This document shows positions 1 to 64,000 of a DNA stretch of 64,000 nucleotides, piece by piece; positions within the stretch are counted from its first letter, which is position 1; every line of letters begins with the position of its first letter. The notes under the pieces are model-generated. The model searched no databases. It saw nothing but the letters and a program-made list of their open reading frames with translations, and had not been told where the DNA came from. The stretch is taken from contig NZ_QXJC01000001.1 in NCBI RefSeq assembly GCF_003570885.1, positions 868,001-932,000 of the forward strand. Direction: 5' to 3'. Made by a program: the position numbers and the translations under genes. This DNA comes from Simplicispira hankyongi. GTDB taxonomy: Bacteria; Pseudomonadota; Gammaproteobacteria; Burkholderiales; Burkholderiaceae_C.

Positions 1-562
1 GCTCCATGCGGCCCTGGCCGAAGCGCTCGCCATTCAGGAACACGGTGGGCACGCCCATGATGCCGCGCGCCTCGATCTCGTTCTGGAACACGCCGCCGTC
101 AATCGCGGTGTGCGTGATGCGCGGGTTCAGCACGCTCATGAGGTTGAGCGCCTGCACCACGTCCGGGCAGTTGTGGCAGGAGAGCGAGTAGTAGGTCTCG
201 AAATGGAAGTCGCCGTCCAGGCCCTTGACCTGCTCCAGCAGCTCGGCCGCTTCCTTCGACGGGTGCCCGCCGACCTGCAGCAGCGCCAGCACCAGCGAGG
301 TGAACTCGTGACCCAGCGGCACGCCAGCGAAGCGCACGCCGCTGTTTTGCCCAGGGTTGGTGATGAGGAACGAGGGCTTGCGCACATCCAGGTCGTTCTT
401 CTCGACCACGGTGATCTTGTCCGACTGGGCGCGGATGTCTTGCAGCAGTTCGCGCAGCTCGTTCGACGCCGTGCTGTCGTCCAGCGTGGCGACCAGTTCC
501 ACCGGGCGCTGCAGGCGCTCCAGGTAGGCTTTCAACTGGGTTTTGAGGGTGTCGTCGAGCAT
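1..562 (-). CDS. ahpF: Alkyl hydroperoxide reductase subunit F, N-terminal part (cut by window edge)
   Basis: AhpF is the flavoprotein that reduces AhpC with NAD(P)H electrons. About 187 residues are present and the reading frame runs off the window start, so the FAD/NAD domains are not seen. What is seen is the tandem thioredoxin-fold N-terminal domain, including the redox-active CHNC at residues 129-132, the same numbering as I recall for the E. coli protein, and a later VPTVFLNGE stretch. The start is the ATG at 562. It lies 87 bp downstream of ahpC on the same strand, with a strong hairpin-plus-T-run terminator between the two genes, so expression probably depends on readthrough or its own promoter. 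Identity is certain; only completeness is limited. Confidence 0.95.
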
Positions 563-595
563 TGCGGAACTCCTGAAATTTGAATTTTTGGGCGT

Positions 596-623
596 AAAAA
601 AACCCGGGCGCCAGGCACCCGGG
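596..623 (-). terminator. Rho-independent terminator between ahpC and ahpF
   Basis: Read on the minus strand, CCCGGG, a short interior (TGCCTGGCG) and CCCGGG form a GC-rich hairpin at 603-623 that is followed at once by seven T residues (596-602). It lies 27 bp after the ahpC stop and 34 bp before the ahpF start. It therefore probably acts as a partial terminator that lets AhpC be made in excess of AhpF. Confidence 0.8.
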
Positions 624-649
624 CGTCTTGGAGCGCTTAAGGAGGGCGC

Positions 650-1213
650 TTAGATCTTGCCGACGAGGTCCAGCGAAGGGGCAATGGTCTTCTCGCCTTC
701 CTTCCACTTGGCCGGGCAGACTTCACCAGGATGCGCCGCGGTGTACTGGGCGGCCTTGAGCTTGCGCAGGGTTTCCTTCACGTCGCGGGCGATTTCGTTG
801 GAATGCACTTCCATGGTCTTGATAAAACCATCGGGGTTGATGATGAAGGTGCCGCGCAGCGCCAGGCCTTCTTCGTCGATGTGCACGTCAAAGGCGCGGG
901 TCAGGTGGTGCGTCGGGTCGCCGACCAGGAAGAACTTGGCCTTGCCGACGGCGGGCGAGGTTTCGTGCCAGACCTTGTGCGAGAAATGCGTGTCGGTGGT
1001 GACAACGTAGACCTCGGCACCGGCCTTCTGGAATTCTGCGTAGTTGTCGGCCGCATCTTCAACTTCGGTCGGGCAGTTGAAGGTGAAGGCGGCGGGCATG
1101 AAGATCACCACGGACCACTTGCCTTTGATGGTTTGGTCCGTCACTTCAACGAACTTGCCGTTGTGGAAGGCTTGGTTCTTGAACGGCTGGACTTGCGTAT
1201 TGATGAGGGACAT
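650..1213 (-). CDS. ahpC: Alkyl hydroperoxide reductase subunit C (peroxiredoxin)
   Basis: This is a 187-residue typical 2-Cys peroxiredoxin that reduces hydrogen peroxide, organic hydroperoxides and peroxynitrite in the cytosol, recycled by AhpF. The peroxidatic cysteine is C47 in FTFNCPTE and the resolving cysteine is C166 in GEVCPAKW; both are present. The length equals that of the enterobacterial protein. The ATG at 1213 is chosen because GGAAAG lies at the right distance upstream; an in-frame extension to 1270 would add residues not seen in the family. It is divergent from bfr across a 189-bp A/T-rich region and upstream of ahpF, so peroxide and iron handling sit together. OxyR control is likely from the family but no clean OxyR site was found. 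Confidence 0.98.
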   Translation of the reverse strand: MSLINTQVQPFKNQAFHNGKFVEVTDQTIKGKWSVVIFMPAAFTFNCPTEVEDAADNYAEFQKAGAEVYVVTTDTHFSHKVWHETSPAVGKAKFFLVGDPTHHLTRAFDVHIDEEGLALRGTFIINPDGFIKTMEVHSNEIARDVKETLRKLKAAQYTAAHPGEVCPAKWKEGEKTIAPSLDLVGKI

Positions 1214-1402
1214 TGCTGCTTTCCTTTCGGGTGATGAACTGAACACGAAGGCAAGTCTAGACACAATCAATCAATAAAACCAATCAATTCATTTCATAGT
1301 ATCGATGCCTTTTAACTATTTCAATACCCCGATCAGCGCACAGTGGCCGGCGCTGGACGCACAATGGCGCCTTCATTGCCGCACACGATAAGGAGTCCCG
1401 CT

Positions 1403-1879
1403 ATGCAAGGCGACGCACAGGTCATTGGCTACCTCCAGGCCCAGCTCAAGAACGAGCTGACCGCCATCAACCAGTACTTTTTGCACTACCGCATGCTCAA
1501 GCACTGGGGCTTTGGCAAGCTGGCCAAGAAGGAGTACGAGGAGTCCATGGGCGAGATGAAGCATGCGGATATGCTGATGGACCGCATTTTCATGCTCGAC
1601 GGCCTGCCGAACCTGCAAGACCTGGGCAAGCTGATGATTGGCGAGGACGTGCCCGAAATTCTGGCCTGCGATCTGGGCCTGGAGCGCGGCGCGCAAGCGA
1701 CGGTCAAGGAAGGCATGGCGCACTGCGAATCGGTGCGCGACTACGTTTCGCGCGATTTGCTGCAAACCATCCTCGACGACACCGAAGAGCACATCGATTT
1801 TCTGGAAACGCAGATTGAGCTGGTCGCCAAGGTCGGCGTGCAAAACTACCTGCAGTCGCACATGAGCGAACTTGAATAG
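1403..1879 (+). CDS. bfr: Bacterioferritin
   Basis: This 158-residue bacterioferritin stores iron in a 24-mer shell with haem at the subunit interface. The haem-ligand methionine M52 is present in EMKHAD. Ferroxidase ligands E18, E51, H54, E94 and H130 are all visible. The position that aligns with E127 of E. coli Bfr is Thr in DDTEEHID, with Glu at 128 and 129, so one bridging carboxylate may be missing or shifted. AGGAG seven bases before the ATG at 1403 fixes the start. It is divergent from ahpC, which suits joint peroxide and iron control, and is followed by a terminator. Other members of the ferritin superfamily are unlikely because of M52. Confidence 0.96.
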   Translation: MQGDAQVIGYLQAQLKNELTAINQYFLHYRMLKHWGFGKLAKKEYEESMGEMKHADMLMDRIFMLDGLPNLQDLGKLMIGEDVPEILACDLGLERGAQATVKEGMAHCESVRDYVSRDLLQTILDDTEEHIDFLETQIELVAKVGVQNYLQSHMSELE

Positions 1880-1903
1880 GCCGCAGGCGGCTGCGCAACC
1901 GAA

Positions 1904-1926
1904 GCGGGCCAGGCGCCCGCTTTTTT
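1904..1926 (+). terminator. Rho-independent terminator after bfr
   Basis: GCGGGC and GCCCGC flank a five-base loop (1904-1920) and are followed by six T residues, starting 25 bp after the bfr stop codon. Confidence 0.85.
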
Positions 1927-2004
1927 ATTGCGCATGCGAGCTTGCGCCCATCCTCGCACCGGTTTGCGACAATGCCCGTACCCCTCGCCTGCCCTATCGC
2001 CCCC

Positions 2005-2277
2005 ATGCACGAAACACCTCCGCCTGCACCGCCTGAGCCGCCTGCCACCCAGCGGCACAACCCCTTGCACGGCGTGACGCTCGAAGCCATGGTGCGCGCG
2101 CTCGCCGAGCATTACGGCTGGCCGGGCCTGGCCGAACAGATACCAGTGCGTTGCTTTCAGCACGAGCCCAGCGTGAACTCCAGCCTGAAGTTTTTGCGCA
2201 AAACGCCCTGGGCGCGTGAGAAGGTCGAGAGCTTGTACCTCTTCATGCTGCGCGAGCAGCGCCGGGCGGCGCAGTAG
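2005..2277 (+). CDS. VF530-type (DUF2132) small DNA-binding-like protein
   Basis: About 90 residues. The conserved part reads NPLHGVTLEAMV, then HYGW, IPVRCF, and SSLKFLRKTPWAREKVE, which is the signature I know from VF530/DUF2132 proteins; a structure of one member suggested a DNA-binding fold, but the cellular role is unknown. The N-terminal 20 residues are Pro/Glu-rich and not conserved. Two earlier in-frame ATGs (1942, 1972) exist. I prefer 2005 because a GACAAT -10-like hexamer at 1968-1973 would put the transcript start just upstream of it and overlaps the 1972 codon. It ends 8 bp before the convergent comEC stop. Confidence 0.8.
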   Translation: MHETPPPAPPEPPATQRHNPLHGVTLEAMVRALAEHYGWPGLAEQIPVRCFQHEPSVNSSLKFLRKTPWAREKVESLYLFMLREQRRAAQ

Positions 2278-2285
2278 GCATTCAC

Positions 2286-4805
2286 CTAAGGCGGGTCGTG
2301 CTGCCAGTAGCGCCGCCCGACCTCGCGCTCACAGCGCACTGCCTCGGGCGCGTCCGATTGCCAGGTCGCGGCGCCGCAATGTGCCGAATCAACCACCCGT
2401 GCACCATGCTCGCGCAAGCGCTGCACCACGATCGGCGCGGGGTGGCCAAAGCGGCTGCGGTAGGCGGCCTGTACCAGCGCAATTTTCGGCTGCACCGCGG
2501 CAAGAAAAGCGTCGCTTGACGAGGTTTTGCTGCCATGGTGCGGGACCAGCAGCGCATCGGCAGCCAATGGCGCTCCGGCCTCCACCAACGCCAGCTCCTG
2601 CGGTCGCTCGATATCACCGACCAGCAGCGCGCTGGCGCCGCTCACAGCCCGCACGTGCAACACGCAGCTTTGTGCATTCGGCTTCTCGCCACGTGGCAAC
2701 ACGGCAGGCGCCGCCTGCAACGGGTGCAGAACATCGAACTGCACACCGTCCCACGTCCAGGTCTGCCCCGCGACGCAGGGCGCCCAGGCACGCAGTGCGA
2801 GCAGCGCGGCCTCACCAGCAATCGACCCGGTCAGCGCAGCCTGCGGCTGCTGGGCCAGTACAGCACTCGCGCCACCGGTATGGTCGCTGTCGCGGTGGCT
2901 GAGCATGACGGTGTCCACCCGCTCACCCAGCGAGCGCAGCAGCGGCACCAGCACGCGATCGCCCGCATCGCTTGCCAGGCTGTAGCGTGGGCCAGTGTCG
3001 TAAAGCAGCGCGTGCCGCGCGGTACGCACCAGCACCGCGTTGCCCTGGCCAATGTCGGCGGCAAGCAACTCGAAACTGCCCGGCAGCGGCCTCGGCGCCT
3101 GCCACAGCAGCGCTGGCAGCAGCAGCGGCACGCCGGCCAAACGCAGGGATGCGGGCAGGCGCGCAGCCAGCAACACGCCGCCGATCACCGCAGCCAGCCC
3201 CGCCCACAGCGGCGCCGCCGCCACATCGAACTGCGCCCACGGCCAGGCTGCCAGCCAGCCCAGCCAAATGCCCAGCAGTTGTACGCACCAGGCCGCCACC
3301 TGCCATAGCGGCGGCCAGAGCACGCCAGCGAAGGCCAGTGGCGTGACGATCAGCGTGACCCAAGGAATGGCAACGAGGTTGGCAAAAAAACCGACCAGCG
3401 ACACCTGGCCAAACAGCAGCAGGCTGAGCGGCGTGAGCGCCACGGTCACCGTCCATTGCTCGCGCAATAAGGAGAGAAACTTGGCCTTGGCGCTTATGGT
3501 ACCTGCGCTACCAGCTATCGGATTAAGAGCAAACAACACCCCGACAGCCACAAAGCTCAGCCAAAACCCGGCCTGCAGCAGGGCCCAAGGGTCGAACAGC
3601 ACCACGACCGCACAGGCCAGAAGCCAGATAAGCGGCCAAGGCCAGCGCCGCCCGGCAAGCTTGAGGCCCACCACCACGGCCAGCATCAGCACGGTGCGCT
3701 GCGCAGGAATGCCCCAGCCGCTGAACACCGCATACACCGTTGCCAGCAGCAAACCACCGAGCAGGGCCGCAGACTGCGCCGGCCATGCCAGGCACAGGCG
3801 CGGCGCGCGCCGCCACAGCCCACCAACAGCCAGAGCCGCCAGCCAGGCAAAGAGCGTGATGTGCAGGCCTGAGATGCTGACCAGGTGCGCGACCCCCGTG
3901 GCCCGAAACACGTTCCAGTCGCTGCGGTCGATGGCACGCTGGTCGCCCGTCACCAGTGCCGCCACCACGCCGGCGGCACGCACCTCGGCCGGCCCCTCGG
4001 CGGCTGCGGCCAGTCGGGTCAGAATCGCATCTCGGACGTTCTCACGCAGTTGCAGCACCGGGTAGCGCAGCGCGGCGTCCAGACGCGCGGGAGGCCCGTC
4101 CTTCGGTCCGGCCCGCACATAGCCCACTGCCTGCACGCCTTGTTCCCACTGCCTGAGCTCGTAGTCAAAGCCGTTCGGGTTGCGCGCGCCATGCGGCGCC
4201 TTGAGCCGCACCACCATGCGCCAGCGCTCACCAGCGTGCGGCGCGCCGGCTTGCTGGGGCTGCGCACCGCTCGCACCGGCCTCGTGGTACCAGGCCAGGT
4301 CGATGAGCGGCGGCACTTGCAGAGACTTTCCCTGCAGGCTGGCGGAATCGACCTGCAAGCGAAAGCGGACACCCGTCTCCATGGCTTCCGGCAAGCCTGC
4401 CACAGTGCCGGTCACCATGATGTCTTGCCCCTCCAGCGCCGGGTTCAGCGCCGCGCGCGCGTAGTGCAGGGAGCGCAATCCGCAGAGCGCAAACACGGCA
4501 AGTGCAAACGCCACCAACACGAGAAAAAACGCCCTGCGCGGCCTGGATGTCGCCCGCCAGCTAAGGGCGCCCAACGCCAGCGCGACACCAGCGGCGCCGG
4601 TGGCGGCATACCCCGCTGCCGTCCATAAAGTGGGCTGCTGGATTTGCAACGCAGACCCCACCACCACGCCGAGCAGCCCCGGCACCAGCACGACAAGCCG
4701 CATCGGCGCCATGCGCAGCCCTTGCCGTTGCGACGGAACAGGTGCTGGCGGTGCTGGACTGGAATCCGACGCAGAGGTCATCGCAGAGGCTGGCGCCGGG
4801 GTCAT
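2286..4805 (-). CDS. comEC: DNA internalization competence protein ComEC/Rec2
   Basis: A polytopic inner-membrane protein of about 840 residues that forms the channel for single-stranded DNA entry in natural transformation. In order: N-terminal membrane segments and DUF4131 region, the multi-helix Competence domain (VSISGLHITLFAW motif), and a C-terminal metallo-beta-lactamase domain with SHRDSDHTGG and VPHHGSK. Stop is firm. The start is uncertain: the frame is open to 4877, where it would overlap the divergent RidA gene, and in-frame ATGs lie at 4805, 4781 and 4712; none has a good ribosome site. A palindromic repeat is read through in frame at 3477-3530, adding a loop of about 18 residues between membrane segments. 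It suggests the organism is or was naturally competent. Confidence 0.9.
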   Translation of the reverse strand: MTPAPASAMTSASDSSPAPPAPVPSQRQGLRMAPMRLVVLVPGLLGVVVGSALQIQQPTLWTAAGYAATGAAGVALALGALSWRATSRPRRAFFLVLVAFALAVFALCGLRSLHYARAALNPALEGQDIMVTGTVAGLPEAMETGVRFRLQVDSASLQGKSLQVPPLIDLAWYHEAGASGAQPQQAGAPHAGERWRMVVRLKAPHGARNPNGFDYELRQWEQGVQAVGYVRAGPKDGPPARLDAALRYPVLQLRENVRDAILTRLAAAAEGPAEVRAAGVVAALVTGDQRAIDRSDWNVFRATGVAHLVSISGLHITLFAWLAALAVGGLWRRAPRLCLAWPAQSAALLGGLLLATVYAVFSGWGIPAQRTVLMLAVVVGLKLAGRRWPWPLIWLLACAVVVLFDPWALLQAGFWLSFVAVGVLFALNPIAGSAGTISAKAKFLSLLREQWTVTVALTPLSLLLFGQVSLVGFFANLVAIPWVTLIVTPLAFAGVLWPPLWQVAAWCVQLLGIWLGWLAAWPWAQFDVAAAPLWAGLAAVIGGVLLAARLPASLRLAGVPLLLPALLWQAPRPLPGSFELLAADIGQGNAVLVRTARHALLYDTGPRYSLASDAGDRVLVPLLRSLGERVDTVMLSHRDSDHTGGASAVLAQQPQAALTGSIAGEAALLALRAWAPCVAGQTWTWDGVQFDVLHPLQAAPAVLPRGEKPNAQSCVLHVRAVSGASALLVGDIERPQELALVEAGAPLAADALLVPHHGSKTSSSDAFLAAVQPKIALVQAAYRSRFGHPAPIVVQRLREHGARVVDSAHCGAATWQSDAPEAVRCEREVGRRYWQHDPP
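3477..3530 (-). repeat. Palindromic element copy 1, in frame inside comEC
   Basis: Shares the core AGCTGGTAGCGC, then ATAAGCGC and GGCCAAGTTT, with the other copies listed below, in the sense orientation of comEC. It is translated as ALNPIAGSAGT followed by ISAKAKF, a polar stretch in an otherwise hydrophobic domain. This copy is more diverged than the intergenic ones. Confidence 0.7.
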
Positions 4806-4875
4806 TGCCGGATGGGTGGAATGTTGGGTTTCTGCCTGTGTACCATGCGCGGTTTCCCTACAGCAAGAATCTGCC

Positions 4876-5334
4876 ATGAACGTTTACGACAAACTCAAAG
4901 AACTTCAGATCACCCTGCCACCGGTCTCGGTGCCTGCTGCAGCCTACGTGCCCTACGTGCAGACCGGCAAGCTCGTCTTCTTGAGCGGCCATATTGCACG
5001 CAAGGACGGCAAGCCTTGGGCGGCACAATTTGGCCGCGATATTTCAACGGAAGACGGCAAGGCTGCCGCGCGCGCCGTGGCCATTGACCTGATGGGCACG
5101 CTGCAAGCCGCAGCCGGCGGTGACCTCAACCGCGTCAAGCGTATCGTGAAGCTGATGAGCCTGGTCAATTCCACGGGAAGCTTCACCGAGCAGCACCTGG
5201 TGACCAATGGCGCCAGCGAACTGCTGGGCGAAGTGTTTGGCGAAGCTGGTGTGCACGCGCGCAGCGCTTTCGGCGTGGCGCAGATTCCCTTGGGCGCCTG
5301 CGTGGAAATTGAACTGATTGCCGAATTGGCTTGA
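4876..5334 (+). CDS. RidA/YjgF-family protein (endoribonuclease L-PSP-like, PF14588 type)
   Basis: 152 residues. LVFLSGHIARKDGKP near residue 33, AAARAVAIDLMGTL, RVKRIVKLMSLVNS and the C-terminal HARSAFGVAQIPLGACVEIE mark the larger RidA subgroup once annotated as YjgF-like endoribonuclease. RidA itself removes reactive enamine/imine intermediates; members of this subgroup are poorly characterised, and whether this one is a deaminase cannot be told from sequence. The ATG at 4876 is chosen because homology starts there. It is divergent from comEC and convergent with a chemoreceptor 31 bp away. No terminator hairpin is evident. Confidence 0.88.
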   Translation: MNVYDKLKELQITLPPVSVPAAAYVPYVQTGKLVFLSGHIARKDGKPWAAQFGRDISTEDGKAAARAVAIDLMGTLQAAAGGDLNRVKRIVKLMSLVNSTGSFTEQHLVTNGASELLGEVFGEAGVHARSAFGVAQIPLGACVEIELIAELA

Positions 5335-5365
5335 GCGCGGCTCCAAGCGCGCTGTCGCTGCGCGC

Positions 5366-7141
5366 CTAGAACGATTCCCAATCGCCCTCATCGCCCGGCG
5401 CTGCAGCAGCAAGCCTGGAAGAAGGTTTGGAAGAAGGCGTGGATAAGGCCTTGGGCAAGGGCTTGGCGGCCGCAGGCCGTACACCCGGCGCTGAAACCTT
5501 GGGGCGTGCCTGCACGGATTTGGTCACCGCAGGCGACGGGCTTATTCGCTGCGCCACAGCTCGCGGCGCAGCCACTGAGGCGACGCGCTGCGGCACCTGG
5601 GCGCCCCCCAACTTGAAGGTCGAAACCACCTGCGCCAGCTGCTCGGCCTGCTCGCGCAGGCTTTGCGCCGCCGCCGCGCTTTGCTCGACCAGTGCGGCGT
5701 TTTGCTGCGTCATCTGGTCCAGGTTGCCCACGGCCTGGTTCACCTGAGAGATGCCCGAGCTCTGCTCGGTGGACGCCGCCGTGATTTCGCCAATCATGTC
5801 GTTGACGCGCTGCACCGACTGCACGATGTCCTGCATCGTGGTGCCCGCATCCTGCACCAGACGCGAGCCGGCCTCGACTTTCTCCACCGAGGTGCCGATG
5901 AGCTGCTTGATCTCCTTGGCCGCCTCGGCACTGCGTCCGGCCAGGCTGCGCACTTCGCTGGCCACCACGGCAAAGCCTCGGCCCTGCTCACCCGCCCTTG
6001 CGGCTTCCACAGCGGCGTTGAGCGCCAGGATATTGGTCTGGAAGGCAATGCCGTCGATCACCCCAATGATGTCGGCAATCTTCTTGCTGCTGTGGTTGAT
6101 CTCGTCCATGGTGGCGACCACCTGCGTCACCACTTCGCCGCCGCGGCGCGCCACACCGGTGGCGCTGGCAGCCAGACTGCTGGCTTGCTGGGCGCTGCTT
6201 GCACTTTGCGCAATGGTGCTGGTGAACTGCTCCATGGCGGCAGCGGTTTCCTGCAGGTTGCTTGACGTCTGCTCGGTGCGTGCCGAGAGGTCGTGGTTGC
6301 CGCTGGCAATCTCGGCGCTGGCGGTGGCAATGCTGTCGGTGCTGTGGCGCACTTGCTGCACGGTGCCGGCCAGCGATGCACTCATGGCGTAGAGCGAGCG
6401 CAGCAGATCGCCGAATTCGTCCTGGCGCTGAATGTCTGCGCGCTGGCTCAAATCGCCAGCCGCAATGTGCGCAGCCAGTTCGTTGGCCTGTCGCAGCGGA
6501 CGCTGGATGCTGCGGATAAGCAGAAAGGCGCCCGCGCCAATGACCAGTATCACCAACACCATGGCAGAAATACCGACCCGGATCGTCGTGACACGCGAAG
6601 CAGCAATGCTCTGCAACTGGTCACGCTCCGCCTGCTGCTGCATTTCCACGAAATCGTGCAGGGCTTTCAAGTAGGCGTCGGACGCCGGGCTATAGCTTTT
6701 TTCGACGAACGCGACAGCTTCCTGTTGCTGCCCATCGGCCTTGAGCTTTCGCGCCTGCGCGCGCGCATCCAGCATGGCTTGGCGCGCGGCTGCAATCTTC
6801 GCCATCTGCGCACGGTCCGCATCGGACAATGGAAGGGCCTCGATTTTCTTTTGCACCTCGCTGACTTGCTGCGTCGTTGCGGCCATCACACCCTTCAACG
6901 CGTCCTCCACCGCCGGGTCGCTGCTGACAATGACGGCCTGGGTACGCGCCGCGTTGCTCTCCGTGAGGCCGACCCAGCGCGTGGCCGAGTCCACGCGCAG
7001 TTTCATGGCGGCAGTGACCGCGTCGCTCTCGACCTGCGCCCTGGCCGACCGCAGGCCGGCGAACCCCACCACACCCGCCAGCATGAGCACGATGATAAGG
7101 ACGGCCAACCAGAGCTTGTGAGCAATTCGAAGCTGCATCAT
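5366..7141 (-). CDS. Methyl-accepting chemotaxis protein
   Basis: 591 residues. TM1 at about 8-29, a periplasmic four-helix-bundle-like domain to about 188, TM2 at 189-209, a HAMP domain to about 262, then the cytoplasmic signalling hairpin with the tip NAAVEAARAGEQGRGFAVVA. The chain ends in DWESF after a Pro/Ala-rich flexible tail, resembling the NWETF pentapeptide that tethers CheR/CheB in E. coli Tar and Tsr, so it is probably a high-abundance type receptor able to help adapt others. Two successive ATGs (7141, 7138) follow AAGGG. Ligand unknown. No che genes are in the window. Confidence 0.95.
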   Translation of the reverse strand: MMQLRIAHKLWLAVLIIVLMLAGVVGFAGLRSARAQVESDAVTAAMKLRVDSATRWVGLTESNAARTQAVIVSSDPAVEDALKGVMAATTQQVSEVQKKIEALPLSDADRAQMAKIAAARQAMLDARAQARKLKADGQQQEAVAFVEKSYSPASDAYLKALHDFVEMQQQAERDQLQSIAASRVTTIRVGISAMVLVILVIGAGAFLLIRSIQRPLRQANELAAHIAAGDLSQRADIQRQDEFGDLLRSLYAMSASLAGTVQQVRHSTDSIATASAEIASGNHDLSARTEQTSSNLQETAAAMEQFTSTIAQSASSAQQASSLAASATGVARRGGEVVTQVVATMDEINHSSKKIADIIGVIDGIAFQTNILALNAAVEAARAGEQGRGFAVVASEVRSLAGRSAEAAKEIKQLIGTSVEKVEAGSRLVQDAGTTMQDIVQSVQRVNDMIGEITAASTEQSSGISQVNQAVGNLDQMTQQNAALVEQSAAAAQSLREQAEQLAQVVSTFKLGGAQVPQRVASVAAPRAVAQRISPSPAVTKSVQARPKVSAPGVRPAAAKPLPKALSTPSSKPSSRLAAAAPGDEGDWESF

Positions 7142-7233
7142 CGACCCTTATGTATGGAAATGTAAGCTTTTGCTCCCGCGAGCGTACTACCAAATCCAGC
7201 CGCCCAGGCAAGAAATTCGCTAGGGCCGACTCC

Positions 7234-9585
<2,352 letters not shown>

Positions 9586-9602
9586 GGGTCAATCACTAAC
9601 TT

Positions 9603-9657
9603 ATTGATAGCTATCAGCGCTTGACAGATAAGCGCTAGAGGCCAATTTGGCTTGAAA
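9603..9657 (+). repeat. Palindromic element copy 2, between parE and parC
   Basis: Contains TAGCTATCAGCGCTTGACAG, then ATAAGCGCTAGAGGCC, then AATTTGGCTTGAAA. It fills nearly the whole 73-bp gap. The AGCGCTT and ATAAGCGCT arms can pair as a hairpin. No T-run follows on the parEC-sense strand. Confidence 0.85.
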
Positions 9658-9658
9658 A

Positions 9659-11641
<1,983 letters not shown>

Positions 11642-11727
11642 GGGCGCGGATTGTAGGACTGTATGAAAAGCCAGTCTGGCCAACCGACCATGGCGCCCAG
11701 GCGCCAGCACGGTGCCGGCCGTTTGGC

Positions 11728-11733
11728 TATATT
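11728..11733 (+). promoter_or_regulatory. -10-like TATATT seven bases before the MFS start (leaderless candidate)
   Basis: TATATT ends 7 bases before the ATG at 11741, with no Shine-Dalgarno sequence between. This spacing predicts transcription starting at or next to the start codon. Confidence 0.45.
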
Positions 11734-11740
11734 TGTTGCA

Positions 11741-12958
11741 ATGCACACGACGCCACCCAAACTCTCCATGTTCCAGGTGCTCGCCTGCGGCGCTGCCGTG
11801 GTGACGCTCTCCATGGGCATTCGCCACGGCTTTGGCCTGTGGCTGCAACCGATCACGCAGGAGATGGGCTGGACGCGCCAGTCCTTCGCCCTGGCGCTGG
11901 CCATTCAAAACCTCTCGTGGGGCCTGATTGGCGTCTTTGCCGGCATGTTGGCAGACCGTTTTGGCGCCTTCCGCGTGCTGATTGGCGGCGCGGCGCTGTA
12001 CGCATTGGGCCTTGTGGGGATGGCGCTCTCGCCCACCGAAACACTGTTTGCCCTGACCACCGGCGTGCTGATTGGCGCGGCGCAGGCGGGCACCACCTAC
12101 GCCGTGATCTACGGCGTGATTGGCCGCCAGGTCCCGGCTGAAAAGCGCTCCTGGGCCATGGGCGTGGCGGCGGCGGCGGGCTCGTTCGGCCAGTTCCTCA
12201 TGGTGCCGACGGAAGGCTTCCTCATCACCGCCATGGGCTGGAAAGAAGCGCTGCTGGTGCTGGCCGCCATGGTGCTGGTCATCGTGCCGCTCGCCTTCTG
12301 GCTGCGCGAACCCCGCTTCGCCAGCGCAGCCCCCGTGCAGCACAGCCAGGGCATTGGCGAGGCGCTCTCCGAGGCGCTGCGCTACCCGAGCTTTCTGATG
12401 CTGACCGCTGGCTACTTCGTGTGCGGCTTCCAGGTGGTGTTCATCGCGGTGCACATGCCGAGCTACCTGCGCGACCACGGCCTCTCGCCCCAGGTGGCGA
12501 GCTATTCCCTGGCGCTGATTGGCTTGTTCAACGTGTTCGGCACCTATATTTCCGGCACGCTGGGCCAGCGCATGGCCAAGCGCCATATCCTGGCATTCAT
12601 CTACTTCACCCGCGCGGTGGTCATCACCGTGTTCTTGCTGGTGCCGCTCACGCCCACGTCGGTGTACCTCTTCTCGGCGGTGATGGGCGCGCTGTGGCTG
12701 TCCACCGTGCCGCCGACCAACGCCGCCGTGGCACAGATTTTTGGCGTGCAACACCTCTCGATGCTCGGCGGCTTCGTGTTCTTCAGCCACCAGGTCGGCA
12801 GCTTCCTGGGGGTGTGGCTGGGCGGCTACCTGTACGACCGTACCGGCAGCTACGACACCGTCTGGATGCTGGCGATTGCCTTTGGCGTGCTCGCCGGCCT
12901 CATCAACCTCCCCGTGCGCGAGCACCCGATTGCGCGCGGTGCCGCGCAGCCCGCATGA
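11741..12958 (+). CDS. Major facilitator superfamily transporter
   Basis: 405 residues with about 12 membrane helices. The N-terminal half has RHGFGLWLQPITQEMGW and the loop 2-3 motif GMLADRFGAFRVLIGG; the C-terminal half has SHQVGSFLGVWLGGYLYDRTGSY. This looks like the monocarboxylate/oxalate-type branch of the superfamily seen in many Burkholderiales, but the substrate cannot be inferred. Start at 11741 is chosen because a TATATT hexamer sits seven bases upstream; a 26-codon upstream extension would cross it. Its stop overlaps the ATG of a 53-residue membrane protein (ATGA), implying translational coupling. It is divergent from parE. Confidence 0.9.
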   Translation: MHTTPPKLSMFQVLACGAAVVTLSMGIRHGFGLWLQPITQEMGWTRQSFALALAIQNLSWGLIGVFAGMLADRFGAFRVLIGGAALYALGLVGMALSPTETLFALTTGVLIGAAQAGTTYAVIYGVIGRQVPAEKRSWAMGVAAAAGSFGQFLMVPTEGFLITAMGWKEALLVLAAMVLVIVPLAFWLREPRFASAAPVQHSQGIGEALSEALRYPSFLMLTAGYFVCGFQVVFIAVHMPSYLRDHGLSPQVASYSLALIGLFNVFGTYISGTLGQRMAKRHILAFIYFTRAVVITVFLLVPLTPTSVYLFSAVMGALWLSTVPPTNAAVAQIFGVQHLSMLGGFVFFSHQVGSFLGVWLGGYLYDRTGSYDTVWMLAIAFGVLAGLINLPVREHPIARGAAQPA

Positions 12959-13116
12959 CCGAAGCACCGGCACCGGGCAGCGCCTTGCCGCGCAGGCCCT
13001 GGCGCCGCCGCGCCGCTTGGACGGCGGCGCTGCTGGCGCTCGCAGCCGTGTTTGCGCTCTACCAGCGGCCCGACTTCCTGGTGATGCTGGCCGATCAGGC
13101 CTGGGCCTGTTTTTGA
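12955..13116 (+). CDS. Small single-pass membrane protein coupled to the MFS gene
   Basis: 53 residues. A short Pro/Arg-rich cytoplasmic head (RRPWRRRAAW) precedes one hydrophobic helix of about 17 residues (AALLALAAVFALYQ), then the conserved-looking tail RPDFLVMLADQAWACF. Positive-inside placement puts the C-terminus in the periplasm. I have seen similar small proteins in related betaproteobacteria but know no function. The ATG overlaps the MFS stop codon, which makes it a candidate accessory subunit of that transporter. The TGA stop lies at the start of a palindromic repeat. Confidence 0.7.
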   Translation: MTEAPAPGSALPRRPWRRRAAWTAALLALAAVFALYQRPDFLVMLADQAWACF

Positions 13117-13174
13117 TGCCAAATCAGCCTCTAGCGCTTATTGCATAAGCGCTTCCAGCTATATCTTTTGATAG
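13111..13174 (-). repeat. Palindromic element copy 3, before the methyltransferase gene
   Basis: Read on the minus strand: CTATCAAAAGATATAGCTGG, then AAGCGCTTATGCAATAAGCGC, shortened here to its arms AGCGCTTAT and ATAAGCGCT, then AGAGGCTGATTTGGCATC. It is one of the best preserved copies, with perfect 9-bp inverted arms around a 3-base loop. It supplies the stop codon region of the 53-residue protein and the leader of the next gene. Confidence 0.85.
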
Positions 13175-13179
13175 CCTCC

Positions 13180-13728
13180 ATGCCTTCGACCGACGCTTCT
13201 GAATGGGTACGCCGCTGGTCGCACCTGGTGCCACCGGACGCGCAGGTGCTCGATCTCGCCTGCGGCGCCGGCCGGCATATGCGGTGGTTCGCGGAACGTG
13301 GCCATACGGTCCTCGGCGTAGATCGCGCTCCCGAGGCCTTGCAAAGCGCCGCCGCGTTTGGCGAGGTGCTGGCCTGCGACCTTGAAGCCGCGCCCTGGCC
13401 ACTGCCCGAGCGCAGGTTCGGCGCCGTGGTCGTCACCAACTACCTGTGGCGTGCGCTGCTGCCACGCATCGTGGCCAGCGTGGCGCCCGGCGGCCTGCTG
13501 CTTTACGAGACCTTTGCGCAGGGCAACGAAATGGTGGGTCGGCCGGTGAATCCCGATTTTCTTCTGGCGCCAGGGGAACTGCTGCACGCCTGCCAGGGTC
13601 TGCACGTGGTGGCGTACGAAGATGGCACCCTGGACAACCCCGAGCGCTTTGTGCAGCGCATCGCTGCACTGCGCGTGTCGGCGGGCGCCGCCGCATCGGG
13701 CCGCCGGGCGCTTCAGGCACCCCAATGA
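13180..13728 (+). CDS. Class I SAM-dependent methyltransferase
   Basis: 182 residues. Motif I is VLDLACGAGRHMRWFAERGH (residues about 23-42), the acidic end of strand 2 is VLGVDRAPEAL, and the later strand is GAVVVTNYLWR and VAPGGLLLYETFAQGNE. This is the Methyltransf_11/25 fold close to a family sometimes annotated as tellurite-resistance TehB-like, but the substrate is unknown. The ATG at 13180 starts just downstream of a palindromic repeat; an in-frame TTG at 13141 would translate the repeat and is less likely. Tandem with the MFS gene and with dapA 65 bp downstream, which has its own -10. Confidence 0.88.
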   Translation: MPSTDASEWVRRWSHLVPPDAQVLDLACGAGRHMRWFAERGHTVLGVDRAPEALQSAAAFGEVLACDLEAAPWPLPERRFGAVVVTNYLWRALLPRIVASVAPGGLLLYETFAQGNEMVGRPVNPDFLLAPGELLHACQGLHVVAYEDGTLDNPERFVQRIAALRVSAGAAASGRRALQAPQ

Positions 13729-13760
13729 AATTGAGCCCACGATCGGCGAGTGCCGCCCGC

Positions 13761-13766
13761 TAGAAT
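13761..13766 (+). promoter_or_regulatory. -10 hexamer TAGAAT for dapA-bamC
   Basis: CTAGAAT lies 27 bases before the dapA ATG, a normal distance for a leadered transcript. No convincing -35 is present. The same CTAGAAT string recurs in front of both EAL/HDOD genes and mutL in this window. Confidence 0.5.
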
Positions 13767-13793
13767 GCCCCTTTGCGTTTTTTTCCAGCCGAT

Positions 13794-14690
13794 ATGACTT
13801 CTCCCCGCCCTCTCCTTACCGGCAGCATCGTCGCCCTCGTCACGCCCATGCACGAAGACGGCAGCGTGGACTATGAGAGCCTGCGAAAACTCATCGACTG
13901 GCACATTGCCGAAGGCACCGACTGCATCGGTGTCGTCGGCACCACCGGCGAATCGCCCACGGTGGACGTCGAGGAACACTGCGAAATCATTCGCGTCAGC
14001 GTCGAACAAGCGGCAGGCCGCGTGCCGGTGATGGCAGGCTGCGGCGCCAATTCCACCAAAGAGGCGATTGAACTGGCGCGCTTTGCCAAGGGCGTGGGCG
14101 CCGACAGCCAGTTGCAAGTCGTTCCCTACTACAACAAGCCCACGCAAGAGGGCCAGTACCAACACTTCAAGGCGATCGCCGAAGCCACGGGCGAACTACC
14201 CATCGTGCTCTACAACGTGCCCGGCCGCTCGGTCGGCGACATGCTGCACGACACCGTGCTGCGTCTGGCGCAGGTGCCCGGCATCATCGGCATCAAGGAA
14301 GCCACGGGCAATATCGAGCGCGCGCAGTGGTTGATTCGCGATCTGCCCAAGGATTTCGCCATTTATTCGGGTGACGACCCCACGGCCGTCGCCCTGATGT
14401 TCTGCGGTGGCCACGGCAACATCAGCGTCACGGCCAACGTGGCGCCGCGCCTGATGCACGAGCTGTGCGTGGCCGCATTGGCCGGCGACATCCGCCGCGC
14501 CATGGACATCCAGTTTCGCCTGATGCCGGTGCACAAAAACCTGTTCATCGAAGCCAACCCGATTCCCGTCAAGTGGGCCATGGCCCGCCTGGGCCTGTGC
14601 GGTGGGACCATGCGCCTGCCCATGACCCCGCTCAGCTCTGCCCATGAGGCTGCCGTTGAAGGCGCGCTGCGCGCCAGCGGCCTGCTCTGA
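13794..14690 (+). CDS. dapA: 4-hydroxy-tetrahydrodipicolinate synthase
   Basis: 298 residues. It condenses pyruvate with aspartate semialdehyde, the first committed step to diaminopimelate and lysine. The Schiff-base lysine is K168 in GIKEATGN; T51 in GTTGESPT, Y113 in PYYNKPT and Y140/R145 in LYNVPGRS complete the active site. The ATG at 13794 is preceded by a TAGAAT -10. The next gene is bamC, the same neighbour order as in E. coli (dapA-bamC). Confidence 0.98.
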
Positions 14691-14731
14691 TTGCGGCTCA
14701 GCCGCTTATCGAATTCAAGAGGATGTTCCGC

Positions 14732-15817
14732 GTGAAAACTGCTGCACGATTTGGCCTGCTGGGCCTGACCATTGCCTTGTCGGCCTGTTCGGTTCTCGAT
14801 AGCGACAAAATCGACTACAAAAGTGCCAGCAAGGGCCAGACGCTGGAAGTTCCGCCCGACCTCAAGCAGCTCTCGCGCGATTCGCGCTACGCCCTGCCGG
14901 GCGGAGTGGTCTCCGCCAATGCCATGGAAGCGGGCAAGGCGACCCAAACACCGGACAGCCAGGCGGCTGCCAACCACATGGGTGATGTGCGTATTGAGCG
15001 CAACGGCGATCAGCGCTGGTTGGTGGTGCAACGCCCCGTCGACAAGCTTTGGGACCCGGTGCGCGATTTCTGGCTTGAGAACGGCTTTACGCTGGCCCTC
15101 GACCAAATCGACCTGGGCATCATGGAAACCGACTGGGCGGAAAACCGCGCCAAGATTCCACAGGACTTCATTCGCTCCACGCTGGGCAAGGTGTTTGACT
15201 CGCTCTACTCCACTGGCGAGCGCGACAAGTTCCGCACGCGGCTTGAGCGCCGGCCTGACGGCAGCACCGAGATTTACGTCAGCCACCGCGGGATGGAAGA
15301 GGTCTACAACACTGCGAACAAAGACTCCACCGTGTGGCAGCCGCGCCCGGCCGACCCGGAGCTGGAGATTGAATTTCTGCGCCGCCTGATGATCAAGCTG
15401 GGGGTTCCGGCTGAGCAGGCCAAAGCTGCCACAGCCTCCGCTCCCAAGGCCGCTGAAGTGCGCGTAGCCAACCAGGACGGCGTGCCGGTGCTGCAGATCG
15501 ACGAAGGCTTCGAGCGTGCGTGGCGCCGTGTCGGCCTGGCGCTGGACCGAACCGGTTTCACTGTCGAAGACCGCGACCGCAGCCAGGGCGTTTATTTTGT
15601 GCGCTATGTGGCGCCTGGCACCGACCAAAAAGAGCCTGGTTTCTTTGGCAAGCTGTTCAGCCGCGCCAAATCGGCAACACCGCCGCTCCAGTACCGCATC
15701 GTGGTGCGAAGCCAGGGCAACGCCAGCGTGGCATCGGTGCTCAACGCCAGTGGCGCCCCCGAGAGCTCGGAGAACGCTCAGCGCATCGTGCGCATCCTTG
15801 CGGACGACATGAAATAA
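14732..15817 (+). CDS. bamC: Outer-membrane assembly lipoprotein BamC
   Basis: 361 residues. BamC is an accessory lipoprotein of the BAM complex that inserts beta-barrel proteins. A lipobox LSAC follows an 18-residue signal segment. The N-terminal DYKSASKGQTLEVPPDL is the conserved unstructured segment that contacts BamD, followed by two helix-grip domains. GTG at 14732 is chosen over ATG at 14723 because AAGAGG lies nine bases before the GTG but abuts the ATG. It lies directly after dapA (41 bp), as in enterobacteria, and its stop is 11 bp before the next gene, so these three probably form one transcript. Confidence 0.93.
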   Translation: MKTAARFGLLGLTIALSACSVLDSDKIDYKSASKGQTLEVPPDLKQLSRDSRYALPGGVVSANAMEAGKATQTPDSQAAANHMGDVRIERNGDQRWLVVQRPVDKLWDPVRDFWLENGFTLALDQIDLGIMETDWAENRAKIPQDFIRSTLGKVFDSLYSTGERDKFRTRLERRPDGSTEIYVSHRGMEEVYNTANKDSTVWQPRPADPELEIEFLRRLMIKLGVPAEQAKAATASAPKAAEVRVANQDGVPVLQIDEGFERAWRRVGLALDRTGFTVEDRDRSQGVYFVRYVAPGTDQKEPGFFGKLFSRAKSATPPLQYRIVVRSQGNASVASVLNASGAPESSENAQRIVRILADDMK

Positions 15818-15828
15818 GCACGCCTGCA

Positions 15829-16608
15829 GTGCTGCGCTTTTGTAGCCTGGGCAGCGGCAGCTCCGGCAACGGCACGGTGGTCGAAGCCGGTAGCAGATCG
15901 GCCACGCGGCGCCTGCTGGTCGATTGCGGCTTTGGGCCGCGCCAGCTTGCAAAGCGGCTCGCGCATGCGGGTCTGGCCTGCGAAGACCTTGACGCCATCT
16001 TCATCACCCACGAGCATTCCGACCATGTCGGCTGCGCCATCGCCCTGGCACAGCAGCACGCTATTCCTCTGTGGATGAGCCAGGGCACCTACGCCGCCAT
16101 AGGCAGTCCGCCGCTGGGGGCACTACTGCACCTGGCGCAGGACGGAGACACCATCGACCTGGACCTTTTCGAGGTCCGCCCCTTCACGGTGCCGCACGAC
16201 GCCCGTGAGCCGCTGCAATTGCGCTGCAGCGATGGCGTGAACCATCTGGGGCTGGCGACCGATCTTGGGCATGCCCCGGCGCATGTGCTGGCACAGCTGG
16301 CAGGGTGCCACGCACTGTTGCTCGAAGCCAATCATGACCCGGAGATGCTGGCGCAGTCGAGCTACCCGGATTTTCTCAAGCGCCGTGTTGGGGGTGACTG
16401 GGGCCATCTGTCAAACACGGCTGCGGCGGCTATGCTGACAGCTCTCGCGCATCCGGGCCTCAAGCATGTCGTGGCGGCCCACCTCAGCGAACGCAACAAC
16501 CGGCCTGACACCGTGCGTGAACTCTTCGCCCAAGCCTTGGGTTGGGGCGCAGACGCGATCGTGATTGCGCAGCAGCGCACGGGAACAGACTGGATATGCG
16601 TCGGCTGA
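15829..16608 (+). CDS. Metallo-beta-lactamase-fold hydrolase (YycJ/WalJ-like)
   Basis: 259 residues. The start LRFCSLGSGSSGN and the metal motif THEHSDHVGC are characteristic of the YycJ/VicX branch of metal-dependent hydrolases, which are suspected 5'-exonucleases; later ligands are in PHDAREP, TDLGH and AHLSERNNRP. Whether the betaproteobacterial members act on nucleic acids is not established. GTG at 15829 is the start: it is the first codon of the conserved block and lies 11 bp after the bamC stop. A terminator-like hairpin follows for the convergent lipoprotein gene. Confidence 0.88.
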   Translation: MLRFCSLGSGSSGNGTVVEAGSRSATRRLLVDCGFGPRQLAKRLAHAGLACEDLDAIFITHEHSDHVGCAIALAQQHAIPLWMSQGTYAAIGSPPLGALLHLAQDGDTIDLDLFEVRPFTVPHDAREPLQLRCSDGVNHLGLATDLGHAPAHVLAQLAGCHALLLEANHDPEMLAQSSYPDFLKRRVGGDWGHLSNTAAAAMLTALAHPGLKHVVAAHLSERNNRPDTVRELFAQALGWGADAIVIAQQRTGTDWICVG

Positions 16609-16629
16609 CCCGCAGACGCCTTCACCAAC

Positions 16630-16658
16630 AAAAAAGCCCTGTCCATAGGCGCAGGGCT
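16630..16658 (-). terminator. Terminator after the Ala/Pro-rich lipoprotein gene
   Basis: On the minus strand AGCCCTG, a ten-base loop and CAGGGCT are followed by a run of six T residues. A second hairpin without a T-run (GCCTGCGG / CCGCAGGC, 16670-16689) lies between it and the stop codon. It separates two convergent genes. Confidence 0.75.
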
Positions 16659-16701
16659 CGGTATGCATCGCCTGCGGAATCCCGCAGGCATCGCCAGCAA
16701 T

Positions 16702-16971
16702 TTACTTGGCGGCAGAGGCAGCAGTGGAGGCAGCCTTGTCGGCGGCTTCCTTGGCTGCATCGGCGGCAGGTGCAGCAGACGATTCGCCGGCAGCAGGCGC
16801 AGCATCGGAAGCAGGTGCAGCAGCAGGAGCAGCAGGTTCAGCAGGCGCTGCGGCAGGTGCAGGTGCTTCAACCGGTGCAGGTGCGGGTGCAGGAGCCGGC
16901 TCTTCCTTCTTGCCACAAGCGGCCAGGGCAGCAGCAGCGATCAGCGAAGCGATGATGAAAGACTTGTTCAT
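16702..16971 (-). CDS. Small Ala/Pro-rich lipoprotein
   Basis: 89 residues. MNKSFIIASLIAAAALAACGKKEE gives a signal peptide with lipobox LAAC; the mature chain is almost only Ala, Pro, Glu and Ser, with a Pro-Ala repeat followed by an Ala-rich segment that could form a helix. No domain is recognisable; low-complexity lipoproteins of this kind are common in Comamonadaceae. GAGGAG upstream of the ATG at 16971 fixes the start. The composition is compatible with a spacer between outer membrane and peptidoglycan, which is only a guess. Confidence 0.8.
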   Translation of the reverse strand: MNKSFIIASLIAAAALAACGKKEEPAPAPAPAPVEAPAPAAAPAEPAAPAAAPASDAAPAAGESSAAPAADAAKEAADKAASTAASAAK

Positions 16972-17310
16972 TAGGATTCTCCTCAGGGGACAGTTATAGA
17001 CAAAGTTGCCAAAACGTCCAGCCTCTTGCAGCCCGGCTACGCTTTGGTAGAGTTTTTTGCGATAGCGCAATATTTGACTCTCGCAGAATTATAAAGAGTG
17101 TTTGTCAATTGTGGTTTTTACTTATTGACACACACTAGAAATCGCAGACATCGGCTATCACACCATTTGCATCGCAAGATACATCCGCGGTCGCATGGGC
17201 CGTCAACGAAGCGGCCTCATGCGCGGTTGACACCACAGAAAAATATTTCTCCAGAGCTTGAAAGCAGGCCCCCCACCCGTGCGCAGGCGCATGAATGGCA
17301 GCCGAGAGAC
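16972..17310. other. 339-bp gap with promoter-like A/T-rich stretch
   Basis: No supported gene. About 17050-17140 is much richer in A/T than its surroundings and presumably holds the lipoprotein promoter; on the minus strand TGGACG and TATAAC, 16 bases apart, are a weak candidate just upstream of its start. A 76-codon minus-strand frame at 17135-17365 overlaps the next gene and shows no family I know, so it is not called. Confidence 0.4.
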
Positions 17311-17823
17311 TTACAGCCCCAGGGTGCTGGCAGAAAATCCTGGGCTGCTTTTCGTCTGTATCCACTCACGCAGCAATTCGTAGCCGGCCACCCGCCTGCC
17401 TGGCTCGGCCCCTGCAACACCTACGGATCGCACCGGATCCAGCCGGTGCATCACCCATGCAGGCGACCACAGCATGCTCGGCAAATCGAGCGCATCGGCA
17501 TTCGGGCTGACGCGGCACTGGATGATGTGGTCCCAGGTAGAGCGCCAGCGCACAAAACGCGGGTGGCGGCGCACCACCTCGTCATAATTCTTGGCCAGCA
17601 TGGTGAGCTGGCGTCCGCTGCGCGCCCAGGCATCGAGCGAGGCGATCACGGCGCGTTCCCCCAGCGGCCAGTCGAAAAAGCTGGCGTCGCTCAGGATGAT
17701 TTCACGCCAGCCGGCCTGCCCAGCATGCGCAAGGGCATCGCGCACCAATTGTGCGAATGCGTTACAGCCTTCGAAGCGGCCTTCGAGCAAAGCGCCTGGC
17801 GCGGCTGAATCGGAAACTTCCAT
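17311..17823 (-). CDS. Conserved protein of unknown function, upstream partner roxA
   Basis: 170 residues, soluble, no signal peptide. Trp- and Arg-rich blocks stand out: ILSDASFFDWPLGERAV, SLDAWARSGRQL, RRHPRFVRWRSTWDHII and LPSMLWSP. I believe similar proteins occur across the Burkholderiales, always without an assigned role. The ATG at 17823 lies two bases after the roxA stop, so the two are surely co-transcribed. A role linked to ribosome modification can be suggested from that context only. Confidence 0.75.
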   Translation of the reverse strand: MEVSDSAAPGALLEGRFEGCNAFAQLVRDALAHAGQAGWREIILSDASFFDWPLGERAVIASLDAWARSGRQLTMLAKNYDEVVRRHPRFVRWRSTWDHIIQCRVSPNADALDLPSMLWSPAWVMHRLDPVRSVGVAGAEPGRRVAGYELLREWIQTKSSPGFSASTLGL

Positions 17824-17825
17824 CG

Positions 17826-18953
17826 TCAGTTCTCCGTGACATGCAGCCAGCCCGCATCGCCCCAGGACGCCAGCAGGGCCATGGCGTCGGCACTGGCCTT
17901 TCGCAGTTCTCGCGTGCCAAGACAGCGGTCATTCGCCAGTTTGCGTACCAAGGCCGCGTCCCTGCCGCTGGCGCGGTAGCTCTCGCCATTGATGAACACA
18001 TGCTGGCTGTCAAACAACATGCGCGTGCGCCGGTCGAGCACGACACCCCGCTCCAGCCCCGTGCACTGGCCCGGGTCGAACCATACATGAGGTTTGGGCT
18101 CGGTCAACACCTCGCCTAGGGCGCGCTCAAGCGCGAGCGGCTCAGCGAGCGCGCGCTCTAGAGCGTCGCGGGCAAACGCGGTCAGCGTGGCAGGTATTTC
18201 CGCCGGCGCCTGGACGGCGGGCTGCTGCGCATCGCGGTACAGCACCCGGCGGAGGTCATCAACGCCATCTTCGTCGGCAAGACGTGGGAGTAGCTCCCGC
18301 GCCAACTCCCTGCGCTCGGGCACCCGAAAGCCCACGGAATAGGTCATGCACTGGCCTTGCGCAATACCATCGTGCGCCCAGCCAGGTGGCAGGTACAGCA
18401 TGTCGCCTGGGTCCAGCACATAGTCCTGCTCCGGCTGAAAGTCTGCCAGGATTTTCATCGGCACATCGTCCCGCATCCGCAGGTCTTTTTGACGACCAAT
18501 GCGCCAGCGCCGCTGGCCGTGCGCCTGCAGCAAAAACACATCGTAGCTGTCGAAATGCGGGCCTACACCGCCGCCGTCGGTCGCGAAACTGATCATCAGG
18601 TCGTCAAGCCGCGCGTCCGGTATGAAACGAAAGCGGCTCATCAGCGTGTGGATGGCATCGTCGTGCAAATCGACCCCTTGCACCAGCAGCGTCCAATTGG
18701 GCCGCGAGAGCGGCGGTAGCGAGCGGCGCGGCACTGGCCCCTTGCGCAAGGACCAACTGCCATTCACATTCTGGGCGAGCCGTGACTCCACGCCCTCCTG
18801 GCCTGCCAGCTCAAACAACCGCGACCGCAGCACGGGAGGTGCAAAATCAGGGATGGCCTGGCGCACCAGCAAGGGCGTTTTCTGCCAGTGACGGCGCATG
18901 AACTGCTGCGCAGTCAGACCGCCAAGCAAGACAAGAGGAAGGTCGGTTTGCAT
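17826..18953 (-). CDS. roxA: Ribosomal protein L16 arginine hydroxylase (RoxA/YcfD-type JmjC dioxygenase)
   Basis: 375 residues, close to the 373 of E. coli YcfD. Fe(II)/2-oxoglutarate oxygenase that hydroxylates an arginine in ribosomal protein L16. The iron triad is H133-x-D135 (GPHFDSYDVF) and H194 (PGWAHDG). The cupin core is followed by a dimerisation region and a winged-helix-like C-terminal domain (HVFINGESYRASGRD). The ATG at 18953 matches the family start MQTDLPLVLLGGLT. It is divergent from an FKBP-type gene 51 bp away and heads a two-gene operon. Confidence 0.92.
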   Translation of the reverse strand: MQTDLPLVLLGGLTAQQFMRRHWQKTPLLVRQAIPDFAPPVLRSRLFELAGQEGVESRLAQNVNGSWSLRKGPVPRRSLPPLSRPNWTLLVQGVDLHDDAIHTLMSRFRFIPDARLDDLMISFATDGGGVGPHFDSYDVFLLQAHGQRRWRIGRQKDLRMRDDVPMKILADFQPEQDYVLDPGDMLYLPPGWAHDGIAQGQCMTYSVGFRVPERRELARELLPRLADEDGVDDLRRVLYRDAQQPAVQAPAEIPATLTAFARDALERALAEPLALERALGEVLTEPKPHVWFDPGQCTGLERGVVLDRRTRMLFDSQHVFINGESYRASGRDAALVRKLANDRCLGTRELRKASADAMALLASWGDAGWLHVTEN

Positions 18954-18992
18954 GCAATCCCAGTGCAGCCGGCAGCAAATTGGCCGGGATGC

Positions 18993-18998
18993 GAGAAT
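18993..18998 (+). promoter_or_regulatory. Extended -10 TGC-GAGAAT before the FKBP gene (leaderless candidate)
   Basis: GAGAAT, preceded by TGC as in extended -10 promoters, ends six bases before the ATG at 19005. No ribosome-binding sequence fits between them. Confidence 0.4.
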
Positions 18999-19004
18999 TC
19001 TCCT

Positions 19005-19529
19005 ATGGAAATTACAGAACAATGTGTCGTCGCCCTCACCTGGGTCTTAAAAGATACTTTGGGGGAGGAACTCGACGTACTGGATGAGCCCGTGGAATTC
19101 CTTGTCGGTGGCAGCGATCTGCTGGCACGGATAGAAGAAGCGCTACAGGGCCACAGCGCAGGCGCGGCGCTCGACCTGCATCTGGAGCCGGAGGAAGCCT
19201 TTGGCGAATTCGATGAGGAGCTTCTTTTTCTGGAGCCTCTCGACCTCTTCCCGGAAGGGACCGAGGAGGGCATGAGCTTCGAAGGGTCGGCCTTGCCAGA
19301 GGGTGTCAGCAGCGAAGCGCCCCGCGATGGGTTCTATACCGTCTCACAAATCTACCCTGAGCATATCGTGCTCGACGGCAACCACCCATTGGCCGGCATT
19401 GCCCTGCGACTGCACCTCGAAGTGAAGTCGGTTCGACCGGCAACCGACGAAGAGATCGAGCGAAAAAGTGCAGGGACGGGCTTTTTTCGGGTACAGCCAC
19501 AAGCCCCTGGCAGCAATAGCGTGCACTGA
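19005..19529 (+). CDS. FKBP-type peptidyl-prolyl isomerase, SlyD-like
   Basis: 174 residues, very acidic. The N-terminal strand EITEQCVVALTWVLKDTLGEELD, the segment PVEFLVGGSDLLARIEEALQGHSAG and the C-terminal NHPLAGIALRLHLEVKSVRPAT (spread over residues about 128-150) are those of SlyD-type FKBPs, with an insert-in-flap region between them rich in Asp, Glu and Leu. The His/Cys metal-binding tail of E. coli SlyD is absent. It likely assists protein folding in the cytosol. Start is fixed by an extended -10 six bases upstream. Divergent from roxA. Confidence 0.88.
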   Translation: MEITEQCVVALTWVLKDTLGEELDVLDEPVEFLVGGSDLLARIEEALQGHSAGAALDLHLEPEEAFGEFDEELLFLEPLDLFPEGTEEGMSFEGSALPEGVSSEAPRDGFYTVSQIYPEHIVLDGNHPLAGIALRLHLEVKSVRPATDEEIERKSAGTGFFRVQPQAPGSNSVH

Positions 19530-19556
19530 GGCACGGCGCAAAGCTTGGTACCGAGG

Positions 19557-20057
19557 TCAGTACCGGGAAATCTGGCCGTTGACCACACGCACCCGGTCTC
19601 CCACGCGCAAGTCACCGGGCGAGCTGACATCGTAGTCGCGCTGGCCGCCCTGATCCAGGCTGATGACGATGCGATAGCCACTGGGGCCTGCGTTGTTATT
19701 GCGCGCTTCAATGGCGTTGCCCGCCAACGCGCCGCCAATCACCCCTACACCCGTGGCGGCGGCGCGTCCACTGCCGCCGCCAATCTGGTGGCCGAGCACA
19801 CCGCCCACGACCGCACCCAACACGGCGCCCGCACCCGATGTCTGGCCGGAACGCTGCTCCTGCAGTGCATAGACATTGACCACGCGCCCGTATTCGGTAC
19901 CGCGCGCAGGGGCGGCATAGGCTCCCTGCTGGTAGCCCCCTTGTTGGTAGCCCCTGTCCGCATAGTGCTGGCGCGGTGCGGCGCATGCCGTCAAACCGGC
20001 GGTGAGGATGGCCGTTGCCGTCAAAAGGCCTACGCGTTGAAAGCGCAAAACATTCAT
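19557..20057 (-). CDS. Glycine-zipper outer-membrane lipoprotein (SlyB/Pcp-like)
   Basis: 166 residues. Signal peptide with lipobox LTAC (C25), a Gln/Tyr/Gly-rich linker, then a glycine-zipper 2TM segment (GAGAVLGAVVGGVLGHQIGG and GVGVIGGALAGNAIE) and a C-terminal beta domain ending RVRVVNGQISRY. SlyB-type proteins stabilise outer-membrane barrels under stress in enterobacteria; the function here is inferred. AGGAGA precedes the ATG at 20057. Convergent with the FKBP gene at a 27-bp distance, and downstream of dut with a 175-bp gap that contains a perfect hairpin. Confidence 0.88.
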   Translation of the reverse strand: MNVLRFQRVGLLTATAILTAGLTACAAPRQHYADRGYQQGGYQQGAYAAPARGTEYGRVVNVYALQEQRSGQTSGAGAVLGAVVGGVLGHQIGGGSGRAAATGVGVIGGALAGNAIEARNNNAGPSGYRIVISLDQGGQRDYDVSSPGDLRVGDRVRVVNGQISRY

Positions 20058-20192
20058 AGTGTTCTCCTGAAATTGCTGGACACTTGTGCCACAGGGAGCA
20101 AAGCGTGTGTGATGGCCCTATTAGAGGGGTAGTGGTCGGACAAAGTTGCAAGAATTGGTGTCTGCAACGAGTCGGCGGCTGGGCACCCCGTG

Positions 20193-20210
20193 CGTAGTCG
20201 CAGGACTACG
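20193..20210. other. Perfect hairpin between dut and the glycine-zipper gene
   Basis: CGTAGTC and GACTACG flank a GCAG loop. There is no T-run on either side, so it could be a Rho-dependent 3' end of dut or an operator. Nothing else is recognisable in the 175-bp gap. Confidence 0.35.
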
Positions 20211-20232
20211 AGGCCCAATGGGCGCAATCGCA

Positions 20233-20679
20233 TCAATCCTTGCCAGTAGACCCGTAGCCACCCGCGCCCCGCAAGCTCGGCGCAAACGTATCGACCACCG
20301 TAAATTGCGCTTGCACCACCGGCACCACCACGAGTTGCGCAAGCCGGTCCATGGGAGCGATCGTGAAGCTCACCGGACTGCGGTTCCAGGCGCTGACCAT
20401 CAACTCGCCCTGGTAGTCGCTGTCGATCAGGCCTACCAGGTTGCCCAGCACGATGCCATGCTTGTGCCCCAGGCCCGAGCGCGGCAGGATCAGGGCGGCG
20501 AAGCCCGCATCCGCCAGGTGAATGGCCAGCCCGGTGCGCACCAGTTCGCACGCTCCAGGAGCGAGCGTGAGCGGCGCGTCCAGGCAAGCCCGCAAATCCA
20601 GGCCGGCACTTCCCGGGGTGGCGTACGCCGGCAGACAACCGGCCATGCGTGCGTCGAGCACCTTGATATCAATGTTCAT
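20233..20679 (-). CDS. dut: dUTP diphosphatase
   Basis: 148 residues. Trimeric dUTPase that removes dUTP and supplies dUMP. All five family motifs are present in order: [37 protein letters not shown] and the C-terminal lid [12 protein letters not shown]. The ATG at 20679 overlaps the stop of the preceding membrane-protein gene (ATGA), so translation is coupled. coaBC and dut are neighbours in many bacteria, here with one unknown gene between. Confidence 0.97.
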
Positions 20680-21158
20680 TTGTCTCTGATGGCTTTGCTT
20701 TTTTGCTGCGCCAGCGCCTGCAACTGCCGTTGCAACTCTGGAAGCGATGGGAGGGGTGACTGCAGGCCCGCTTTGCGCAAGGCTCCAAGGGCCTGCCTCC
20801 AGCGCCCCACCACCCACCACGCAAGCCCGGCCATTGCGAGCGCCAGAACAGGGCCCAGGCCGGCTTGATTGCGCCCGAACAGTTGCAGCAGCACCAGCAG
20901 GACCACCCCGACAAGCAGCAAGCCCAATACGGTCGCAAGCGTCGGCTTTGTCGGCGACAGCGCGTCCGGTTTCTCCGGGCTGGCGGCGACCGCTTGGGGC
21001 CGCCGCCTTGCTTCGCCCGCGTGCGGCACACGCCCCGGTTCCTCTGGCAATGGCACGATGTGGGCGGCGGTGAGGCGCTCTACATAGCGTGCGAAATCGC
21101 CATCCTTGGGCGCATCCCATTCTGGCTTCAGCCCCGTGGCACCGGAAAACGGGTTCAT
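20676..21158 (-). CDS. Membrane protein of unknown function between coaBC and dut
   Basis: 160 residues. Begins [20 protein letters not shown], with a charged cytoplasmic region, then two hydrophobic segments at about 75-94 and 100-117 ([19 protein letters not shown] and [16 protein letters not shown]), then a Leu/Gln-rich C-terminal helix suited to a coiled coil. No family recognised. It overlaps coaBC upstream and dut downstream by four bases each (ATGA in both cases), so it is firmly part of that operon. Confidence 0.75.
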
Positions 21159-22381
21159 GGCTTGGCTCCGTCAGGGTGCCGCACGGCAATCTGCTCGATC
21201 AGTTGCTGCGCCAGCACACGCTTGCTGGCGCGCGGCAGTTCGCTGTGGCCCTGCGCATCCACCAAAAGCAGGGCGTTGTCGTCCTGCCCGAAGGTGGCCG
21301 GGCCGATGTTGCCGACCAGCAGCGGCACGCCCTTGCGTGCGCGTTTGGCGGTAGCGTGCACCAGCAGGTCGTGGCTTTCGGCTGCAAAGCCCACGCAGTA
21401 CAGCGCACCGCTGTGGGCACGTTCCGACTGCGCCACAGTGGCCAGAATGTCGGGGTTTTCGGCAAAGGCGAGCGTGGGCGCAGTGCCGCTGCCGTCTTTC
21501 TTGACCTTTTCTTGCGATGCACTGGCAGGTCGCCAGTCGGCCACCGCAGCCGTTGCTATAAAAATAGTAGCTTCCTGCGCAAGCGGAATCACCGCGTCGT
21601 ACATATTTTGTGCAGAAACCACATTGATTCGGCGCACGCCGCGCGGCGTCGGTAGCGCCACCGGGCCGGCGACCAGGGTCACCTCGGCACCCGCCTCGCG
21701 GGCAGCGCGGGCGATGGCAAAACCCATCTTGCCGCTCGAATGGTTAGTGATGCCACGCACCGGGTCGATGGCTTCAAAGGTGGGGCCGGCGGTGACGAGT
21801 ACCTTTTGTCCGGCCAGCCGCTTGGGCTGAAAGAATGCCACCACTTCTTCGAGCAGATCCTGGGGTTCGAGCATGCGCCCGTCGCCGGTTTCGCCGCAGG
21901 CTTGGTCGCCGTAGCCCACGCCCAGTACCACGGCGCCGTCCTGCTGCACCTGCACGAGGTTGCGTTGCGTGGCGGGGTGCGCCCACATCTCGCGGTTCAT
22001 GGCAGGGGCAAGCAGCAGCGGCACCCGCTCCACGGGCCGCGCCAGGCACATCAGTGCCAGCAGATCGTCTGCCGCCCCGTGCGCCAACTTGACCACGAAA
22101 TCTGCACTACAGGGCGCGACGACGATGGCGTCGGCCTCGCGGCTGAGGTTGATGTGCGGCATGTTGTTGTCCGCCCGCGCGTCCCACTGCGAGGTGAAAA
22201 CCGGCCGATTGCTCAGTGCCTGCATGGTAACGGGCGTCATGAACTGCTCGGCCGCCTGCGTCATCACCACTTGCACGCTGGCGCCGGCTTTGACGAGGGC
22301 GCGGCAAAACTCGGCCGCCTTGTAACAGGCGATGCCACCAGTGAGCCCAAGGACGATGTGTTTGCCAGCCAGATCGGTCAT
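21155..22381 (-). CDS. coaBC: Bifunctional phosphopantothenoylcysteine decarboxylase/synthetase
   Basis: 408 residues. It makes 4'-phosphopantetheine for coenzyme A. The N-terminal flavin-dependent CoaC half has [11 protein letters not shown], the active-site His in [19 protein letters not shown], and the catalytic Cys in [13 protein letters not shown]. The C-terminal CoaB half has [33 protein letters not shown] and the lysine motif EKVKK. Part of a palindromic repeat matches residues about 264-276. The ATG at 22381 opens the operon coaBC-unknown-dut; pyrG is divergent. Confidence 0.97.
21555..21590 (+). repeat. Palindromic element copy 4 (left half), inside coaBC
   Basis: GCTATAAAAATAGTAGCTTC followed by CTGCGCAAGCGG matches the A/T-rich left arm and first core arm of the element; the right half is missing. 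In the coaBC frame it encodes [11 protein letters not shown], which also fits the normal CoaB strand, so it may be convergence rather than insertion. Confidence 0.4.
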
Positions 22382-22434
22382 GGCGGCAATGTAGCAGAGG
22401 GTCTGGCGGCGCCAGCGGCGCGAGGCCCAGTGCC

Positions 22435-25006
<2,572 letters not shown>

Positions 25007-25008
25007 GC

Positions 25009-25299
25009 ATGGCCAGTGGATACATCATTGCCTCGGTCGAAGTCACCCACCCCGAGCAGTACGAAGAATACAAAAAATGGAGCAGTGAAGCCATGCGGGT
25101 GCACGGCGCCGAAGTCTGCATCCGCGGCGGCAAGGTGGACGTGCTGGAAGGCGACTGGACCCCAGGGCGTACCGTGGTCCTCAAGTTCCCCAGCTTTGAT
25201 GCCGCACGCGCCTTCCACGATTCGCCCGAGTACCGCAAGGCCCGCGCCGCGCGTGAAGGCGCTGCCATCATGCGCATGGTCTGCGTGGAAGGCGTGTGA
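25009..25299 (+). CDS. DUF1330 family protein
   Basis: 96 residues, a dimeric alpha-beta-barrel-type small protein: GYIIASVEVTHPEQYEEYKK, then GGKVDVLEGDWTPGRTVVLKFPSFDAA and SPEYRKARAAREGAA. The family is widespread with no assigned reaction. The ATG at 25009 follows the kdsA stop by two bases, so it is in the pyrG-kdsA transcript. The stop is followed by a palindromic repeat before eno. Confidence 0.9.
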   Translation: MASGYIIASVEVTHPEQYEEYKKWSSEAMRVHGAEVCIRGGKVDVLEGDWTPGRTVVLKFPSFDAARAFHDSPEYRKARAAREGAAIMRMVCVEGV

Positions 25300-25311
25300 T
25301 TCGCTCTGAAT

Positions 25312-25369
25312 AGAATAGCTGCCTGCGCATATCCAATAAGCGCTGGAAGCCAATTTTGCTTGAATTTTG
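25312..25369 (+). repeat. Palindromic element copy 5, upstream of eno
   Basis: AGAATAGCTGCCTGCGCATA, then TCCAATAAGCGCTGGAAGCC, then AATTTTGCTTGAATTTT. It fills most of the 115-bp gap between the DUF1330 gene and eno. The left core arm is slightly degraded (GCGCATAT). Confidence 0.85.
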
Positions 25370-25396
25370 CGCGCTGGCGCGCACACCCCGGATTGA

Positions 25397-26698
<1,302 letters not shown>

Positions 26699-26727
26699 TC
26701 CACACCTGGGCCGCGAAGCTTCCCGCC

Positions 26728-27003
26728 ATGGGCTCACGCATCGTCACCGTGGTGCTGCTTGTATTGCTGGCCTCGCTTCAGGGCCAGCTGTGGTTAGGAC
26801 GCGGCAGCGTGCCGCGCGTGGCCAGCATGCAGCAGCAACTGCGCTCGCAGCAGGACGCCAACGAGGCAGCGGCCGAGTCCAACCAGCGGCTGGCCTCCGA
26901 GGTGCAAGACCTGCGCGAGGGCCTGGACATGGTGGAAGAAAAGGCGCGCAGCGAATTGGGCATGGTCAAGCCCAACGAGATCTTCGTACAGTACCTGCCA
27001 TAA
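26728..27003 (+). CDS. ftsB: Cell division protein FtsB
   Basis: 91 residues. A bitopic divisome protein that forms a complex with FtsL and FtsQ. One N-terminal membrane helix (IVTVVLLVLLASLQGQLWLG), then a coiled coil over residues 30-75, and the C-terminal EKARSELGMVKPNEIFVQ motif typical of FtsB. It lies 29 bp after eno, the same linkage as in E. coli. Confidence 0.94.
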   Translation: MGSRIVTVVLLVLLASLQGQLWLGRGSVPRVASMQQQLRSQQDANEAAAESNQRLASEVQDLREGLDMVEEKARSELGMVKPNEIFVQYLP

Positions 27004-27060
27004 CCCGCCCGCAGCCAGGTCCAACCAGCAGGTGGTGCGCGCCAACCCGCGCACGTGAAA

Positions 27061-27105
27061 CTTTCACGGAGCCGTCACAGCGCTGACATGGACGCTGCCT
27101 AAATT
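27061..27105 (+). promoter_or_regulatory. Candidate PhoB (Pho box) promoter of olsBA
   Basis: Three 7-mers, CTTTCAC (27061-27067), CCGTCAC (27072-27078) and CTGACAT (27083-27089), are each separated by exactly four bases and each match six of seven positions of the Pho half-site CTGTCAY. Ten bases further on is a -10-like TAAATT (27100-27105), the distance expected of a PhoB-activated promoter, and there is no separate -35. The olsB ATG is at 27134. Confidence 0.65.
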
Positions 27106-27133
27106 GTGTTTCAAGGTAACTCTGGAACACACG

Positions 27134-27889
27134 ATGACCACTGCCTCCACCAGCGCCCGTATCGCGGCGCGTTCTGTCCATCGCAACATGTCGGTGGGCC
27201 TGGCCGAAACCCCGCGCGAAATTCTGGAAGCGCAAAAGCTGCGCTACAGCGTGTTCGCAGGCGAGCTCGGCGCCCGGCTGCGCACCCGCATGCCGCAGGT
27301 TGACCAGGACATCTTCGACCCCTATTGCGAGCACCTGGTGGTGCGCGACGAAAATACCGGAGCGGTGGTCGGCACCTACCGCATCCTGTCGCCGGAGCAG
27401 GCCGTCAAGATTGGCGGCTACTACTCGGAAGGCGAGTTTGATCTCACACGTCTGCAGCACCTGCGTCCGCGGATGGTGGAAATCGGGCGGTCTTGTGTGC
27501 ACGCCGATTACCGCAGCGGCGCCACCATCACCCTGCTGTGGGCAGGCCTGGCACGCTACATGCTGCAGCGCCGCTACGACTACCTGATAGGCTGCGCCAG
27601 CATGAGCATGGCAGATGGTGGGCATGCCGCTGCCAGCGCCTACCGAGGGCTGCACGAGCACATGAGCCCGCTGGAATACCGAGTGTTTCCCCGTTGCCGG
27701 CTACCGCTGGAGGCATTGGACCAGGACTTGCCCGCCACACTGCCGCCGCTCATCAAGGGCTATCTGCGCGCCGGTGCCTGGGTGTGTGGAGACCCCGCCT
27801 GGGACCCTGATTTCAACACCGCCGACCTGCCCCTCCTGATGCCGATCGCGCGCCTGGACAGCCGCTACGCCAAACACTTCCTGGGATGA
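27134..27889 (+). CDS. olsB: L-ornithine N-alpha-acyltransferase
   Basis: 251 residues, GNAT acyltransferase (hemolysin-like Acetyltransf_5 family). It transfers a 3-hydroxyacyl group from ACP to ornithine, making lyso-ornithine lipid. Motifs: AQKLRYSVFAGELGAR, DIFDPYCEHLVVRD, VVGTYRIL and EIGRSCVHADYRSGATITLLW. The ATG at 27134 is preceded by a candidate PhoB promoter. The next gene, olsA, overlaps by four bases, which settles the role. Ornithine lipids replace phospholipids when phosphate is scarce. Confidence 0.88.
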   Translation: MTTASTSARIAARSVHRNMSVGLAETPREILEAQKLRYSVFAGELGARLRTRMPQVDQDIFDPYCEHLVVRDENTGAVVGTYRILSPEQAVKIGGYYSEGEFDLTRLQHLRPRMVEIGRSCVHADYRSGATITLLWAGLARYMLQRRYDYLIGCASMSMADGGHAAASAYRGLHEHMSPLEYRVFPRCRLPLEALDQDLPATLPPLIKGYLRAGAWVCGDPAWDPDFNTADLPLLMPIARLDSRYAKHFLG

Positions 27890-28728
27890 ACCCGCCAATC
27901 CGCGTGAACGAGACGCCCGCGCCGCGCGCGCTACAGGTGCTGCGCTGCATGCGGCTGGGCCTGCACCTGTTGTGGGGAGCGGCCACCATTGCCAGCGTTT
28001 ACCCACTTGCCAGCACCTCGGTGCGTCTGCAACTCAAGCGCCGTTGGTCGCGCCAGTTGCTGCGCATGCTGGGCATACGGCTGGACGTGTGCTGGAACAA
28101 CGCGCCAGCAGGCAGTCTGGTGGTGGCCAACCATGTGTCGTGGCTGGACATCTATGCCCTCAATGCCACGCATGCGATGGCCTTCGTGGCCAAGGCGGAC
28201 GTGCGCGCCTGGCCCTTGGTGGGCTGGCTTGCGGCGCGTACGGACACTGTTTTCCTGCGACGCGGCCTGCGCGCCGACGCGCGCGACGCCAACGCCCGTA
28301 TTGCGGCCCTGCTGCAAGCCGGCCAGGACGTAGCCGTGTTTCCAGAAGGCACCACCACCGATGGCAGCACGCTGCTGGACTTTCATGCCGCCCTGCTGCA
28401 GCCGGCAATCGCCACCGGTCGCCCCATCCAACCCGTCGCCATCACGTACCACGACCGCCACGGCCGGCGCAGTGGCGCGGCCGCGTATGCGGGGGATACG
28501 AGCCTGCGTGAGTGCCTGGCGGCGATCCTCGCCTGCCGCAGCCTTGTCGTTCGCGTCAGAGCGGCGCCGCCGCTGCCCACCCAATCTGGGCACCGGCGCG
28601 TGCTGGCGCTGGCCGCGCGCCAAGCCGTGGCGGCACACATGGCGCTTTCGCCCCACCCGCAACCGAACCCACCGCACCGGATGCCCGCTGGGGAGCACCC
28701 TCTCCAAGCCGACGTCGCGACCACCTGA
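27886..28728 (+). CDS. olsA: Lyso-ornithine lipid O-acyltransferase (PlsC family)
   Basis: 280 residues with an N-terminal membrane segment. The PlsC motifs are NHVSWLD (HX4D catalytic dyad), FLRRG and FPEGTTTDG. In the olsBA pair the enzyme adds the ester-linked second acyl chain to lyso-ornithine lipid; a phosphatidic-acid role (1-acylglycerol-3-phosphate acyltransferase) is the alternative but the overlap with olsB favours ornithine lipid. The C-terminal 30 residues are Pro-rich and look unstructured. Convergent with hslO at 22 bp. Confidence 0.85.
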   Translation: MNPPIRVNETPAPRALQVLRCMRLGLHLLWGAATIASVYPLASTSVRLQLKRRWSRQLLRMLGIRLDVCWNNAPAGSLVVANHVSWLDIYALNATHAMAFVAKADVRAWPLVGWLAARTDTVFLRRGLRADARDANARIAALLQAGQDVAVFPEGTTTDGSTLLDFHAALLQPAIATGRPIQPVAITYHDRHGRRSGAAAYAGDTSLRECLAAILACRSLVVRVRAAPPLPTQSGHRRVLALAARQAVAAHMALSPHPQPNPPHRMPAGEHPLQADVATT

Positions 28729-28750
28729 GTCGCCTGCGTTCCTGCGTTGC

Positions 28751-29740
28751 TTACTGTGCACCCTTGGGCGGGGGAGGCTGGAAGACACTGGGGGCAGCAA
28801 AAATTTGGGCGGCATCCACCGCGTCGAAGCGGTACTGCTGGCCGCAGTATTCGCAGCCCACTTCGATCTGCCCTTGCTCGGCCAGGATGCTTTCGGCCTC
28901 TTCTCGCCCCAGGGTTTCCAGCATGCGACCCACGCGCTCGCGGCTGCAGGTGCAGGCAAAGCGCGGGCCCAGCGCACCCTGCTGCGGCGCAAAGCGCGCC
29001 AGGTTTTCCTGCCAGAACAGGCGACGCAGCACGGTATCCACATCCAGCGCCAGCAGCTCCTCGCGCGTCAGGCTGGCGGCCAGCGTGGCGATGCGGTTGT
29101 ATTCCTCATCAGCACCTTGCCCCACCGATTCGCCCTGGCTACCGCCCAGGTTGGCAACGCCTTGCATCGGCATGCGCTGGATCAGCAGGCCTGCCGCCAC
29201 CTGGTCGTCGGCCGCCAGCACCAGCATGGCTTCGAGCTGCTCCGACTGGCGCATGTAATGCGCCAGCACTTCACTCATACTGGAAAGCGGCCGCTCCTGT
29301 GCGTCTACCAGCGGCACCACACCCTGGTAGGGTTGCTGGCCCGGTAGCTTGTCTTTCGGGTCAAGCGTGATCGCGCAGCGCCCGCCGCCGGCGACGTTGA
29401 CCATCTCCGCCAACCGTGCCCCTTCCGGCACCTCGCCCGTAAGAGCCGCCGTGGCGCGCAATGCCAGGTCAGACTGCACCTCCGCCACGGCCAGGCGCAG
29501 CGGCCCGTCGCCAAAAATCTGCAGCACCAGCGTGCCGTTGAATTTGATGGACGACTGCATCAACACGCCCGCCGCTGCCATCTCGCCAAGCAATTCGCGC
29601 ACGGGCACCGGGTAGGCGCCGCTCGTGGTGTTGGCGGCACGGCGCGCCAACATCTCGCGCCAGGCACCGTCCAAGCGCACGATGGCGCCGCGTACCGGTA
29701 TGCCTTCAAAAATAAATTTGTGCAGTTCAGACACGTGCAC
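28751..29740 (-). CDS. hslO: Hsp33 redox-regulated chaperonin
   Basis: 329 residues. A cytosolic holdase activated by oxidation. The N-terminal domain has LLGEMAAAGVLMQSSIKFNG; the zinc-binding switch near the C-terminus has CTC (FACTCSRERV) and CEYC (GCEYCGQQ). Start is GTG at 29740, preceded by AAGGGA; a second GTG two codons later is possible. It lies 6 bp downstream of the carbonic anhydrase gene on the same strand. Confidence 0.95.
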   Translation of the reverse strand: MHVSELHKFIFEGIPVRGAIVRLDGAWREMLARRAANTTSGAYPVPVRELLGEMAAAGVLMQSSIKFNGTLVLQIFGDGPLRLAVAEVQSDLALRATAALTGEVPEGARLAEMVNVAGGGRCAITLDPKDKLPGQQPYQGVVPLVDAQERPLSSMSEVLAHYMRQSEQLEAMLVLAADDQVAAGLLIQRMPMQGVANLGGSQGESVGQGADEEYNRIATLAASLTREELLALDVDTVLRRLFWQENLARFAPQQGALGPRFACTCSRERVGRMLETLGREEAESILAEQGQIEVGCEYCGQQYRFDAVDAAQIFAAPSVFQPPPPKGAQ

Positions 29741-29746
29741 GTTCCC

Positions 29747-30277
29747 TTAATCTTGGTCGATACGGCGCAGGCCGCCGCGAAAACGCCGGGCGTTCTCCAC
29801 GTAATGCTGCGCGCTGGCACGCAGTCCGTCCATCTGCTCGGGTGTGAGCTGGCGCACCACGCGCGCCGGGCTGCCGATGATCATCGAGCCATCGGGGAAT
29901 TCCTTGCCTTCGGTGACCAAGGCGCCGGCACCGACCAGACAGTTCTTGCCAATCTTCGCGCCATTGAGCACCACGGCGCCAATGCCGATCAGGCTCTCGT
30001 CGCCAATGGTGCAGCCGTGCAGCATCACCTTGTGGCCCACGGTAACGCGCTCGCCAATGACCAGCGGCTGGCCGAAATCGGCGTGCAGCACGCTCGCATC
30101 CTGCACGTTGGAGCCAGCACCAATGGTGATGGATTCGGTGTCGCCGCGCACCACCGTGCCAAACCACACACTTGTGTCGTCGTGCAGCACCACGGCACCC
30201 ATCACCTGCGCGCTGTCGGCCACCCAGGCGCTGGGAGCGATCTGCGGAGCTTTGTCGTCCAATGCATACAGGGCCAT
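29747..30277 (-). CDS. Gamma-type carbonic anhydrase-like protein (hexapeptide repeat)
   Basis: 176 residues, left-handed beta-helix built of hexapeptide repeats. The three zinc histidines of the family are visible in [18 protein letters not shown]. Related to YrdA/PaaY; whether it hydrates CO2 or acts on another substrate cannot be said. AAGGA precedes the ATG at 30277. It is divergent from the DUF455 gene and probably co-transcribed with hslO. Confidence 0.9.
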
Positions 30278-30323
30278 ATTCGTCCTTAAGTTCAGTGTTT
30301 CCCAACGCAAGGCGGGGACTTTC

Positions 30324-30329
30324 TACAAT
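30324..30329 (+). promoter_or_regulatory. -10 TACAAT seven bases before the DUF455 start (leaderless candidate)
   Basis: TACAAT ends seven bases before the ATG at 30337; the intervening TGTAGGG touches the start codon too closely to serve as a normal ribosome site. Confidence 0.45.
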
Positions 30330-30336
30330 TGTAGGG

Positions 30337-31167
30337 ATGGAACTCCGACACCGCGCCCTGCAGGTGCTTTGCCTCGCCGATGTAGACCAGAAGGTGGCGG
30401 AAACACTCGAACTGCATACCCAAGCAGCTTCGCTTTCAATAGCGGAAGCGGAAGCGGCACCACCCGAACCCGTCGATTTGCCTGGCCGGCCTGATCGGCC
30501 CGAGTTGCTTGCCCACAGCGCAGTGGCACGCCGCTCGCCTGCCACACCCGGGGGCCGGGCCGTACTGCTGCACGCCATCGCACATATCGAGTTCAACGCC
30601 ATCAACCTGGCGCTGGATGCCATCTGGCGTTTCTCGGACATGCCGCGCGCCTACTACCTCGATTGGCTCAAAGTTGCCGGAGAAGAAGCACGGCATTTCA
30701 GCCTGCTGCGCGAGCACCTGCGCACGCTGGGCCACGACTACGGCGATTTTCCGGCCCACCAAGGCCTGTGGACCATGTGCGAAAAAACGGCCCACGATGC
30801 CATCGCACGCATGGCCCTGGTACCGCGCACGCTGGAGGCGCGCGGCCTGGACGCCACACCGCTGATTCAGCGCAAACTCCGCCAGACGGGTGCGGCCGAC
30901 GCCCTGGCCGCCGCCAATATTCTGGACACCATCCTGCGCGAGGAGATCGGCCATGTGGCCATTGGTAATTTTTGGTATCGGTGGCTGTGCGAGCGCGCAC
31001 AACTCGATCCACAGGTGCACTATGCACATTTGGCAGAGCGCTACGCGGCGCCGCGCCCCAGGCCGCCGCTGAATACCGAGGCCCGGCGGCGCGCCGGATT
31101 CACCGAATCCGAGTTGGCCTGGCTTGCGTATGGAGATACAGAGCCAAGTAGGGACGATGCTTTCTAG
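30337..31167 (+). CDS. DUF455 family ferritin-like protein
   Basis: 276 residues, helical. Conserved carboxylate/histidine motifs of a ferritin-like di-metal fold: AHIEFNAINLALDAIWRF, AGEEARHFSLLREHL and EEIGHVAIGNFWYRW, with GDFPAHQGLW between. The family is common in proteobacteria; a role in tRNA modification or oxygen chemistry has been suggested for relatives but nothing is firm. Start at 30337 is supported by TACAAT seven bases upstream. Divergent from the carbonic anhydrase gene. Confidence 0.88.
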   Translation: MELRHRALQVLCLADVDQKVAETLELHTQAASLSIAEAEAAPPEPVDLPGRPDRPELLAHSAVARRSPATPGGRAVLLHAIAHIEFNAINLALDAIWRFSDMPRAYYLDWLKVAGEEARHFSLLREHLRTLGHDYGDFPAHQGLWTMCEKTAHDAIARMALVPRTLEARGLDATPLIQRKLRQTGAADALAAANILDTILREEIGHVAIGNFWYRWLCERAQLDPQVHYAHLAERYAAPRPRPPLNTEARRRAGFTESELAWLAYGDTEPSRDDAF

Positions 31168-31241
31168 AATGGTGCCCAACGCGCTGCTGCATGCCCACAC
31201 GGGCCCGCCAGCCTGATGTTGTAGTTTTATGACCCAATCCG

Positions 31242-32504
31242 ATGTCCAGTTCTGATTCGCTTGACCCCCTCAGCCCGCCGCCAACGCCCCAGCCGTCGGT
31301 GGCCATGATTGCGCGCCAGGCGATTGTCAATTCCCAGCAGGCCGTCATAGGCTATGAGCTGTTCAACCGTTCGCGCACCGGGCCCGGACACACGGCAGCC
31401 ACTGACGTTGCGCTGGTGTTCAGCGCCCTCTCGCATGCCGGCACCGAAGACCTGGTGGGCAAGAAGCTGCTTTTCGTGAACTGCACGCACGAAAGCCTGG
31501 CAGGAGGTCACCTGGAGCTGATCGACCCGGACAAGGTGGTGCTGGAGATTCCACCACTCGGCCACGTGGCTACCGACGAGGTCGGCACCCGGCTGCCCAT
31601 GCTCGCTGTATTACGTGAGCGCGGCTTCCATTTGGCCTTCAACCACACTGTGCTGCAGTCCGCCTACGCGGCCTGGCTTCCCCTGGCGGACTACATCAAG
31701 CTCGACCTCTCGGTGCTGGCGCCAGACCAGTTGGCGGTGCTCATCAGCTACGCCGGGCGGCACTCACAGGCCGAGCTGGTGGCAGAGAAAGTGGAAACAG
31801 CGCAGCAGTACGACATGGCGTCGAGCCATGGCATTGCCCTGTTCCAGGGCTACTGGTTTGCCCGGCCTTCGCTGGTGCAGGCACGGCTGGTCACGCCCTC
31901 ACAGACAGCGATCCTGGAATTGATAAGCCTGGTACGCAAGCAGGCCAGCACAGACGCCATTGAAGAAGTCCTCAAAAAGGACGCTGGGCTGGCCTTCAAC
32001 CTCATGCGCCTCATCAACTCTTCTGGCTTTGGCATGACGCGCGAGATCACCTCGTTCCGCCAGGCGGTGATGCTGATGGGCCTCAAAAAGCTCTTTCGCT
32101 GGGCCGCGCTGCTGCTCACCCTCTCGCGCAACGGCGGGCCACCCCCTTCGGTGGGCAGCACTGCCGTGGTACGTGGGCGGCTGATGGAGCTGCTGGCACT
32201 GGAGATTTTCGACCAGGAACTGGCCGACGAAGCTTTCGTCGCCGGCATCTTCTCGCTGCTCGACACCATGCTGGGCATGCCCATGGAATCGGCGCTGCAG
32301 CTCATCACCGTGCCCGAACCGGTCTCGGCTGCGCTCTTGCGGCGCGAAGGCCCGCTGGGCAAGCTGCTCCTGCTGGCGCAGGCCTGCGAGAGCAGTGACG
32401 ACGGGGCATTCGACCACGCAGCGCACGCGCTGGGTCTCTCCAGCTCGCAGATCAACGGCGCGCACCTGCAGGCCCTGGCTTGGGCCGACCAGGTAGAAGA
32501 CTGA
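31242..32504 (+). CDS. EAL-HDOD regulatory protein (YuxH-like), first paralogue
   Basis: 420 residues. N-terminal degenerate EAL domain (about 18-235) followed by an HDOD domain (about 220-405, LVRKQASTDAIEEVLKKDAGLAFNLMRLINS). The catalytic EAL signature is replaced by GYELFNRS and the other metal ligands are not apparent, so it should not hydrolyse cyclic-di-GMP but might bind it. YuxH/CdgJ relatives affect motility. A CTAGAAT -10 stands at about 31163-31169, 70 bp upstream. A closely similar paralogue follows 78 bp later. Confidence 0.9.
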   Translation: MSSSDSLDPLSPPPTPQPSVAMIARQAIVNSQQAVIGYELFNRSRTGPGHTAATDVALVFSALSHAGTEDLVGKKLLFVNCTHESLAGGHLELIDPDKVVLEIPPLGHVATDEVGTRLPMLAVLRERGFHLAFNHTVLQSAYAAWLPLADYIKLDLSVLAPDQLAVLISYAGRHSQAELVAEKVETAQQYDMASSHGIALFQGYWFARPSLVQARLVTPSQTAILELISLVRKQASTDAIEEVLKKDAGLAFNLMRLINSSGFGMTREITSFRQAVMLMGLKKLFRWAALLLTLSRNGGPPPSVGSTAVVRGRLMELLALEIFDQELADEAFVAGIFSLLDTMLGMPMESALQLITVPEPVSAALLRREGPLGKLLLLAQACESSDDGAFDHAAHALGLSSSQINGAHLQALAWADQVED

Positions 32505-32582
32505 GAAAAGGGCGGCCTCGCGCCTAGAATCGCTGGGAACACGCATCCCGCGCACGCCTTTTTCCCCTCTTCCTTATCGCCC

Positions 32583-33860
32583 ATGTCCCAGCCACCAGAC
32601 AATGCCCCAGAAGACGCTACAGCCTCCCCGGAAGCGGTAGCCGCCAGCGATATGGCGGTGATCGCCCGCCAGGCCATCGTTGACGCCAAGCGCGTGGTTG
32701 TGGGCTACGAACTGTTTGACCGCTCGACCGCGCACGACGCCCACACGGCTGCCAGCGATGCAGCCCTGCTGTTCAACGCGCTGTCCTACGGCGGCGCCGA
32801 AGCGCTGGTGGGCAAGCTCACGGTGTTCATCAACTGCACCCACGAGAGCCTCGCAGGGGGCCACCTGGAACTGGTCCACCCCGACAAGGTCGTACTGGAA
32901 GTGCCGACCTTGCCCGAGGGTGCGACACCAGAAGCCATCGATGCCTGCATCGGCACCTTCGAAGGCCTCAAGACACGCGGCTTCAAACTGGCCTTTGACC
33001 AGCAGGTGCTGCGCCGGCCGTACGCGGGCTGGCTGCCCATGGCCTCGTACATCAAGTTCGACATGTCGGCTTTCAAGCCCGAACTGGCGGCCCCGCTGGT
33101 GCAGTTCGCGCGCAACTACAGCCAGGCCGAACTCGTTGCCGAAAAGGTCGAGACGGCCGAGCAGTTTCAGCGCATGTCCGACCTGGGCGTAAAGCTGTTC
33201 CAGGGCTACTGGTTTGCCAAGCCGTCGATGGTGCAGGCCAAGACAGTCCGGCCCTCGCAGGCCATCATCATCCAGCTCATCAACCTGGTGCGGCGCCAGG
33301 CCAGCAGCGCGGAGATTGAAGATCTGCTCAAAAAAGACCCGACGCTCTCCTTCAACCTGCTGCGCTTCATCAACTCGTCGGGGTTCGGCCTGCAATGCGA
33401 GATCACCTCGTTCCGCCATGCGGTGATGATCCTGGGGCTCAAGAAGCTGTTCCGCTGGGCAGCGCTCTTGCTCACCACTTCGCGCGCCGGCGGCTCGCCA
33501 CCGGCCGTGGGCACCATGGCCGTGGTGCGCGGGCGGCTGATGGAACTGCTCGCCCAGGAACTGCTGCCACAGGAAGAGTGCGACAACGCCTTCGTGGTCG
33601 GCGTTTTTTCCATGCTCGACACCATGCTGGGCATGCCGCTGGAGAGCGCGCTCGGCTCGGTGGCTTTGCCGGAATCCGTGGTCGACGCACTGCTGCACGA
33701 CCGCGGGGTGTTTGCACCCTTCCTGGCTCTCACCAAGGCCTGCGAAAGTGGCGACGAAGCCGCATTTGCCTACAACGCCGGGCAACTGCAGCTCTCGAAC
33801 CACCAGGTCAACTGGGCGCACCTTCAGGCCCTTGCCTGGGCCGAGAGTCTGGGCGAGTAA
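32583..33860 (+). CDS. EAL-HDOD regulatory protein (YuxH-like), second paralogue
   Basis: 425 residues, same architecture as the preceding gene and long shared stretches, for example NCTHESLAGGHLEL, LFQGYWFA, INSSGFG and the HDOD core GLKKLFRWAALLLT. The EAL signature is again lost (GYELFDRS). A separate CTAGAAT -10 (about 32524-32530) precedes it, so the two copies are probably transcribed independently. A tandem duplication followed by divergence. Ends 22 bp before the convergent xerD. Confidence 0.9.
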   Translation: MSQPPDNAPEDATASPEAVAASDMAVIARQAIVDAKRVVVGYELFDRSTAHDAHTAASDAALLFNALSYGGAEALVGKLTVFINCTHESLAGGHLELVHPDKVVLEVPTLPEGATPEAIDACIGTFEGLKTRGFKLAFDQQVLRRPYAGWLPMASYIKFDMSAFKPELAAPLVQFARNYSQAELVAEKVETAEQFQRMSDLGVKLFQGYWFAKPSMVQAKTVRPSQAIIIQLINLVRRQASSAEIEDLLKKDPTLSFNLLRFINSSGFGLQCEITSFRHAVMILGLKKLFRWAALLLTTSRAGGSPPAVGTMAVVRGRLMELLAQELLPQEECDNAFVVGVFSMLDTMLGMPLESALGSVALPESVVDALLHDRGVFAPFLALTKACESGDEAAFAYNAGQLQLSNHQVNWAHLQALAWAESLGE

Positions 33861-33882
33861 GCCCCAGACACCCTAAAGCAAG

Positions 33883-34788
33883 CTATCCGCGCGGATGGTG
33901 GCGCGCGTGCAGCTCGCGCAGGCGCTCGCGCGCCACGTGCGTGTAAATGGTGGTCGTCGAAATATCGGCATGGCCGAGCAGCAGCTGCACCACGCGCAGA
34001 TCGGCGCCATGGTTGAGCAGATGGGTGGCAAACGCATGGCGCAAGGTGTGTGGCGAGAGCGGCGCTGTAATGCCCGCGCGCAGCGCATGCTCGCGCACGA
34101 TGCCCCAGAAGCGCACGCGCGTCATGCCGCTGCCGCGCGCGGTCACAAACAAATCCTCGCTCTGCCGGCCCGCCAAAATGAGCGCACGCGCCTCGCCCAG
34201 GTAGCGCGTGAGCCAGGCGCCGGCCTCTTCGCCAAACGGCACCAGCCGCTCCTTGTTCCCTTTGCCCAGCACGCGCAGCACGCCGGCGCCCAGGTCCAGG
34301 TTCCAGGTCTTGAGCTGTACCAGCTCAGAGACGCGCAGGCCGCTGGCGTACATCAGTTCCAACATGCTGCGCTCGCGCAGGCCGAGCGGCGTGCGCACAT
34401 CGGGAGCCGCGAGCAGTGCCTCGACCTGGCCCTGCGAGAGCGTCTTGGGCACGCGCAGTGGCTGGCGGGCTGCCTGCAGGCGCACGCTGGGGTCGGCGGT
34501 GATGCGGCGCTCGCGCAGCGCCCAGTGAAAGTAGCGCCGCAGCACGGTGAGGCGCCGGTTGGCGGTGGTGGCGCGCGTGCCCTGGTGGCGCGCGGAAAAC
34601 CAGGCCTGGATGTGGTACTCGGCCGCTGCGTCCAACGCCAGGGGCGGCTGCTGCGCCGCCAGCCACGCGGCGAAGTGCCGCAGGTCGCTGCGGTAGGCGG
34701 CCAGCGTGTTGCGCGACAGGCCGTCTTCGAGCCACAAGGCATCGGCGAACTGGTCGATGGCCGTCTGGCTGGTTTCAAAAAAGGGCAT
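33883..34788 (-). CDS. xerD: Site-specific tyrosine recombinase XerD
   Basis: 301 residues. With XerC it resolves chromosome dimers at dif. The SAM-like N-terminal domain begins IDQFADALWLEDGLSRNTLAAYRSDL; catalytic residues are R152, K176, H247, R250, H273 and nucleophile Y282. The ATG at 34788 matches the usual start; the frame stays open to 34860 through a 10-bp tandem repeat that I think is promoter-region DNA. Divergent from the AEC transporter. There is no sign that it is a phage integrase. Confidence 0.93.
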   Translation of the reverse strand: MPFFETSQTAIDQFADALWLEDGLSRNTLAAYRSDLRHFAAWLAAQQPPLALDAAAEYHIQAWFSARHQGTRATTANRRLTVLRRYFHWALRERRITADPSVRLQAARQPLRVPKTLSQGQVEALLAAPDVRTPLGLRERSMLELMYASGLRVSELVQLKTWNLDLGAGVLRVLGKGNKERLVPFGEEAGAWLTRYLGEARALILAGRQSEDLFVTARGSGMTRVRFWGIVREHALRAGITAPLSPHTLRHAFATHLLNHGADLRVVQLLLGHADISTTTIYTHVARERLRELHARHHPRG

Positions 34789-34818
34789 GCGAAACGATAG
34801 CAGAGCGATGCGCTCGGT

Positions 34819-34858
34819 GACACGGGGCGACACGGGGCGACACGGGGCGACACGGGAC
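34819..34858. repeat. Tandem repeat, 10-bp unit x4, between xerD and the AEC gene
   Basis: The unit GACACGGGGC occurs four times in a row, the last with one changed end. It lies 30 bp upstream of the xerD start and 27 bp upstream of the -10-like element of the AEC gene. The period is close to one DNA helical turn. Confidence 0.9.
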
Positions 34859-34885
34859 ATGGCAGCGCAACCAGGCCAGCGCAGG

Positions 34886-34891
34886 TATTCT
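34886..34891 (+). promoter_or_regulatory. -10-like TATTCT seven bases before the AEC start (leaderless candidate)
   Basis: TATTCT ends seven bases before the GTG at 34899; no ribosome-binding site is present. Confidence 0.4.
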
Positions 34892-34898
34892 GCACGCC

Positions 34899-35819
34899 GT
34901 GGTGTACGCGCAAATTCTGTTTCCCGATTTTTCCCTCATCCTGCTGGGCTACCTGGTGTGCCGCTTCACCGCGCTCAACCGCTCGGTGTGGCAGCCGGTA
35001 GAAGCGCTGGTGTACTACCTGCTGTTTCCGGTGCTGCTGTTCCAGTCGATTGTGCGCAGCCCCATCGAACTGGGCGCCACCTCGGGGCTGATGGCCGCTG
35101 GCTTGCTCAGCGGCGTCTCTGGCATCGCGCTGGCCTATGGCCTGCCCTGTCTGCCCGGACTGCGCAGTCGCATCGAACCACGTGCGCATGCCGGCGCAGC
35201 GCAGGTGGCGTTTCGCTTCAACTCGTTCATTGGCCTTGCCATGGCGCAGCGACTGGCGGGCGCTCCCGGCCTGCAACTGATCGCCGTGCTGATCGGTATT
35301 TCAGTGCCGCTCTTCAACGTGGCGGCCGTCTGGCCCATGGCGCGGAAGGGGGAACACCACTTTGCCCGCGAGCTGCTGCAAAACCCTTTGATTCTGGCGA
35401 CCACCGCCGGCCTGACCGCGAACCTGGCGGGACTGCACATTCCGGATATTTTGGTGCCCAGCGTCTCGCGTATCGGGGCCGCTGCCATCGCGCTGGGGTT
35501 GATGGCGGCTGGCGCAGGGCTCGAATTCGGCTCGCTCCGGCGCGACGGGGTGCTGACGGTGTCGGTGCTCTCCATTCGCCACCTGCTGCAGCCGCTGATG
35601 GCCTGGCTGGCTGCGCGCCTGCTGGGACTGGACGCCTTGCAAACCACGGTGCTGCTGATTTTCTCGGCTCTGCCCACCTCATCAAGCTGCTACGTGCTGG
35701 CCGCCCGCATGGGCTACAACGGACCGTATGTGGCGGGGCTGGTGACGCTCTCCACCCTGCTGGGACCGGCCAGCCTGTCGCTGGCACTGGGGGTTCTGGG
35801 GCCCACCTTGAAACTATGA
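34899..35819 (+). CDS. AEC family transporter (auxin-efflux-carrier-like permease)
   Basis: 306 residues with about ten membrane segments. Starts VYAQILFPDFSLILLGYLVCRF; the crossover region ALPTSSSCYVLAARMGYNG near the C-terminus is typical of the AEC/MdcF family, which exports or imports small carboxylic or amino acids. Substrate unknown. GTG at 34899 or the next GTG at 34902 is the start. Convergent with queG across 46 bp filled by a palindromic repeat. Confidence 0.88.
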   Translation: MVYAQILFPDFSLILLGYLVCRFTALNRSVWQPVEALVYYLLFPVLLFQSIVRSPIELGATSGLMAAGLLSGVSGIALAYGLPCLPGLRSRIEPRAHAGAAQVAFRFNSFIGLAMAQRLAGAPGLQLIAVLIGISVPLFNVAAVWPMARKGEHHFARELLQNPLILATTAGLTANLAGLHIPDILVPSVSRIGAAAIALGLMAAGAGLEFGSLRRDGVLTVSVLSIRHLLQPLMAWLAARLLGLDALQTTVLLIFSALPTSSSCYVLAARMGYNGPYVAGLVTLSTLLGPASLSLALGVLGPTLKL

Positions 35820-35878
35820 TTTTGGTAGCTGCAAGCGCTTTAGGGATAAGCGCTAGAGGCCTATTTCATTCAATATTT
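35820..35878 (+). repeat. Palindromic element copy 6, between convergent AEC gene and queG
   Basis: TTTTGGTAGCTGCAAGCGCT, then TTAGGGATAAGCGCTAGAGG, then CCTATTTCATTCAATATTTT. The right end overlaps the queG stop and its last codons (NENIE). The hairpin may act as a shared terminator. Confidence 0.85.
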
Positions 35879-36945
35879 TCGTTTTCCAGTGCCCAGGCGA
35901 CATGCTCGCGCACCAGCGCACTCTCGTGTGCAGCGCGGCTTTGCAGGGCGGCGCGCAGTTCGGGCGCGTGCGTCTTCGCCAGCGCATTGCCCAGCGCCAC
36001 CGCGACGTTGCGCAGCCAGCGCTCGTGGCCAATGCGGCGGATCGGGCCGCCTTCGGTCATGCGCAGGAACGTTGCCTCGTCCCAGGCAAACAAATCCACC
36101 AGTTGCTGACCACTGAGGCCGGCACGCGCGTCAAAGTCTGCCAGGGGGCTGGTGCGCGCGTATTTGTTCCACGGGCAAATGAGCTGGCAGTCGTCGCAGC
36201 CGTAAATGCGGTTGCCTATCGGGCGGCGAAACTCGATCGGGATCGGCCCGGCGTTTTCAATCGTCAGGTACGAGATGCAGCGCCGCGCATCGAGCCGGTA
36301 CGGCGCGACGATGGCCTGCGTCGGGCAGACGTCGATGCAGGCCTGGCAACTGCCGCAGTGCGCCGTCACCGGCGTGCTCTCCGGCAGTTCCATGTCGATG
36401 TAGATCTCGCCCAGGAAAGCCATCGACCCGGCCTCGCGGTTGAGCACCAGCGTGTGCTTGCCGCGCCAGCCCTGGCCACTGCGCGCGGCCAGCTCGGCTT
36501 CGAGCACCGGCGCCGAATCGGTGAAGACGCGGTAGCCCGTCGGCCCGACGGCCTCGGCAATGCGGTCGCAGAGCTTTTGCAGGCGCGCACGCAGCACCTT
36601 GTGGTAGTCGCGCCCTCGGGCATAGACCGAGACGGCGCCCTGCTCTGGGTCGGCCAGGCGCGCAAACTCGATGGCCTGCCAGCCAGCCGGCGTGTCACGC
36701 GGCAGGTAATCCATGCGCACGGTGATCACGCTCACCGTGCCCGGTACCAGTTCGGCCGGGCGCGCACGCTTCATGCCGTGCGCTTCCATGTAGTGCATGT
36801 CGCCGTGAAAGCCCTGCGCCAGCCAGCCCTGCAAACCCGGTTCGGCAGACGAAAGATCCACACCGGCCACGCCGATTTGGGAAAATCCCAACTCGCGCGC
36901 CCATTGCGTAATTTGAGGAATGAGTTGACTGCCGCTGACCACCAT
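35866..36945 (-). CDS. queG: Epoxyqueuosine reductase
   Basis: 359 residues. A cobalamin- and iron-sulphur-dependent enzyme for the last step of queuosine tRNA modification. Two 4Fe-4S clusters are seen in CGSCQACIDVCPTQAI and CDDCQLICPWN; DUF1730 lies before them and a HEAT-like tail after. The ATG at 36945 is six bases from a TACAAT -10. It is divergent from tsaE, the neighbour of queG in E. coli as well. The last few codons derive from a palindromic repeat. Confidence 0.95.
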   Translation of the reverse strand: MVVSGSQLIPQITQWARELGFSQIGVAGVDLSSAEPGLQGWLAQGFHGDMHYMEAHGMKRARPAELVPGTVSVITVRMDYLPRDTPAGWQAIEFARLADPEQGAVSVYARGRDYHKVLRARLQKLCDRIAEAVGPTGYRVFTDSAPVLEAELAARSGQGWRGKHTLVLNREAGSMAFLGEIYIDMELPESTPVTAHCGSCQACIDVCPTQAIVAPYRLDARRCISYLTIENAGPIPIEFRRPIGNRIYGCDDCQLICPWNKYARTSPLADFDARAGLSGQQLVDLFAWDEATFLRMTEGGPIRRIGHERWLRNVAVALGNALAKTHAPELRAALQSRAAHESALVREHVAWALENENIE

Positions 36946-36951
36946 CGCCCG

Positions 36952-36961
36952 ATTGTAGAAA
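36952..36961. promoter_or_regulatory. Overlapping divergent -10 elements of queG and tsaE
   Basis: On the minus strand TACAAT (36952-36957) lies six bases from the queG ATG. On the plus strand TAGAAA (36956-36961) overlaps it and points to tsaE. Only 45 bp separate the two coding regions. Confidence 0.4.
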
Positions 36962-36990
36962 CGCCCCTTGCGCACAAGACCCGCTCACTG

Positions 36991-37440
36991 GTGTGGACGA
37001 ACGAAGCCGACACTGAGGCGTTCGCGCAACAACTCGCCGCGCGGCCGGAAATTGCCAACGCCTTCATCAGCCTGCACGGCGACCTGGGCGCCGGCAAGAC
37101 CACGCTGGTGCGCCATCTGCTGCGTGCGCTCGGGGTGCAGGGCCGCATCAAGAGTCCGACCTACGCGGTGGTGGAACCCCACGAGGCCGGGGCGCTGGCC
37201 ATCTGGCACTTTGACTTCTACCGATTCAGCGACCCGCGCGAGTGGGAAGACGCGGGTTTTCGTGAGCTGTTTGCCAACCCCGGCCTAAAACTGGCAGAAT
37301 GGCCGGAAAAGGCTGCAGGCCTGCTCCCGCCTGCGGATCTTGCTATCCACATTGAAGCAACGAACGACACCGAGCGCCGCGCCTCTTTGGCGGCAGGCAC
37401 CGCGCTTGGCGAGCAACTGCTGCAAGGACTGCACCCATGA
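36991..37440 (+). CDS. tsaE: tRNA threonylcarbamoyladenosine biosynthesis protein TsaE
   Basis: 149 residues. The ATPase of the TsaBCDE complex that makes the universal t6A37 modification. Walker A is GDLGAGKTTLVRHLL; SPTYAVVEPHEAG and HFDFYRFSDPREWEDAGF are diagnostic. The frame is open far upstream on the antisense of queG and there is no ATG near the conserved start; GTG at 36991 is the best candidate. The stop overlaps amiC (ATGA). Same tsaE-amidase pairing as in E. coli. Confidence 0.9.
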   Translation: MWTNEADTEAFAQQLAARPEIANAFISLHGDLGAGKTTLVRHLLRALGVQGRIKSPTYAVVEPHEAGALAIWHFDFYRFSDPREWEDAGFRELFANPGLKLAEWPEKAAGLLPPADLAIHIEATNDTERRASLAAGTALGEQLLQGLHP

Positions 37441-38933
37441 AGCCCACCATCCCCCCCGAGCCCCCCGCCCATGCGCCGCGCACGCTCGCCTCGCGGCGCG
37501 CGCTGCTGAAGGCTGGCAGCCTGGTGCTGCTGCTGAGCCGCCAGCAAATCGCGCGTGGCGCCACCATTCTGGCCGTCCGCATCTGGCCGGCACCCGAGTA
37601 TTCGCGCGTCACGCTGGAATCCGACGGCCCGCTCAAGGCGCGCCAGTTCTTCGTCAGCACACCGCCCCGGCTTGCCGTGGACATCGAAGGCATCGACCTC
37701 AGCCCCGCGCTCCGGGAACTGGTGGCCAAGGTGCGCCGCGACGATCCCAACATTGCCGGCATTCGTGTCGGCCAGAACGCGCCGGGCGTGGTGCGACTGG
37801 TCGTTGATCTCAAACAGGCTGCCAGGCCACAGGTGTTTTCGCTACCACCCGTTGCCGCCTACGGCAACCGATTGGTGTTCGACCTGTACCCCGAGGTGCC
37901 GGTAGATCCGCTGGAAACCCTGATTGCCGAACGCCTGCAGGCCTCGCCCGGCAGTGCCGCCACATCGGCCCCAGGCGCAGCACCGCCAGAATCCACCCAG
38001 GCCCTGTCCGCTACCCCGCACGCCGACAAGGCAGCCGATCCGCTGGGCGAGCTCATTGCCCGCGCTGGTGGTACGCGTGAAGCGGCGGCGCCGGGCGCCC
38101 GACTGGACGTGCCGGACACACCCACCGCAGCGCCGGATCCCCTGTCCGGCAAGCGCCCGGCCGCACCGGCCAACCCATCCGCACCGGCTCTCGCCTTGGG
38201 GCGCAAGACCGACCGCCTCATCATCGTGGCGCTGGACCCCGGCCACGGCGGCGAAGACCCCGGCGCCACCGGCCCCCAGGGCACGCACGAGAAGGACGTG
38301 GTGCTCAAGGTCGCGCACCTGCTGCGCGAGCGCATCAACGCCACCACCGTCGGCGGCAACCCCATGCGCGCCTACATGACGCGCGACGCCGATTTCTTCG
38401 TGCCGCTGGGCATGCGGGTGCAAAAAGCGCAGCGCGTGCAAGCCGACCTGTTCGTCAGCATCCACGCCGACGCCTTCACCAACCCCGATGCCCGCGGCGC
38501 CAGCGTTTTTGCGCTCAGCCAAGGGGGCGCATCGAGTTCAGCCGCCCGCTGGCTGGCCAACAAGGAAAACCAGGCCGACCTGGTCGGCGGACTCAATGTG
38601 AGCGCCCAGGACCAGCATGTGCGCCGCGCCCTGATCGACATGAGCACGACGGCGCAGATCAACGACAGCCTGAAACTCGGCAGCGTCCTGCTGGGCGAGA
38701 TCGGCCACCTGGGCAAGCTGCACAAAGGGAGCGTGGAACAAGCGGGATTCGCGGTGCTCAAGGCACCCGACATCCCCAGCGTGCTGGTGGAAACCGCCTT
38801 CATCAGCAACCCTGAAGAAGAAAACCGCCTGCGCAGCAGCGCCTACCAGGAACAGCTCGCCGATGCACTGATGCGCGGCATCACGCGCTACTTCGCCAAG
38901 AACCCGCCGCTTGCGCGCAGCCGCTCGGTTTGA
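37437..38933 (+). CDS. amiC: N-acetylmuramoyl-L-alanine amidase, AmiC type
   Basis: 498 residues. It cleaves the peptide from glycan strands at the division septum. A twin-arginine signal (LASRRALLKAG) points to Tat export; an AMIN domain (about 45-140) targets septal peptidoglycan; a Pro/Ala linker follows; the Amidase_3 domain (about 265-490) has zinc ligands in DPGHGGEDPGA, the EKD Glu and SIHADAF, and the catalytic Glu in VLVETAFISN. Starts within the tsaE stop codon. Confidence 0.95.
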   Translation: MKPTIPPEPPAHAPRTLASRRALLKAGSLVLLLSRQQIARGATILAVRIWPAPEYSRVTLESDGPLKARQFFVSTPPRLAVDIEGIDLSPALRELVAKVRRDDPNIAGIRVGQNAPGVVRLVVDLKQAARPQVFSLPPVAAYGNRLVFDLYPEVPVDPLETLIAERLQASPGSAATSAPGAAPPESTQALSATPHADKAADPLGELIARAGGTREAAAPGARLDVPDTPTAAPDPLSGKRPAAPANPSAPALALGRKTDRLIIVALDPGHGGEDPGATGPQGTHEKDVVLKVAHLLRERINATTVGGNPMRAYMTRDADFFVPLGMRVQKAQRVQADLFVSIHADAFTNPDARGASVFALSQGGASSSAARWLANKENQADLVGGLNVSAQDQHVRRALIDMSTTAQINDSLKLGSVLLGEIGHLGKLHKGSVEQAGFAVLKAPDIPSVLVETAFISNPEEENRLRSSAYQEQLADALMRGITRYFAKNPPLARSRSV

Positions 38934-38975
38934 CACACTGTCACCTACCCGGAACCTGTTCCAAGGGAGACCGCC

Positions 38976-39314
38976 ATGGCCCTGACCCATACCCCTTCAT
39001 CCGAAGTTGTCCGTATTGCCCCGCTGGGGGCCGCAATCAGAGGCGCGGTCAATACCGCCGTCCTCAAAGCCAAGGAACTTGAAGTGATTCGCCTGGTGGT
39101 GCCGGCCGGAAAAACCCTGCCGCAACACCAGGTGCCAGGCGAGATCACGCTGCTGTGCATCGAAGGCGAATGCGAGCTGAAGACACCCGGTGCATTGCAG
39201 GTTTTGGCCACTGGCGATTTTGTCCACCTCGAAGGCGGCACACCGCACGCGCTCACCGGCCGCAGCAATGCCTCGCTGCTGCTCACCATCAGCCTGTGCA
39301 CGGAGCGCGGTTAA
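38976..39314 (+). CDS. Small cupin-fold protein
   Basis: 112 residues, a single cupin barrel: IRLVVPAGKTLPQHQVPGEITLLCIEGECELK and LATGDFVHLEGGTPHALTG. The two histidines HQ and HAL could hold a metal. No assigned function. Good-looking GGGAGA before the ATG at 38976. It is downstream of amiC (42 bp) and may be in the same transcript. Confidence 0.85.
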   Translation: MALTHTPSSEVVRIAPLGAAIRGAVNTAVLKAKELEVIRLVVPAGKTLPQHQVPGEITLLCIEGECELKTPGALQVLATGDFVHLEGGTPHALTGRSNASLLLTISLCTERG

Positions 39315-39448
39315 GCGCGTGCGCTGACGCTGGCTGCATGGTGCGTCCTACAGTCTGGCAAGGGATACCGCGCGATAGTGGTGCATCGGCCTAACGCACG
39401 CTGTTTTGCGGCGCGGCCTTTGTTCCACTTTCCTGAAAGGGACCCACC

Positions 39449-39676
39449 ATGCAAACCCGACATCTTCTGATCGCCACCGCCTTTGTTGCCTCCCTGGGCC
39501 TGGGCGCCTGCGCTTCCAACCCCACCAACGCCCAGATCGGCACCGGCGTCGGAGCTGTCGTTGGCGGTGTCGCCGGCAACGCCCTGCTGGGGACCGGCGG
39601 TGCCATCGCCGGCGCCGCAGGCGGCGCCTTGATTGGCCACGAACTGGGCGAAGACCGGGACCAGCGCCGCCGCTGA
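39449..39676 (+). CDS. Short glycine-zipper lipoprotein (OsmB-like)
   Basis: 75 residues. Signal peptide with lipobox LGAC, then the glycine-zipper segment GVGAVVGGVAGNALLGTGGA and GAAGGALIGHELGED. It resembles OsmB-type small outer-membrane lipoproteins, which rise under osmotic or stationary stress in E. coli; the role here is inferred. AAAGGGA precedes the ATG. A palindromic repeat separates it from convergent dedA. Confidence 0.85.
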   Translation: MQTRHLLIATAFVASLGLGACASNPTNAQIGTGVGAVVGGVAGNALLGTGGAIAGAAGGALIGHELGEDRDQRRR

Positions 39677-39700
39677 TCCTGGCCGCAACGCCAAGGCCTG

Positions 39701-39766
39701 AAAAATTTGGCCAAAAGAGCTTCCAGCGCACTACCCATAAGCGCTAGCAGCTCTTTTTTTAGGAGC
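39701..39766 (-). repeat. Palindromic element copy 7, between convergent lipoprotein gene and dedA
   Basis: Minus-strand reading: TTAGCTCCTAAAAAAAGAGC, then TGCTAGCGCTTATGGGTAGT, then GCGCTGGAAGCTCTTTTGGCC. The run of T on the plus strand after the GCTAGCAGCTC arm would suit a terminator. It abuts the dedA stop. Confidence 0.8.
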
Positions 39767-40412
39767 TAACAACTACTCCCTTGCGACTCCCGCGCCAGGC
39801 GCCAAACAGCGCAATCAGCCCCGGCACCAGAATCAAGCCCCAGATGATCTTGTCCAGATGCTCACGCACAAAGGCCAGGTTGCCAAAAAACAGACCTGCG
39901 CTGCTCACCCCCAGCACCCACAGCGCGGCACCGCCGACGTTGTAGGCGCTGAACTTGCCCCGGCCCATGGCCGCCACGCCCGCCACGAAGGGAGCGAAAG
40001 TGCGAATGAACGGCATGAAACGCGCCAGCACGATGGTGATGCCGCCGTAGCGTTCGTAGAAGGCATGCGCCTGGTCAAACGCGCGGCGGTTGAACCAGCG
40101 CGACGATTCCCACTGGAATACGCGCGGACCGAACCAGCGGCCAATCGCGTAGTTGCACTGGTCTCCCAGCACCGCCGCGGCGAGCAGAACGGCCACGGCC
40201 GGGGCAAATTCCATCATGCCGGCGCCGCAGAGCGCGCCCACGATGAAGAGCAGCGAATCGCCCGGCAAAAAGGGCATGACCACCAGGCCGGTCTCGACAA
40301 ACACAATCAGGAACAGCAGCGCGTACACCCACAGGCCGTAGGTGGCAACGAAGGCTTCGAGGTGCTTGTCGACGTGCAGAATGAAGTCGATCAGAAAGGC
40401 AATGGCGTCCAT
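39759..40412 (-). CDS. DedA family membrane protein
   Basis: 217 residues with several membrane helices. The family signature is seen in FVETGLVVMPFLPGDSLLF, GDQCNYAIGRWFG and FYERYGGITIVLARFMPFIRTFAPFVAG, including the essential Glu and Arg residues. DedA proteins act in undecaprenyl-phosphate or phospholipid flipping and membrane homeostasis; which one is meant here cannot be told. The ATG at 40412 starts the conserved part. Divergent from mutL. Confidence 0.92.
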   Translation of the reverse strand: MDAIAFLIDFILHVDKHLEAFVATYGLWVYALLFLIVFVETGLVVMPFLPGDSLLFIVGALCGAGMMEFAPAVAVLLAAAVLGDQCNYAIGRWFGPRVFQWESSRWFNRRAFDQAHAFYERYGGITIVLARFMPFIRTFAPFVAGVAAMGRGKFSAYNVGGAALWVLGVSSAGLFFGNLAFVREHLDKIIWGLILVPGLIALFGAWRGSRKGVVVSS

Positions 40413-40484
40413 GAACAGGCTTTGGGCAGGCGTTGAATAAGGCGGGCCATTATGGCGATCTCTCCTGCCCGCGGCGCCAATCTC

Positions 40485-40490
40485 TAGAAT
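40485..40490 (+). promoter_or_regulatory. -10 TAGAAT six bases before the mutL GTG (leaderless candidate)
   Basis: CTAGAAT ends six bases before GTG at 40497, with no ribosome-binding sequence. It is the clearest leaderless candidate because the hexamer is near consensus. Confidence 0.5.
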
Positions 40491-40496
40491 CTTCGC

Positions 40497-42443
40497 GTGC
40501 AACACGTTTCTCCCCCAGCTCCTACCGCTTCCAAAGCCGCCCGCCGCCCCATCTGCGACCTGCCCGACGAACTCGTCAGCCAGATTGCCGCCGGCGAGGT
40601 GGTGGAGCGCCCCGCCTCCGTGGTGCGCGAACTGGTGGACAACGCGCTCGACGCCGGCGCCACGCAGATCACGCTGCGCCTGCTGGCAGGCGGCGTGCGG
40701 CTGATCAGCGTGGAAGACGACGGCTGCGGCATTCCCCAAGCCGAGCTGGCGGTGGCGCTGCGCCGCCATGCCACCAGCAAGATCCGCACGCTGGACGACC
40801 TGGAGAGTGTCGCCACCATGGGCTTTCGCGGCGAGGCGCTGGCGGCCATTGCGTCGGTCTCCGAACTTGCCCTGCTCTCGCGCCCTGCTGGGCAAGACAG
40901 CGCCTTTCTGCTTGATGCCCGCAGCGGCGAGCTGCGCCCCGTGGCGCGGGCCATGGGCACTACGGTAGAAGTGAAAGAGCTGTTTTTCAGCACGCCGGCG
41001 CGGCGCAAGTTCCTCAAAACCGATACCACCGAGCTGGCGCACTGTGTCGAAGCGGTGCGCCGCCACGCCCTGGCGCGGCCCGACGTGGGTTTTGCCATCT
41101 GGCACGAAGGCAAGCTGGTGCAGCAGTGGCGCATCGCCCTGACGCATGGCGCCGGGGCGGGAGCGCTGGAGCGGCGCCTGGCCGACGTGCTGGGCGAAGA
41201 GTTCCTGGAGCAATCGGTGGCATTGACCCACCAGGAAGGCCGCATCACCCTCACCGGCCGCGCCGGCCTGCCGGACACGGCACGTGCCCGCGCCGACCAG
41301 CAGTATTGCTACGTCAACGGCCGCTTCGTGCGCGACAAGGTGGTGGCCCACGCCGCCCGCAGCGCCTACGAAGATGTGCTGCACGGCCAGCGCCAGCCGG
41401 TGTATGCGCTGTACATCGACATCGACCCGGCGCGCGTGGACGTGAACGTGCACCCGACCAAAATCGAGGTGCGCTTTCGCGACAGCCGCGAAGTGCACCA
41501 GGCGGTGCGCCACGCCATCGAAAGCGCCCTGGCCGCGCCGCGCGCCGGGGCCGTGGCGGCCGCGCCTCCAGCCGCTATGGGCTACGCAGCCGGTGCCACG
41601 GAACCTTCAGTAAATTTTGAACAAAATGGGCCTCCAGTGCTTATTCCACGGGCGCAGGCAGCTATGCAATTTGATGCACCCATCGGCCACCGTGTGGCCG
41701 ATCTGGGTGCGCTGTGGGGCCAACCCCGCGCGCCAGAGCCTGAGCCCGAGCGCAAGGACGTGAGCGCAAGCAGCACTTGGGTGAGCGCCGAGCAGCCTGC
41801 GTGGCAAAGCCCGGCCCCGGACACACCGGGCACGCAGTCCCCCCCCCAAGCCGAGGTCTGGCCGCTGGGCCGCGCGCTGGCGCAGCTGCAGGGCATTTAC
41901 ATCCTGGCGGAAAACGCCCAGGGGCTCATCATTGTCGACATGCACGCCGCCCACGAGCGCATCGTCTACGAGCGACTCAAGTCGCAATGGGACAGCGGCG
42001 CACGCATCGCCAGCCAGCCGCTGCTGATCCCCGCCACCTTCGCCGCCACGCCGCAGGAACTGGCCACCGCCGAGCAGAACGTGGACGCACTGGCCGCGCT
42101 GGGCCTGGAGATCACCCCCTTTTCTGCCCGCACCCTGGCGGTACGCGCCGTGCCCGCCACGCTGGCGCAGGGCGATGCCGTGGAGCTGGCCCGCAGCGTG
42201 CTGGCCGAGCTGGCCGCGCACGACGCGAGCGGTGTGGTGCAGCGCGCGCAGAACGAGATCCTGGGCACCATGGCCTGCCATGGCGCCGTGCGTGCCAACC
42301 GGCAGTTGACGCTGCCGGAGATGAACGGCCTGCTGCGCCAGATGGAGTCGACCGAGCGCTCGGACCAGTGCAACCACGGCCGGCCCACCTGGCGCCAGCT
42401 CAGCCTGCGCGAGCTCGACGCGCTGTTCCTGCGCGGGCGCTGA
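40497..42443 (+). CDS. mutL: DNA mismatch repair protein MutL
   Basis: 648 residues. N-terminal GHKL ATPase with AAGEVVERPASVVRELVDNALDAGA, MGFRGEAL and STPARRKFLK; a Pro-rich linker from about 340; C-terminal dimerisation domain. That domain contains DMHAAHERIVYE, which fits the endonuclease motif DQHA-x2-E-x4-E with Met for Gln, and the late CNHGRPTWR motif, so it is probably a nicking MutL as in bacteria without MutH. A palindromic repeat is read in frame in the linker (residues about 372-393). GTG start at 40497. Confidence 0.96.
   Translation: MQHVSPPAPTASKAARRPICDLPDELVSQIAAGEVVERPASVVRELVDNALDAGATQITLRLLAGGVRLISVEDDGCGIPQAELAVALRRHATSKIRTLDDLESVATMGFRGEALAAIASVSELALLSRPAGQDSAFLLDARSGELRPVARAMGTTVEVKELFFSTPARRKFLKTDTTELAHCVEAVRRHALARPDVGFAIWHEGKLVQQWRIALTHGAGAGALERRLADVLGEEFLEQSVALTHQEGRITLTGRAGLPDTARARADQQYCYVNGRFVRDKVVAHAARSAYEDVLHGQRQPVYALYIDIDPARVDVNVHPTKIEVRFRDSREVHQAVRHAIESALAAPRAGAVAAAPPAAMGYAAGATEPSVNFEQNGPPVLIPRAQAAMQFDAPIGHRVADLGALWGQPRAPEPEPERKDVSASSTWVSAEQPAWQSPAPDTPGTQSPPQAEVWPLGRALAQLQGIYILAENAQGLIIVDMHAAHERIVYERLKSQWDSGARIASQPLLIPATFAATPQELATAEQNVDALAALGLEITPFSARTLAVRAVPATLAQGDAVELARSVLAELAAHDASGVVQRAQNEILGTMACHGAVRANRQLTLPEMNGLLRQMESTERSDQCNHGRPTWRQLSLRELDALFLRGR
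41612..41674 (-). repeat. Palindromic element copy 8, in frame in the mutL linker
   Basis: Minus-strand reading: ATCAAATTGCATAGCTGCCT, then GCGCCCGTGGAATAAGCACT, then GGAGGCCCATTTTGTTC. In mutL it is read in the reverse orientation as FEQNGPPVLIPRAQAAMQFD, within the disordered linker. Confidence 0.75.
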
Positions 42444-42701
42444 GAGCCTGTTCAAAGCCGCTGCGTCGCGGTTTTCACCATGCCACCACGCTCGGACGCC
42501 CTGGCCGAGCGCGGGGCTGGCTTCGCATCGCAAGTTCTGCACCGATTTGCACCACAGTCGCCATGCACCAGCACCTAAACCGGGCACAACAGCACTGTTT
42601 TCGTGCGTCTGCGCCCCATTTTGTCGCATCAATCCATGCCGACTTGGCATAATGTCATGCTGCACCGCCGCACAAACCCCTTTTCCCGAAAGACAACTGC
42701 C

Positions 42702-44045
42702 ATGAAATTCGCGTCCGTCGAGGCTTTTCTTGCCGAGGTAGCCACCCGCAATCCGCACCAGCCGGAATTCCTCCAGGCCGTCACCGAGGTGATGGAAAGC
42801 CTGTGGCCCTTCATTGAGAAACACCCCAGGTACGCCGAGCAAAGCCTGCTCGAACGCCTGGTGGAGCCCGAGCGCGTGATCATGTTCCGCGTTTCCTGGA
42901 CCGACGACCATGGCGCGGTGCAGGTCAACCGTGGCTACCGCATCCAGCACAGCATGGCCATCGGCCCGTACAAAGGTGGCCTGCGCTTTCACCCCTCGGT
43001 CAACCTCTCGGTGCTCAAATTCCTGGCGTTCGAGCAGACCTTCAAGAACGCGCTGACCACGCTGCCCATGGGTGGCGGCAAGGGTGGCTCCGACTTTGAC
43101 CCCAAGGGCAAGAGCCCCGGCGAAGTCATGCGCTTCTGCCAAGCCTTTGCCAGCGAGCTGTTCCGCCATGTCGGCGCTGACACCGACGTGCCCGCGGGCG
43201 ACATCGGCGTGGGCGGCCGCGAAGTCGGCTTTATTGCCGGCATGTACAAGAAGCTCAGCAACCGCGCCGACTGCGTCTTTACCGGCAAGGGCCTGTCGTT
43301 CGGCGGCTCGCTGATCCGCCCCGAGGCCACTGGCTACGGCACGGTGTATTTCGCCCAGGAGATGCTCAAGACCCGTGGCAAGTCGTTCGACGGTCTGCGC
43401 GTGTCGGTGTCGGGTTCGGGCAACGTCGCCCAGTACGCGGTCGAGAAGGCCATGGCCCTGGGCGCCAAGGTGGTGACGGTGTCGGATTCGAGCGGCACCA
43501 TCGTCGATGAAGAGGGCTTCACCACCGAAAAGCTCGCCATCCTGATGGACGTGAAAAACCACCACTACGGCCGCGTGAGCGACTACGCAAAACGCACCGG
43601 CGCGCGCTTCGAAGCCGGCAAAACACCCTGGCATATCCCCGTGGACATCGCCCTGCCCTGCGCCACACAGAACGAGCTGGATGCCAGCGACGCCACCACC
43701 CTCATCAAGAACGGCGTGCTGTGCGTGGCCGAAGGCGCCAACATGCCCTCGACCATCGAAGCGGCCAAGGCGTTCGAAGCTGCGGGCGTGCTGTACGCAC
43801 CGGGCAAGGCCAGCAATGCCGGTGGCGTGGCGACCTCGGGCCTGGAGATGAGCCAGAACGCCATGCGCCTGAACTGGACGGCGGAAGAAGTGGACGCCCG
43901 CCTGTTGATGATCATGCAAGGCATCCACGCCGCCTGCGTCCAGCACGGCACGCGCGCCGATGGCTCAGTGAGCTACATCGACGGCGCCAACGTCGCCGGC
44001 TTCGTCAAAGTGGCCGACGCCATGCTGGCGCAGGGCGTGGTCTGA
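42702..44045 (+). CDS. gdhA: NADP-type glutamate dehydrogenase
   Basis: 447 residues, the same length as E. coli GdhA. It makes glutamate from 2-oxoglutarate and ammonium. Active-site segments are IGPYKGGLRFHPSVN, PMGGGKGGSDFDPKGKS (catalytic Lys) and PAGDIGVGGREVG; the nucleotide-binding fold has SGSGNVAQYA. The ATG at 42702 is the conserved start. The 258-bp leader includes a CATAAT -10-like hexamer at 42648-42653. Glutamate is itself a counter-ion solute in salt stress, which may fit with the neighbouring ggpS cluster. A bidirectional hairpin follows. Confidence 0.96.
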   Translation: MKFASVEAFLAEVATRNPHQPEFLQAVTEVMESLWPFIEKHPRYAEQSLLERLVEPERVIMFRVSWTDDHGAVQVNRGYRIQHSMAIGPYKGGLRFHPSVNLSVLKFLAFEQTFKNALTTLPMGGGKGGSDFDPKGKSPGEVMRFCQAFASELFRHVGADTDVPAGDIGVGGREVGFIAGMYKKLSNRADCVFTGKGLSFGGSLIRPEATGYGTVYFAQEMLKTRGKSFDGLRVSVSGSGNVAQYAVEKAMALGAKVVTVSDSSGTIVDEEGFTTEKLAILMDVKNHHYGRVSDYAKRTGARFEAGKTPWHIPVDIALPCATQNELDASDATTLIKNGVLCVAEGANMPSTIEAAKAFEAAGVLYAPGKASNAGGVATSGLEMSQNAMRLNWTAEEVDARLLMIMQGIHAACVQHGTRADGSVSYIDGANVAGFVKVADAMLAQGVV

Positions 44046-44068
44046 GTCACGACTGCAACCCTCCAACC

Positions 44069-44092
44069 CAAAGGGACCGCGCGGTCCCTTTT
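44069..44092. terminator. Bidirectional terminator between gdhA and ggpS
   Basis: AAGGGACCGC and GCGGTCCCTT form a perfect 10-bp-arm palindrome flanked by A residues on the left and T residues on the right, so it can terminate transcripts from both convergent genes. Confidence 0.85.
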
Positions 44093-44096
44093 GATT

Positions 44097-45656
44097 TCAT
44101 GCTGCCTCGGACGCCTCTATAGGCTTGAGGTCAGGCGCGGTCGGCTGGGTCGGTGCCTCGGACAACTTGGCAAAGCGCGCCAGCACATGGCGCGTCCAGT
44201 AGCCGATGTCGTAACGCTGTACCTGCATCAGCATACGGCCCATGCGCAGGCGCTGCTCCACCTCGCCCATGGCCAGGGCTTCATCCAGCGTATCGTCAAG
44301 CGAGCTGCGGCTGAAAGGGTTGACAAGGATGGCGTCTTCCAGCTCCATCGCCGCGCCAGAGAATTCAGACAGCACCAGCACGCCGGCCTCGCCCTGTTTG
44401 GCGGCGACAAACTCCTTGGCCACGAGGTTCAGGCCGTCACGCAGCGGTGTGATCCAGGCAATGTCCGCGGCGCGGTAGGCGCACACCACTTCCTCGAAGG
44501 TCAATGGCGTGGTCGAGAGGTGGATGGGCAGCCAGTGCAGCGTGCCAAAGTGGCCATTGATGCGACCCACCAGTTGCTCGATTTTTTGCTGCTCGGCACG
44601 GTACACCTCCATTCCCTCCGCAGCGGCCACGGTCACGAGCAGGAGTTTGACGCGGCCGTGCAGATCGGGGCGACGCTTGAGCAGGCGCTCGAAGGCTTCG
44701 AGCTGCTGGCGCCCGCCCTTGGCGTAATCCACACGGCTGACGGACACAATCAGCGTTTCGGTATTCAGATCCTTGCGGATGCGTTCGGTGCGCGCCTTGC
44801 CTTCGGGTGAATTGACGGTGCTGGCAATCAGCGCTGGCGCCGTACCAATCGGGCAGGTGTCAATGACGATGCTGCGCCCTTCCACATCGAGCTGCACCGT
44901 CACACGCGGCTCGGACAAAGCGCAGGCGCGCTGAAGGATCGGCAGGCTGACCGGTGCTTCATGCCGCACCACGCCTTCGCGCAAGCTCTCGACCACGGCG
45001 CAGAAGTTCTGCGCAAAACGCGGCACGTGAAACCCCACCAGATCGCAAGCGAGCAGGCTGTCGATGATCTCGTCCCGCCACGGCAGGATGTTGAAGGCGT
45101 CAGGCGCCGGGAACTGCGTGTGATGGAAGAAGGCGATCTTCAGGTCGGGCCGCATCTTGCGCACAAAGCCGGGCACCAGCCACAGGTTGTAGTCGTGCAC
45201 CCAGACCACCGCGCCCTGCTCCGCCTCGGCACACGCAGCTTCGGCAAAACGCCGGTTCACTTCCCGGAAATCAGCCCAATGGATGTTTTCGGTCGAGTAC
45301 AGCCACGGGAAGGTATGGATCACCGGCCACAACGCCTCTTTGGAGGTCACATGGTAGAACTGGTGGATCTTGGCAGCCTCCAGTGGAAGGCGCACCACGT
45401 CGTAGTTGCCGTAGCTGTCGCTGACCGTGATACGGCGCTCGAAATCCAGCGCCTTGCCGACAGCGGCCTTCTTCCAGGCCACCCACACAGCCTTGTCCAC
45501 ATGGCTGAAAAAACCCTTGATGGCAGGGATGATGCCGTTGGGGCTGCGCGGCTCGCGCATCACGGTCTGGCCGTTTTCCACAAGCTCTTCATACGGCTGG
45601 CGGTGGTAGACGACGACAAGTTCGTTCCTCAATTCTTTCTGGGTGGGCTTATTCAT
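44097..45656 (-). CDS. ggpS: Glucosylglycerol-phosphate synthase (GT20 family)
   Basis: 519 residues. It joins ADP-glucose to glycerol-3-phosphate to make the compatible solute precursor glucosylglycerol phosphate. The start ELVVVYHRQPYEELVENG, then REPRSPNGIIPAIKGFF, FYHVTSKEALWPVIHTFPW and NILPWRDEIIDSLLACDL, agrees with the cyanobacterial GgpS as I remember it and differs from E. coli OtsA, whose N-terminal loop has a GGLxxG motif not seen here. Trehalose-phosphate synthase is the main alternative. AAAGGA precedes the ATG. It is 12 bp after the HAD gene on the same strand. Confidence 0.82.
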   Translation of the reverse strand: MNKPTQKELRNELVVVYHRQPYEELVENGQTVMREPRSPNGIIPAIKGFFSHVDKAVWVAWKKAAVGKALDFERRITVSDSYGNYDVVRLPLEAAKIHQFYHVTSKEALWPVIHTFPWLYSTENIHWADFREVNRRFAEAACAEAEQGAVVWVHDYNLWLVPGFVRKMRPDLKIAFFHHTQFPAPDAFNILPWRDEIIDSLLACDLVGFHVPRFAQNFCAVVESLREGVVRHEAPVSLPILQRACALSEPRVTVQLDVEGRSIVIDTCPIGTAPALIASTVNSPEGKARTERIRKDLNTETLIVSVSRVDYAKGGRQQLEAFERLLKRRPDLHGRVKLLLVTVAAAEGMEVYRAEQQKIEQLVGRINGHFGTLHWLPIHLSTTPLTFEEVVCAYRAADIAWITPLRDGLNLVAKEFVAAKQGEAGVLVLSEFSGAAMELEDAILVNPFSRSSLDDTLDEALAMGEVEQRLRMGRMLMQVQRYDIGYWTRHVLARFAKLSEAPTQPTAPDLKPIEASEAA

Positions 45657-45668
45657 GCGTGTCCTTTC

Positions 45669-46382
45669 TTAGTGAATGCGGTGCAGGGCGTCGAGCACGC
45701 CGGCGGCGCCCTCTTTGTCACTCCAGTGCACCTTGGGCAGGTCTTTGGCGGCCTCAGCCAGCAGCGGCTCACGGTTGGCGACGATGACGCCCTGCAGGCC
45801 CGTCTGGAACAGCGACAGGTCGTTCAACGTGTCCCCCGCCACCAACGTGCGCTCCTTCGGCAAGCCGAGCGCGCTCAGGGTGCGCAAGAGCGTCGGGCCT
45901 TTTTGCACGCCGCGCGGCAGCACGTCGAAGTAGCGCTCGGCCGACAGCAGCACGTCGTAGCCCGCCGCCTCCAGTTCGCTGCGCGCTGCACCCGCGAGGC
46001 CCGTGTCGGAATAAAAGCAGGAGACGCGCCGCCCCTCCACCACGGGCTGCTCCGTGAGATGCGGATGGCGGGCCAGAATGCTGCGCACAACGGCCGGCGC
46101 GTGCCGTGGCCAGCCTTCGTCCAGCCAGCCCTCAAGCGCTGGCAGCGGCGCACGCTCAGCACCGGCGTACACCGCTGTACCGACGTCGGAAATGATGTGA
46201 TCCGGTTGCAGTGGCAGTTCATCGAGCACATCGCGCATGGTGGTCAGGCTGCGCCCGGTGACGTAGATCAGCACGATCTCGCTGCGCCGCTGGCCAATCC
46301 AGTCGTACAGGGCCGTGCGCTCGTCGGCGCTGCCGCCGAGAAACGTGCCGTCGAGGTCGGTGGCGAGAATGGTCTGGTGCAT
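45669..46382 (-). CDS. HAD-IIB (sucrose-phosphatase-like) hydrolase, probable glucosylglycerol-phosphate phosphatase
   Basis: 237 residues. HAD motif I is ATDLDGTF (D9, D11), motif II is VTGRS, motif III includes K161 and motif IV is GDTLNDLSLF (D184, D188), with a C2 cap of the sucrose-6-phosphate phosphatase type. In some gammaproteobacteria a HAD domain of this kind is fused in front of GgpS; here the separate gene stands immediately upstream of ggpS in the same order, so it most likely dephosphorylates glucosylglycerol phosphate. AAAGGAG before the ATG. It is not related to cyanobacterial StpA. Confidence 0.8.
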   Translation of the reverse strand: MHQTILATDLDGTFLGGSADERTALYDWIGQRRSEIVLIYVTGRSLTTMRDVLDELPLQPDHIISDVGTAVYAGAERAPLPALEGWLDEGWPRHAPAVVRSILARHPHLTEQPVVEGRRVSCFYSDTGLAGAARSELEAAGYDVLLSAERYFDVLPRGVQKGPTLLRTLSALGLPKERTLVAGDTLNDLSLFQTGLQGVIVANREPLLAEAAKDLPKVHWSDKEGAAGVLDALHRIH

Positions 46383-46527
46383 GGGCGCTCCTTTCGTGAA
46401 GGGTGGGCAAGAAACCCGCCCCAGCGAAGGGCTGGCGGAAAAAGCCGCAGCCCCGGTGCCAGCGCGGATGAGAAAGAGGTGACAAGAAAGCACGGCCGCC
46501 GAGGCTGCCGTGAGCGAGGCGCGGCGT

Positions 46528-47640
46528 TTACAGCGCCCTGCTGGCTTCTGGAACGCCCGAAGCCTGCGCCAACGCCACCACAATGGGGCTCTGCTTGCCC
46601 AACATCAGGGTGTGCGTGGGGAAGGCAAAATCGACGCCGAGGGCGGCAAATTCGCGCATCAGTCCCAGGTTGATGGCCTGCTGTACATCGCGGTAGGCGG
46701 TGTAGTCGGGCGTGAGCATCCAGTACACGACCTCGAAATCAAGGCTGGAGCCACCAATGCCGGTGAAATGCGCGCGGTCAAACCGGGCCTGCTTCTGCGC
46801 ATCCACAACCTTCTTGATGGCGTCCGGAACCTGCTCAAGCTGATCCGGCGTGGCATCAAACGTAAGGCCAAAGGTAAAAGGAATGCGCCGCTCTTTCATG
46901 AGCTTGTAATTGCGCAGCCGCGATTTCGTCAGATCGCCATTCGAAAATACCAACACCTCTCCGCTCAGGCTGCGCAAGCGGGTGGTTTTGAGGCCAATAT
47001 TCTCGACGCTGCCACTGAAATCGTCGATAACGATGAAATCGCCGACCTGGAAAGGTTTGTCAAGCACAATACTGAGGCTCGCAAACAGATCGCCGAGAAT
47101 ATTTTGCAGCGCCAGGCCAATGGCAATACCGCCAATGCCCAATCCGGCTACCAGGGCATTGACATCAAAACCCAGATTATCGAGCAGCAGAAGCAGCAGA
47201 ATGGCCCAGGCCACCACCCGACCAATGAAACTCAGAATCGACAGGGCGCTGGTGGTGGAAGGGTCCTTTTGCAGCGAATCCTGCCGCACAGTGGTGATCC
47301 AGCCACTGATGAAGGCATTGGCACACAGCCCCAATTGGAGAAAAAATGCCACTGTGGCCATACCGGACAGCCAGCGCTCGCTGCTGGCACGCAATACCAA
47401 CTCGTTGCTGGCAGGGATCAGAGCCACCACCGCCACCAGATACCAGCGCACTGCGCGCAACCCCTGAACCAGGGCGTCGTCCCAGCGGGTGCTGGTGGAT
47501 GCCGCCCATGTTGAAATACGTCGAATGATCAGTGGCAATATGATTTTCATCATTACCACGGCCCCTACAATCCAGACCGCTGCCTGCAACCACGCGAGCA
47601 GGCCATTGCCAGCAAAAGACATATCGAGAAATTCCTGCAT
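46528..47640 (-). CDS. Small-conductance mechanosensitive channel, MscS family
   Basis: 370 residues. Several N-terminal membrane helices, then the pore helix and hinge in NALVAGLGIGGIAIGLALQNILGDLFASLSI, the beta domain PFQVGDFIVIDD-SGSVENIGLKTTRLRS and a C-terminal alpha/beta domain. It opens on hypo-osmotic swelling to release solutes. ATG at 47640 is favoured by AAGGAG 11 bases upstream. It stands first in a minus-strand series with the HAD and ggpS genes, 145 bp apart, matching solute release to solute synthesis. The promoter region is strikingly A/T-rich. Confidence 0.93.
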   Translation of the reverse strand: MQEFLDMSFAGNGLLAWLQAAVWIVGAVVMMKIILPLIIRRISTWAASTSTRWDDALVQGLRAVRWYLVAVVALIPASNELVLRASSERWLSGMATVAFFLQLGLCANAFISGWITTVRQDSLQKDPSTTSALSILSFIGRVVAWAILLLLLLDNLGFDVNALVAGLGIGGIAIGLALQNILGDLFASLSIVLDKPFQVGDFIVIDDFSGSVENIGLKTTRLRSLSGEVLVFSNGDLTKSRLRNYKLMKERRIPFTFGLTFDATPDQLEQVPDAIKKVVDAQKQARFDRAHFTGIGGSSLDFEVVYWMLTPDYTAYRDVQQAINLGLMREFAALGVDFAFPTHTLMLGKQSPIVVALAQASGVPEASRAL

Positions 47641-47881
47641 CGTCCGGGGTACTCCTTGCATCAAAATGGCATGAATATTGAATGATTTTCGATCCGCGCT
47701 ATGAGAATCATCAATATTCACAAAAATAGCGCCGAAATATATGCGCATTATGAATTATAACAGAATACACTCTAATTGTCTATATTCAATTAATCCGAGA
47801 ATACTATTGACATAATCCAAGACCATGTTCATGGGGGTGCGAGGAAGACGCATCCTGACTTCGTCTGGTACGCTCAAAGCG
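47641..47881. promoter_or_regulatory. A/T-rich divergent promoter region of mscS and the Bcr-type MFS gene
   Basis: 241 bp, with 47655-47830 much richer in A/T than anything else in the window. On the minus strand TTGAAT (47784-47789) and TATTCT (47762-47767) are 16 bases apart, and a consensus TATAAT (47754-47759) follows; on the plus strand TTGACA stands at 47807-47812. No known operator was identified. Confidence 0.5.
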
Positions 47882-49120
47882 ATGCCCGCCCCCTCTCTCG
47901 CAGCCCCTCCGATCGCAGCACCAGCGGTATCGCCTGACCTGGCCGTTGTAGTGCTGGCGCTGCTGCTCAGCATTCAGCCGGTCACCACCGATCTGTACCT
48001 GCCTGCGCTCCCTGCGCTGACGCGCAGCCTGGGTGCGCCGGTGGCGCAGGCGCAGCTCACGCTCAGCGCTTTGTTGCTGGCGTTTGGTGTGTCGCAGCTT
48101 GCCTGGGGGCCGCTGTCTGACCGCTTGGGGCGCAGGCCCGTGCTGCTCCTGGGTCTTGGGCTGTACACGCTGGCGTCCATCGGCAGCGCACTGGCGCCCT
48201 CCATGGATTGGCTGGTGATCTGGCGCACGCTGCAGGGTGCGGCCATGGGCGCGGTGGTGGTGTGCGCGCGGGCCATCGTCCGCGACCTGTACGCACCACT
48301 GGCCGGTGCCCGTGCCATGTCGCGCGCGCTCACGGGGTTGGGGATCGTCGCCTGCCTGAGCCCGCCAACCGGCGCGCTGCTCTCAGGCTGGCTGGGCTGG
48401 CGCGCGGCGCTGCTGGCATTGACGGTTTTTTCGATGGCGGCGCTGGCGCTCGTGGCGCTGCGACTGCCCGAGACGCTGGCGCGCCGCAACCTGCGGGCCC
48501 TGGAACCCGCCACCCTCCTGCGCACCTGGATGCACGTACTGCGCAATCCGACGTTTTGGGCTTTCTCCCTGCTCACCACAGCGTCCTACGGCGGACTGTT
48601 CACCTTTCTGGCGTCGTCTTCGTTCGTGTTCATCGAAGTGCTGCATCTTTCGCGCACGCAGTACAGCTTGGCGCTGTTTTTCAGTGCCTTTTCCTATTTC
48701 GGCGGCACCTTCGCCTGCCGCGCCATACTCACGCGCCACGGCCTGCGCTGCACCGTAGCGGTGGCGGGGGCGCTAAGCCTGGGCGGCGCGCTCGCCATGC
48801 TGTTGCTGGCCTGGGCCGGTGTGCGGCACCCGATCGCACTGCTGCTGCCGTTCTACTGCTTCATGGTGGCGCATGGCATGCACCAGCCGTGCGGGCAGTC
48901 GGGCTGCGTGGGGCCGTTTCCGCACGCGGCCGGCGCGGCCTCGGCGCTCAATGGGCTCATGATGATGCTGGCGGCCTTTGCCGTGGGCGGCTGGGTGGGC
49001 GCACACCTTGATGGCACCATTTGGCCGCTGGTGCATGGCGTTATCTTTTGGGCCACGCTGGTGGCAGCCGTGGCGTGGACACTGGTGCAAAAGTTTGGAG
49101 AACCGCTTGAGCACCGCTGA
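47882..49120 (+). CDS. Bcr/CflA-type multidrug efflux MFS transporter
   Basis: 412 residues, about 12 membrane helices. [25 protein letters not shown] in helix 1 and [20 protein letters not shown] in loop 2-3 are typical of Bcr/CflA transporters (bicyclomycin, chloramphenicol and other drugs); [34 protein letters not shown]-type motif C occurs late. ATG at 47882 rather than 47825 because homology starts there. It overlaps the TTG start of miaA. Confidence 0.88.
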
Positions 49121-50099
49121 GGCCCTGCCCTGCCTGGCAATTGCCGGCCCCACCGCGTCTGGCAAAACCGGCGCGGCCCTGGCGCTCGCCGAGCGCCTGG
49201 CCGAGAGGGTGGCGCTGGAGATCGTCAGCGTCGACTCGGCCCTGGTGTACCGCGGCATGGACATCGGCACCGCCAAGCCCACGGTAGCCGAACGCGCGAC
49301 CGTGCCGCACCACCTGATCGACATCCGCGAACCCTGGGAGCCCTACAGCGCAGCCGCCTTCGTGCAGGACGCTACCCGATTGATCGGCGACATTCGCGCT
49401 CGCGGCGCCCTGCCACTGCTGGTGGGCGGCACCATGCTGTATTTCAAGGCACTGATCGACGGCTTGGACGCCATGCCCGCCGCCGACCCAGACGTGCGCC
49501 AACGCATCGAAGCGCGCGCCGCGCAACTGGGCTGGCCAGCGCTGCACGCCGAGCTGGCCGGGGTCGACCCGGTGACCGCGGCACGCTTGGCCCCGGCTGA
49601 CAGCCAGCGCATCCAGCGTGCGCTGGAAGTATGGGAAATCTCCGGCCAGCCCCTATCTGCCTTTCATGCTCCTGAAAAGAGAGCTTCTAACGCAGACGGT
49701 ATAAGCGCTGGATGCCTTTTTAGCCTTGAACCCGACGACCGCGCCTGGCTGCACGCCCGCATTGCGGCGCGCTTTGATGGCATGCTCGCGCAGGGCTTTC
49801 TTGCCGAAGTGCAGCGCCTGCGCGCCGACCCACGCCTGCACGCCGACCTGCCTGCCATGCGCTGCGTCGGCTACCGCCAGGCCTGGCAAGCGCTTGACGC
49901 CCAAGCGGCCAGCGGACGCCCACTGGACCTGGCCGACCTGCGCGAGCGCGGCATCGCCGCCACGCGGCAACTGGCCAAACGCCAAATCACCTGGTTGCGC
50001 AGCATGCCCGGGCGCCAACGCATCGCCTGCGACGCTGCGGACATGCAGGCCGCTCTGGAGGTCGCCGTGCTGGCGCGGCTGGAGCAGCCTGCGCCATGA
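49107..50099 (+). CDS. miaA: tRNA dimethylallyltransferase
   Basis: 330 residues. It adds the dimethylallyl group to A37 of tRNAs reading codons that begin with U. P-loop [47 protein letters not shown] and [13 protein letters not shown] are all family motifs. The start is TTG at 49107: GGAG lies six bases upstream and the TTG overlaps the MFS stop region, implying coupling. Residues about 188-208 come from a palindromic repeat inserted in frame. Confidence 0.95.
49668..49730 (+). repeat. Palindromic element copy 9, in frame inside miaA
   Basis: GCTCCTGAAAAGAGAGCTTC, then TAACGCAGACGGTATAAGCG, then CTGGATGCCTTTTTAGCC. Sense orientation. It is read as [18 protein letters not shown], between the conserved SGQPLSAFH and [10 protein letters not shown] blocks that normally lie closer together. 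Confidence 0.75.
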
Positions 50100-50152
50100 G
50101 CACAGCACCGGGCCAGCCCAAGCCAGCTCGCAGCACGGAGCCTCCCAAATGA
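50096..50152 (+). other. Possible 18-codon coupling ORF between miaA and the ABC ATPase gene
   Basis: The ATG overlaps the miaA stop (ATGA) and the TGA overlaps the ABC gene ATG (ATGA), so ribosomes could pass through all three frames. The peptide [18 protein letters not shown] has no recognisable function. Confidence 0.35.
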
Positions 50153-50805
50153 GCGTCCAGGTGCGGGTGGCAGGTCTCGCCAAACGCTATGGCGACAGCA
50201 CGGTGTTCGAGCAGGTCGATTTCACGGTGGCGCCAGGCGAGTTTGTCGCCATCATTGGCGACTCGGGCGTCGGAAAATCCACCCTGCTCAACTGCCTGGC
50301 GGGCCTCGACACCTGGAGTGCCGGCAGCATCCACCATGGCTCCACTGACCTCGCCACCCTCGACACGACCCGGCGCGCGCTATGGCGCCGGGCGAATGTG
50401 GGCTTTGTCTTCCAGGCGTTTCACGTGCTGCCGCATCTTGATGTCGCGCAGAACGTGTCCTTGCCGCTCATGCTGCTGGGCGACAAGGGTTTCACTGCTC
50501 GGGTAGCCGACATGCTGGACGCCGTCGGCCTGGCAGGTTTGGGCACGCGGTTGCCGCAGCAACTCAGCGGCGGCCAGCTGCAGCGCGTGGCATTGGCGCG
50601 TGCGCTGGTGCACCGCCCCGCTCTGCTGCTGGCCGACGAGCCGACCGGCAACCTTGACCCCGGCACGGCAGGGCGCGTGCTGGACTTGCTAATCGCCCAG
50701 ACGCACCGGCATGGCGCCTCGCTGGTGCTGGCGACCCACTCGGACGCCGCGGCGGCGCGCGCCGACCGGGTGCTGCACCTGACAGCGGGCGGCATGCGCG
50801 GCTGA
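50149..50805 (+). CDS. ABC transporter ATP-binding protein, LolD/MacB type
   Basis: 218 residues. Walker A GDSGVGKST, Q-loop FVFQAFHVLPHLDVAQNV, signature LSGGQLQRVALARAL, Walker B LLLADEPTGNLDPG and the H-loop ATHSD are all intact. The pattern matches the LolD/MacB/AttE class that works with FtsX-like permeases. The partner is the FtsX-like gene 550 bp downstream. GGAG before the ATG at 50149. Convergent with hsp20 at 8 bp. Confidence 0.9.
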   Translation: MSVQVRVAGLAKRYGDSTVFEQVDFTVAPGEFVAIIGDSGVGKSTLLNCLAGLDTWSAGSIHHGSTDLATLDTTRRALWRRANVGFVFQAFHVLPHLDVAQNVSLPLMLLGDKGFTARVADMLDAVGLAGLGTRLPQQLSGGQLQRVALARALVHRPALLLADEPTGNLDPGTAGRVLDLLIAQTHRHGASLVLATHSDAAAARADRVLHLTAGGMRG

Positions 50806-50813
50806 CAGCCGGC

Positions 50814-51242
50814 TTATTCGATGACGAGACGCTGGCCGCTACCGCCCTGCTTCTTGGGCAGGTTCAGCGTCAGCACGCCGTTGTCGTACTTCGCCTGGCA
50901 CTGGCTCGCCTCGATATCGGCCGGCAACTGGAAGCTACGCGACACACTGCCAAAGTAGCGCTCTGAGCGCAGCATTTTCTCGCCCTCGGTTTGCTGGTCC
51001 TGCTGGCGCACTTCGGCACGCAGCGTCACCACATTGCCATCGACCGTGACATGTATTTCGTCCTTGGGTACGCCAGGCACCTCGGCGGACACCAGGAAGC
51101 CACCGTCATTTTCCTTGACGTCCACCTTCATCTGGCCGGGGCTCGGCAGCGGGTCACCGTGCAGCGGGCGCACATAGAACCCCGGATTCACATCCTTGAA
51201 AAACTCGTCAAACAGGCCACCGCGGCCGATCAATGCGTTCAT
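50814..51242 (-). CDS. Small heat shock protein, Hsp20/alpha-crystallin family
   Basis: 142 residues. Alpha-crystallin domain (about 38-130): MKVDVKENDGGFLVSAEVPGVPKDEIHV, SERYFGSVSRSFQLPADI and YDNGVLTLNLPK; short N-terminal arm with FDEFF. A holdase that binds unfolding proteins. AAAGGAG precedes the ATG at 51242. A sigma-32-like promoter is present upstream. It is inserted, on the opposite strand, between the ABC ATPase and its permease gene. Confidence 0.95.
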   Translation of the reverse strand: MNALIGRGGLFDEFFKDVNPGFYVRPLHGDPLPSPGQMKVDVKENDGGFLVSAEVPGVPKDEIHVTVDGNVVTLRAEVRQQDQQTEGEKMLRSERYFGSVSRSFQLPADIEASQCQAKYDNGVLTLNLPKKQGGSGQRLVIE

Positions 51243-51308
51243 GGCAATAGCTCCTTTCAAAGTTGCTGGTTTCAAGGTGGGCCAGCCATCAGCCGGCCTC
51301 TGAGCAGC

Positions 51309-51336
51309 ATCTAGGGTGCGCGCGCCACAATTCAAG
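51309..51336 (-). promoter_or_regulatory. Sigma-32-like heat-shock promoter of hsp20
   Basis: On the minus strand CTTGAA (51331-51336), a 14-base spacer and CCCTAGAT (51309-51316) resemble the sigma-32 consensus CTTGAA-N11-16-CCCCATNT: the -35 is perfect and the -10 matches most positions. It lies about 67 bases before the hsp20 ATG. Confidence 0.6.
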
Positions 51337-51341
51337 AACTG

Positions 51342-51347
51342 CACAAT
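51342..51347 (+). promoter_or_regulatory. -10-like CACAAT six bases before the FtsX-like gene (leaderless candidate)
   Basis: CACAAT ends six bases before the GTG at 51354 and faces away from the hsp20 promoter; no ribosome-binding site intervenes. Confidence 0.4.
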
Positions 51348-51353
51348 GGCAAG

Positions 51354-53948
51354 GTGCTCCGCCTCTTTCGCGTCTGGTCCCTCCAAGCCCTCGCCCGCCA
51401 CCCCTGGCAGAGCCTGGCGGCTGTATGCGCCGTGATGCTGGGCGTGGCGCTGGCCTTCGCGGTGCACACCATCAACGCATCGGCGCTGGAGGAATTCGCA
51501 CAGGCCACGCGCAGCATCAACGGCACACCCGACCTGCAGTTGCGCAACACGCAAGGGCATGTGGACGAGCGCCTGTACCCGCTGCTGGCGCGCGAGCCCG
51601 AGGTGGCACGCGCCAGCCCGGTGCTGGAACTGCAATTGCAGGCCAGCGCCACCAGCACCGCAGATCGGCAGACGCCCACCCTGATACGTGTGCTGGGCGT
51701 AGATGCGCTCTTGCTCCCTGCCACCGCACCCGCGCTCATGCCGCGCCCCTGGGCCAGGCTGCCCACCGACCGCCTGGCCCTGTTTGCTCCGGCCGCGGTG
51801 TACCTCAATGCGCAGGCGCGGCGTGCGCTGGACTTGCCCGAGGCACCTGCCGAGGCACCCAGCATCACGCTGCGGCGCGGGCTGGAGCAGTTCACCGTGC
51901 GGGTCGCCGGCACCGTGGTCGCAGGCGGCGCACCACTGGCGGTCATGGACCTTGGCGCCGCCCAAGATATGTTTGGCCTGGCGGGTAGCCTGAGCCGCAT
52001 CGACCTGCAACTGCGCCCGGGCACGGTGCGCAGCAGCTTCACCCAGCGCATGGCACAGCGCACCGACTGGCCGCCCGGCCTCGTGTGGGCCAACGCGCAG
52101 GACGCCGGCCAGCGCATGGATGCGCTCTCGCGCGCCTACCGCGTCAACCTGAGCGTGCTGGCCCTGGTGGCGCTGTTCACGGGCGCGTTCCTGGTGTTCT
52201 CGGTGCTCTCGCTCAGCGTGGCGCAGCGCTCGGCCGCGTTTGCCCTGCTCGCCGTGCTCGGCGCCACGCCGCGCCAGCGCCTGCTGCTGGTGCTGCTGGA
52301 ATCGGCCACGTTCGGCGTACTGGGCAGCGCGGCCGGTGTGGCACTGGGCACGGCGCTCGCAGCGGGTGCGCTGGGCCTGCTGGGCGGTGACCTGGGCGGC
52401 GGCTACTTCAGCGGCGCAGAGCCTGCCTTGCAGTGGAGCGCGCTCGCGGCGGCAGGCTATGGTGCACTCGGTGTTCTGGCCGCGCTGCTGGGCGGCTGGT
52501 GGCCGGCGCGCACCGCCGAGGCTTTGCCGCCTGCGCAAACGCTCAAGGGTCTGCACACCGCCGGTACGCAAGCACCCTCGCCGCGCACCGGACTGGCACT
52601 GTTGGCCACGGGTGTGCTGCTGGCCTTTGCTCCCGCAGTGGCAGATCTGCCGGTGGCGGCGTACCTGTCGGTGGCGGCGCTGCTGCTGGGCGGCATTGCC
52701 TTGCTACCGAGTGGGGCGGCGTTGCTACTCAAGGCACTCGGTGCATGGTCCCGGCGACATCCCCTCGCGCTGCTCGCGGTGGAGCGGGCACGCCGCACGC
52801 CCGGACTGGCGGCCGTGGCAGTCGGTGGTGTGGTGGCAAGTCTGGCGCTGGCCGTGGCGCTGACGGTCATGGTGAGCAGCTTTCGCGGCTCGATGGTGCA
52901 GTGGCTGGATGCCGTGTTGCCCGCACCGCTCTATGGGCGCGGCGCCTCGGCCGACGGCCAGGCGGCTTTCAGCGAGCGCTTTGTGCAGGCAGCGCGCGCC
53001 CTGCCAGCGCTCGCGCGCGTGGAAGGCCTGCGGGTGGTGCAGCTCCAGCCCGACCCGGCGCGCCCGGCCGTCGCCCTGATTGCCAGGCCCCTGCAGGCTG
53101 GCGCTGACAAGGTGCTGCCCTTGATCGGCCCCGCGCTTGCCGTACCGCCTGGCCGGGTCGCGGTGTACGCGAGCGAAGCGGCCGCGGACTTGTGGGGCGC
53201 GCAGCCGGGGTCTGATCTGGCGCCATTTTTAGAGTCTTTTAGGGCTCTAGCGCAGGATGGACAAGCGCCAGCAGCTTCCTTTTTTGTAGCTGGCGTGTGG
53301 CGCGACTATGCCCGCCAGACCGGCGCACTGGTCATCGACAGCAACGCCTTCGCCGCCTTGAGCGGCGAGCGCGGCGCCAACGACCTGGCACTGTGGCCCG
53401 CTGAGGGTACCGACATGTCAAGCGCACGCCGCGCGATCACGCAACTGGCCACGCAGCAAGCAGGCGCAGCGGCGGCCGAGGGCCTGCAATTCTCATCGGC
53501 CGGCGAGGTGCGCGAACGGTCGCTGCGCATCTTTGACCGCAGCTTTGCCGTCACCTACTGGTTGCAGGCGCTGGCGATCGGCATCGGCCTGTTTGGTGTC
53601 GCTGCGAGCTTCAGCGCGCAGGTGCTGGCGCGACGCAAGGAGTTCGGACTGCTGGCGCATCTGGGCCTGACGCGCACACAGATCCTGGCTGTGGTGGCCA
53701 GCGAAGGCGCGGCCTGGACGGGCGTTGGCGCTGCGGCTGGCCTGCTGCTGGGAGTCGCCGTGTCCCTGGTGCTGGTGCTGGTGGTGAATCCGCAGAGCTT
53801 TCACTGGACCATGGAGCTGCGCTTGCCGCTGCTGCGGCTGTTGCTGCTGTGCGCTGCCGTGGTGCTCGCCGGCACCGCTACCGCCTGGCTGGCCGGGCGG
53901 GCCGCCGCGGGGCGGGACGCGGTGATGGCGGTGAAGGAGGATTGGTGA
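51354..53948 (+). CDS. FtsX-like ABC transporter permease (double-domain)
   Basis: 864 residues. An N-terminal helix, a large periplasmic MacB-like domain, three membrane helices around 265-400, then a second half with a periplasmic domain and three C-terminal helices, i.e. two FtsX units fused as in AttF/G-like permeases. It likely works with the ATPase at 50149 to move a lipid or lipoprotein-linked substrate out of the inner membrane. A palindromic repeat is translated at residues about 624-646. GTG start at 51354. Followed 31 bp later by a PLP enzyme and then an AttH-type gene. Confidence 0.9.
53223..53290 (-). repeat. Palindromic element copy 10, in frame inside the FtsX-like permease
   Basis: Minus-strand reading: GCTACAAAAAAGGAAGCTGC, then TGGCGCTTGTCCATCCTGCG, then CTAGAGCCCTAAAAGAC. 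In the gene it is read in reverse orientation as [20 protein letters not shown], in the second periplasmic domain. Confidence 0.7.
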
Positions 53949-53967
53949 GCCGGGAAACCTGCTGCGC

Positions 53968-53973
53968 CACAAT
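53968..53973 (+). promoter_or_regulatory. -10-like CACAAT six bases before the PLP enzyme gene (leaderless candidate)
   Basis: CACAAT ends six bases before the ATG at 53980. The gene may also be read from the upstream operon, which ends only 31 bp before. Confidence 0.3.
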
Positions 53974-53979
53974 CGGCGA

Positions 53980-55038
53980 ATGACCACCACCGCCACCCCC
54001 TGGCTGCACCAGGCCATCGACCGCATCGAAGCCGACTACCAGCGCAGCGCCGACACGCACCTGATCCCGCTGCGCCTGCCTTCGCATGCGGCGCAGGGCA
54101 TCGACCTCTACCTCAAGGACGAATCCACCCACCCCACGGGCAGCCTCAAGCACCGGTTGGCGCGCTCGCTGTTCCTCTACGCCCTGTGCAACGGCTGGGT
54201 GCGCGAAGGCTCCACCATCGTCGAGGCGTCGAGCGGCTCCACCGCGGTCAGCGAAGCCTACTTTGCGCGCCTGCTCGGCCTGCCGTTTGTCGCCGTCATG
54301 CCGCGCGGCACCTCGCCGGAAAAGATCGCGCAAATCGAGTTTCAGGGTGGGCGCTGCCACCTGGTGGAGAGCGCTGGCGCCGTCTACCACGAGGCGCATG
54401 CGATTGCCGAGCAGACAGGCGGCCACTACATGGACCAGTTCACCTACGCCGAGCGCGCCACCGACTGGCGCGGCAACAACAACATTGCCGAAAGCATGTT
54501 CACGCAGATGGCGCGCGAGCGGCACCCAGTGCCGCGCTGGATCGTGGTCGGCGCGGGCACCGGCGGCACCAGCGCCACGATTGGCCGCTACGTGCGCTAC
54601 CAGCGCCATGCCACCAGGCTGTGCGTCACCGACCCGGCGGGCTCGGTCTTCAGCGCCTACCACCGCACGGGCGATGCTGCGCTCACGGCACCCGGCTCGC
54701 GCATTGAAGGCATTGGCCGGCCGCGCGTGGAGCCAAGCTTCATCCGCACGCTGGTGGACCGCATGGTCGAGGTGCCAGATGTGGAATCGATTGCCGCCAT
54801 GCAGGCGCTCTCGCACTTGCTCGGGCGGCGTGTCGGGCCGTCCACGGGCACCAACTTTGTTGCCATGCTGGCGCTCGCGGGCGAAATGCGCCAGCGCGGC
54901 GAGCAAGGCTCCATCCTCTCCTTGCTCTGCGACGCTGGCGAGCGGTATTTGCCCACCTATTGCGACGCCACGTGGGTCGCGGAGCGCTTTGGCGACTGCA
55001 CCGCCGCACACGCCAAAATGCAGGCGCTGATGGCGTAA
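53980..55038 (+). CDS. PLP-dependent enzyme of the cysteine synthase family
   Basis: 352 residues, fold type II. The PLP lysine is K57 in [33 protein letters not shown] and the phosphate loop [14 protein letters not shown] follow. The sequence differs from CysK/CysM and resembles the branch that includes cysteine desulfhydrases such as Cds1; the true reaction cannot be told. It sits between the permease and AttH genes with gaps of 31 and 5 bp, so it is part of that transcript. Confidence 0.85.
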
Positions 55039-55043
55039 GCACC

Positions 55044-56174
55044 ATGCGCCCGGCACCGTCGACAACACCACCCGCAACGGTGCCAACGTCCGCCTGGTCG
55101 CGACGCGAGTGGCTTGCGCTGTGCTTGGGCACGTGCACCTTGCCGCTCACGGCTGCGGCGCAGACCCTTCCTGCCGGGCCGCTGCATTTTCCCCGTGACC
55201 ACGGCAGCCACCCCGAGCTGCGCACCGAGTGGTGGTACCTTACCGGCCACGCGCGCGCAGGCGAACGCACCTTCGGTTTTCAACTGACCTTCTTTCGCAG
55301 CCGGGTGCCAGGAACACAGGCGCTGCATTCGCGGTTTGCCGCACGGCAACTGCTCTTCGCGCACGCGGCGCTCACCGACCTGCAAGGCAGGCGAATGCTG
55401 CACGAGCAGCGGATTGCGCGCGCCGGCTTTAGCCTGGCCGAGGCGAGTGAGCAGGATACGGATATCGTCCTCGGCGATTGGCTTTTGAAACGTCGCGATG
55501 CCGCGGGTCGCAGCCAGTACACCGCTCGCATGCTGGGCACCGATTTCGCACTGGAACTGGAGCTGACGGCCACCCAGGAGGTGCTGCTGCAAGGCGAGGC
55601 CGGAATTTCGCGCAAGGGGCCGCAGCCCGACAACCTGAGCTACTACATCACCGAGCCGCAGTTGCAGGTGCAAGGCCACATCACCCTCGGGCGCGAGCGC
55701 TTGGCCGTACACGACACTGCGGCCCGCGCCTGGCTGGACCACGAGGCCAGCCAAGCCATCCTGCCGACCGAGGCCGTGGGTTGGGACTGGATAGGCATGA
55801 ACCTGGAGGATGGCAGCGCGCTCACGGCTTTCCAGCTGCGGCGCGCGAATGGCACGGCGCTCTGGGTGGGCGGTTCGTGGCGCGCGCCTGGCGGGCCAGC
55901 ACGCAATTTTGGCCCTGAGACGCTGCGCTTTACGCCCCTGCGCTCCTGGACCAGTGGCGCTAGCGGTGCACGCTACCCCGTGGCCTGGCGGCTCAGCACA
56001 CCGGTCGGCCTGTTTGAAGTGCACGCGCTGCTGGATGCGCAAGAGCTCGACAGCCGCGCCTCCACCGGGGCCTTCTACTGGGAAGGCTTGAGCGAACTGC
56101 GCGGGGCACGAGGCCAGGCAGTGGGGCGCGGCTATCTGGAAATGACAGGCTATGCCGCGCGGCTGGCGCTGTAA
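55044..56174 (+). CDS. AttH/CrtC-like lipocalin-fold protein, exported
   Basis: 376 residues. Twin-arginine-like signal SRREWLALCLGTCTLPLTAAAQ at about 19-40 suggests Tat export. The family motifs are HPELRTEWWYLTGHARAG, FGFQLTFFRSR, and AWLDHEASQAILP-VGWDWIGMNLEDGS. AttH/CrtC proteins include carotenoid hydratases, but the AttH branch is tied to an ABC exporter, as here (ATPase 50149, permease 51354). It may act on the exported lipid or be its periplasmic carrier. ATG at 55044 is 5 bp after the PLP gene. Confidence 0.88.
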   Translation: MRPAPSTTPPATVPTSAWSRREWLALCLGTCTLPLTAAAQTLPAGPLHFPRDHGSHPELRTEWWYLTGHARAGERTFGFQLTFFRSRVPGTQALHSRFAARQLLFAHAALTDLQGRRMLHEQRIARAGFSLAEASEQDTDIVLGDWLLKRRDAAGRSQYTARMLGTDFALELELTATQEVLLQGEAGISRKGPQPDNLSYYITEPQLQVQGHITLGRERLAVHDTAARAWLDHEASQAILPTEAVGWDWIGMNLEDGSALTAFQLRRANGTALWVGGSWRAPGGPARNFGPETLRFTPLRSWTSGASGARYPVAWRLSTPVGLFEVHALLDAQELDSRASTGAFYWEGLSELRGARGQAVGRGYLEMTGYAARLAL

Positions 56175-56201
56175 CAGCGCCGTTTGGCAGACAGCCCGGA
56201 A

Positions 56202-57197
56202 TCAGATTTTCCCGGCCCCGCGCCGGCGGGTCAGCCAGGCGATGATTTCGCCCATGATGCCGCGCCGGAAGGCGAGCACACAGACCACGAAAATCAGGCC
56301 CGTGACCATGGTGACCGATTCACCCAGCGTGTTGAACCAGTCGATATGGGTCGTCTCGGCAAGGAAATGCCCCACCTCGCCAAGCTTGTTTTCCAACAAC
56401 ACCACCACGGCCGAGCCCACCAGCGGACCAGAGAGCGTTCCCAAGCCGCCGAGCAGCGTCATCAGCACCACGTGGCCCGATGCCGTCCAGTGCACATCGC
56501 TGAGCGTGGCAAACCCCATCACCAGCGTCTTGAGGGCACCCGCCAAGCCAGAGAGCGCTGCCGAGAGCACAAAGGCCAGCAATTTGAATCGGTTGGTGTC
56601 GTAACCCAGCGAAGTCGCGCGCGGCTCGTTCTCCTTGATGGCCTTGAGCACCTGGCCAAACGGCGAATGCACGGTGCGCACGATCAGCAGAAAAGCCGCC
56701 ACGACAATGGCCAGCACGATGTAGTACAGCACCAGGTCGTTCTTGAGGTCGATCAGGCCAAACAGCATGCCGCGCGGCACCGACTGCAGGCCGTCCTCAC
56801 CCCCGGTGAACGGGGCTTGGAGCGCGACGAAAAACAGCATCTGCGCCAGCGCCAGCGTGATCATGGTCGAGTAGATGCCCGTGCGCCGGATCGCAAAGAA
56901 GCCGACGATGAGCCCCAGAAAGGCGCCCCCGGCCGTGCCCAGCAGAAGGCCCACTTCCGGGGTCAGGCCCCATACCTTGATCGCGTACCCAGTGACATAC
57001 GCAGCTCCGCCAAGAAAGGCGGCATGGCCGAACGACAGCATGCCGGTGTAGCCCAGCAACAGGTTGAAGGCCGCGGCGAACAGCGCGAAGCACATCAGCT
57101 TCATCACGAAAACCGGGTAGGCGCCTAAAAATGGCGCCGCCAACAGACCTACGAAAAGCAGGCCATAGCCCAGGACAGCAAGATTCTTGAGATTCAT
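56202..57197 (-). CDS. livM: Branched-chain amino-acid-type ABC transporter permease LivM
   Basis: 331 residues, about nine membrane helices. ALFAAAFNLLLGYTGMLSFGHAAFLGGAAYV and RTGIYSTMITLALAQMLFF, and the ATPase contact GYDTNRFKLLAFVLSAALSGLAGAL, are typical LivM motifs. Last gene of a five-gene minus-strand operon livG-livF-livK-livH-livM. Convergent with the AttH gene at 28 bp. The substrate may be branched-chain amino acids, or another compound such as an aromatic acid or amide. Confidence 0.93.
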   Translation of the reverse strand: MNLKNLAVLGYGLLFVGLLAAPFLGAYPVFVMKLMCFALFAAAFNLLLGYTGMLSFGHAAFLGGAAYVTGYAIKVWGLTPEVGLLLGTAGGAFLGLIVGFFAIRRTGIYSTMITLALAQMLFFVALQAPFTGGEDGLQSVPRGMLFGLIDLKNDLVLYYIVLAIVVAAFLLIVRTVHSPFGQVLKAIKENEPRATSLGYDTNRFKLLAFVLSAALSGLAGALKTLVMGFATLSDVHWTASGHVVLMTLLGGLGTLSGPLVGSAVVVLLENKLGEVGHFLAETTHIDWFNTLGESVTMVTGLIFVVCVLAFRRGIMGEIIAWLTRRRGAGKI

Positions 57198-57210
57198 GTT
57201 GTGGGCCCCG

Positions 57211-58095
57211 TCAATTTTCTTTGCCGAACAGGCCGGCGGGGCGAATCAGGAGCACGATCACCATGATGACGAACACCACGGTGGACGAGGCTTCTGGATA
57301 AAAAACTTTGGTGAACCCTTCAATGACGCCAAGACCAAGACCGGTCAGGATGGACCCCATGATCGAGCCCATGCCACCAATGACCACCACGGCAAACACC
57401 ACGATGATCATGTTTTGCCCCATCAAAGGCGACACCTGGTACACCGGGGCCGACAGAACACCCGCAAACGCCGCCAGCGCGGCGCCGAAGGCATAGGTGA
57501 GCGTGACCATGACGGGCACGTTCACACCAAAGGCTTCGACCAGGCGAGGGTTTTCGGTCCCTGCGCGCAGGTAGGCACCAAGTTTGGTCTTTTCGATCAC
57601 GAACCAGGTGGCAAGGCAGACGGAGATAGACGCCACCACGACCCAGGCGCGGTAGTTGGGCAGAAACATGAACCCGAGGTTGGTACCGCCAGACAGCAGA
57701 TCGGGCGTGTCGTAACCCAAACCCGACACACCGTAGACCGAGCGGAACACACCCTCGATCAACAGCGTCAACCCCAGCGTGAGCAGCAGACCATACAAAT
57801 GGTCGAGCTTGTAGATCCAGCGCAGCAGCAGGCGCTCAATGAGCACCCCGAACACCCCCACGACCAGCGGTGCCACCACCAGCATCACCCAGTAGTTGAT
57901 GCCAAAGTAGTTCATGGCCATCCAGGTAATCACGGCCCCCATCATGAACAGCGCACCATGCGCAAAGTTGATGACATTGAGCAGGCCGAAGATCACGGCG
58001 AGCCCCAGGCTAAGAATTGCGTAGAACGAGCCGTTGACCAGCCCCAGAAGGAGCTGGCTCAGCAAGCCTGGCAATGAGATACCAAAGAATTCCAT
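57211..58095 (-). CDS. livH: Branched-chain amino-acid-type ABC transporter permease LivH
   Basis: 294 residues, about eight membrane helices. LSQLLLGLVNGSFYAILSLGLAVIFGLLNVINFAHGALFMMGA and the later GIMGSIMG-type loop GGMGSIMGSILTGLGLGVIEG are family hallmarks. Lies 13 bp before livM and 36 bp after the binding-protein gene. Confidence 0.94.
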   Translation of the reverse strand: MEFFGISLPGLLSQLLLGLVNGSFYAILSLGLAVIFGLLNVINFAHGALFMMGAVITWMAMNYFGINYWVMLVVAPLVVGVFGVLIERLLLRWIYKLDHLYGLLLTLGLTLLIEGVFRSVYGVSGLGYDTPDLLSGGTNLGFMFLPNYRAWVVVASISVCLATWFVIEKTKLGAYLRAGTENPRLVEAFGVNVPVMVTLTYAFGAALAAFAGVLSAPVYQVSPLMGQNMIIVVFAVVVIGGMGSIMGSILTGLGLGVIEGFTKVFYPEASSTVVFVIMVIVLLIRPAGLFGKEN

Positions 58096-58131
58096 GGGCA
58101 GAACAGGTCGTGGAAGGGTCGGGTCAGAGGT

Positions 58132-59331
58132 TTATTTCCAGAGCGCGCACTTGCTGTCGGCCTTGGTGGTGAACACCGAGTCGCCGGGCAGCTTCTTCAC
58201 GATCTTGAGGTAGTCCCAGGGCTTCTTGGATTCGGAAGGTTGCTTGGCTTCCACCAGGTACATCTCGTGCACCATGCGGCCATCCGGGCGGATGATGCCG
58301 TTCTTGGCATAGAAGTCGTTGATGGGCGTCTTCTTCATGTACTCCATCACCTTGTCGGCATCGGTTGTCTTCACGGCCGCAACGGCCTTCAGGTAGGTCA
58401 TGGTGGCCGAGTAGTCGGCCGCCTGCACGTCCGTGGGCATGCGCTTCATCTTGGCGAAATACTTCTCGCCAAATTTGCGCGATGCATCGTCCTTGTCCCA
58501 GTACCAGCTGGTGGTGTGCAGCAGGCCGCCCACATTCTTCAGGCCCAGGCTGTGGATGTCACTCAGGAACACCAGCAGACCTGCCACTTTCATGGTCTTG
58601 TCAATACCGAATTCCTTGGCGGCCTTGACGGAGTTGATCGTGTCGCCACCCGCGTTGGCCAGGCCCAGGACTTGCGCCTTGGAGCTTTGCGCCTGCAGCA
58701 AGAAGGACGAAAAATCCGACGCGTTGAGCGGATGGCGCACGGCGCCCAGCACCTTGCCACCCTTGGCTTCCACCACGGCAGAGGTATCTTTCTCAAGCGC
58801 ATGGCCAAAGGCATAGTCGGCCGTCAGGAAGAACCAGGTCTTGTAGCCCTCATCGACCAGAGCTCCGCCCGTACCCTTGGCCAGTGCCACGGTGTCGTAG
58901 CCGTAGTGCACGGTATAGGGCGTGCAGGCTTCGTTGGTGAGCGCCGACGAACCAGCACCGTTGTTGATGTACACACGCTTCTTCTCCTGCGCCACCTTGG
59001 CCGTGGCCAGCGCGGTGCCCGAGTTGGTGCCACCGAAAATCATGGTCGCGCCCTGTGTGTCGATCCATTCACGTGCCTTGGAAGCGGCGATGTCGGCCTT
59101 GTTCTGGTGGTCGGCCGTGAGCAGTTCGATCGGTTGACCAAGCGCCTTGCCGCCAAAATCATCAATGGCCATCTGGATGGCAGTAGCGCCGCCCTTGCCT
59201 TCCACATCCGAGTAAAGGCTCGACATGTCGGTGACGAATCCGATGACGACCTTTTCCTGGGCGTGCGCGGCGCCGGTGGCCAGGCCTGCAGCGGCGAGCA
59301 TCAATGCCAGTGTGGTGTGCTTGTACTTCAT
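58132..59331 (-). CDS. Periplasmic binding protein of the Liv-type transporter
   Basis: 399 residues. Sec signal peptide 1-24 (ALMLAAAGLATGAAHA), then a type 1 periplasmic binding fold starting VVIGFVTDMSSLYSDVEGKG, with GGTNSGTALATAKVA and HYGYDTVALAKGTGG. It is related to LivK but long and without LivK's classic Leu-binding pocket spacing, so the ligand is not certain. AAGGAGA precedes the ATG at 59331. Between livF (76 bp) and livH (36 bp). Confidence 0.9.
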   Translation of the reverse strand: MKYKHTTLALMLAAAGLATGAAHAQEKVVIGFVTDMSSLYSDVEGKGGATAIQMAIDDFGGKALGQPIELLTADHQNKADIAASKAREWIDTQGATMIFGGTNSGTALATAKVAQEKKRVYINNGAGSSALTNEACTPYTVHYGYDTVALAKGTGGALVDEGYKTWFFLTADYAFGHALEKDTSAVVEAKGGKVLGAVRHPLNASDFSSFLLQAQSSKAQVLGLANAGGDTINSVKAAKEFGIDKTMKVAGLLVFLSDIHSLGLKNVGGLLHTTSWYWDKDDASRKFGEKYFAKMKRMPTDVQAADYSATMTYLKAVAAVKTTDADKVMEYMKKTPINDFYAKNGIIRPDGRMVHEMYLVEAKQPSESKKPWDYLKIVKKLPGDSVFTTKADSKCALWK

Positions 59332-59407
59332 GCGGTGTCTCCTTGTGGACGGTTGGAAAACAAAAAAATGAAAGGATGCTTGCGACAAGCAAGCGGCAGT
59401 GACGCGC

Positions 59408-60133
59408 TCAAATCCCCAGCAACTGGTTGAGGATCGGCATACGGGATTCAAGCTCTGCCGCAGCGAAATGCTGCACCACGGCGCCATGTTCAATCACGTA
59501 AAACCGATCAGCAAGCGGAGCGGCGAACCGAAAATTCTGCTCGACCATGACCACCGTATAACCCTTGGTCCGCAGCGTGGTGATCATGCGTGCCAGCGCC
59601 TGCACGATCACCGGCGCAAGGCCTTCGGAAATTTCGTCGAGCAGCAACAGCTTGGCACCCGTGCGCAGGATGCGCGCCACGGCCAGCATCTGCTGCTCGC
59701 CGCCGGACAGGCGCGTGCCCTGGCTATTGCGGCGCTCGGCGAGGTTGGGAAACATGTCGTAGATCTCTTCAAGCGACATGCCGGGCGTGCCGGTCTTGAG
59801 CACTGGCGGCAGCAGCAGGTTTTCTTCGCACGACAGGCTGGCGAAGATGCCCCGCTCCTCCGGGCAATAGCCCACGCCAAGGTGCGCAATGCGGTGCGTG
59901 GGCATGTCGATGGTTTCCACGCCATTGATCTTGATGGAGCCCTTGCGCGCCCCGGTCAATCCCATGACGGCGCGCAGGGTGCTGGTGCGGCCGGCGCCGT
60001 TGCGCCCAAGCAGCGTCACCACTTCGCCGGGCCGCACGACAACGTCAATGCCATGCAGCACGTGCGATTCGCCGTACCAGGCTTCTAGCTTGGCAATTTC
60101 AAGGGCGGGAGTCTGGCTGGCGGTGCTTGCCAT
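59408..60133 (-). CDS. livF: Branched-chain amino-acid-type ABC transporter ATPase LivF
   Basis: 241 residues. The Walker A reads GRNGAGRTS, with Arg in place of the usual Lys; signature LSGGEQQMLAVARIL and Walker B LLLLDEISEGLAPV are normal, and the H-loop is in VVMVEQNF (Gln, usual for LivF). The Lys-to-Arg change normally harms ATPases, yet I recall it in other betaproteobacterial LivF proteins, so the subunit may still work or be a degenerate site. The ATG at 60133 is one base from the livG stop. Confidence 0.92.
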   Translation of the reverse strand: MASTASQTPALEIAKLEAWYGESHVLHGIDVVVRPGEVVTLLGRNGAGRTSTLRAVMGLTGARKGSIKINGVETIDMPTHRIAHLGVGYCPEERGIFASLSCEENLLLPPVLKTGTPGMSLEEIYDMFPNLAERRNSQGTRLSGGEQQMLAVARILRTGAKLLLLDEISEGLAPVIVQALARMITTLRTKGYTVVMVEQNFRFAAPLADRFYVIEHGAVVQHFAAAELESRMPILNQLLGI

Positions 60134-60134
60134 G

Positions 60135-60905
60135 TCAGTGCGCTCCTTGCAGCTGGGCATCGGTGCTGCCCATGTAGGCTTCCATCACCTCGGGGTTGGT
60201 GGAAACTTCGTCGTAGGGGCCCTCGGCCAGCACAGTGCCGCGCTGCAGCACGGTAATGCGGTCGGCGATGGTCGAGACCACTTTCATGTTGTGCTCCACC
60301 ATCAGGATGGTGCGGCCAACCGAGACCTTGCGGATCAGGTCGGTCACGCGGTCAACGTCCTCGTGGCCCATGCCCTGGGTAGGCTCATCGAGCAGCATCA
60401 GCTCAGGCTCCATGGAAAGCGTGGTGGCAATCTCAAGCGCACGCTTGCGCCCGTAGGGCAGGTTCACGGTCACTTCGTCGGCCAGATCTTCGAGGCCCAC
60501 CTCGGTGAGCAGTTGCATCGCCCGGTCGTCGAGCTGGCGCAGGCTGCGCTCACTGCGCCAGAAATGGAACGCCGTGCCCAGCCTGCGCTGCAGGCCGATA
60601 CGCACGTTTTCGATCAGCGTGAGGTGCGGGAACACCGCCGAAATCTGAAACGAGCGGATGACCCCACGCCGCGCGATCTGGGCCGGCTGCTCGCGCGTGA
60701 TGTCACGGCCATTGAAACGGATGCTGCCCGAAGTGGGCTCAAGGAATTTCGTCAGCAGGTTGAAGCAGGTGGTTTTGCCCGCGCCATTGGGACCAATCAG
60801 CGCATGGATGGAATGGCGTTGAACGTTCAAGCTCACGTCGCTCACAGCGGTAAAGCCCTTGAACTCCTTCGTCAAATTGCGGGTCTCAAGAATAAAGTCG
60901 CTCAT
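60135..60905 (-). CDS. livG: Branched-chain amino-acid-type ABC transporter ATPase LivG
   Basis: 256 residues. Walker A GPNGAGKTT intact, RSFQISAVFPHLTLIENV Q-loop, the LivG-type signature region LPYGRKRALEIATTL (in place of LSGGQ), Walker B LMLLDEPTQGMGHEDV and the H-loop MVEHNM. First gene of the Liv-type operon. ATG at 60905 follows CAGG; the frame stays open for 21 more codons. Divergent from the MsbA-like gene across 164 bp. Confidence 0.94.
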   Translation of the reverse strand: MSDFILETRNLTKEFKGFTAVSDVSLNVQRHSIHALIGPNGAGKTTCFNLLTKFLEPTSGSIRFNGRDITREQPAQIARRGVIRSFQISAVFPHLTLIENVRIGLQRRLGTAFHFWRSERSLRQLDDRAMQLLTEVGLEDLADEVTVNLPYGRKRALEIATTLSMEPELMLLDEPTQGMGHEDVDRVTDLIRKVSVGRTILMVEHNMKVVSTIADRITVLQRGTVLAEGPYDEVSTNPEVMEAYMGSTDAQLQGAH

Positions 60906-61056
60906 CAGGACCTGAAGTGTTTTCTTAGGGATGGGGGCCATGCAATGCACACAGCAGAGCGCATGCAAAACTTGTCATAGGTCATGGTACGGCGCCATGC
61001 CTAGGGTTGCACTGGGACTAACGCGTATGTAAAAGTGCCTACAAGGCTGCCCGCCC

Positions 61057-61062
61057 TACACT
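61057..61062 (+). promoter_or_regulatory. -10-like TACACT seven bases before the MsbA-like gene (leaderless candidate)
   Basis: TACACT ends seven bases before the ATG at 61070; no ribosome-binding sequence is seen. Confidence 0.35.
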
Positions 61063-61069
61063 TGGCAAC

Positions 61070-62896
<1,827 letters not shown>

Positions 62897-62900
62897 GAAA

Positions 62901-62964
62901 TATAGGAAAAATGGCCTCTAGCGCTTATCACATAAGCGCTATAAGCTATGTTTTTAATAGTATT
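62901..62964 (-). repeat. Palindromic element copy 11, between convergent ABC exporter and DUF1178 genes
   Basis: Minus-strand reading: ACTATTAAAAACATAGCTTA, then TAGCGCTTATGTGATAAGCG, then CTAGAGGCCATTTTTCC. Perfect AGCGCTTAT and ATAAGCGCT arms around three bases. Almost fills the 70-bp gap. Confidence 0.85.
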
Positions 62965-62966
62965 CG

Positions 62967-63404
62967 TCAGTGCAAGGTATCGCTCAGCGCTGGGGGCACT
63001 GGCATCACCAGAATGCCGTCAGACAGCAGTTCACGTGCCTGCTCCAGGCTGGCAACGCCCCGAATGGAGCGGCTGCGCTGCTCGCCTTCGTGCATGGCGC
63101 GCGCCTCAGTGGCGAAACGCTCGCCCACGTCTTCAGCCTGCGCCACCATGTCGCGGGCGCGTTGCAGCCAGTCGGCTTGTGCATTGGCACCGCTTTCTGC
63201 CTCTGCGCCTTGAGCCGCCGAAGTGGCTACTGGCGTTGCACCCCGGTTGATACGCGGCGCGCTCAAGAGCTTGTGCACCGCAGCACTGGCGCACACCGGG
63301 CACTGCAAAAACCCCTCGGACAGTTGCCGCTGGAACGCCGCTTCGTCGGCAAACCAGCCCTCAAAGACATGGGCGTTGGCACATTGAAGATCAAGAACCT
63401 TCAT
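62967..63404 (-). CDS. DUF1178 family protein
   Basis: 145 residues. The N-terminal zinc-ribbon-like motif LQCANAHVFEGWF and FLQCPVCASAAVHKLLSAPRI provides paired cysteines; the middle is Ala-rich and the end has RGVASLEQARELLSDGI. A common alphaproteobacterial and betaproteobacterial family with unknown role. ATG at 63404 begins MKVLDLQC. It follows DUF2818 and nuoN on the same strand. Confidence 0.9.
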   Translation of the reverse strand: MKVLDLQCANAHVFEGWFADEAAFQRQLSEGFLQCPVCASAAVHKLLSAPRINRGATPVATSAAQGAEAESGANAQADWLQRARDMVAQAEDVGERFATEARAMHEGEQRSRSIRGVASLEQARELLSDGILVMPVPPALSDTLH

Positions 63405-63429
63405 GACTGCTTTGCCAGTGGACGCCCGT

Positions 63430-63735
63430 CTAGGTGCGATGCCGCAACAGATAGCGGTAGACAAAACCCGGAAATGCCAGGGTGATGAACAAGGCACCGG
63501 TCACGGCATAAAACTCCCATTGCTGGTGCGCAATCTGCCCGGCACGCTTCTCCAGGAGCAGACCGATGCCTCCCACCACAAAATACAGCACCAGCAGTTC
63601 GGCAAAGCGCACTACCAAAGGCTTACGCGGCTGCAGCCGAGGCCCCAGCACCAGCACCCGGTGGTTGGCGAATGGCAGGTTGGCGGCCAGGCAAGCCAGA
63701 AGGATCACGAGCCAGATGGCTCCCGTTTGTGACAC
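63430..63735 (-). CDS. DUF2818 membrane protein, next to nuoN
   Basis: 101 residues, three membrane helices: WLVILLACLAANLPFAN, ELLVLYFVVGGIGLLLE and FYAVTGALFITLAFPGFVYRYL. The gene typically lies just after nuoN in Burkholderiales, as it does here, so it may be an accessory of complex I in that group; no experiment is known to me. ATG at 63735 is 9 bp after the nuoN stop. Confidence 0.9.
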   Translation of the reverse strand: MSQTGAIWLVILLACLAANLPFANHRVLVLGPRLQPRKPLVVRFAELLVLYFVVGGIGLLLEKRAGQIAHQQWEFYAVTGALFITLAFPGFVYRYLLRHRT

Positions 63736-63744
63736 CGTAGTAGC

Positions 63745-64000
63745 TCAGGAGGCAAGCGAACGCAGGATGGCGCCACTGCACAGGGCCATGAGCCCGCCAG
63801 GCAGCAGCCCCAAGACAAACAGCAAAGCGCCGTTGAGGGTCAAGACAACGCGCACATCAAGCGGCGCCTGGATGGGGGCTGTCTGCACGGGCGCATCAAA
63901 ATACATGACTTTCACCACACGCAGATAGTAGAAAGCGCCTATGAGCGACATCATCACGGCAAAGACAGCCAAGACGATGTAGGGCGTTTCACCCGAGGCA
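63745..64000 (-). CDS. nuoN: NADH-quinone oxidoreductase subunit N, C-terminal part (cut by window edge)
   Basis: About 85 residues of the C-terminus. [25 protein letters not shown] is the hallmark of the NuoN end, followed by a last membrane helix ([22 protein letters not shown]). The frame continues past the window edge without a start. Membrane proton-pumping subunit of respiratory complex I. It precedes DUF2818 and DUF1178. Confidence 0.93.

Follow-up and report, generated by a model that had tools for sequence, protein, structure and literature searches.

Repeats of the REP-like kind are usually regarded as selfish or short-lived, and some of the Rickettsia palindromic elements (RPE) are translated inside housekeeping proteins. 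The CGTC-tagged REPs are described as hairpin repeats without a dedicated transposase (PMC3733652), and in its main text the paper names no Acidovorax, Delftia, Comamonas or Polaromonas (Di Nocera 2013, PMC3733652). The BRE repeats of Betaproteobacteria, Comamonadaceae included, are mostly intergenic with some copies in genes; in the account given of them they are 75–91 bp long, 69% GC in Bordetella and often tandem, and at most 29 copies are tabulated (Hot 2011, PMC3110155). For the repeat dealt with here, a literature search found no published name.

Copies in the window, the genome and the family

A preliminary description of the 64-kb stretch of DNA analysed (the window) proposed eleven copies of a dispersed palindromic element of REP size, with hundreds expected genome-wide. 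The repeat is real. Its core AGCGCTTATNNNATAAGCGCT, with up to 3 mismatches, has 5 matches in the window against 0.02 expected from shuffles, and a relaxed core pattern gives 147 + 161 = 308 matches in the whole genome, some palindromes being counted on both strands, against 0 + 0 for the reversed control. The number also holds, as does the size, the unit being 70 bp: covariance model R1, built from 36 aligned copies, has at least 150 matches in the genome, the best 150 being split 79 plus to 71 minus along the chromosome. R1 finds ten of the eleven window copies at E < 0.001 (7e-17 to 1.3e-4). Its training set held five of them, 9603, 25312 and 35820 directly and 13111 and 62901 via loci L011 and L012; those at 39701, 41612, 3477, 53223 and 49668 were absent from that set and are independent recoveries. 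Both orientations occur, as proposed, the F strand being plus at 3477, 13111, 39701, 41612, 53223 and 62901 and minus at 9603, 25312, 35820 and 49668.

Six of the ten are intergenic. The copy at 62896..62965 (+; R1 73 bits) lies between convergent genes, with an ABC transporter at left, and G011 gives a 17.7-bit nhmmer match at the equivalent place. That at 35809..35878 (−; 71 bits), whose neighbours are a transporter gene and a convergent queG-like gene, is kept in 7 of 7 relatives compared; the counterparts of G017, G011 and G018 have extra DNA within their right arm or next to it. Kept in 7 of 7 as well, and in identical orientation, is 25299..25368 (−; 69.7 bits), between a DUF1330 gene and an enolase gene (Pfam). 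The copy at 9591..9660 (−; 67.5 bits, E 2.4e-15) separates parC-like and parE/gyrB-like genes (Pfam), and 13109..13179 (+; 59.7 bits), which has a one-base insertion in its right arm, is found in G017 and G013 too. The sixth, 39701..39770 (+; 43.6 bits), is diverged; it is also in G017 and G011, with one nearby in G014 and none seen in G004, G022 and G013 (G018 is not covered at this place).

Four copies lie inside genes. That at 41612..41681 (+; 41.4 bits) encodes part of the inter-domain linker of mutL, and nhmmer matches of 20.8–45.8 bits stand at the equivalent place in 7 of 7 relatives compared; in element-less G002 and G005 protein alignment gives a different MutL linker of broadly similar length. 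The miaA copy at 49664..49733 (−; 28.8 bits) is also in G004, G011, G018 and G022, with no match in G014, and the copy in an FtsX-like permease gene at 53225..53294 (+; 30.4 bits) is in G011 and G018, with no match in G022. The fourth, at 3466..3534 (+; 30.6 bits), is inside comEC (Pfam Competence). A fifth genic site had been claimed at 21555, in a gene which we take to be coaBC-like. This site (21552..21589, −), with 14.9 bits by nhmmer and no R1 match up to E = 1, is probably chance and is treated as a coding coincidence.

The association made at the outset with Comamonadaceae, a family of water and soil bacteria, is upheld, and the profile scan gives many matches in both orientations in this genome and its relatives. 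The repeat is in most sampled genomes of the window's genus and of several other genera, with named matches in Acidovorax, Giesbergeria, Simplicispira and Comamonas and named plasmid matches from Diaphorobacter, Acidovorax and Comamonas; in viral contigs there were 0 exact pattern matches. The close relative G017 has 63 copies in 414 kb, and its 150 copies per Mb is a high-side figure since 14 of the 20 stretches were chosen around matches already known. Within the genus, G002 and G007 have no match and G005 has 2 only, which makes the element dispensable at the level of the genus.

Structure, strand and constraint

The unit consists of an A/T arm, GGCCTCTA, a covarying hairpin, AGCTAT and a small second hairpin. 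Its edges were set with 118 distinct copies, the best pattern and model matches, outside whose model columns 8–77 information content drops to background; because of the way they were chosen, this set and the G017 sample lean to well-kept copies. The consensus ends of the 118 read AAAATTT and AATAGYAAA, with no terminal inverted repeats seen. GC of the 81-bp matches in the window is 37–52%.

That the hairpin is kept by compensatory changes across genera is shown by aligning 46 copies that represent nine genera and three plasmids. In 48 cells both sides changed and the pair was kept, against 19.5 ± 3.6 in shuffles, none of 500 reaching that value, and 7–17 cells in a slid-partner control; three of the seven own copies in alignment A3 (L206, L254, L027) were chosen for known stem variants. 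Alignment A1, from one genome and with copies chosen by the core pattern, has no hairpin covariation above shuffles, and RNAalifold returns 4 pairs only. The parts of the layout first described are correct, but the pairing evidence favours the complementary strand. Among 109 copies (9 of the 118, with nhmmer scores of 40 or less, being left out) the ratio of F-strand G.T wobbles to A.C mismatches is 86:41 for the main hairpin and 84:11 for the 3′ one. A single pair contributes 48 of the 86, and the main-hairpin pairs 39/45 (12 A.C, 1 G.T) and 30/54 (15 to 2) oppose the F-strand reading. On DNA folding, 3 of 5 copies score better than shuffles on either strand (z −2.5 to −4.3), and 2, from the window, do not (z −0.5 to −1.4). 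Both hairpin readings need the same AGCTAT, so they compete.

The repeat does not look mobile now, judging from the positions of its copies. Eighteen copies have an alignable flank in a relative of about 88% identity, and 16 of them keep their place and orientation there; current mobility is not supported. A copy at the lpd–zapE junction, a junction common to three genera, is present in one orientation in G000, G009, G048 and G028. Between the orthologs (16 pairs, 2 of the 18 copies having no resolvable counterpart) differences amount to 7.0% in columns 25–40, 35% in the loop, 18% and 25% in the arms, which are poorly constrained, and 19–20% in the flanks. They are rarer in GGCCTCTAGCGCTTA, AAGCG, AGCTAT and TAG and commoner in the loop and spacers, a concentration pointing to purifying selection on the repeat; the comparison is one within the element and its flanks. 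No resolvable target-site duplication was seen, either in the consensus flanks of the 118 copies, which share no motif, or at sites without the element in relatives, where spacers are unalignable and no usable empty site was found.

Placement at gene ends and possible function

The repeat prefers the 3′ ends of genes and is neutral as to orientation. The orientation table covers 104 intergenic copies of the 118 (9 in genes and 5 lacking a second called flank were left out), 37 between convergent, 61 between co-directional and 6 between divergent genes. Gene ends facing the element are within 20 nt of its edge in 83 of 135 cases. Convergent gaps in G017 are filled more often (14 of 49 against 36 of 312, p = 0.003); depletion of its divergent gaps is not significant (p = 0.39). 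With respect to co-directional genes the orientations divide 34:27 in the 104-copy table and 17:14 in G017.

The best explanation, with a probability of about one half, is that Comamonadaceae carry an old REP-like repeat, family-wide and non-coding, which is kept as useful at gene 3′ ends. Its spread would be ancient, by a mechanism that can no longer be seen, and copies would now be held in place through that useful role. The F strand, when single-stranded, is predicted to fold into the main hairpin and the small 3′ hairpin, and the cell may use it as a hairpin mark behind genes; the main hairpin would also form on the other strand because it is a near-palindrome. Most likely the mark would protect or define mRNA 3′ ends, or relieve strain between converging genes.

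A role purely at the RNA level, as a bidirectional intrinsic terminator or other mRNA 3′-end hairpin, is a doubtful alternative. Copies near stop codons and between convergent genes, and folding predicted on both strands, would suit it. However, some copies are inside genes, and a canonical terminator is not supported: the consensus has no U-tract directly after the hairpin, and a simple scan of the window from 24000 to 43900 flags 0 of 4 element copies, with 17 terminators found against 15.5 ± 3.9 expected and so no excess. Rfam 15 has 0 matches above gathering score in the window; four further loci yield one sub-threshold match, to sX6 (16.5 bits against 40 needed, E 0.88), which overlaps the copy in L223.

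It is unlikely that the repeat serves, as duplex or cruciform DNA, as the site of a chromosome protein, acting where converging transcription strains the DNA, in the way that gyrase has reportedly been proposed as the binder of E. coli BIMEs. Orientation neutrality, enrichment between convergent genes and the conserved unpaired motifs adjoining the hairpin are all in keeping with such a site, and the A/T arms would favour extrusion. Against it, the wobble pattern favours single-strand structure on one strand, and no candidate protein was identified.

Improbable, too, is a selfish REP without host role, mobilised through the hairpin of its single-stranded F strand by a transposase of the Y1 (TnpA-REP/RAYT) type. 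The unpaired motif conserved before the hairpin on one strand, the wobble bias to the F strand and the commonness of the Y1 gene (a match in 46 of 60 genomes, often one gene per genome, of about 250 aa) speak for it. A linked transposase of this type, looked for at the suggestion of the preliminary description, is not supported as partner: the own genome has a single Y1 match with no copy within 1.5 kb, and 30 Y1 loci, the own one included, have 3 weak copies; 14 of the 30 belong to genomes in which the element is known, where about 5 copies would be expected by density (most other Y1 matches of the 60-genome survey lie outside the 30). Element-rich G003 has no Y1 match, whereas element-less G002 and G007 have four each. 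The 118-copy consensus has neither GTAG or GTGG at the hairpin foot nor a CGTC tag at either end, and the copies are static, at fixed positions and under apparent constraint.

That the real unit is a short motif, for DNA uptake or for binding, with the 70 bp incidental, is very improbable and rejected. Some copies are in genes and uptake-sequence terminators also have a palindromic layout, but no motif is over-represented singly outside elements: in 470,507 unmasked bases there is 1 match to AGCGCTTAT against 0.7 expected and 3 to GCGCTTAT against 10.3, and the other six motifs have 0–4 against 0.7–8.3.

DUF1010, gcuF and comparison with known repeats

Positions 1 to about 26 of the 66 in the Pfam profile PF06231 (DUF1010) are the F-strand translation of the repeat, and the remaining positions are other sequence; in gcuF we take the profile to end in the attC site. 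Part of DUF1010 is explained in this way as a translated repeat, which calls for care in annotating genes of Comamonadaceae. One copy of the repeat has travelled widely inside an array of antibiotic-resistance genes: the gcuF cassette found in class 1 integrons carries it, in 1,825 plasmid records, and it is a sequence fingerprint tying a very common cassette to a likely Comamonadaceae source. More tentatively, the repeat as a whole may be a cis-acting system that was domesticated and is family-wide, its hundreds of copies being hairpin marks behind genes for a putative Comamonadaceae factor to read. The marks would be inherited in place between species and partly between genera, and lost wholesale in some lineages; the repeat would be the source of the N-terminal part of DUF1010, and the gcuF cassette would have passed through a Comamonadaceae chromosome. 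Since many copies are static between species and keep a sequence-and-structure mask, a host function is directly testable in cultivable Acidovorax and Comamonas.

Unlike a MITE, the repeat has consensus ends that are not terminal inverted repeats, and unlike RPE its in-gene copies are a minority and diverged. It differs from the CGTC REPs in having no CGTC tag. With BRE it shares a betaproteobacterial home and a mostly intergenic distribution with some genic copies, but it is 70 bp, A/T-armed, present in hundreds and not tandem where seen; identity with BRE is set aside on length, GC and tandem layout as these are described for BRE, not on sequence. From the GTAG-tagged REP/BIME it differs in its 70 bp, its second hairpin and the absence of a GTAG tag; no RAYT was found flanked by it, its positions are fixed between species and copies are mostly single, a few loci holding two (not a systematic count). 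What it has in common with REP/BIME is a short hairpin present in hundreds of copies, a mostly intergenic location on the 3′ side of genes, the use of either orientation and a conserved unpaired motif on one side.

The repeat unit and its probable structured strand

The description of the repeat, a dispersed hairpin of about 70 bp, is secure. In the window the core pattern matches five times at no more than three mismatches, where 0.02 are expected, and in the whole genome (3.71 Mb) its relaxed form has 147 matches forward and 161 reverse, the reversed control giving 0 and 0; these 308 matches exceed the true number of places because some palindromes appear on both strands. The covariance model R1, built on a gap-free alignment of 36 copies, recovers with E<0.001 ten of the eleven window copies claimed in the preliminary description (five in its building set, five independent), the eleventh not being among them. 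R1 finds at least 150 matches in the whole genome, and in the close relative G017 a total of 414 kb contains 63 copies, a density somewhat inflated because 14 of the 20 stretches were chosen around already listed matches. The expectation of hundreds of copies per genome was, on these counts, right.

Information content, across 118 distinct copies of this genome, climbs steeply at model column 8 and drops at column 77, giving a unit of 70 bp. On the F strand, as we call the strand favoured by pairing evidence, the 5′ part is an A/T arm with AAATTT and AAATT followed by GGCCTCTA, the main hairpin is GCGCTTAT-NNN-RTAAGCGC, and after it come about four unpaired bases, AGCTAT, an A/T loop and RTAGY. 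AGCTAT and RTAGY can pair as a small hairpin, the GGC side being an alternative partner of AGCTAT. Over 109 copies the ratio of F-strand G.T wobbles to A.C mismatches is 86:41 for the main hairpin and 84:11 for the small one. The loop-closing pair 40/44 supplies 48 of the 86, and an opposite lean, against the F strand, is seen at 39/45 and 30/54. On balance the F strand is favoured as the structured one, as single-stranded DNA or RNA.

Covariation in the own-genome alignment, whose copies were selected by the core pattern, is not above that of shuffles. In a multi-genus alignment of 46 copies (seven from this genome, three of them chosen for stem variants, 36 from other genomes and three from plasmids; nine genera in all) 48 double-changed cells keep the pair, as against 19.5±3.6 on shuffling (0/500 as high) and 7–17 with slid partners. 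Compensated stems are exemplified by GCGTATAT/ATATACGC in genome G064 and CTGGCGCTTG/CAAGCGCCAG in G028. Three of five tested copies fold as single-stranded DNA better than shuffles, on both strands; two window copies do not.

The repeat is matched in 44 of 120 genomes, this one included (21 of 95 by genus), counts that are floors, the filters having been stricter and no more than 38 candidates per genome scored. Rescoring of five other genera with up to 150 candidates each gave 68 copies in G028, 135 in G029, at least 150 in G040, 149 in G064 and 106 in G048. Exact pattern matches carry the names Acidovorax, Giesbergeria, Simplicispira and Comamonas jiangduensis, or are in bins labelled just Burkholderiaceae or Gammaproteobacteria. 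Within the window's genus 24 of 26 genomes, again including this one, have a match; G005, one of the 24, has only two, and G002 and G007 have none. With dozens of copies or more in their neighbours, these three offer a natural control for whether the element was lost or came late.

Fixed places, gene ends and constraint

The copies look static at present, not mobile. Orthologous regions of seven relatives were compared, the window sites 25299, 35809 and 41612 being covered in all seven and the others in part; these three copies are present, with orientation kept, in 7/7. The copy at 49664 is in four relatives, with no match in G014, and that at 53225 in two, with no match in G022; the copy at 39701 is in two, with one near the place in G014 and none in G004, G022 or G013. 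In the sampled part of G017, 18 of the 118 copies have an aligned flank and 16 of these are at the same place in the same orientation (L030 and L234 on one aligned flank); the remaining two have a single aligned flank and no element seen in G017. Among 55 copies from other genomes, spread over 52 loci, eight lie between the same two genes as one of the 118 copies here, orientation conserved, which is a floor because own copies were sampled in part. At the G012 locus the matching junction in this genome carries two copies, one per orientation. Other genera contribute two of the eight, in G048 and G028, and each of these is at lpd-zapE, a junction also found in G009 (domains by Pfam).

Orthologs of window 35809–35878 in G017, G011 and G018 have about 100–165 bp of extra DNA with inverted-repeat-like ends that interrupts or abuts the right arm, the G011/G018 event being separate from that of G017; other small insertions may be targeting the repeat. 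At window 27188–28728 this genome and G017 have extra genes beside enolase, and G011, G018 and G013 have an element copy there instead.

Divergence among the 16 ortholog pairs is uneven: 7.0% (18/256) in columns 25–40, 14.3% in columns 44–61, 35% in the loop, 18% and 25% in the arms and 19–20% in the partly coding flanks, with thirteen columns unchanged throughout. The pairs have locus-specific variants in common, evidence against gene conversion being frequent. Compensatory exchanges are seen at 37/47 (T-A and A-T, locus L206) and 33/51 (G-C and T-A, L027). Fixed positions together with this unevenness make a fairly strong case for a host function; what specific role it has can only be guessed.

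With genes called by a simple codon-usage caller trained on the window, 104 of the 118 copies are intergenic, nine are in genes and five are without a second called flank. The intergenic ones occupy 37 convergent, 61 co-directional and six divergent gaps, the F strand in co-directional gaps being the gene strand 34 times and the opposite 27 times. In G017, where ten copies are inside genes and three are unassigned, occupied gaps number 14/49 convergent, 31/259 co-directional and 5/53 divergent; convergent gaps differ from the rest (p=0.003) and divergent gaps not significantly (p=0.39). Copies are faced by 135 gene ends, of which 83 are within 20 nt of the element edge and 58 have their stop codon within it, a closeness that may partly be frames reaching their first stop, because the arms are A/T-rich and the genome 65% GC. 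The copies in comEC, mutL, miaA and an FtsX-like permease have diverged and stand inside open reading frames; the latter three recur in relatives, in regions that did not include comEC. The mutL copy is a segment of the inter-domain linker; in G002 and G005, which lack the element, the linker is a different one of roughly the same length. Window 9659–12925 is a ParE/GyrB-like frame of 1,088 aa with some 460 residues ahead of its ATPase domain match; its true start may be further in.

Part of DUF1010 as translated repeat, and a resistance cassette

A search of this genome with PF06231 (DUF1010) gives 69 matches at E<=1, two above the curated cut-off; at E<=1, 11 of 14 control genomes also give matches, none above the cut-off. 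Sixty-seven of the 69 begin at profile positions 1–7, and many contain stops. Thirty-two overlap R1 matches among the 150 listed, every one with the same strand and one shared register that puts profile position 1 at model column 11. The loci of the ten best PF06231 matches, three of them among the 32, have a copy at the matched place in 10/10; the two checks together cover 39 of the 69. From this single strand and register, DUF1010 positions 1 to about 26 are the F-strand translation of the repeat, LASSA...SASSY. Matches to positions 1–26, such as window 9580–9657 (minus strand), keep one fixed register, often across stop codons.

Five plasmid records, one of them an E. coli plasmid, resulted from a consensus search. 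In class 1 integrons, full copies stand between dfrA12 and aadA2, at L291:3998–4067 in the E. coli plasmid, inside an annotated DUF1010 ORF, and at L294:3498–3567. The R1 score is 58.9 bits for the E. coli plasmid copy and 49.3 bits for its counterpart, equally placed, in a genomic-island record of Salmonella. The cassette with this ORF goes by the name gcuF. The ORF runs on from the repeat into the cassette's putative attC. The 371-base cassette stretch is matched in 1,825 of 72,556 plasmid records, in 1,801 over at least 80% of its length. Its element copy makes a Comamonadaceae source of the cassette likely. For the dfrB genes an origin in Comamonadaceae has also been traced (PMC11662351), in passages that mention neither gcuF nor DUF1010.

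Search for a mover, and known repeats

Genes like the Y1 transposase-like one at L036:1168–2160, often single in a genome and about 250 aa long, occur widely across the family. A linked transposase of TnpA-REP type, for which the preliminary description suggested a test, is not supported. This genome has one Y1 match, with no copy within 1.5 kb of it. Y1 matches occur in 46 of 60 genomes and do not follow the element: G003 carries elements and lacks a Y1 match, and G002, G005 and G007, with few elements or none, have three to four. Three weak copies are present at 30 Y1 loci, which is no enrichment because about five are expected by density at the 14 in element-holding genomes.

The consensus of the 118 copies has no GTAG tag, CGTC tag or terminal inverted repeats. 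The searched text of three papers on tagged REPs and their Y1 enzymes (PMC3733652, PMC2817692 and PMC6006769) do not name Acidovorax, Delftia or Comamonas. No earlier description of the repeat was found in the literature searched, most subscription journals being outside its reach. In kind the repeat belongs with the dispersed REP-like hairpin repeats.
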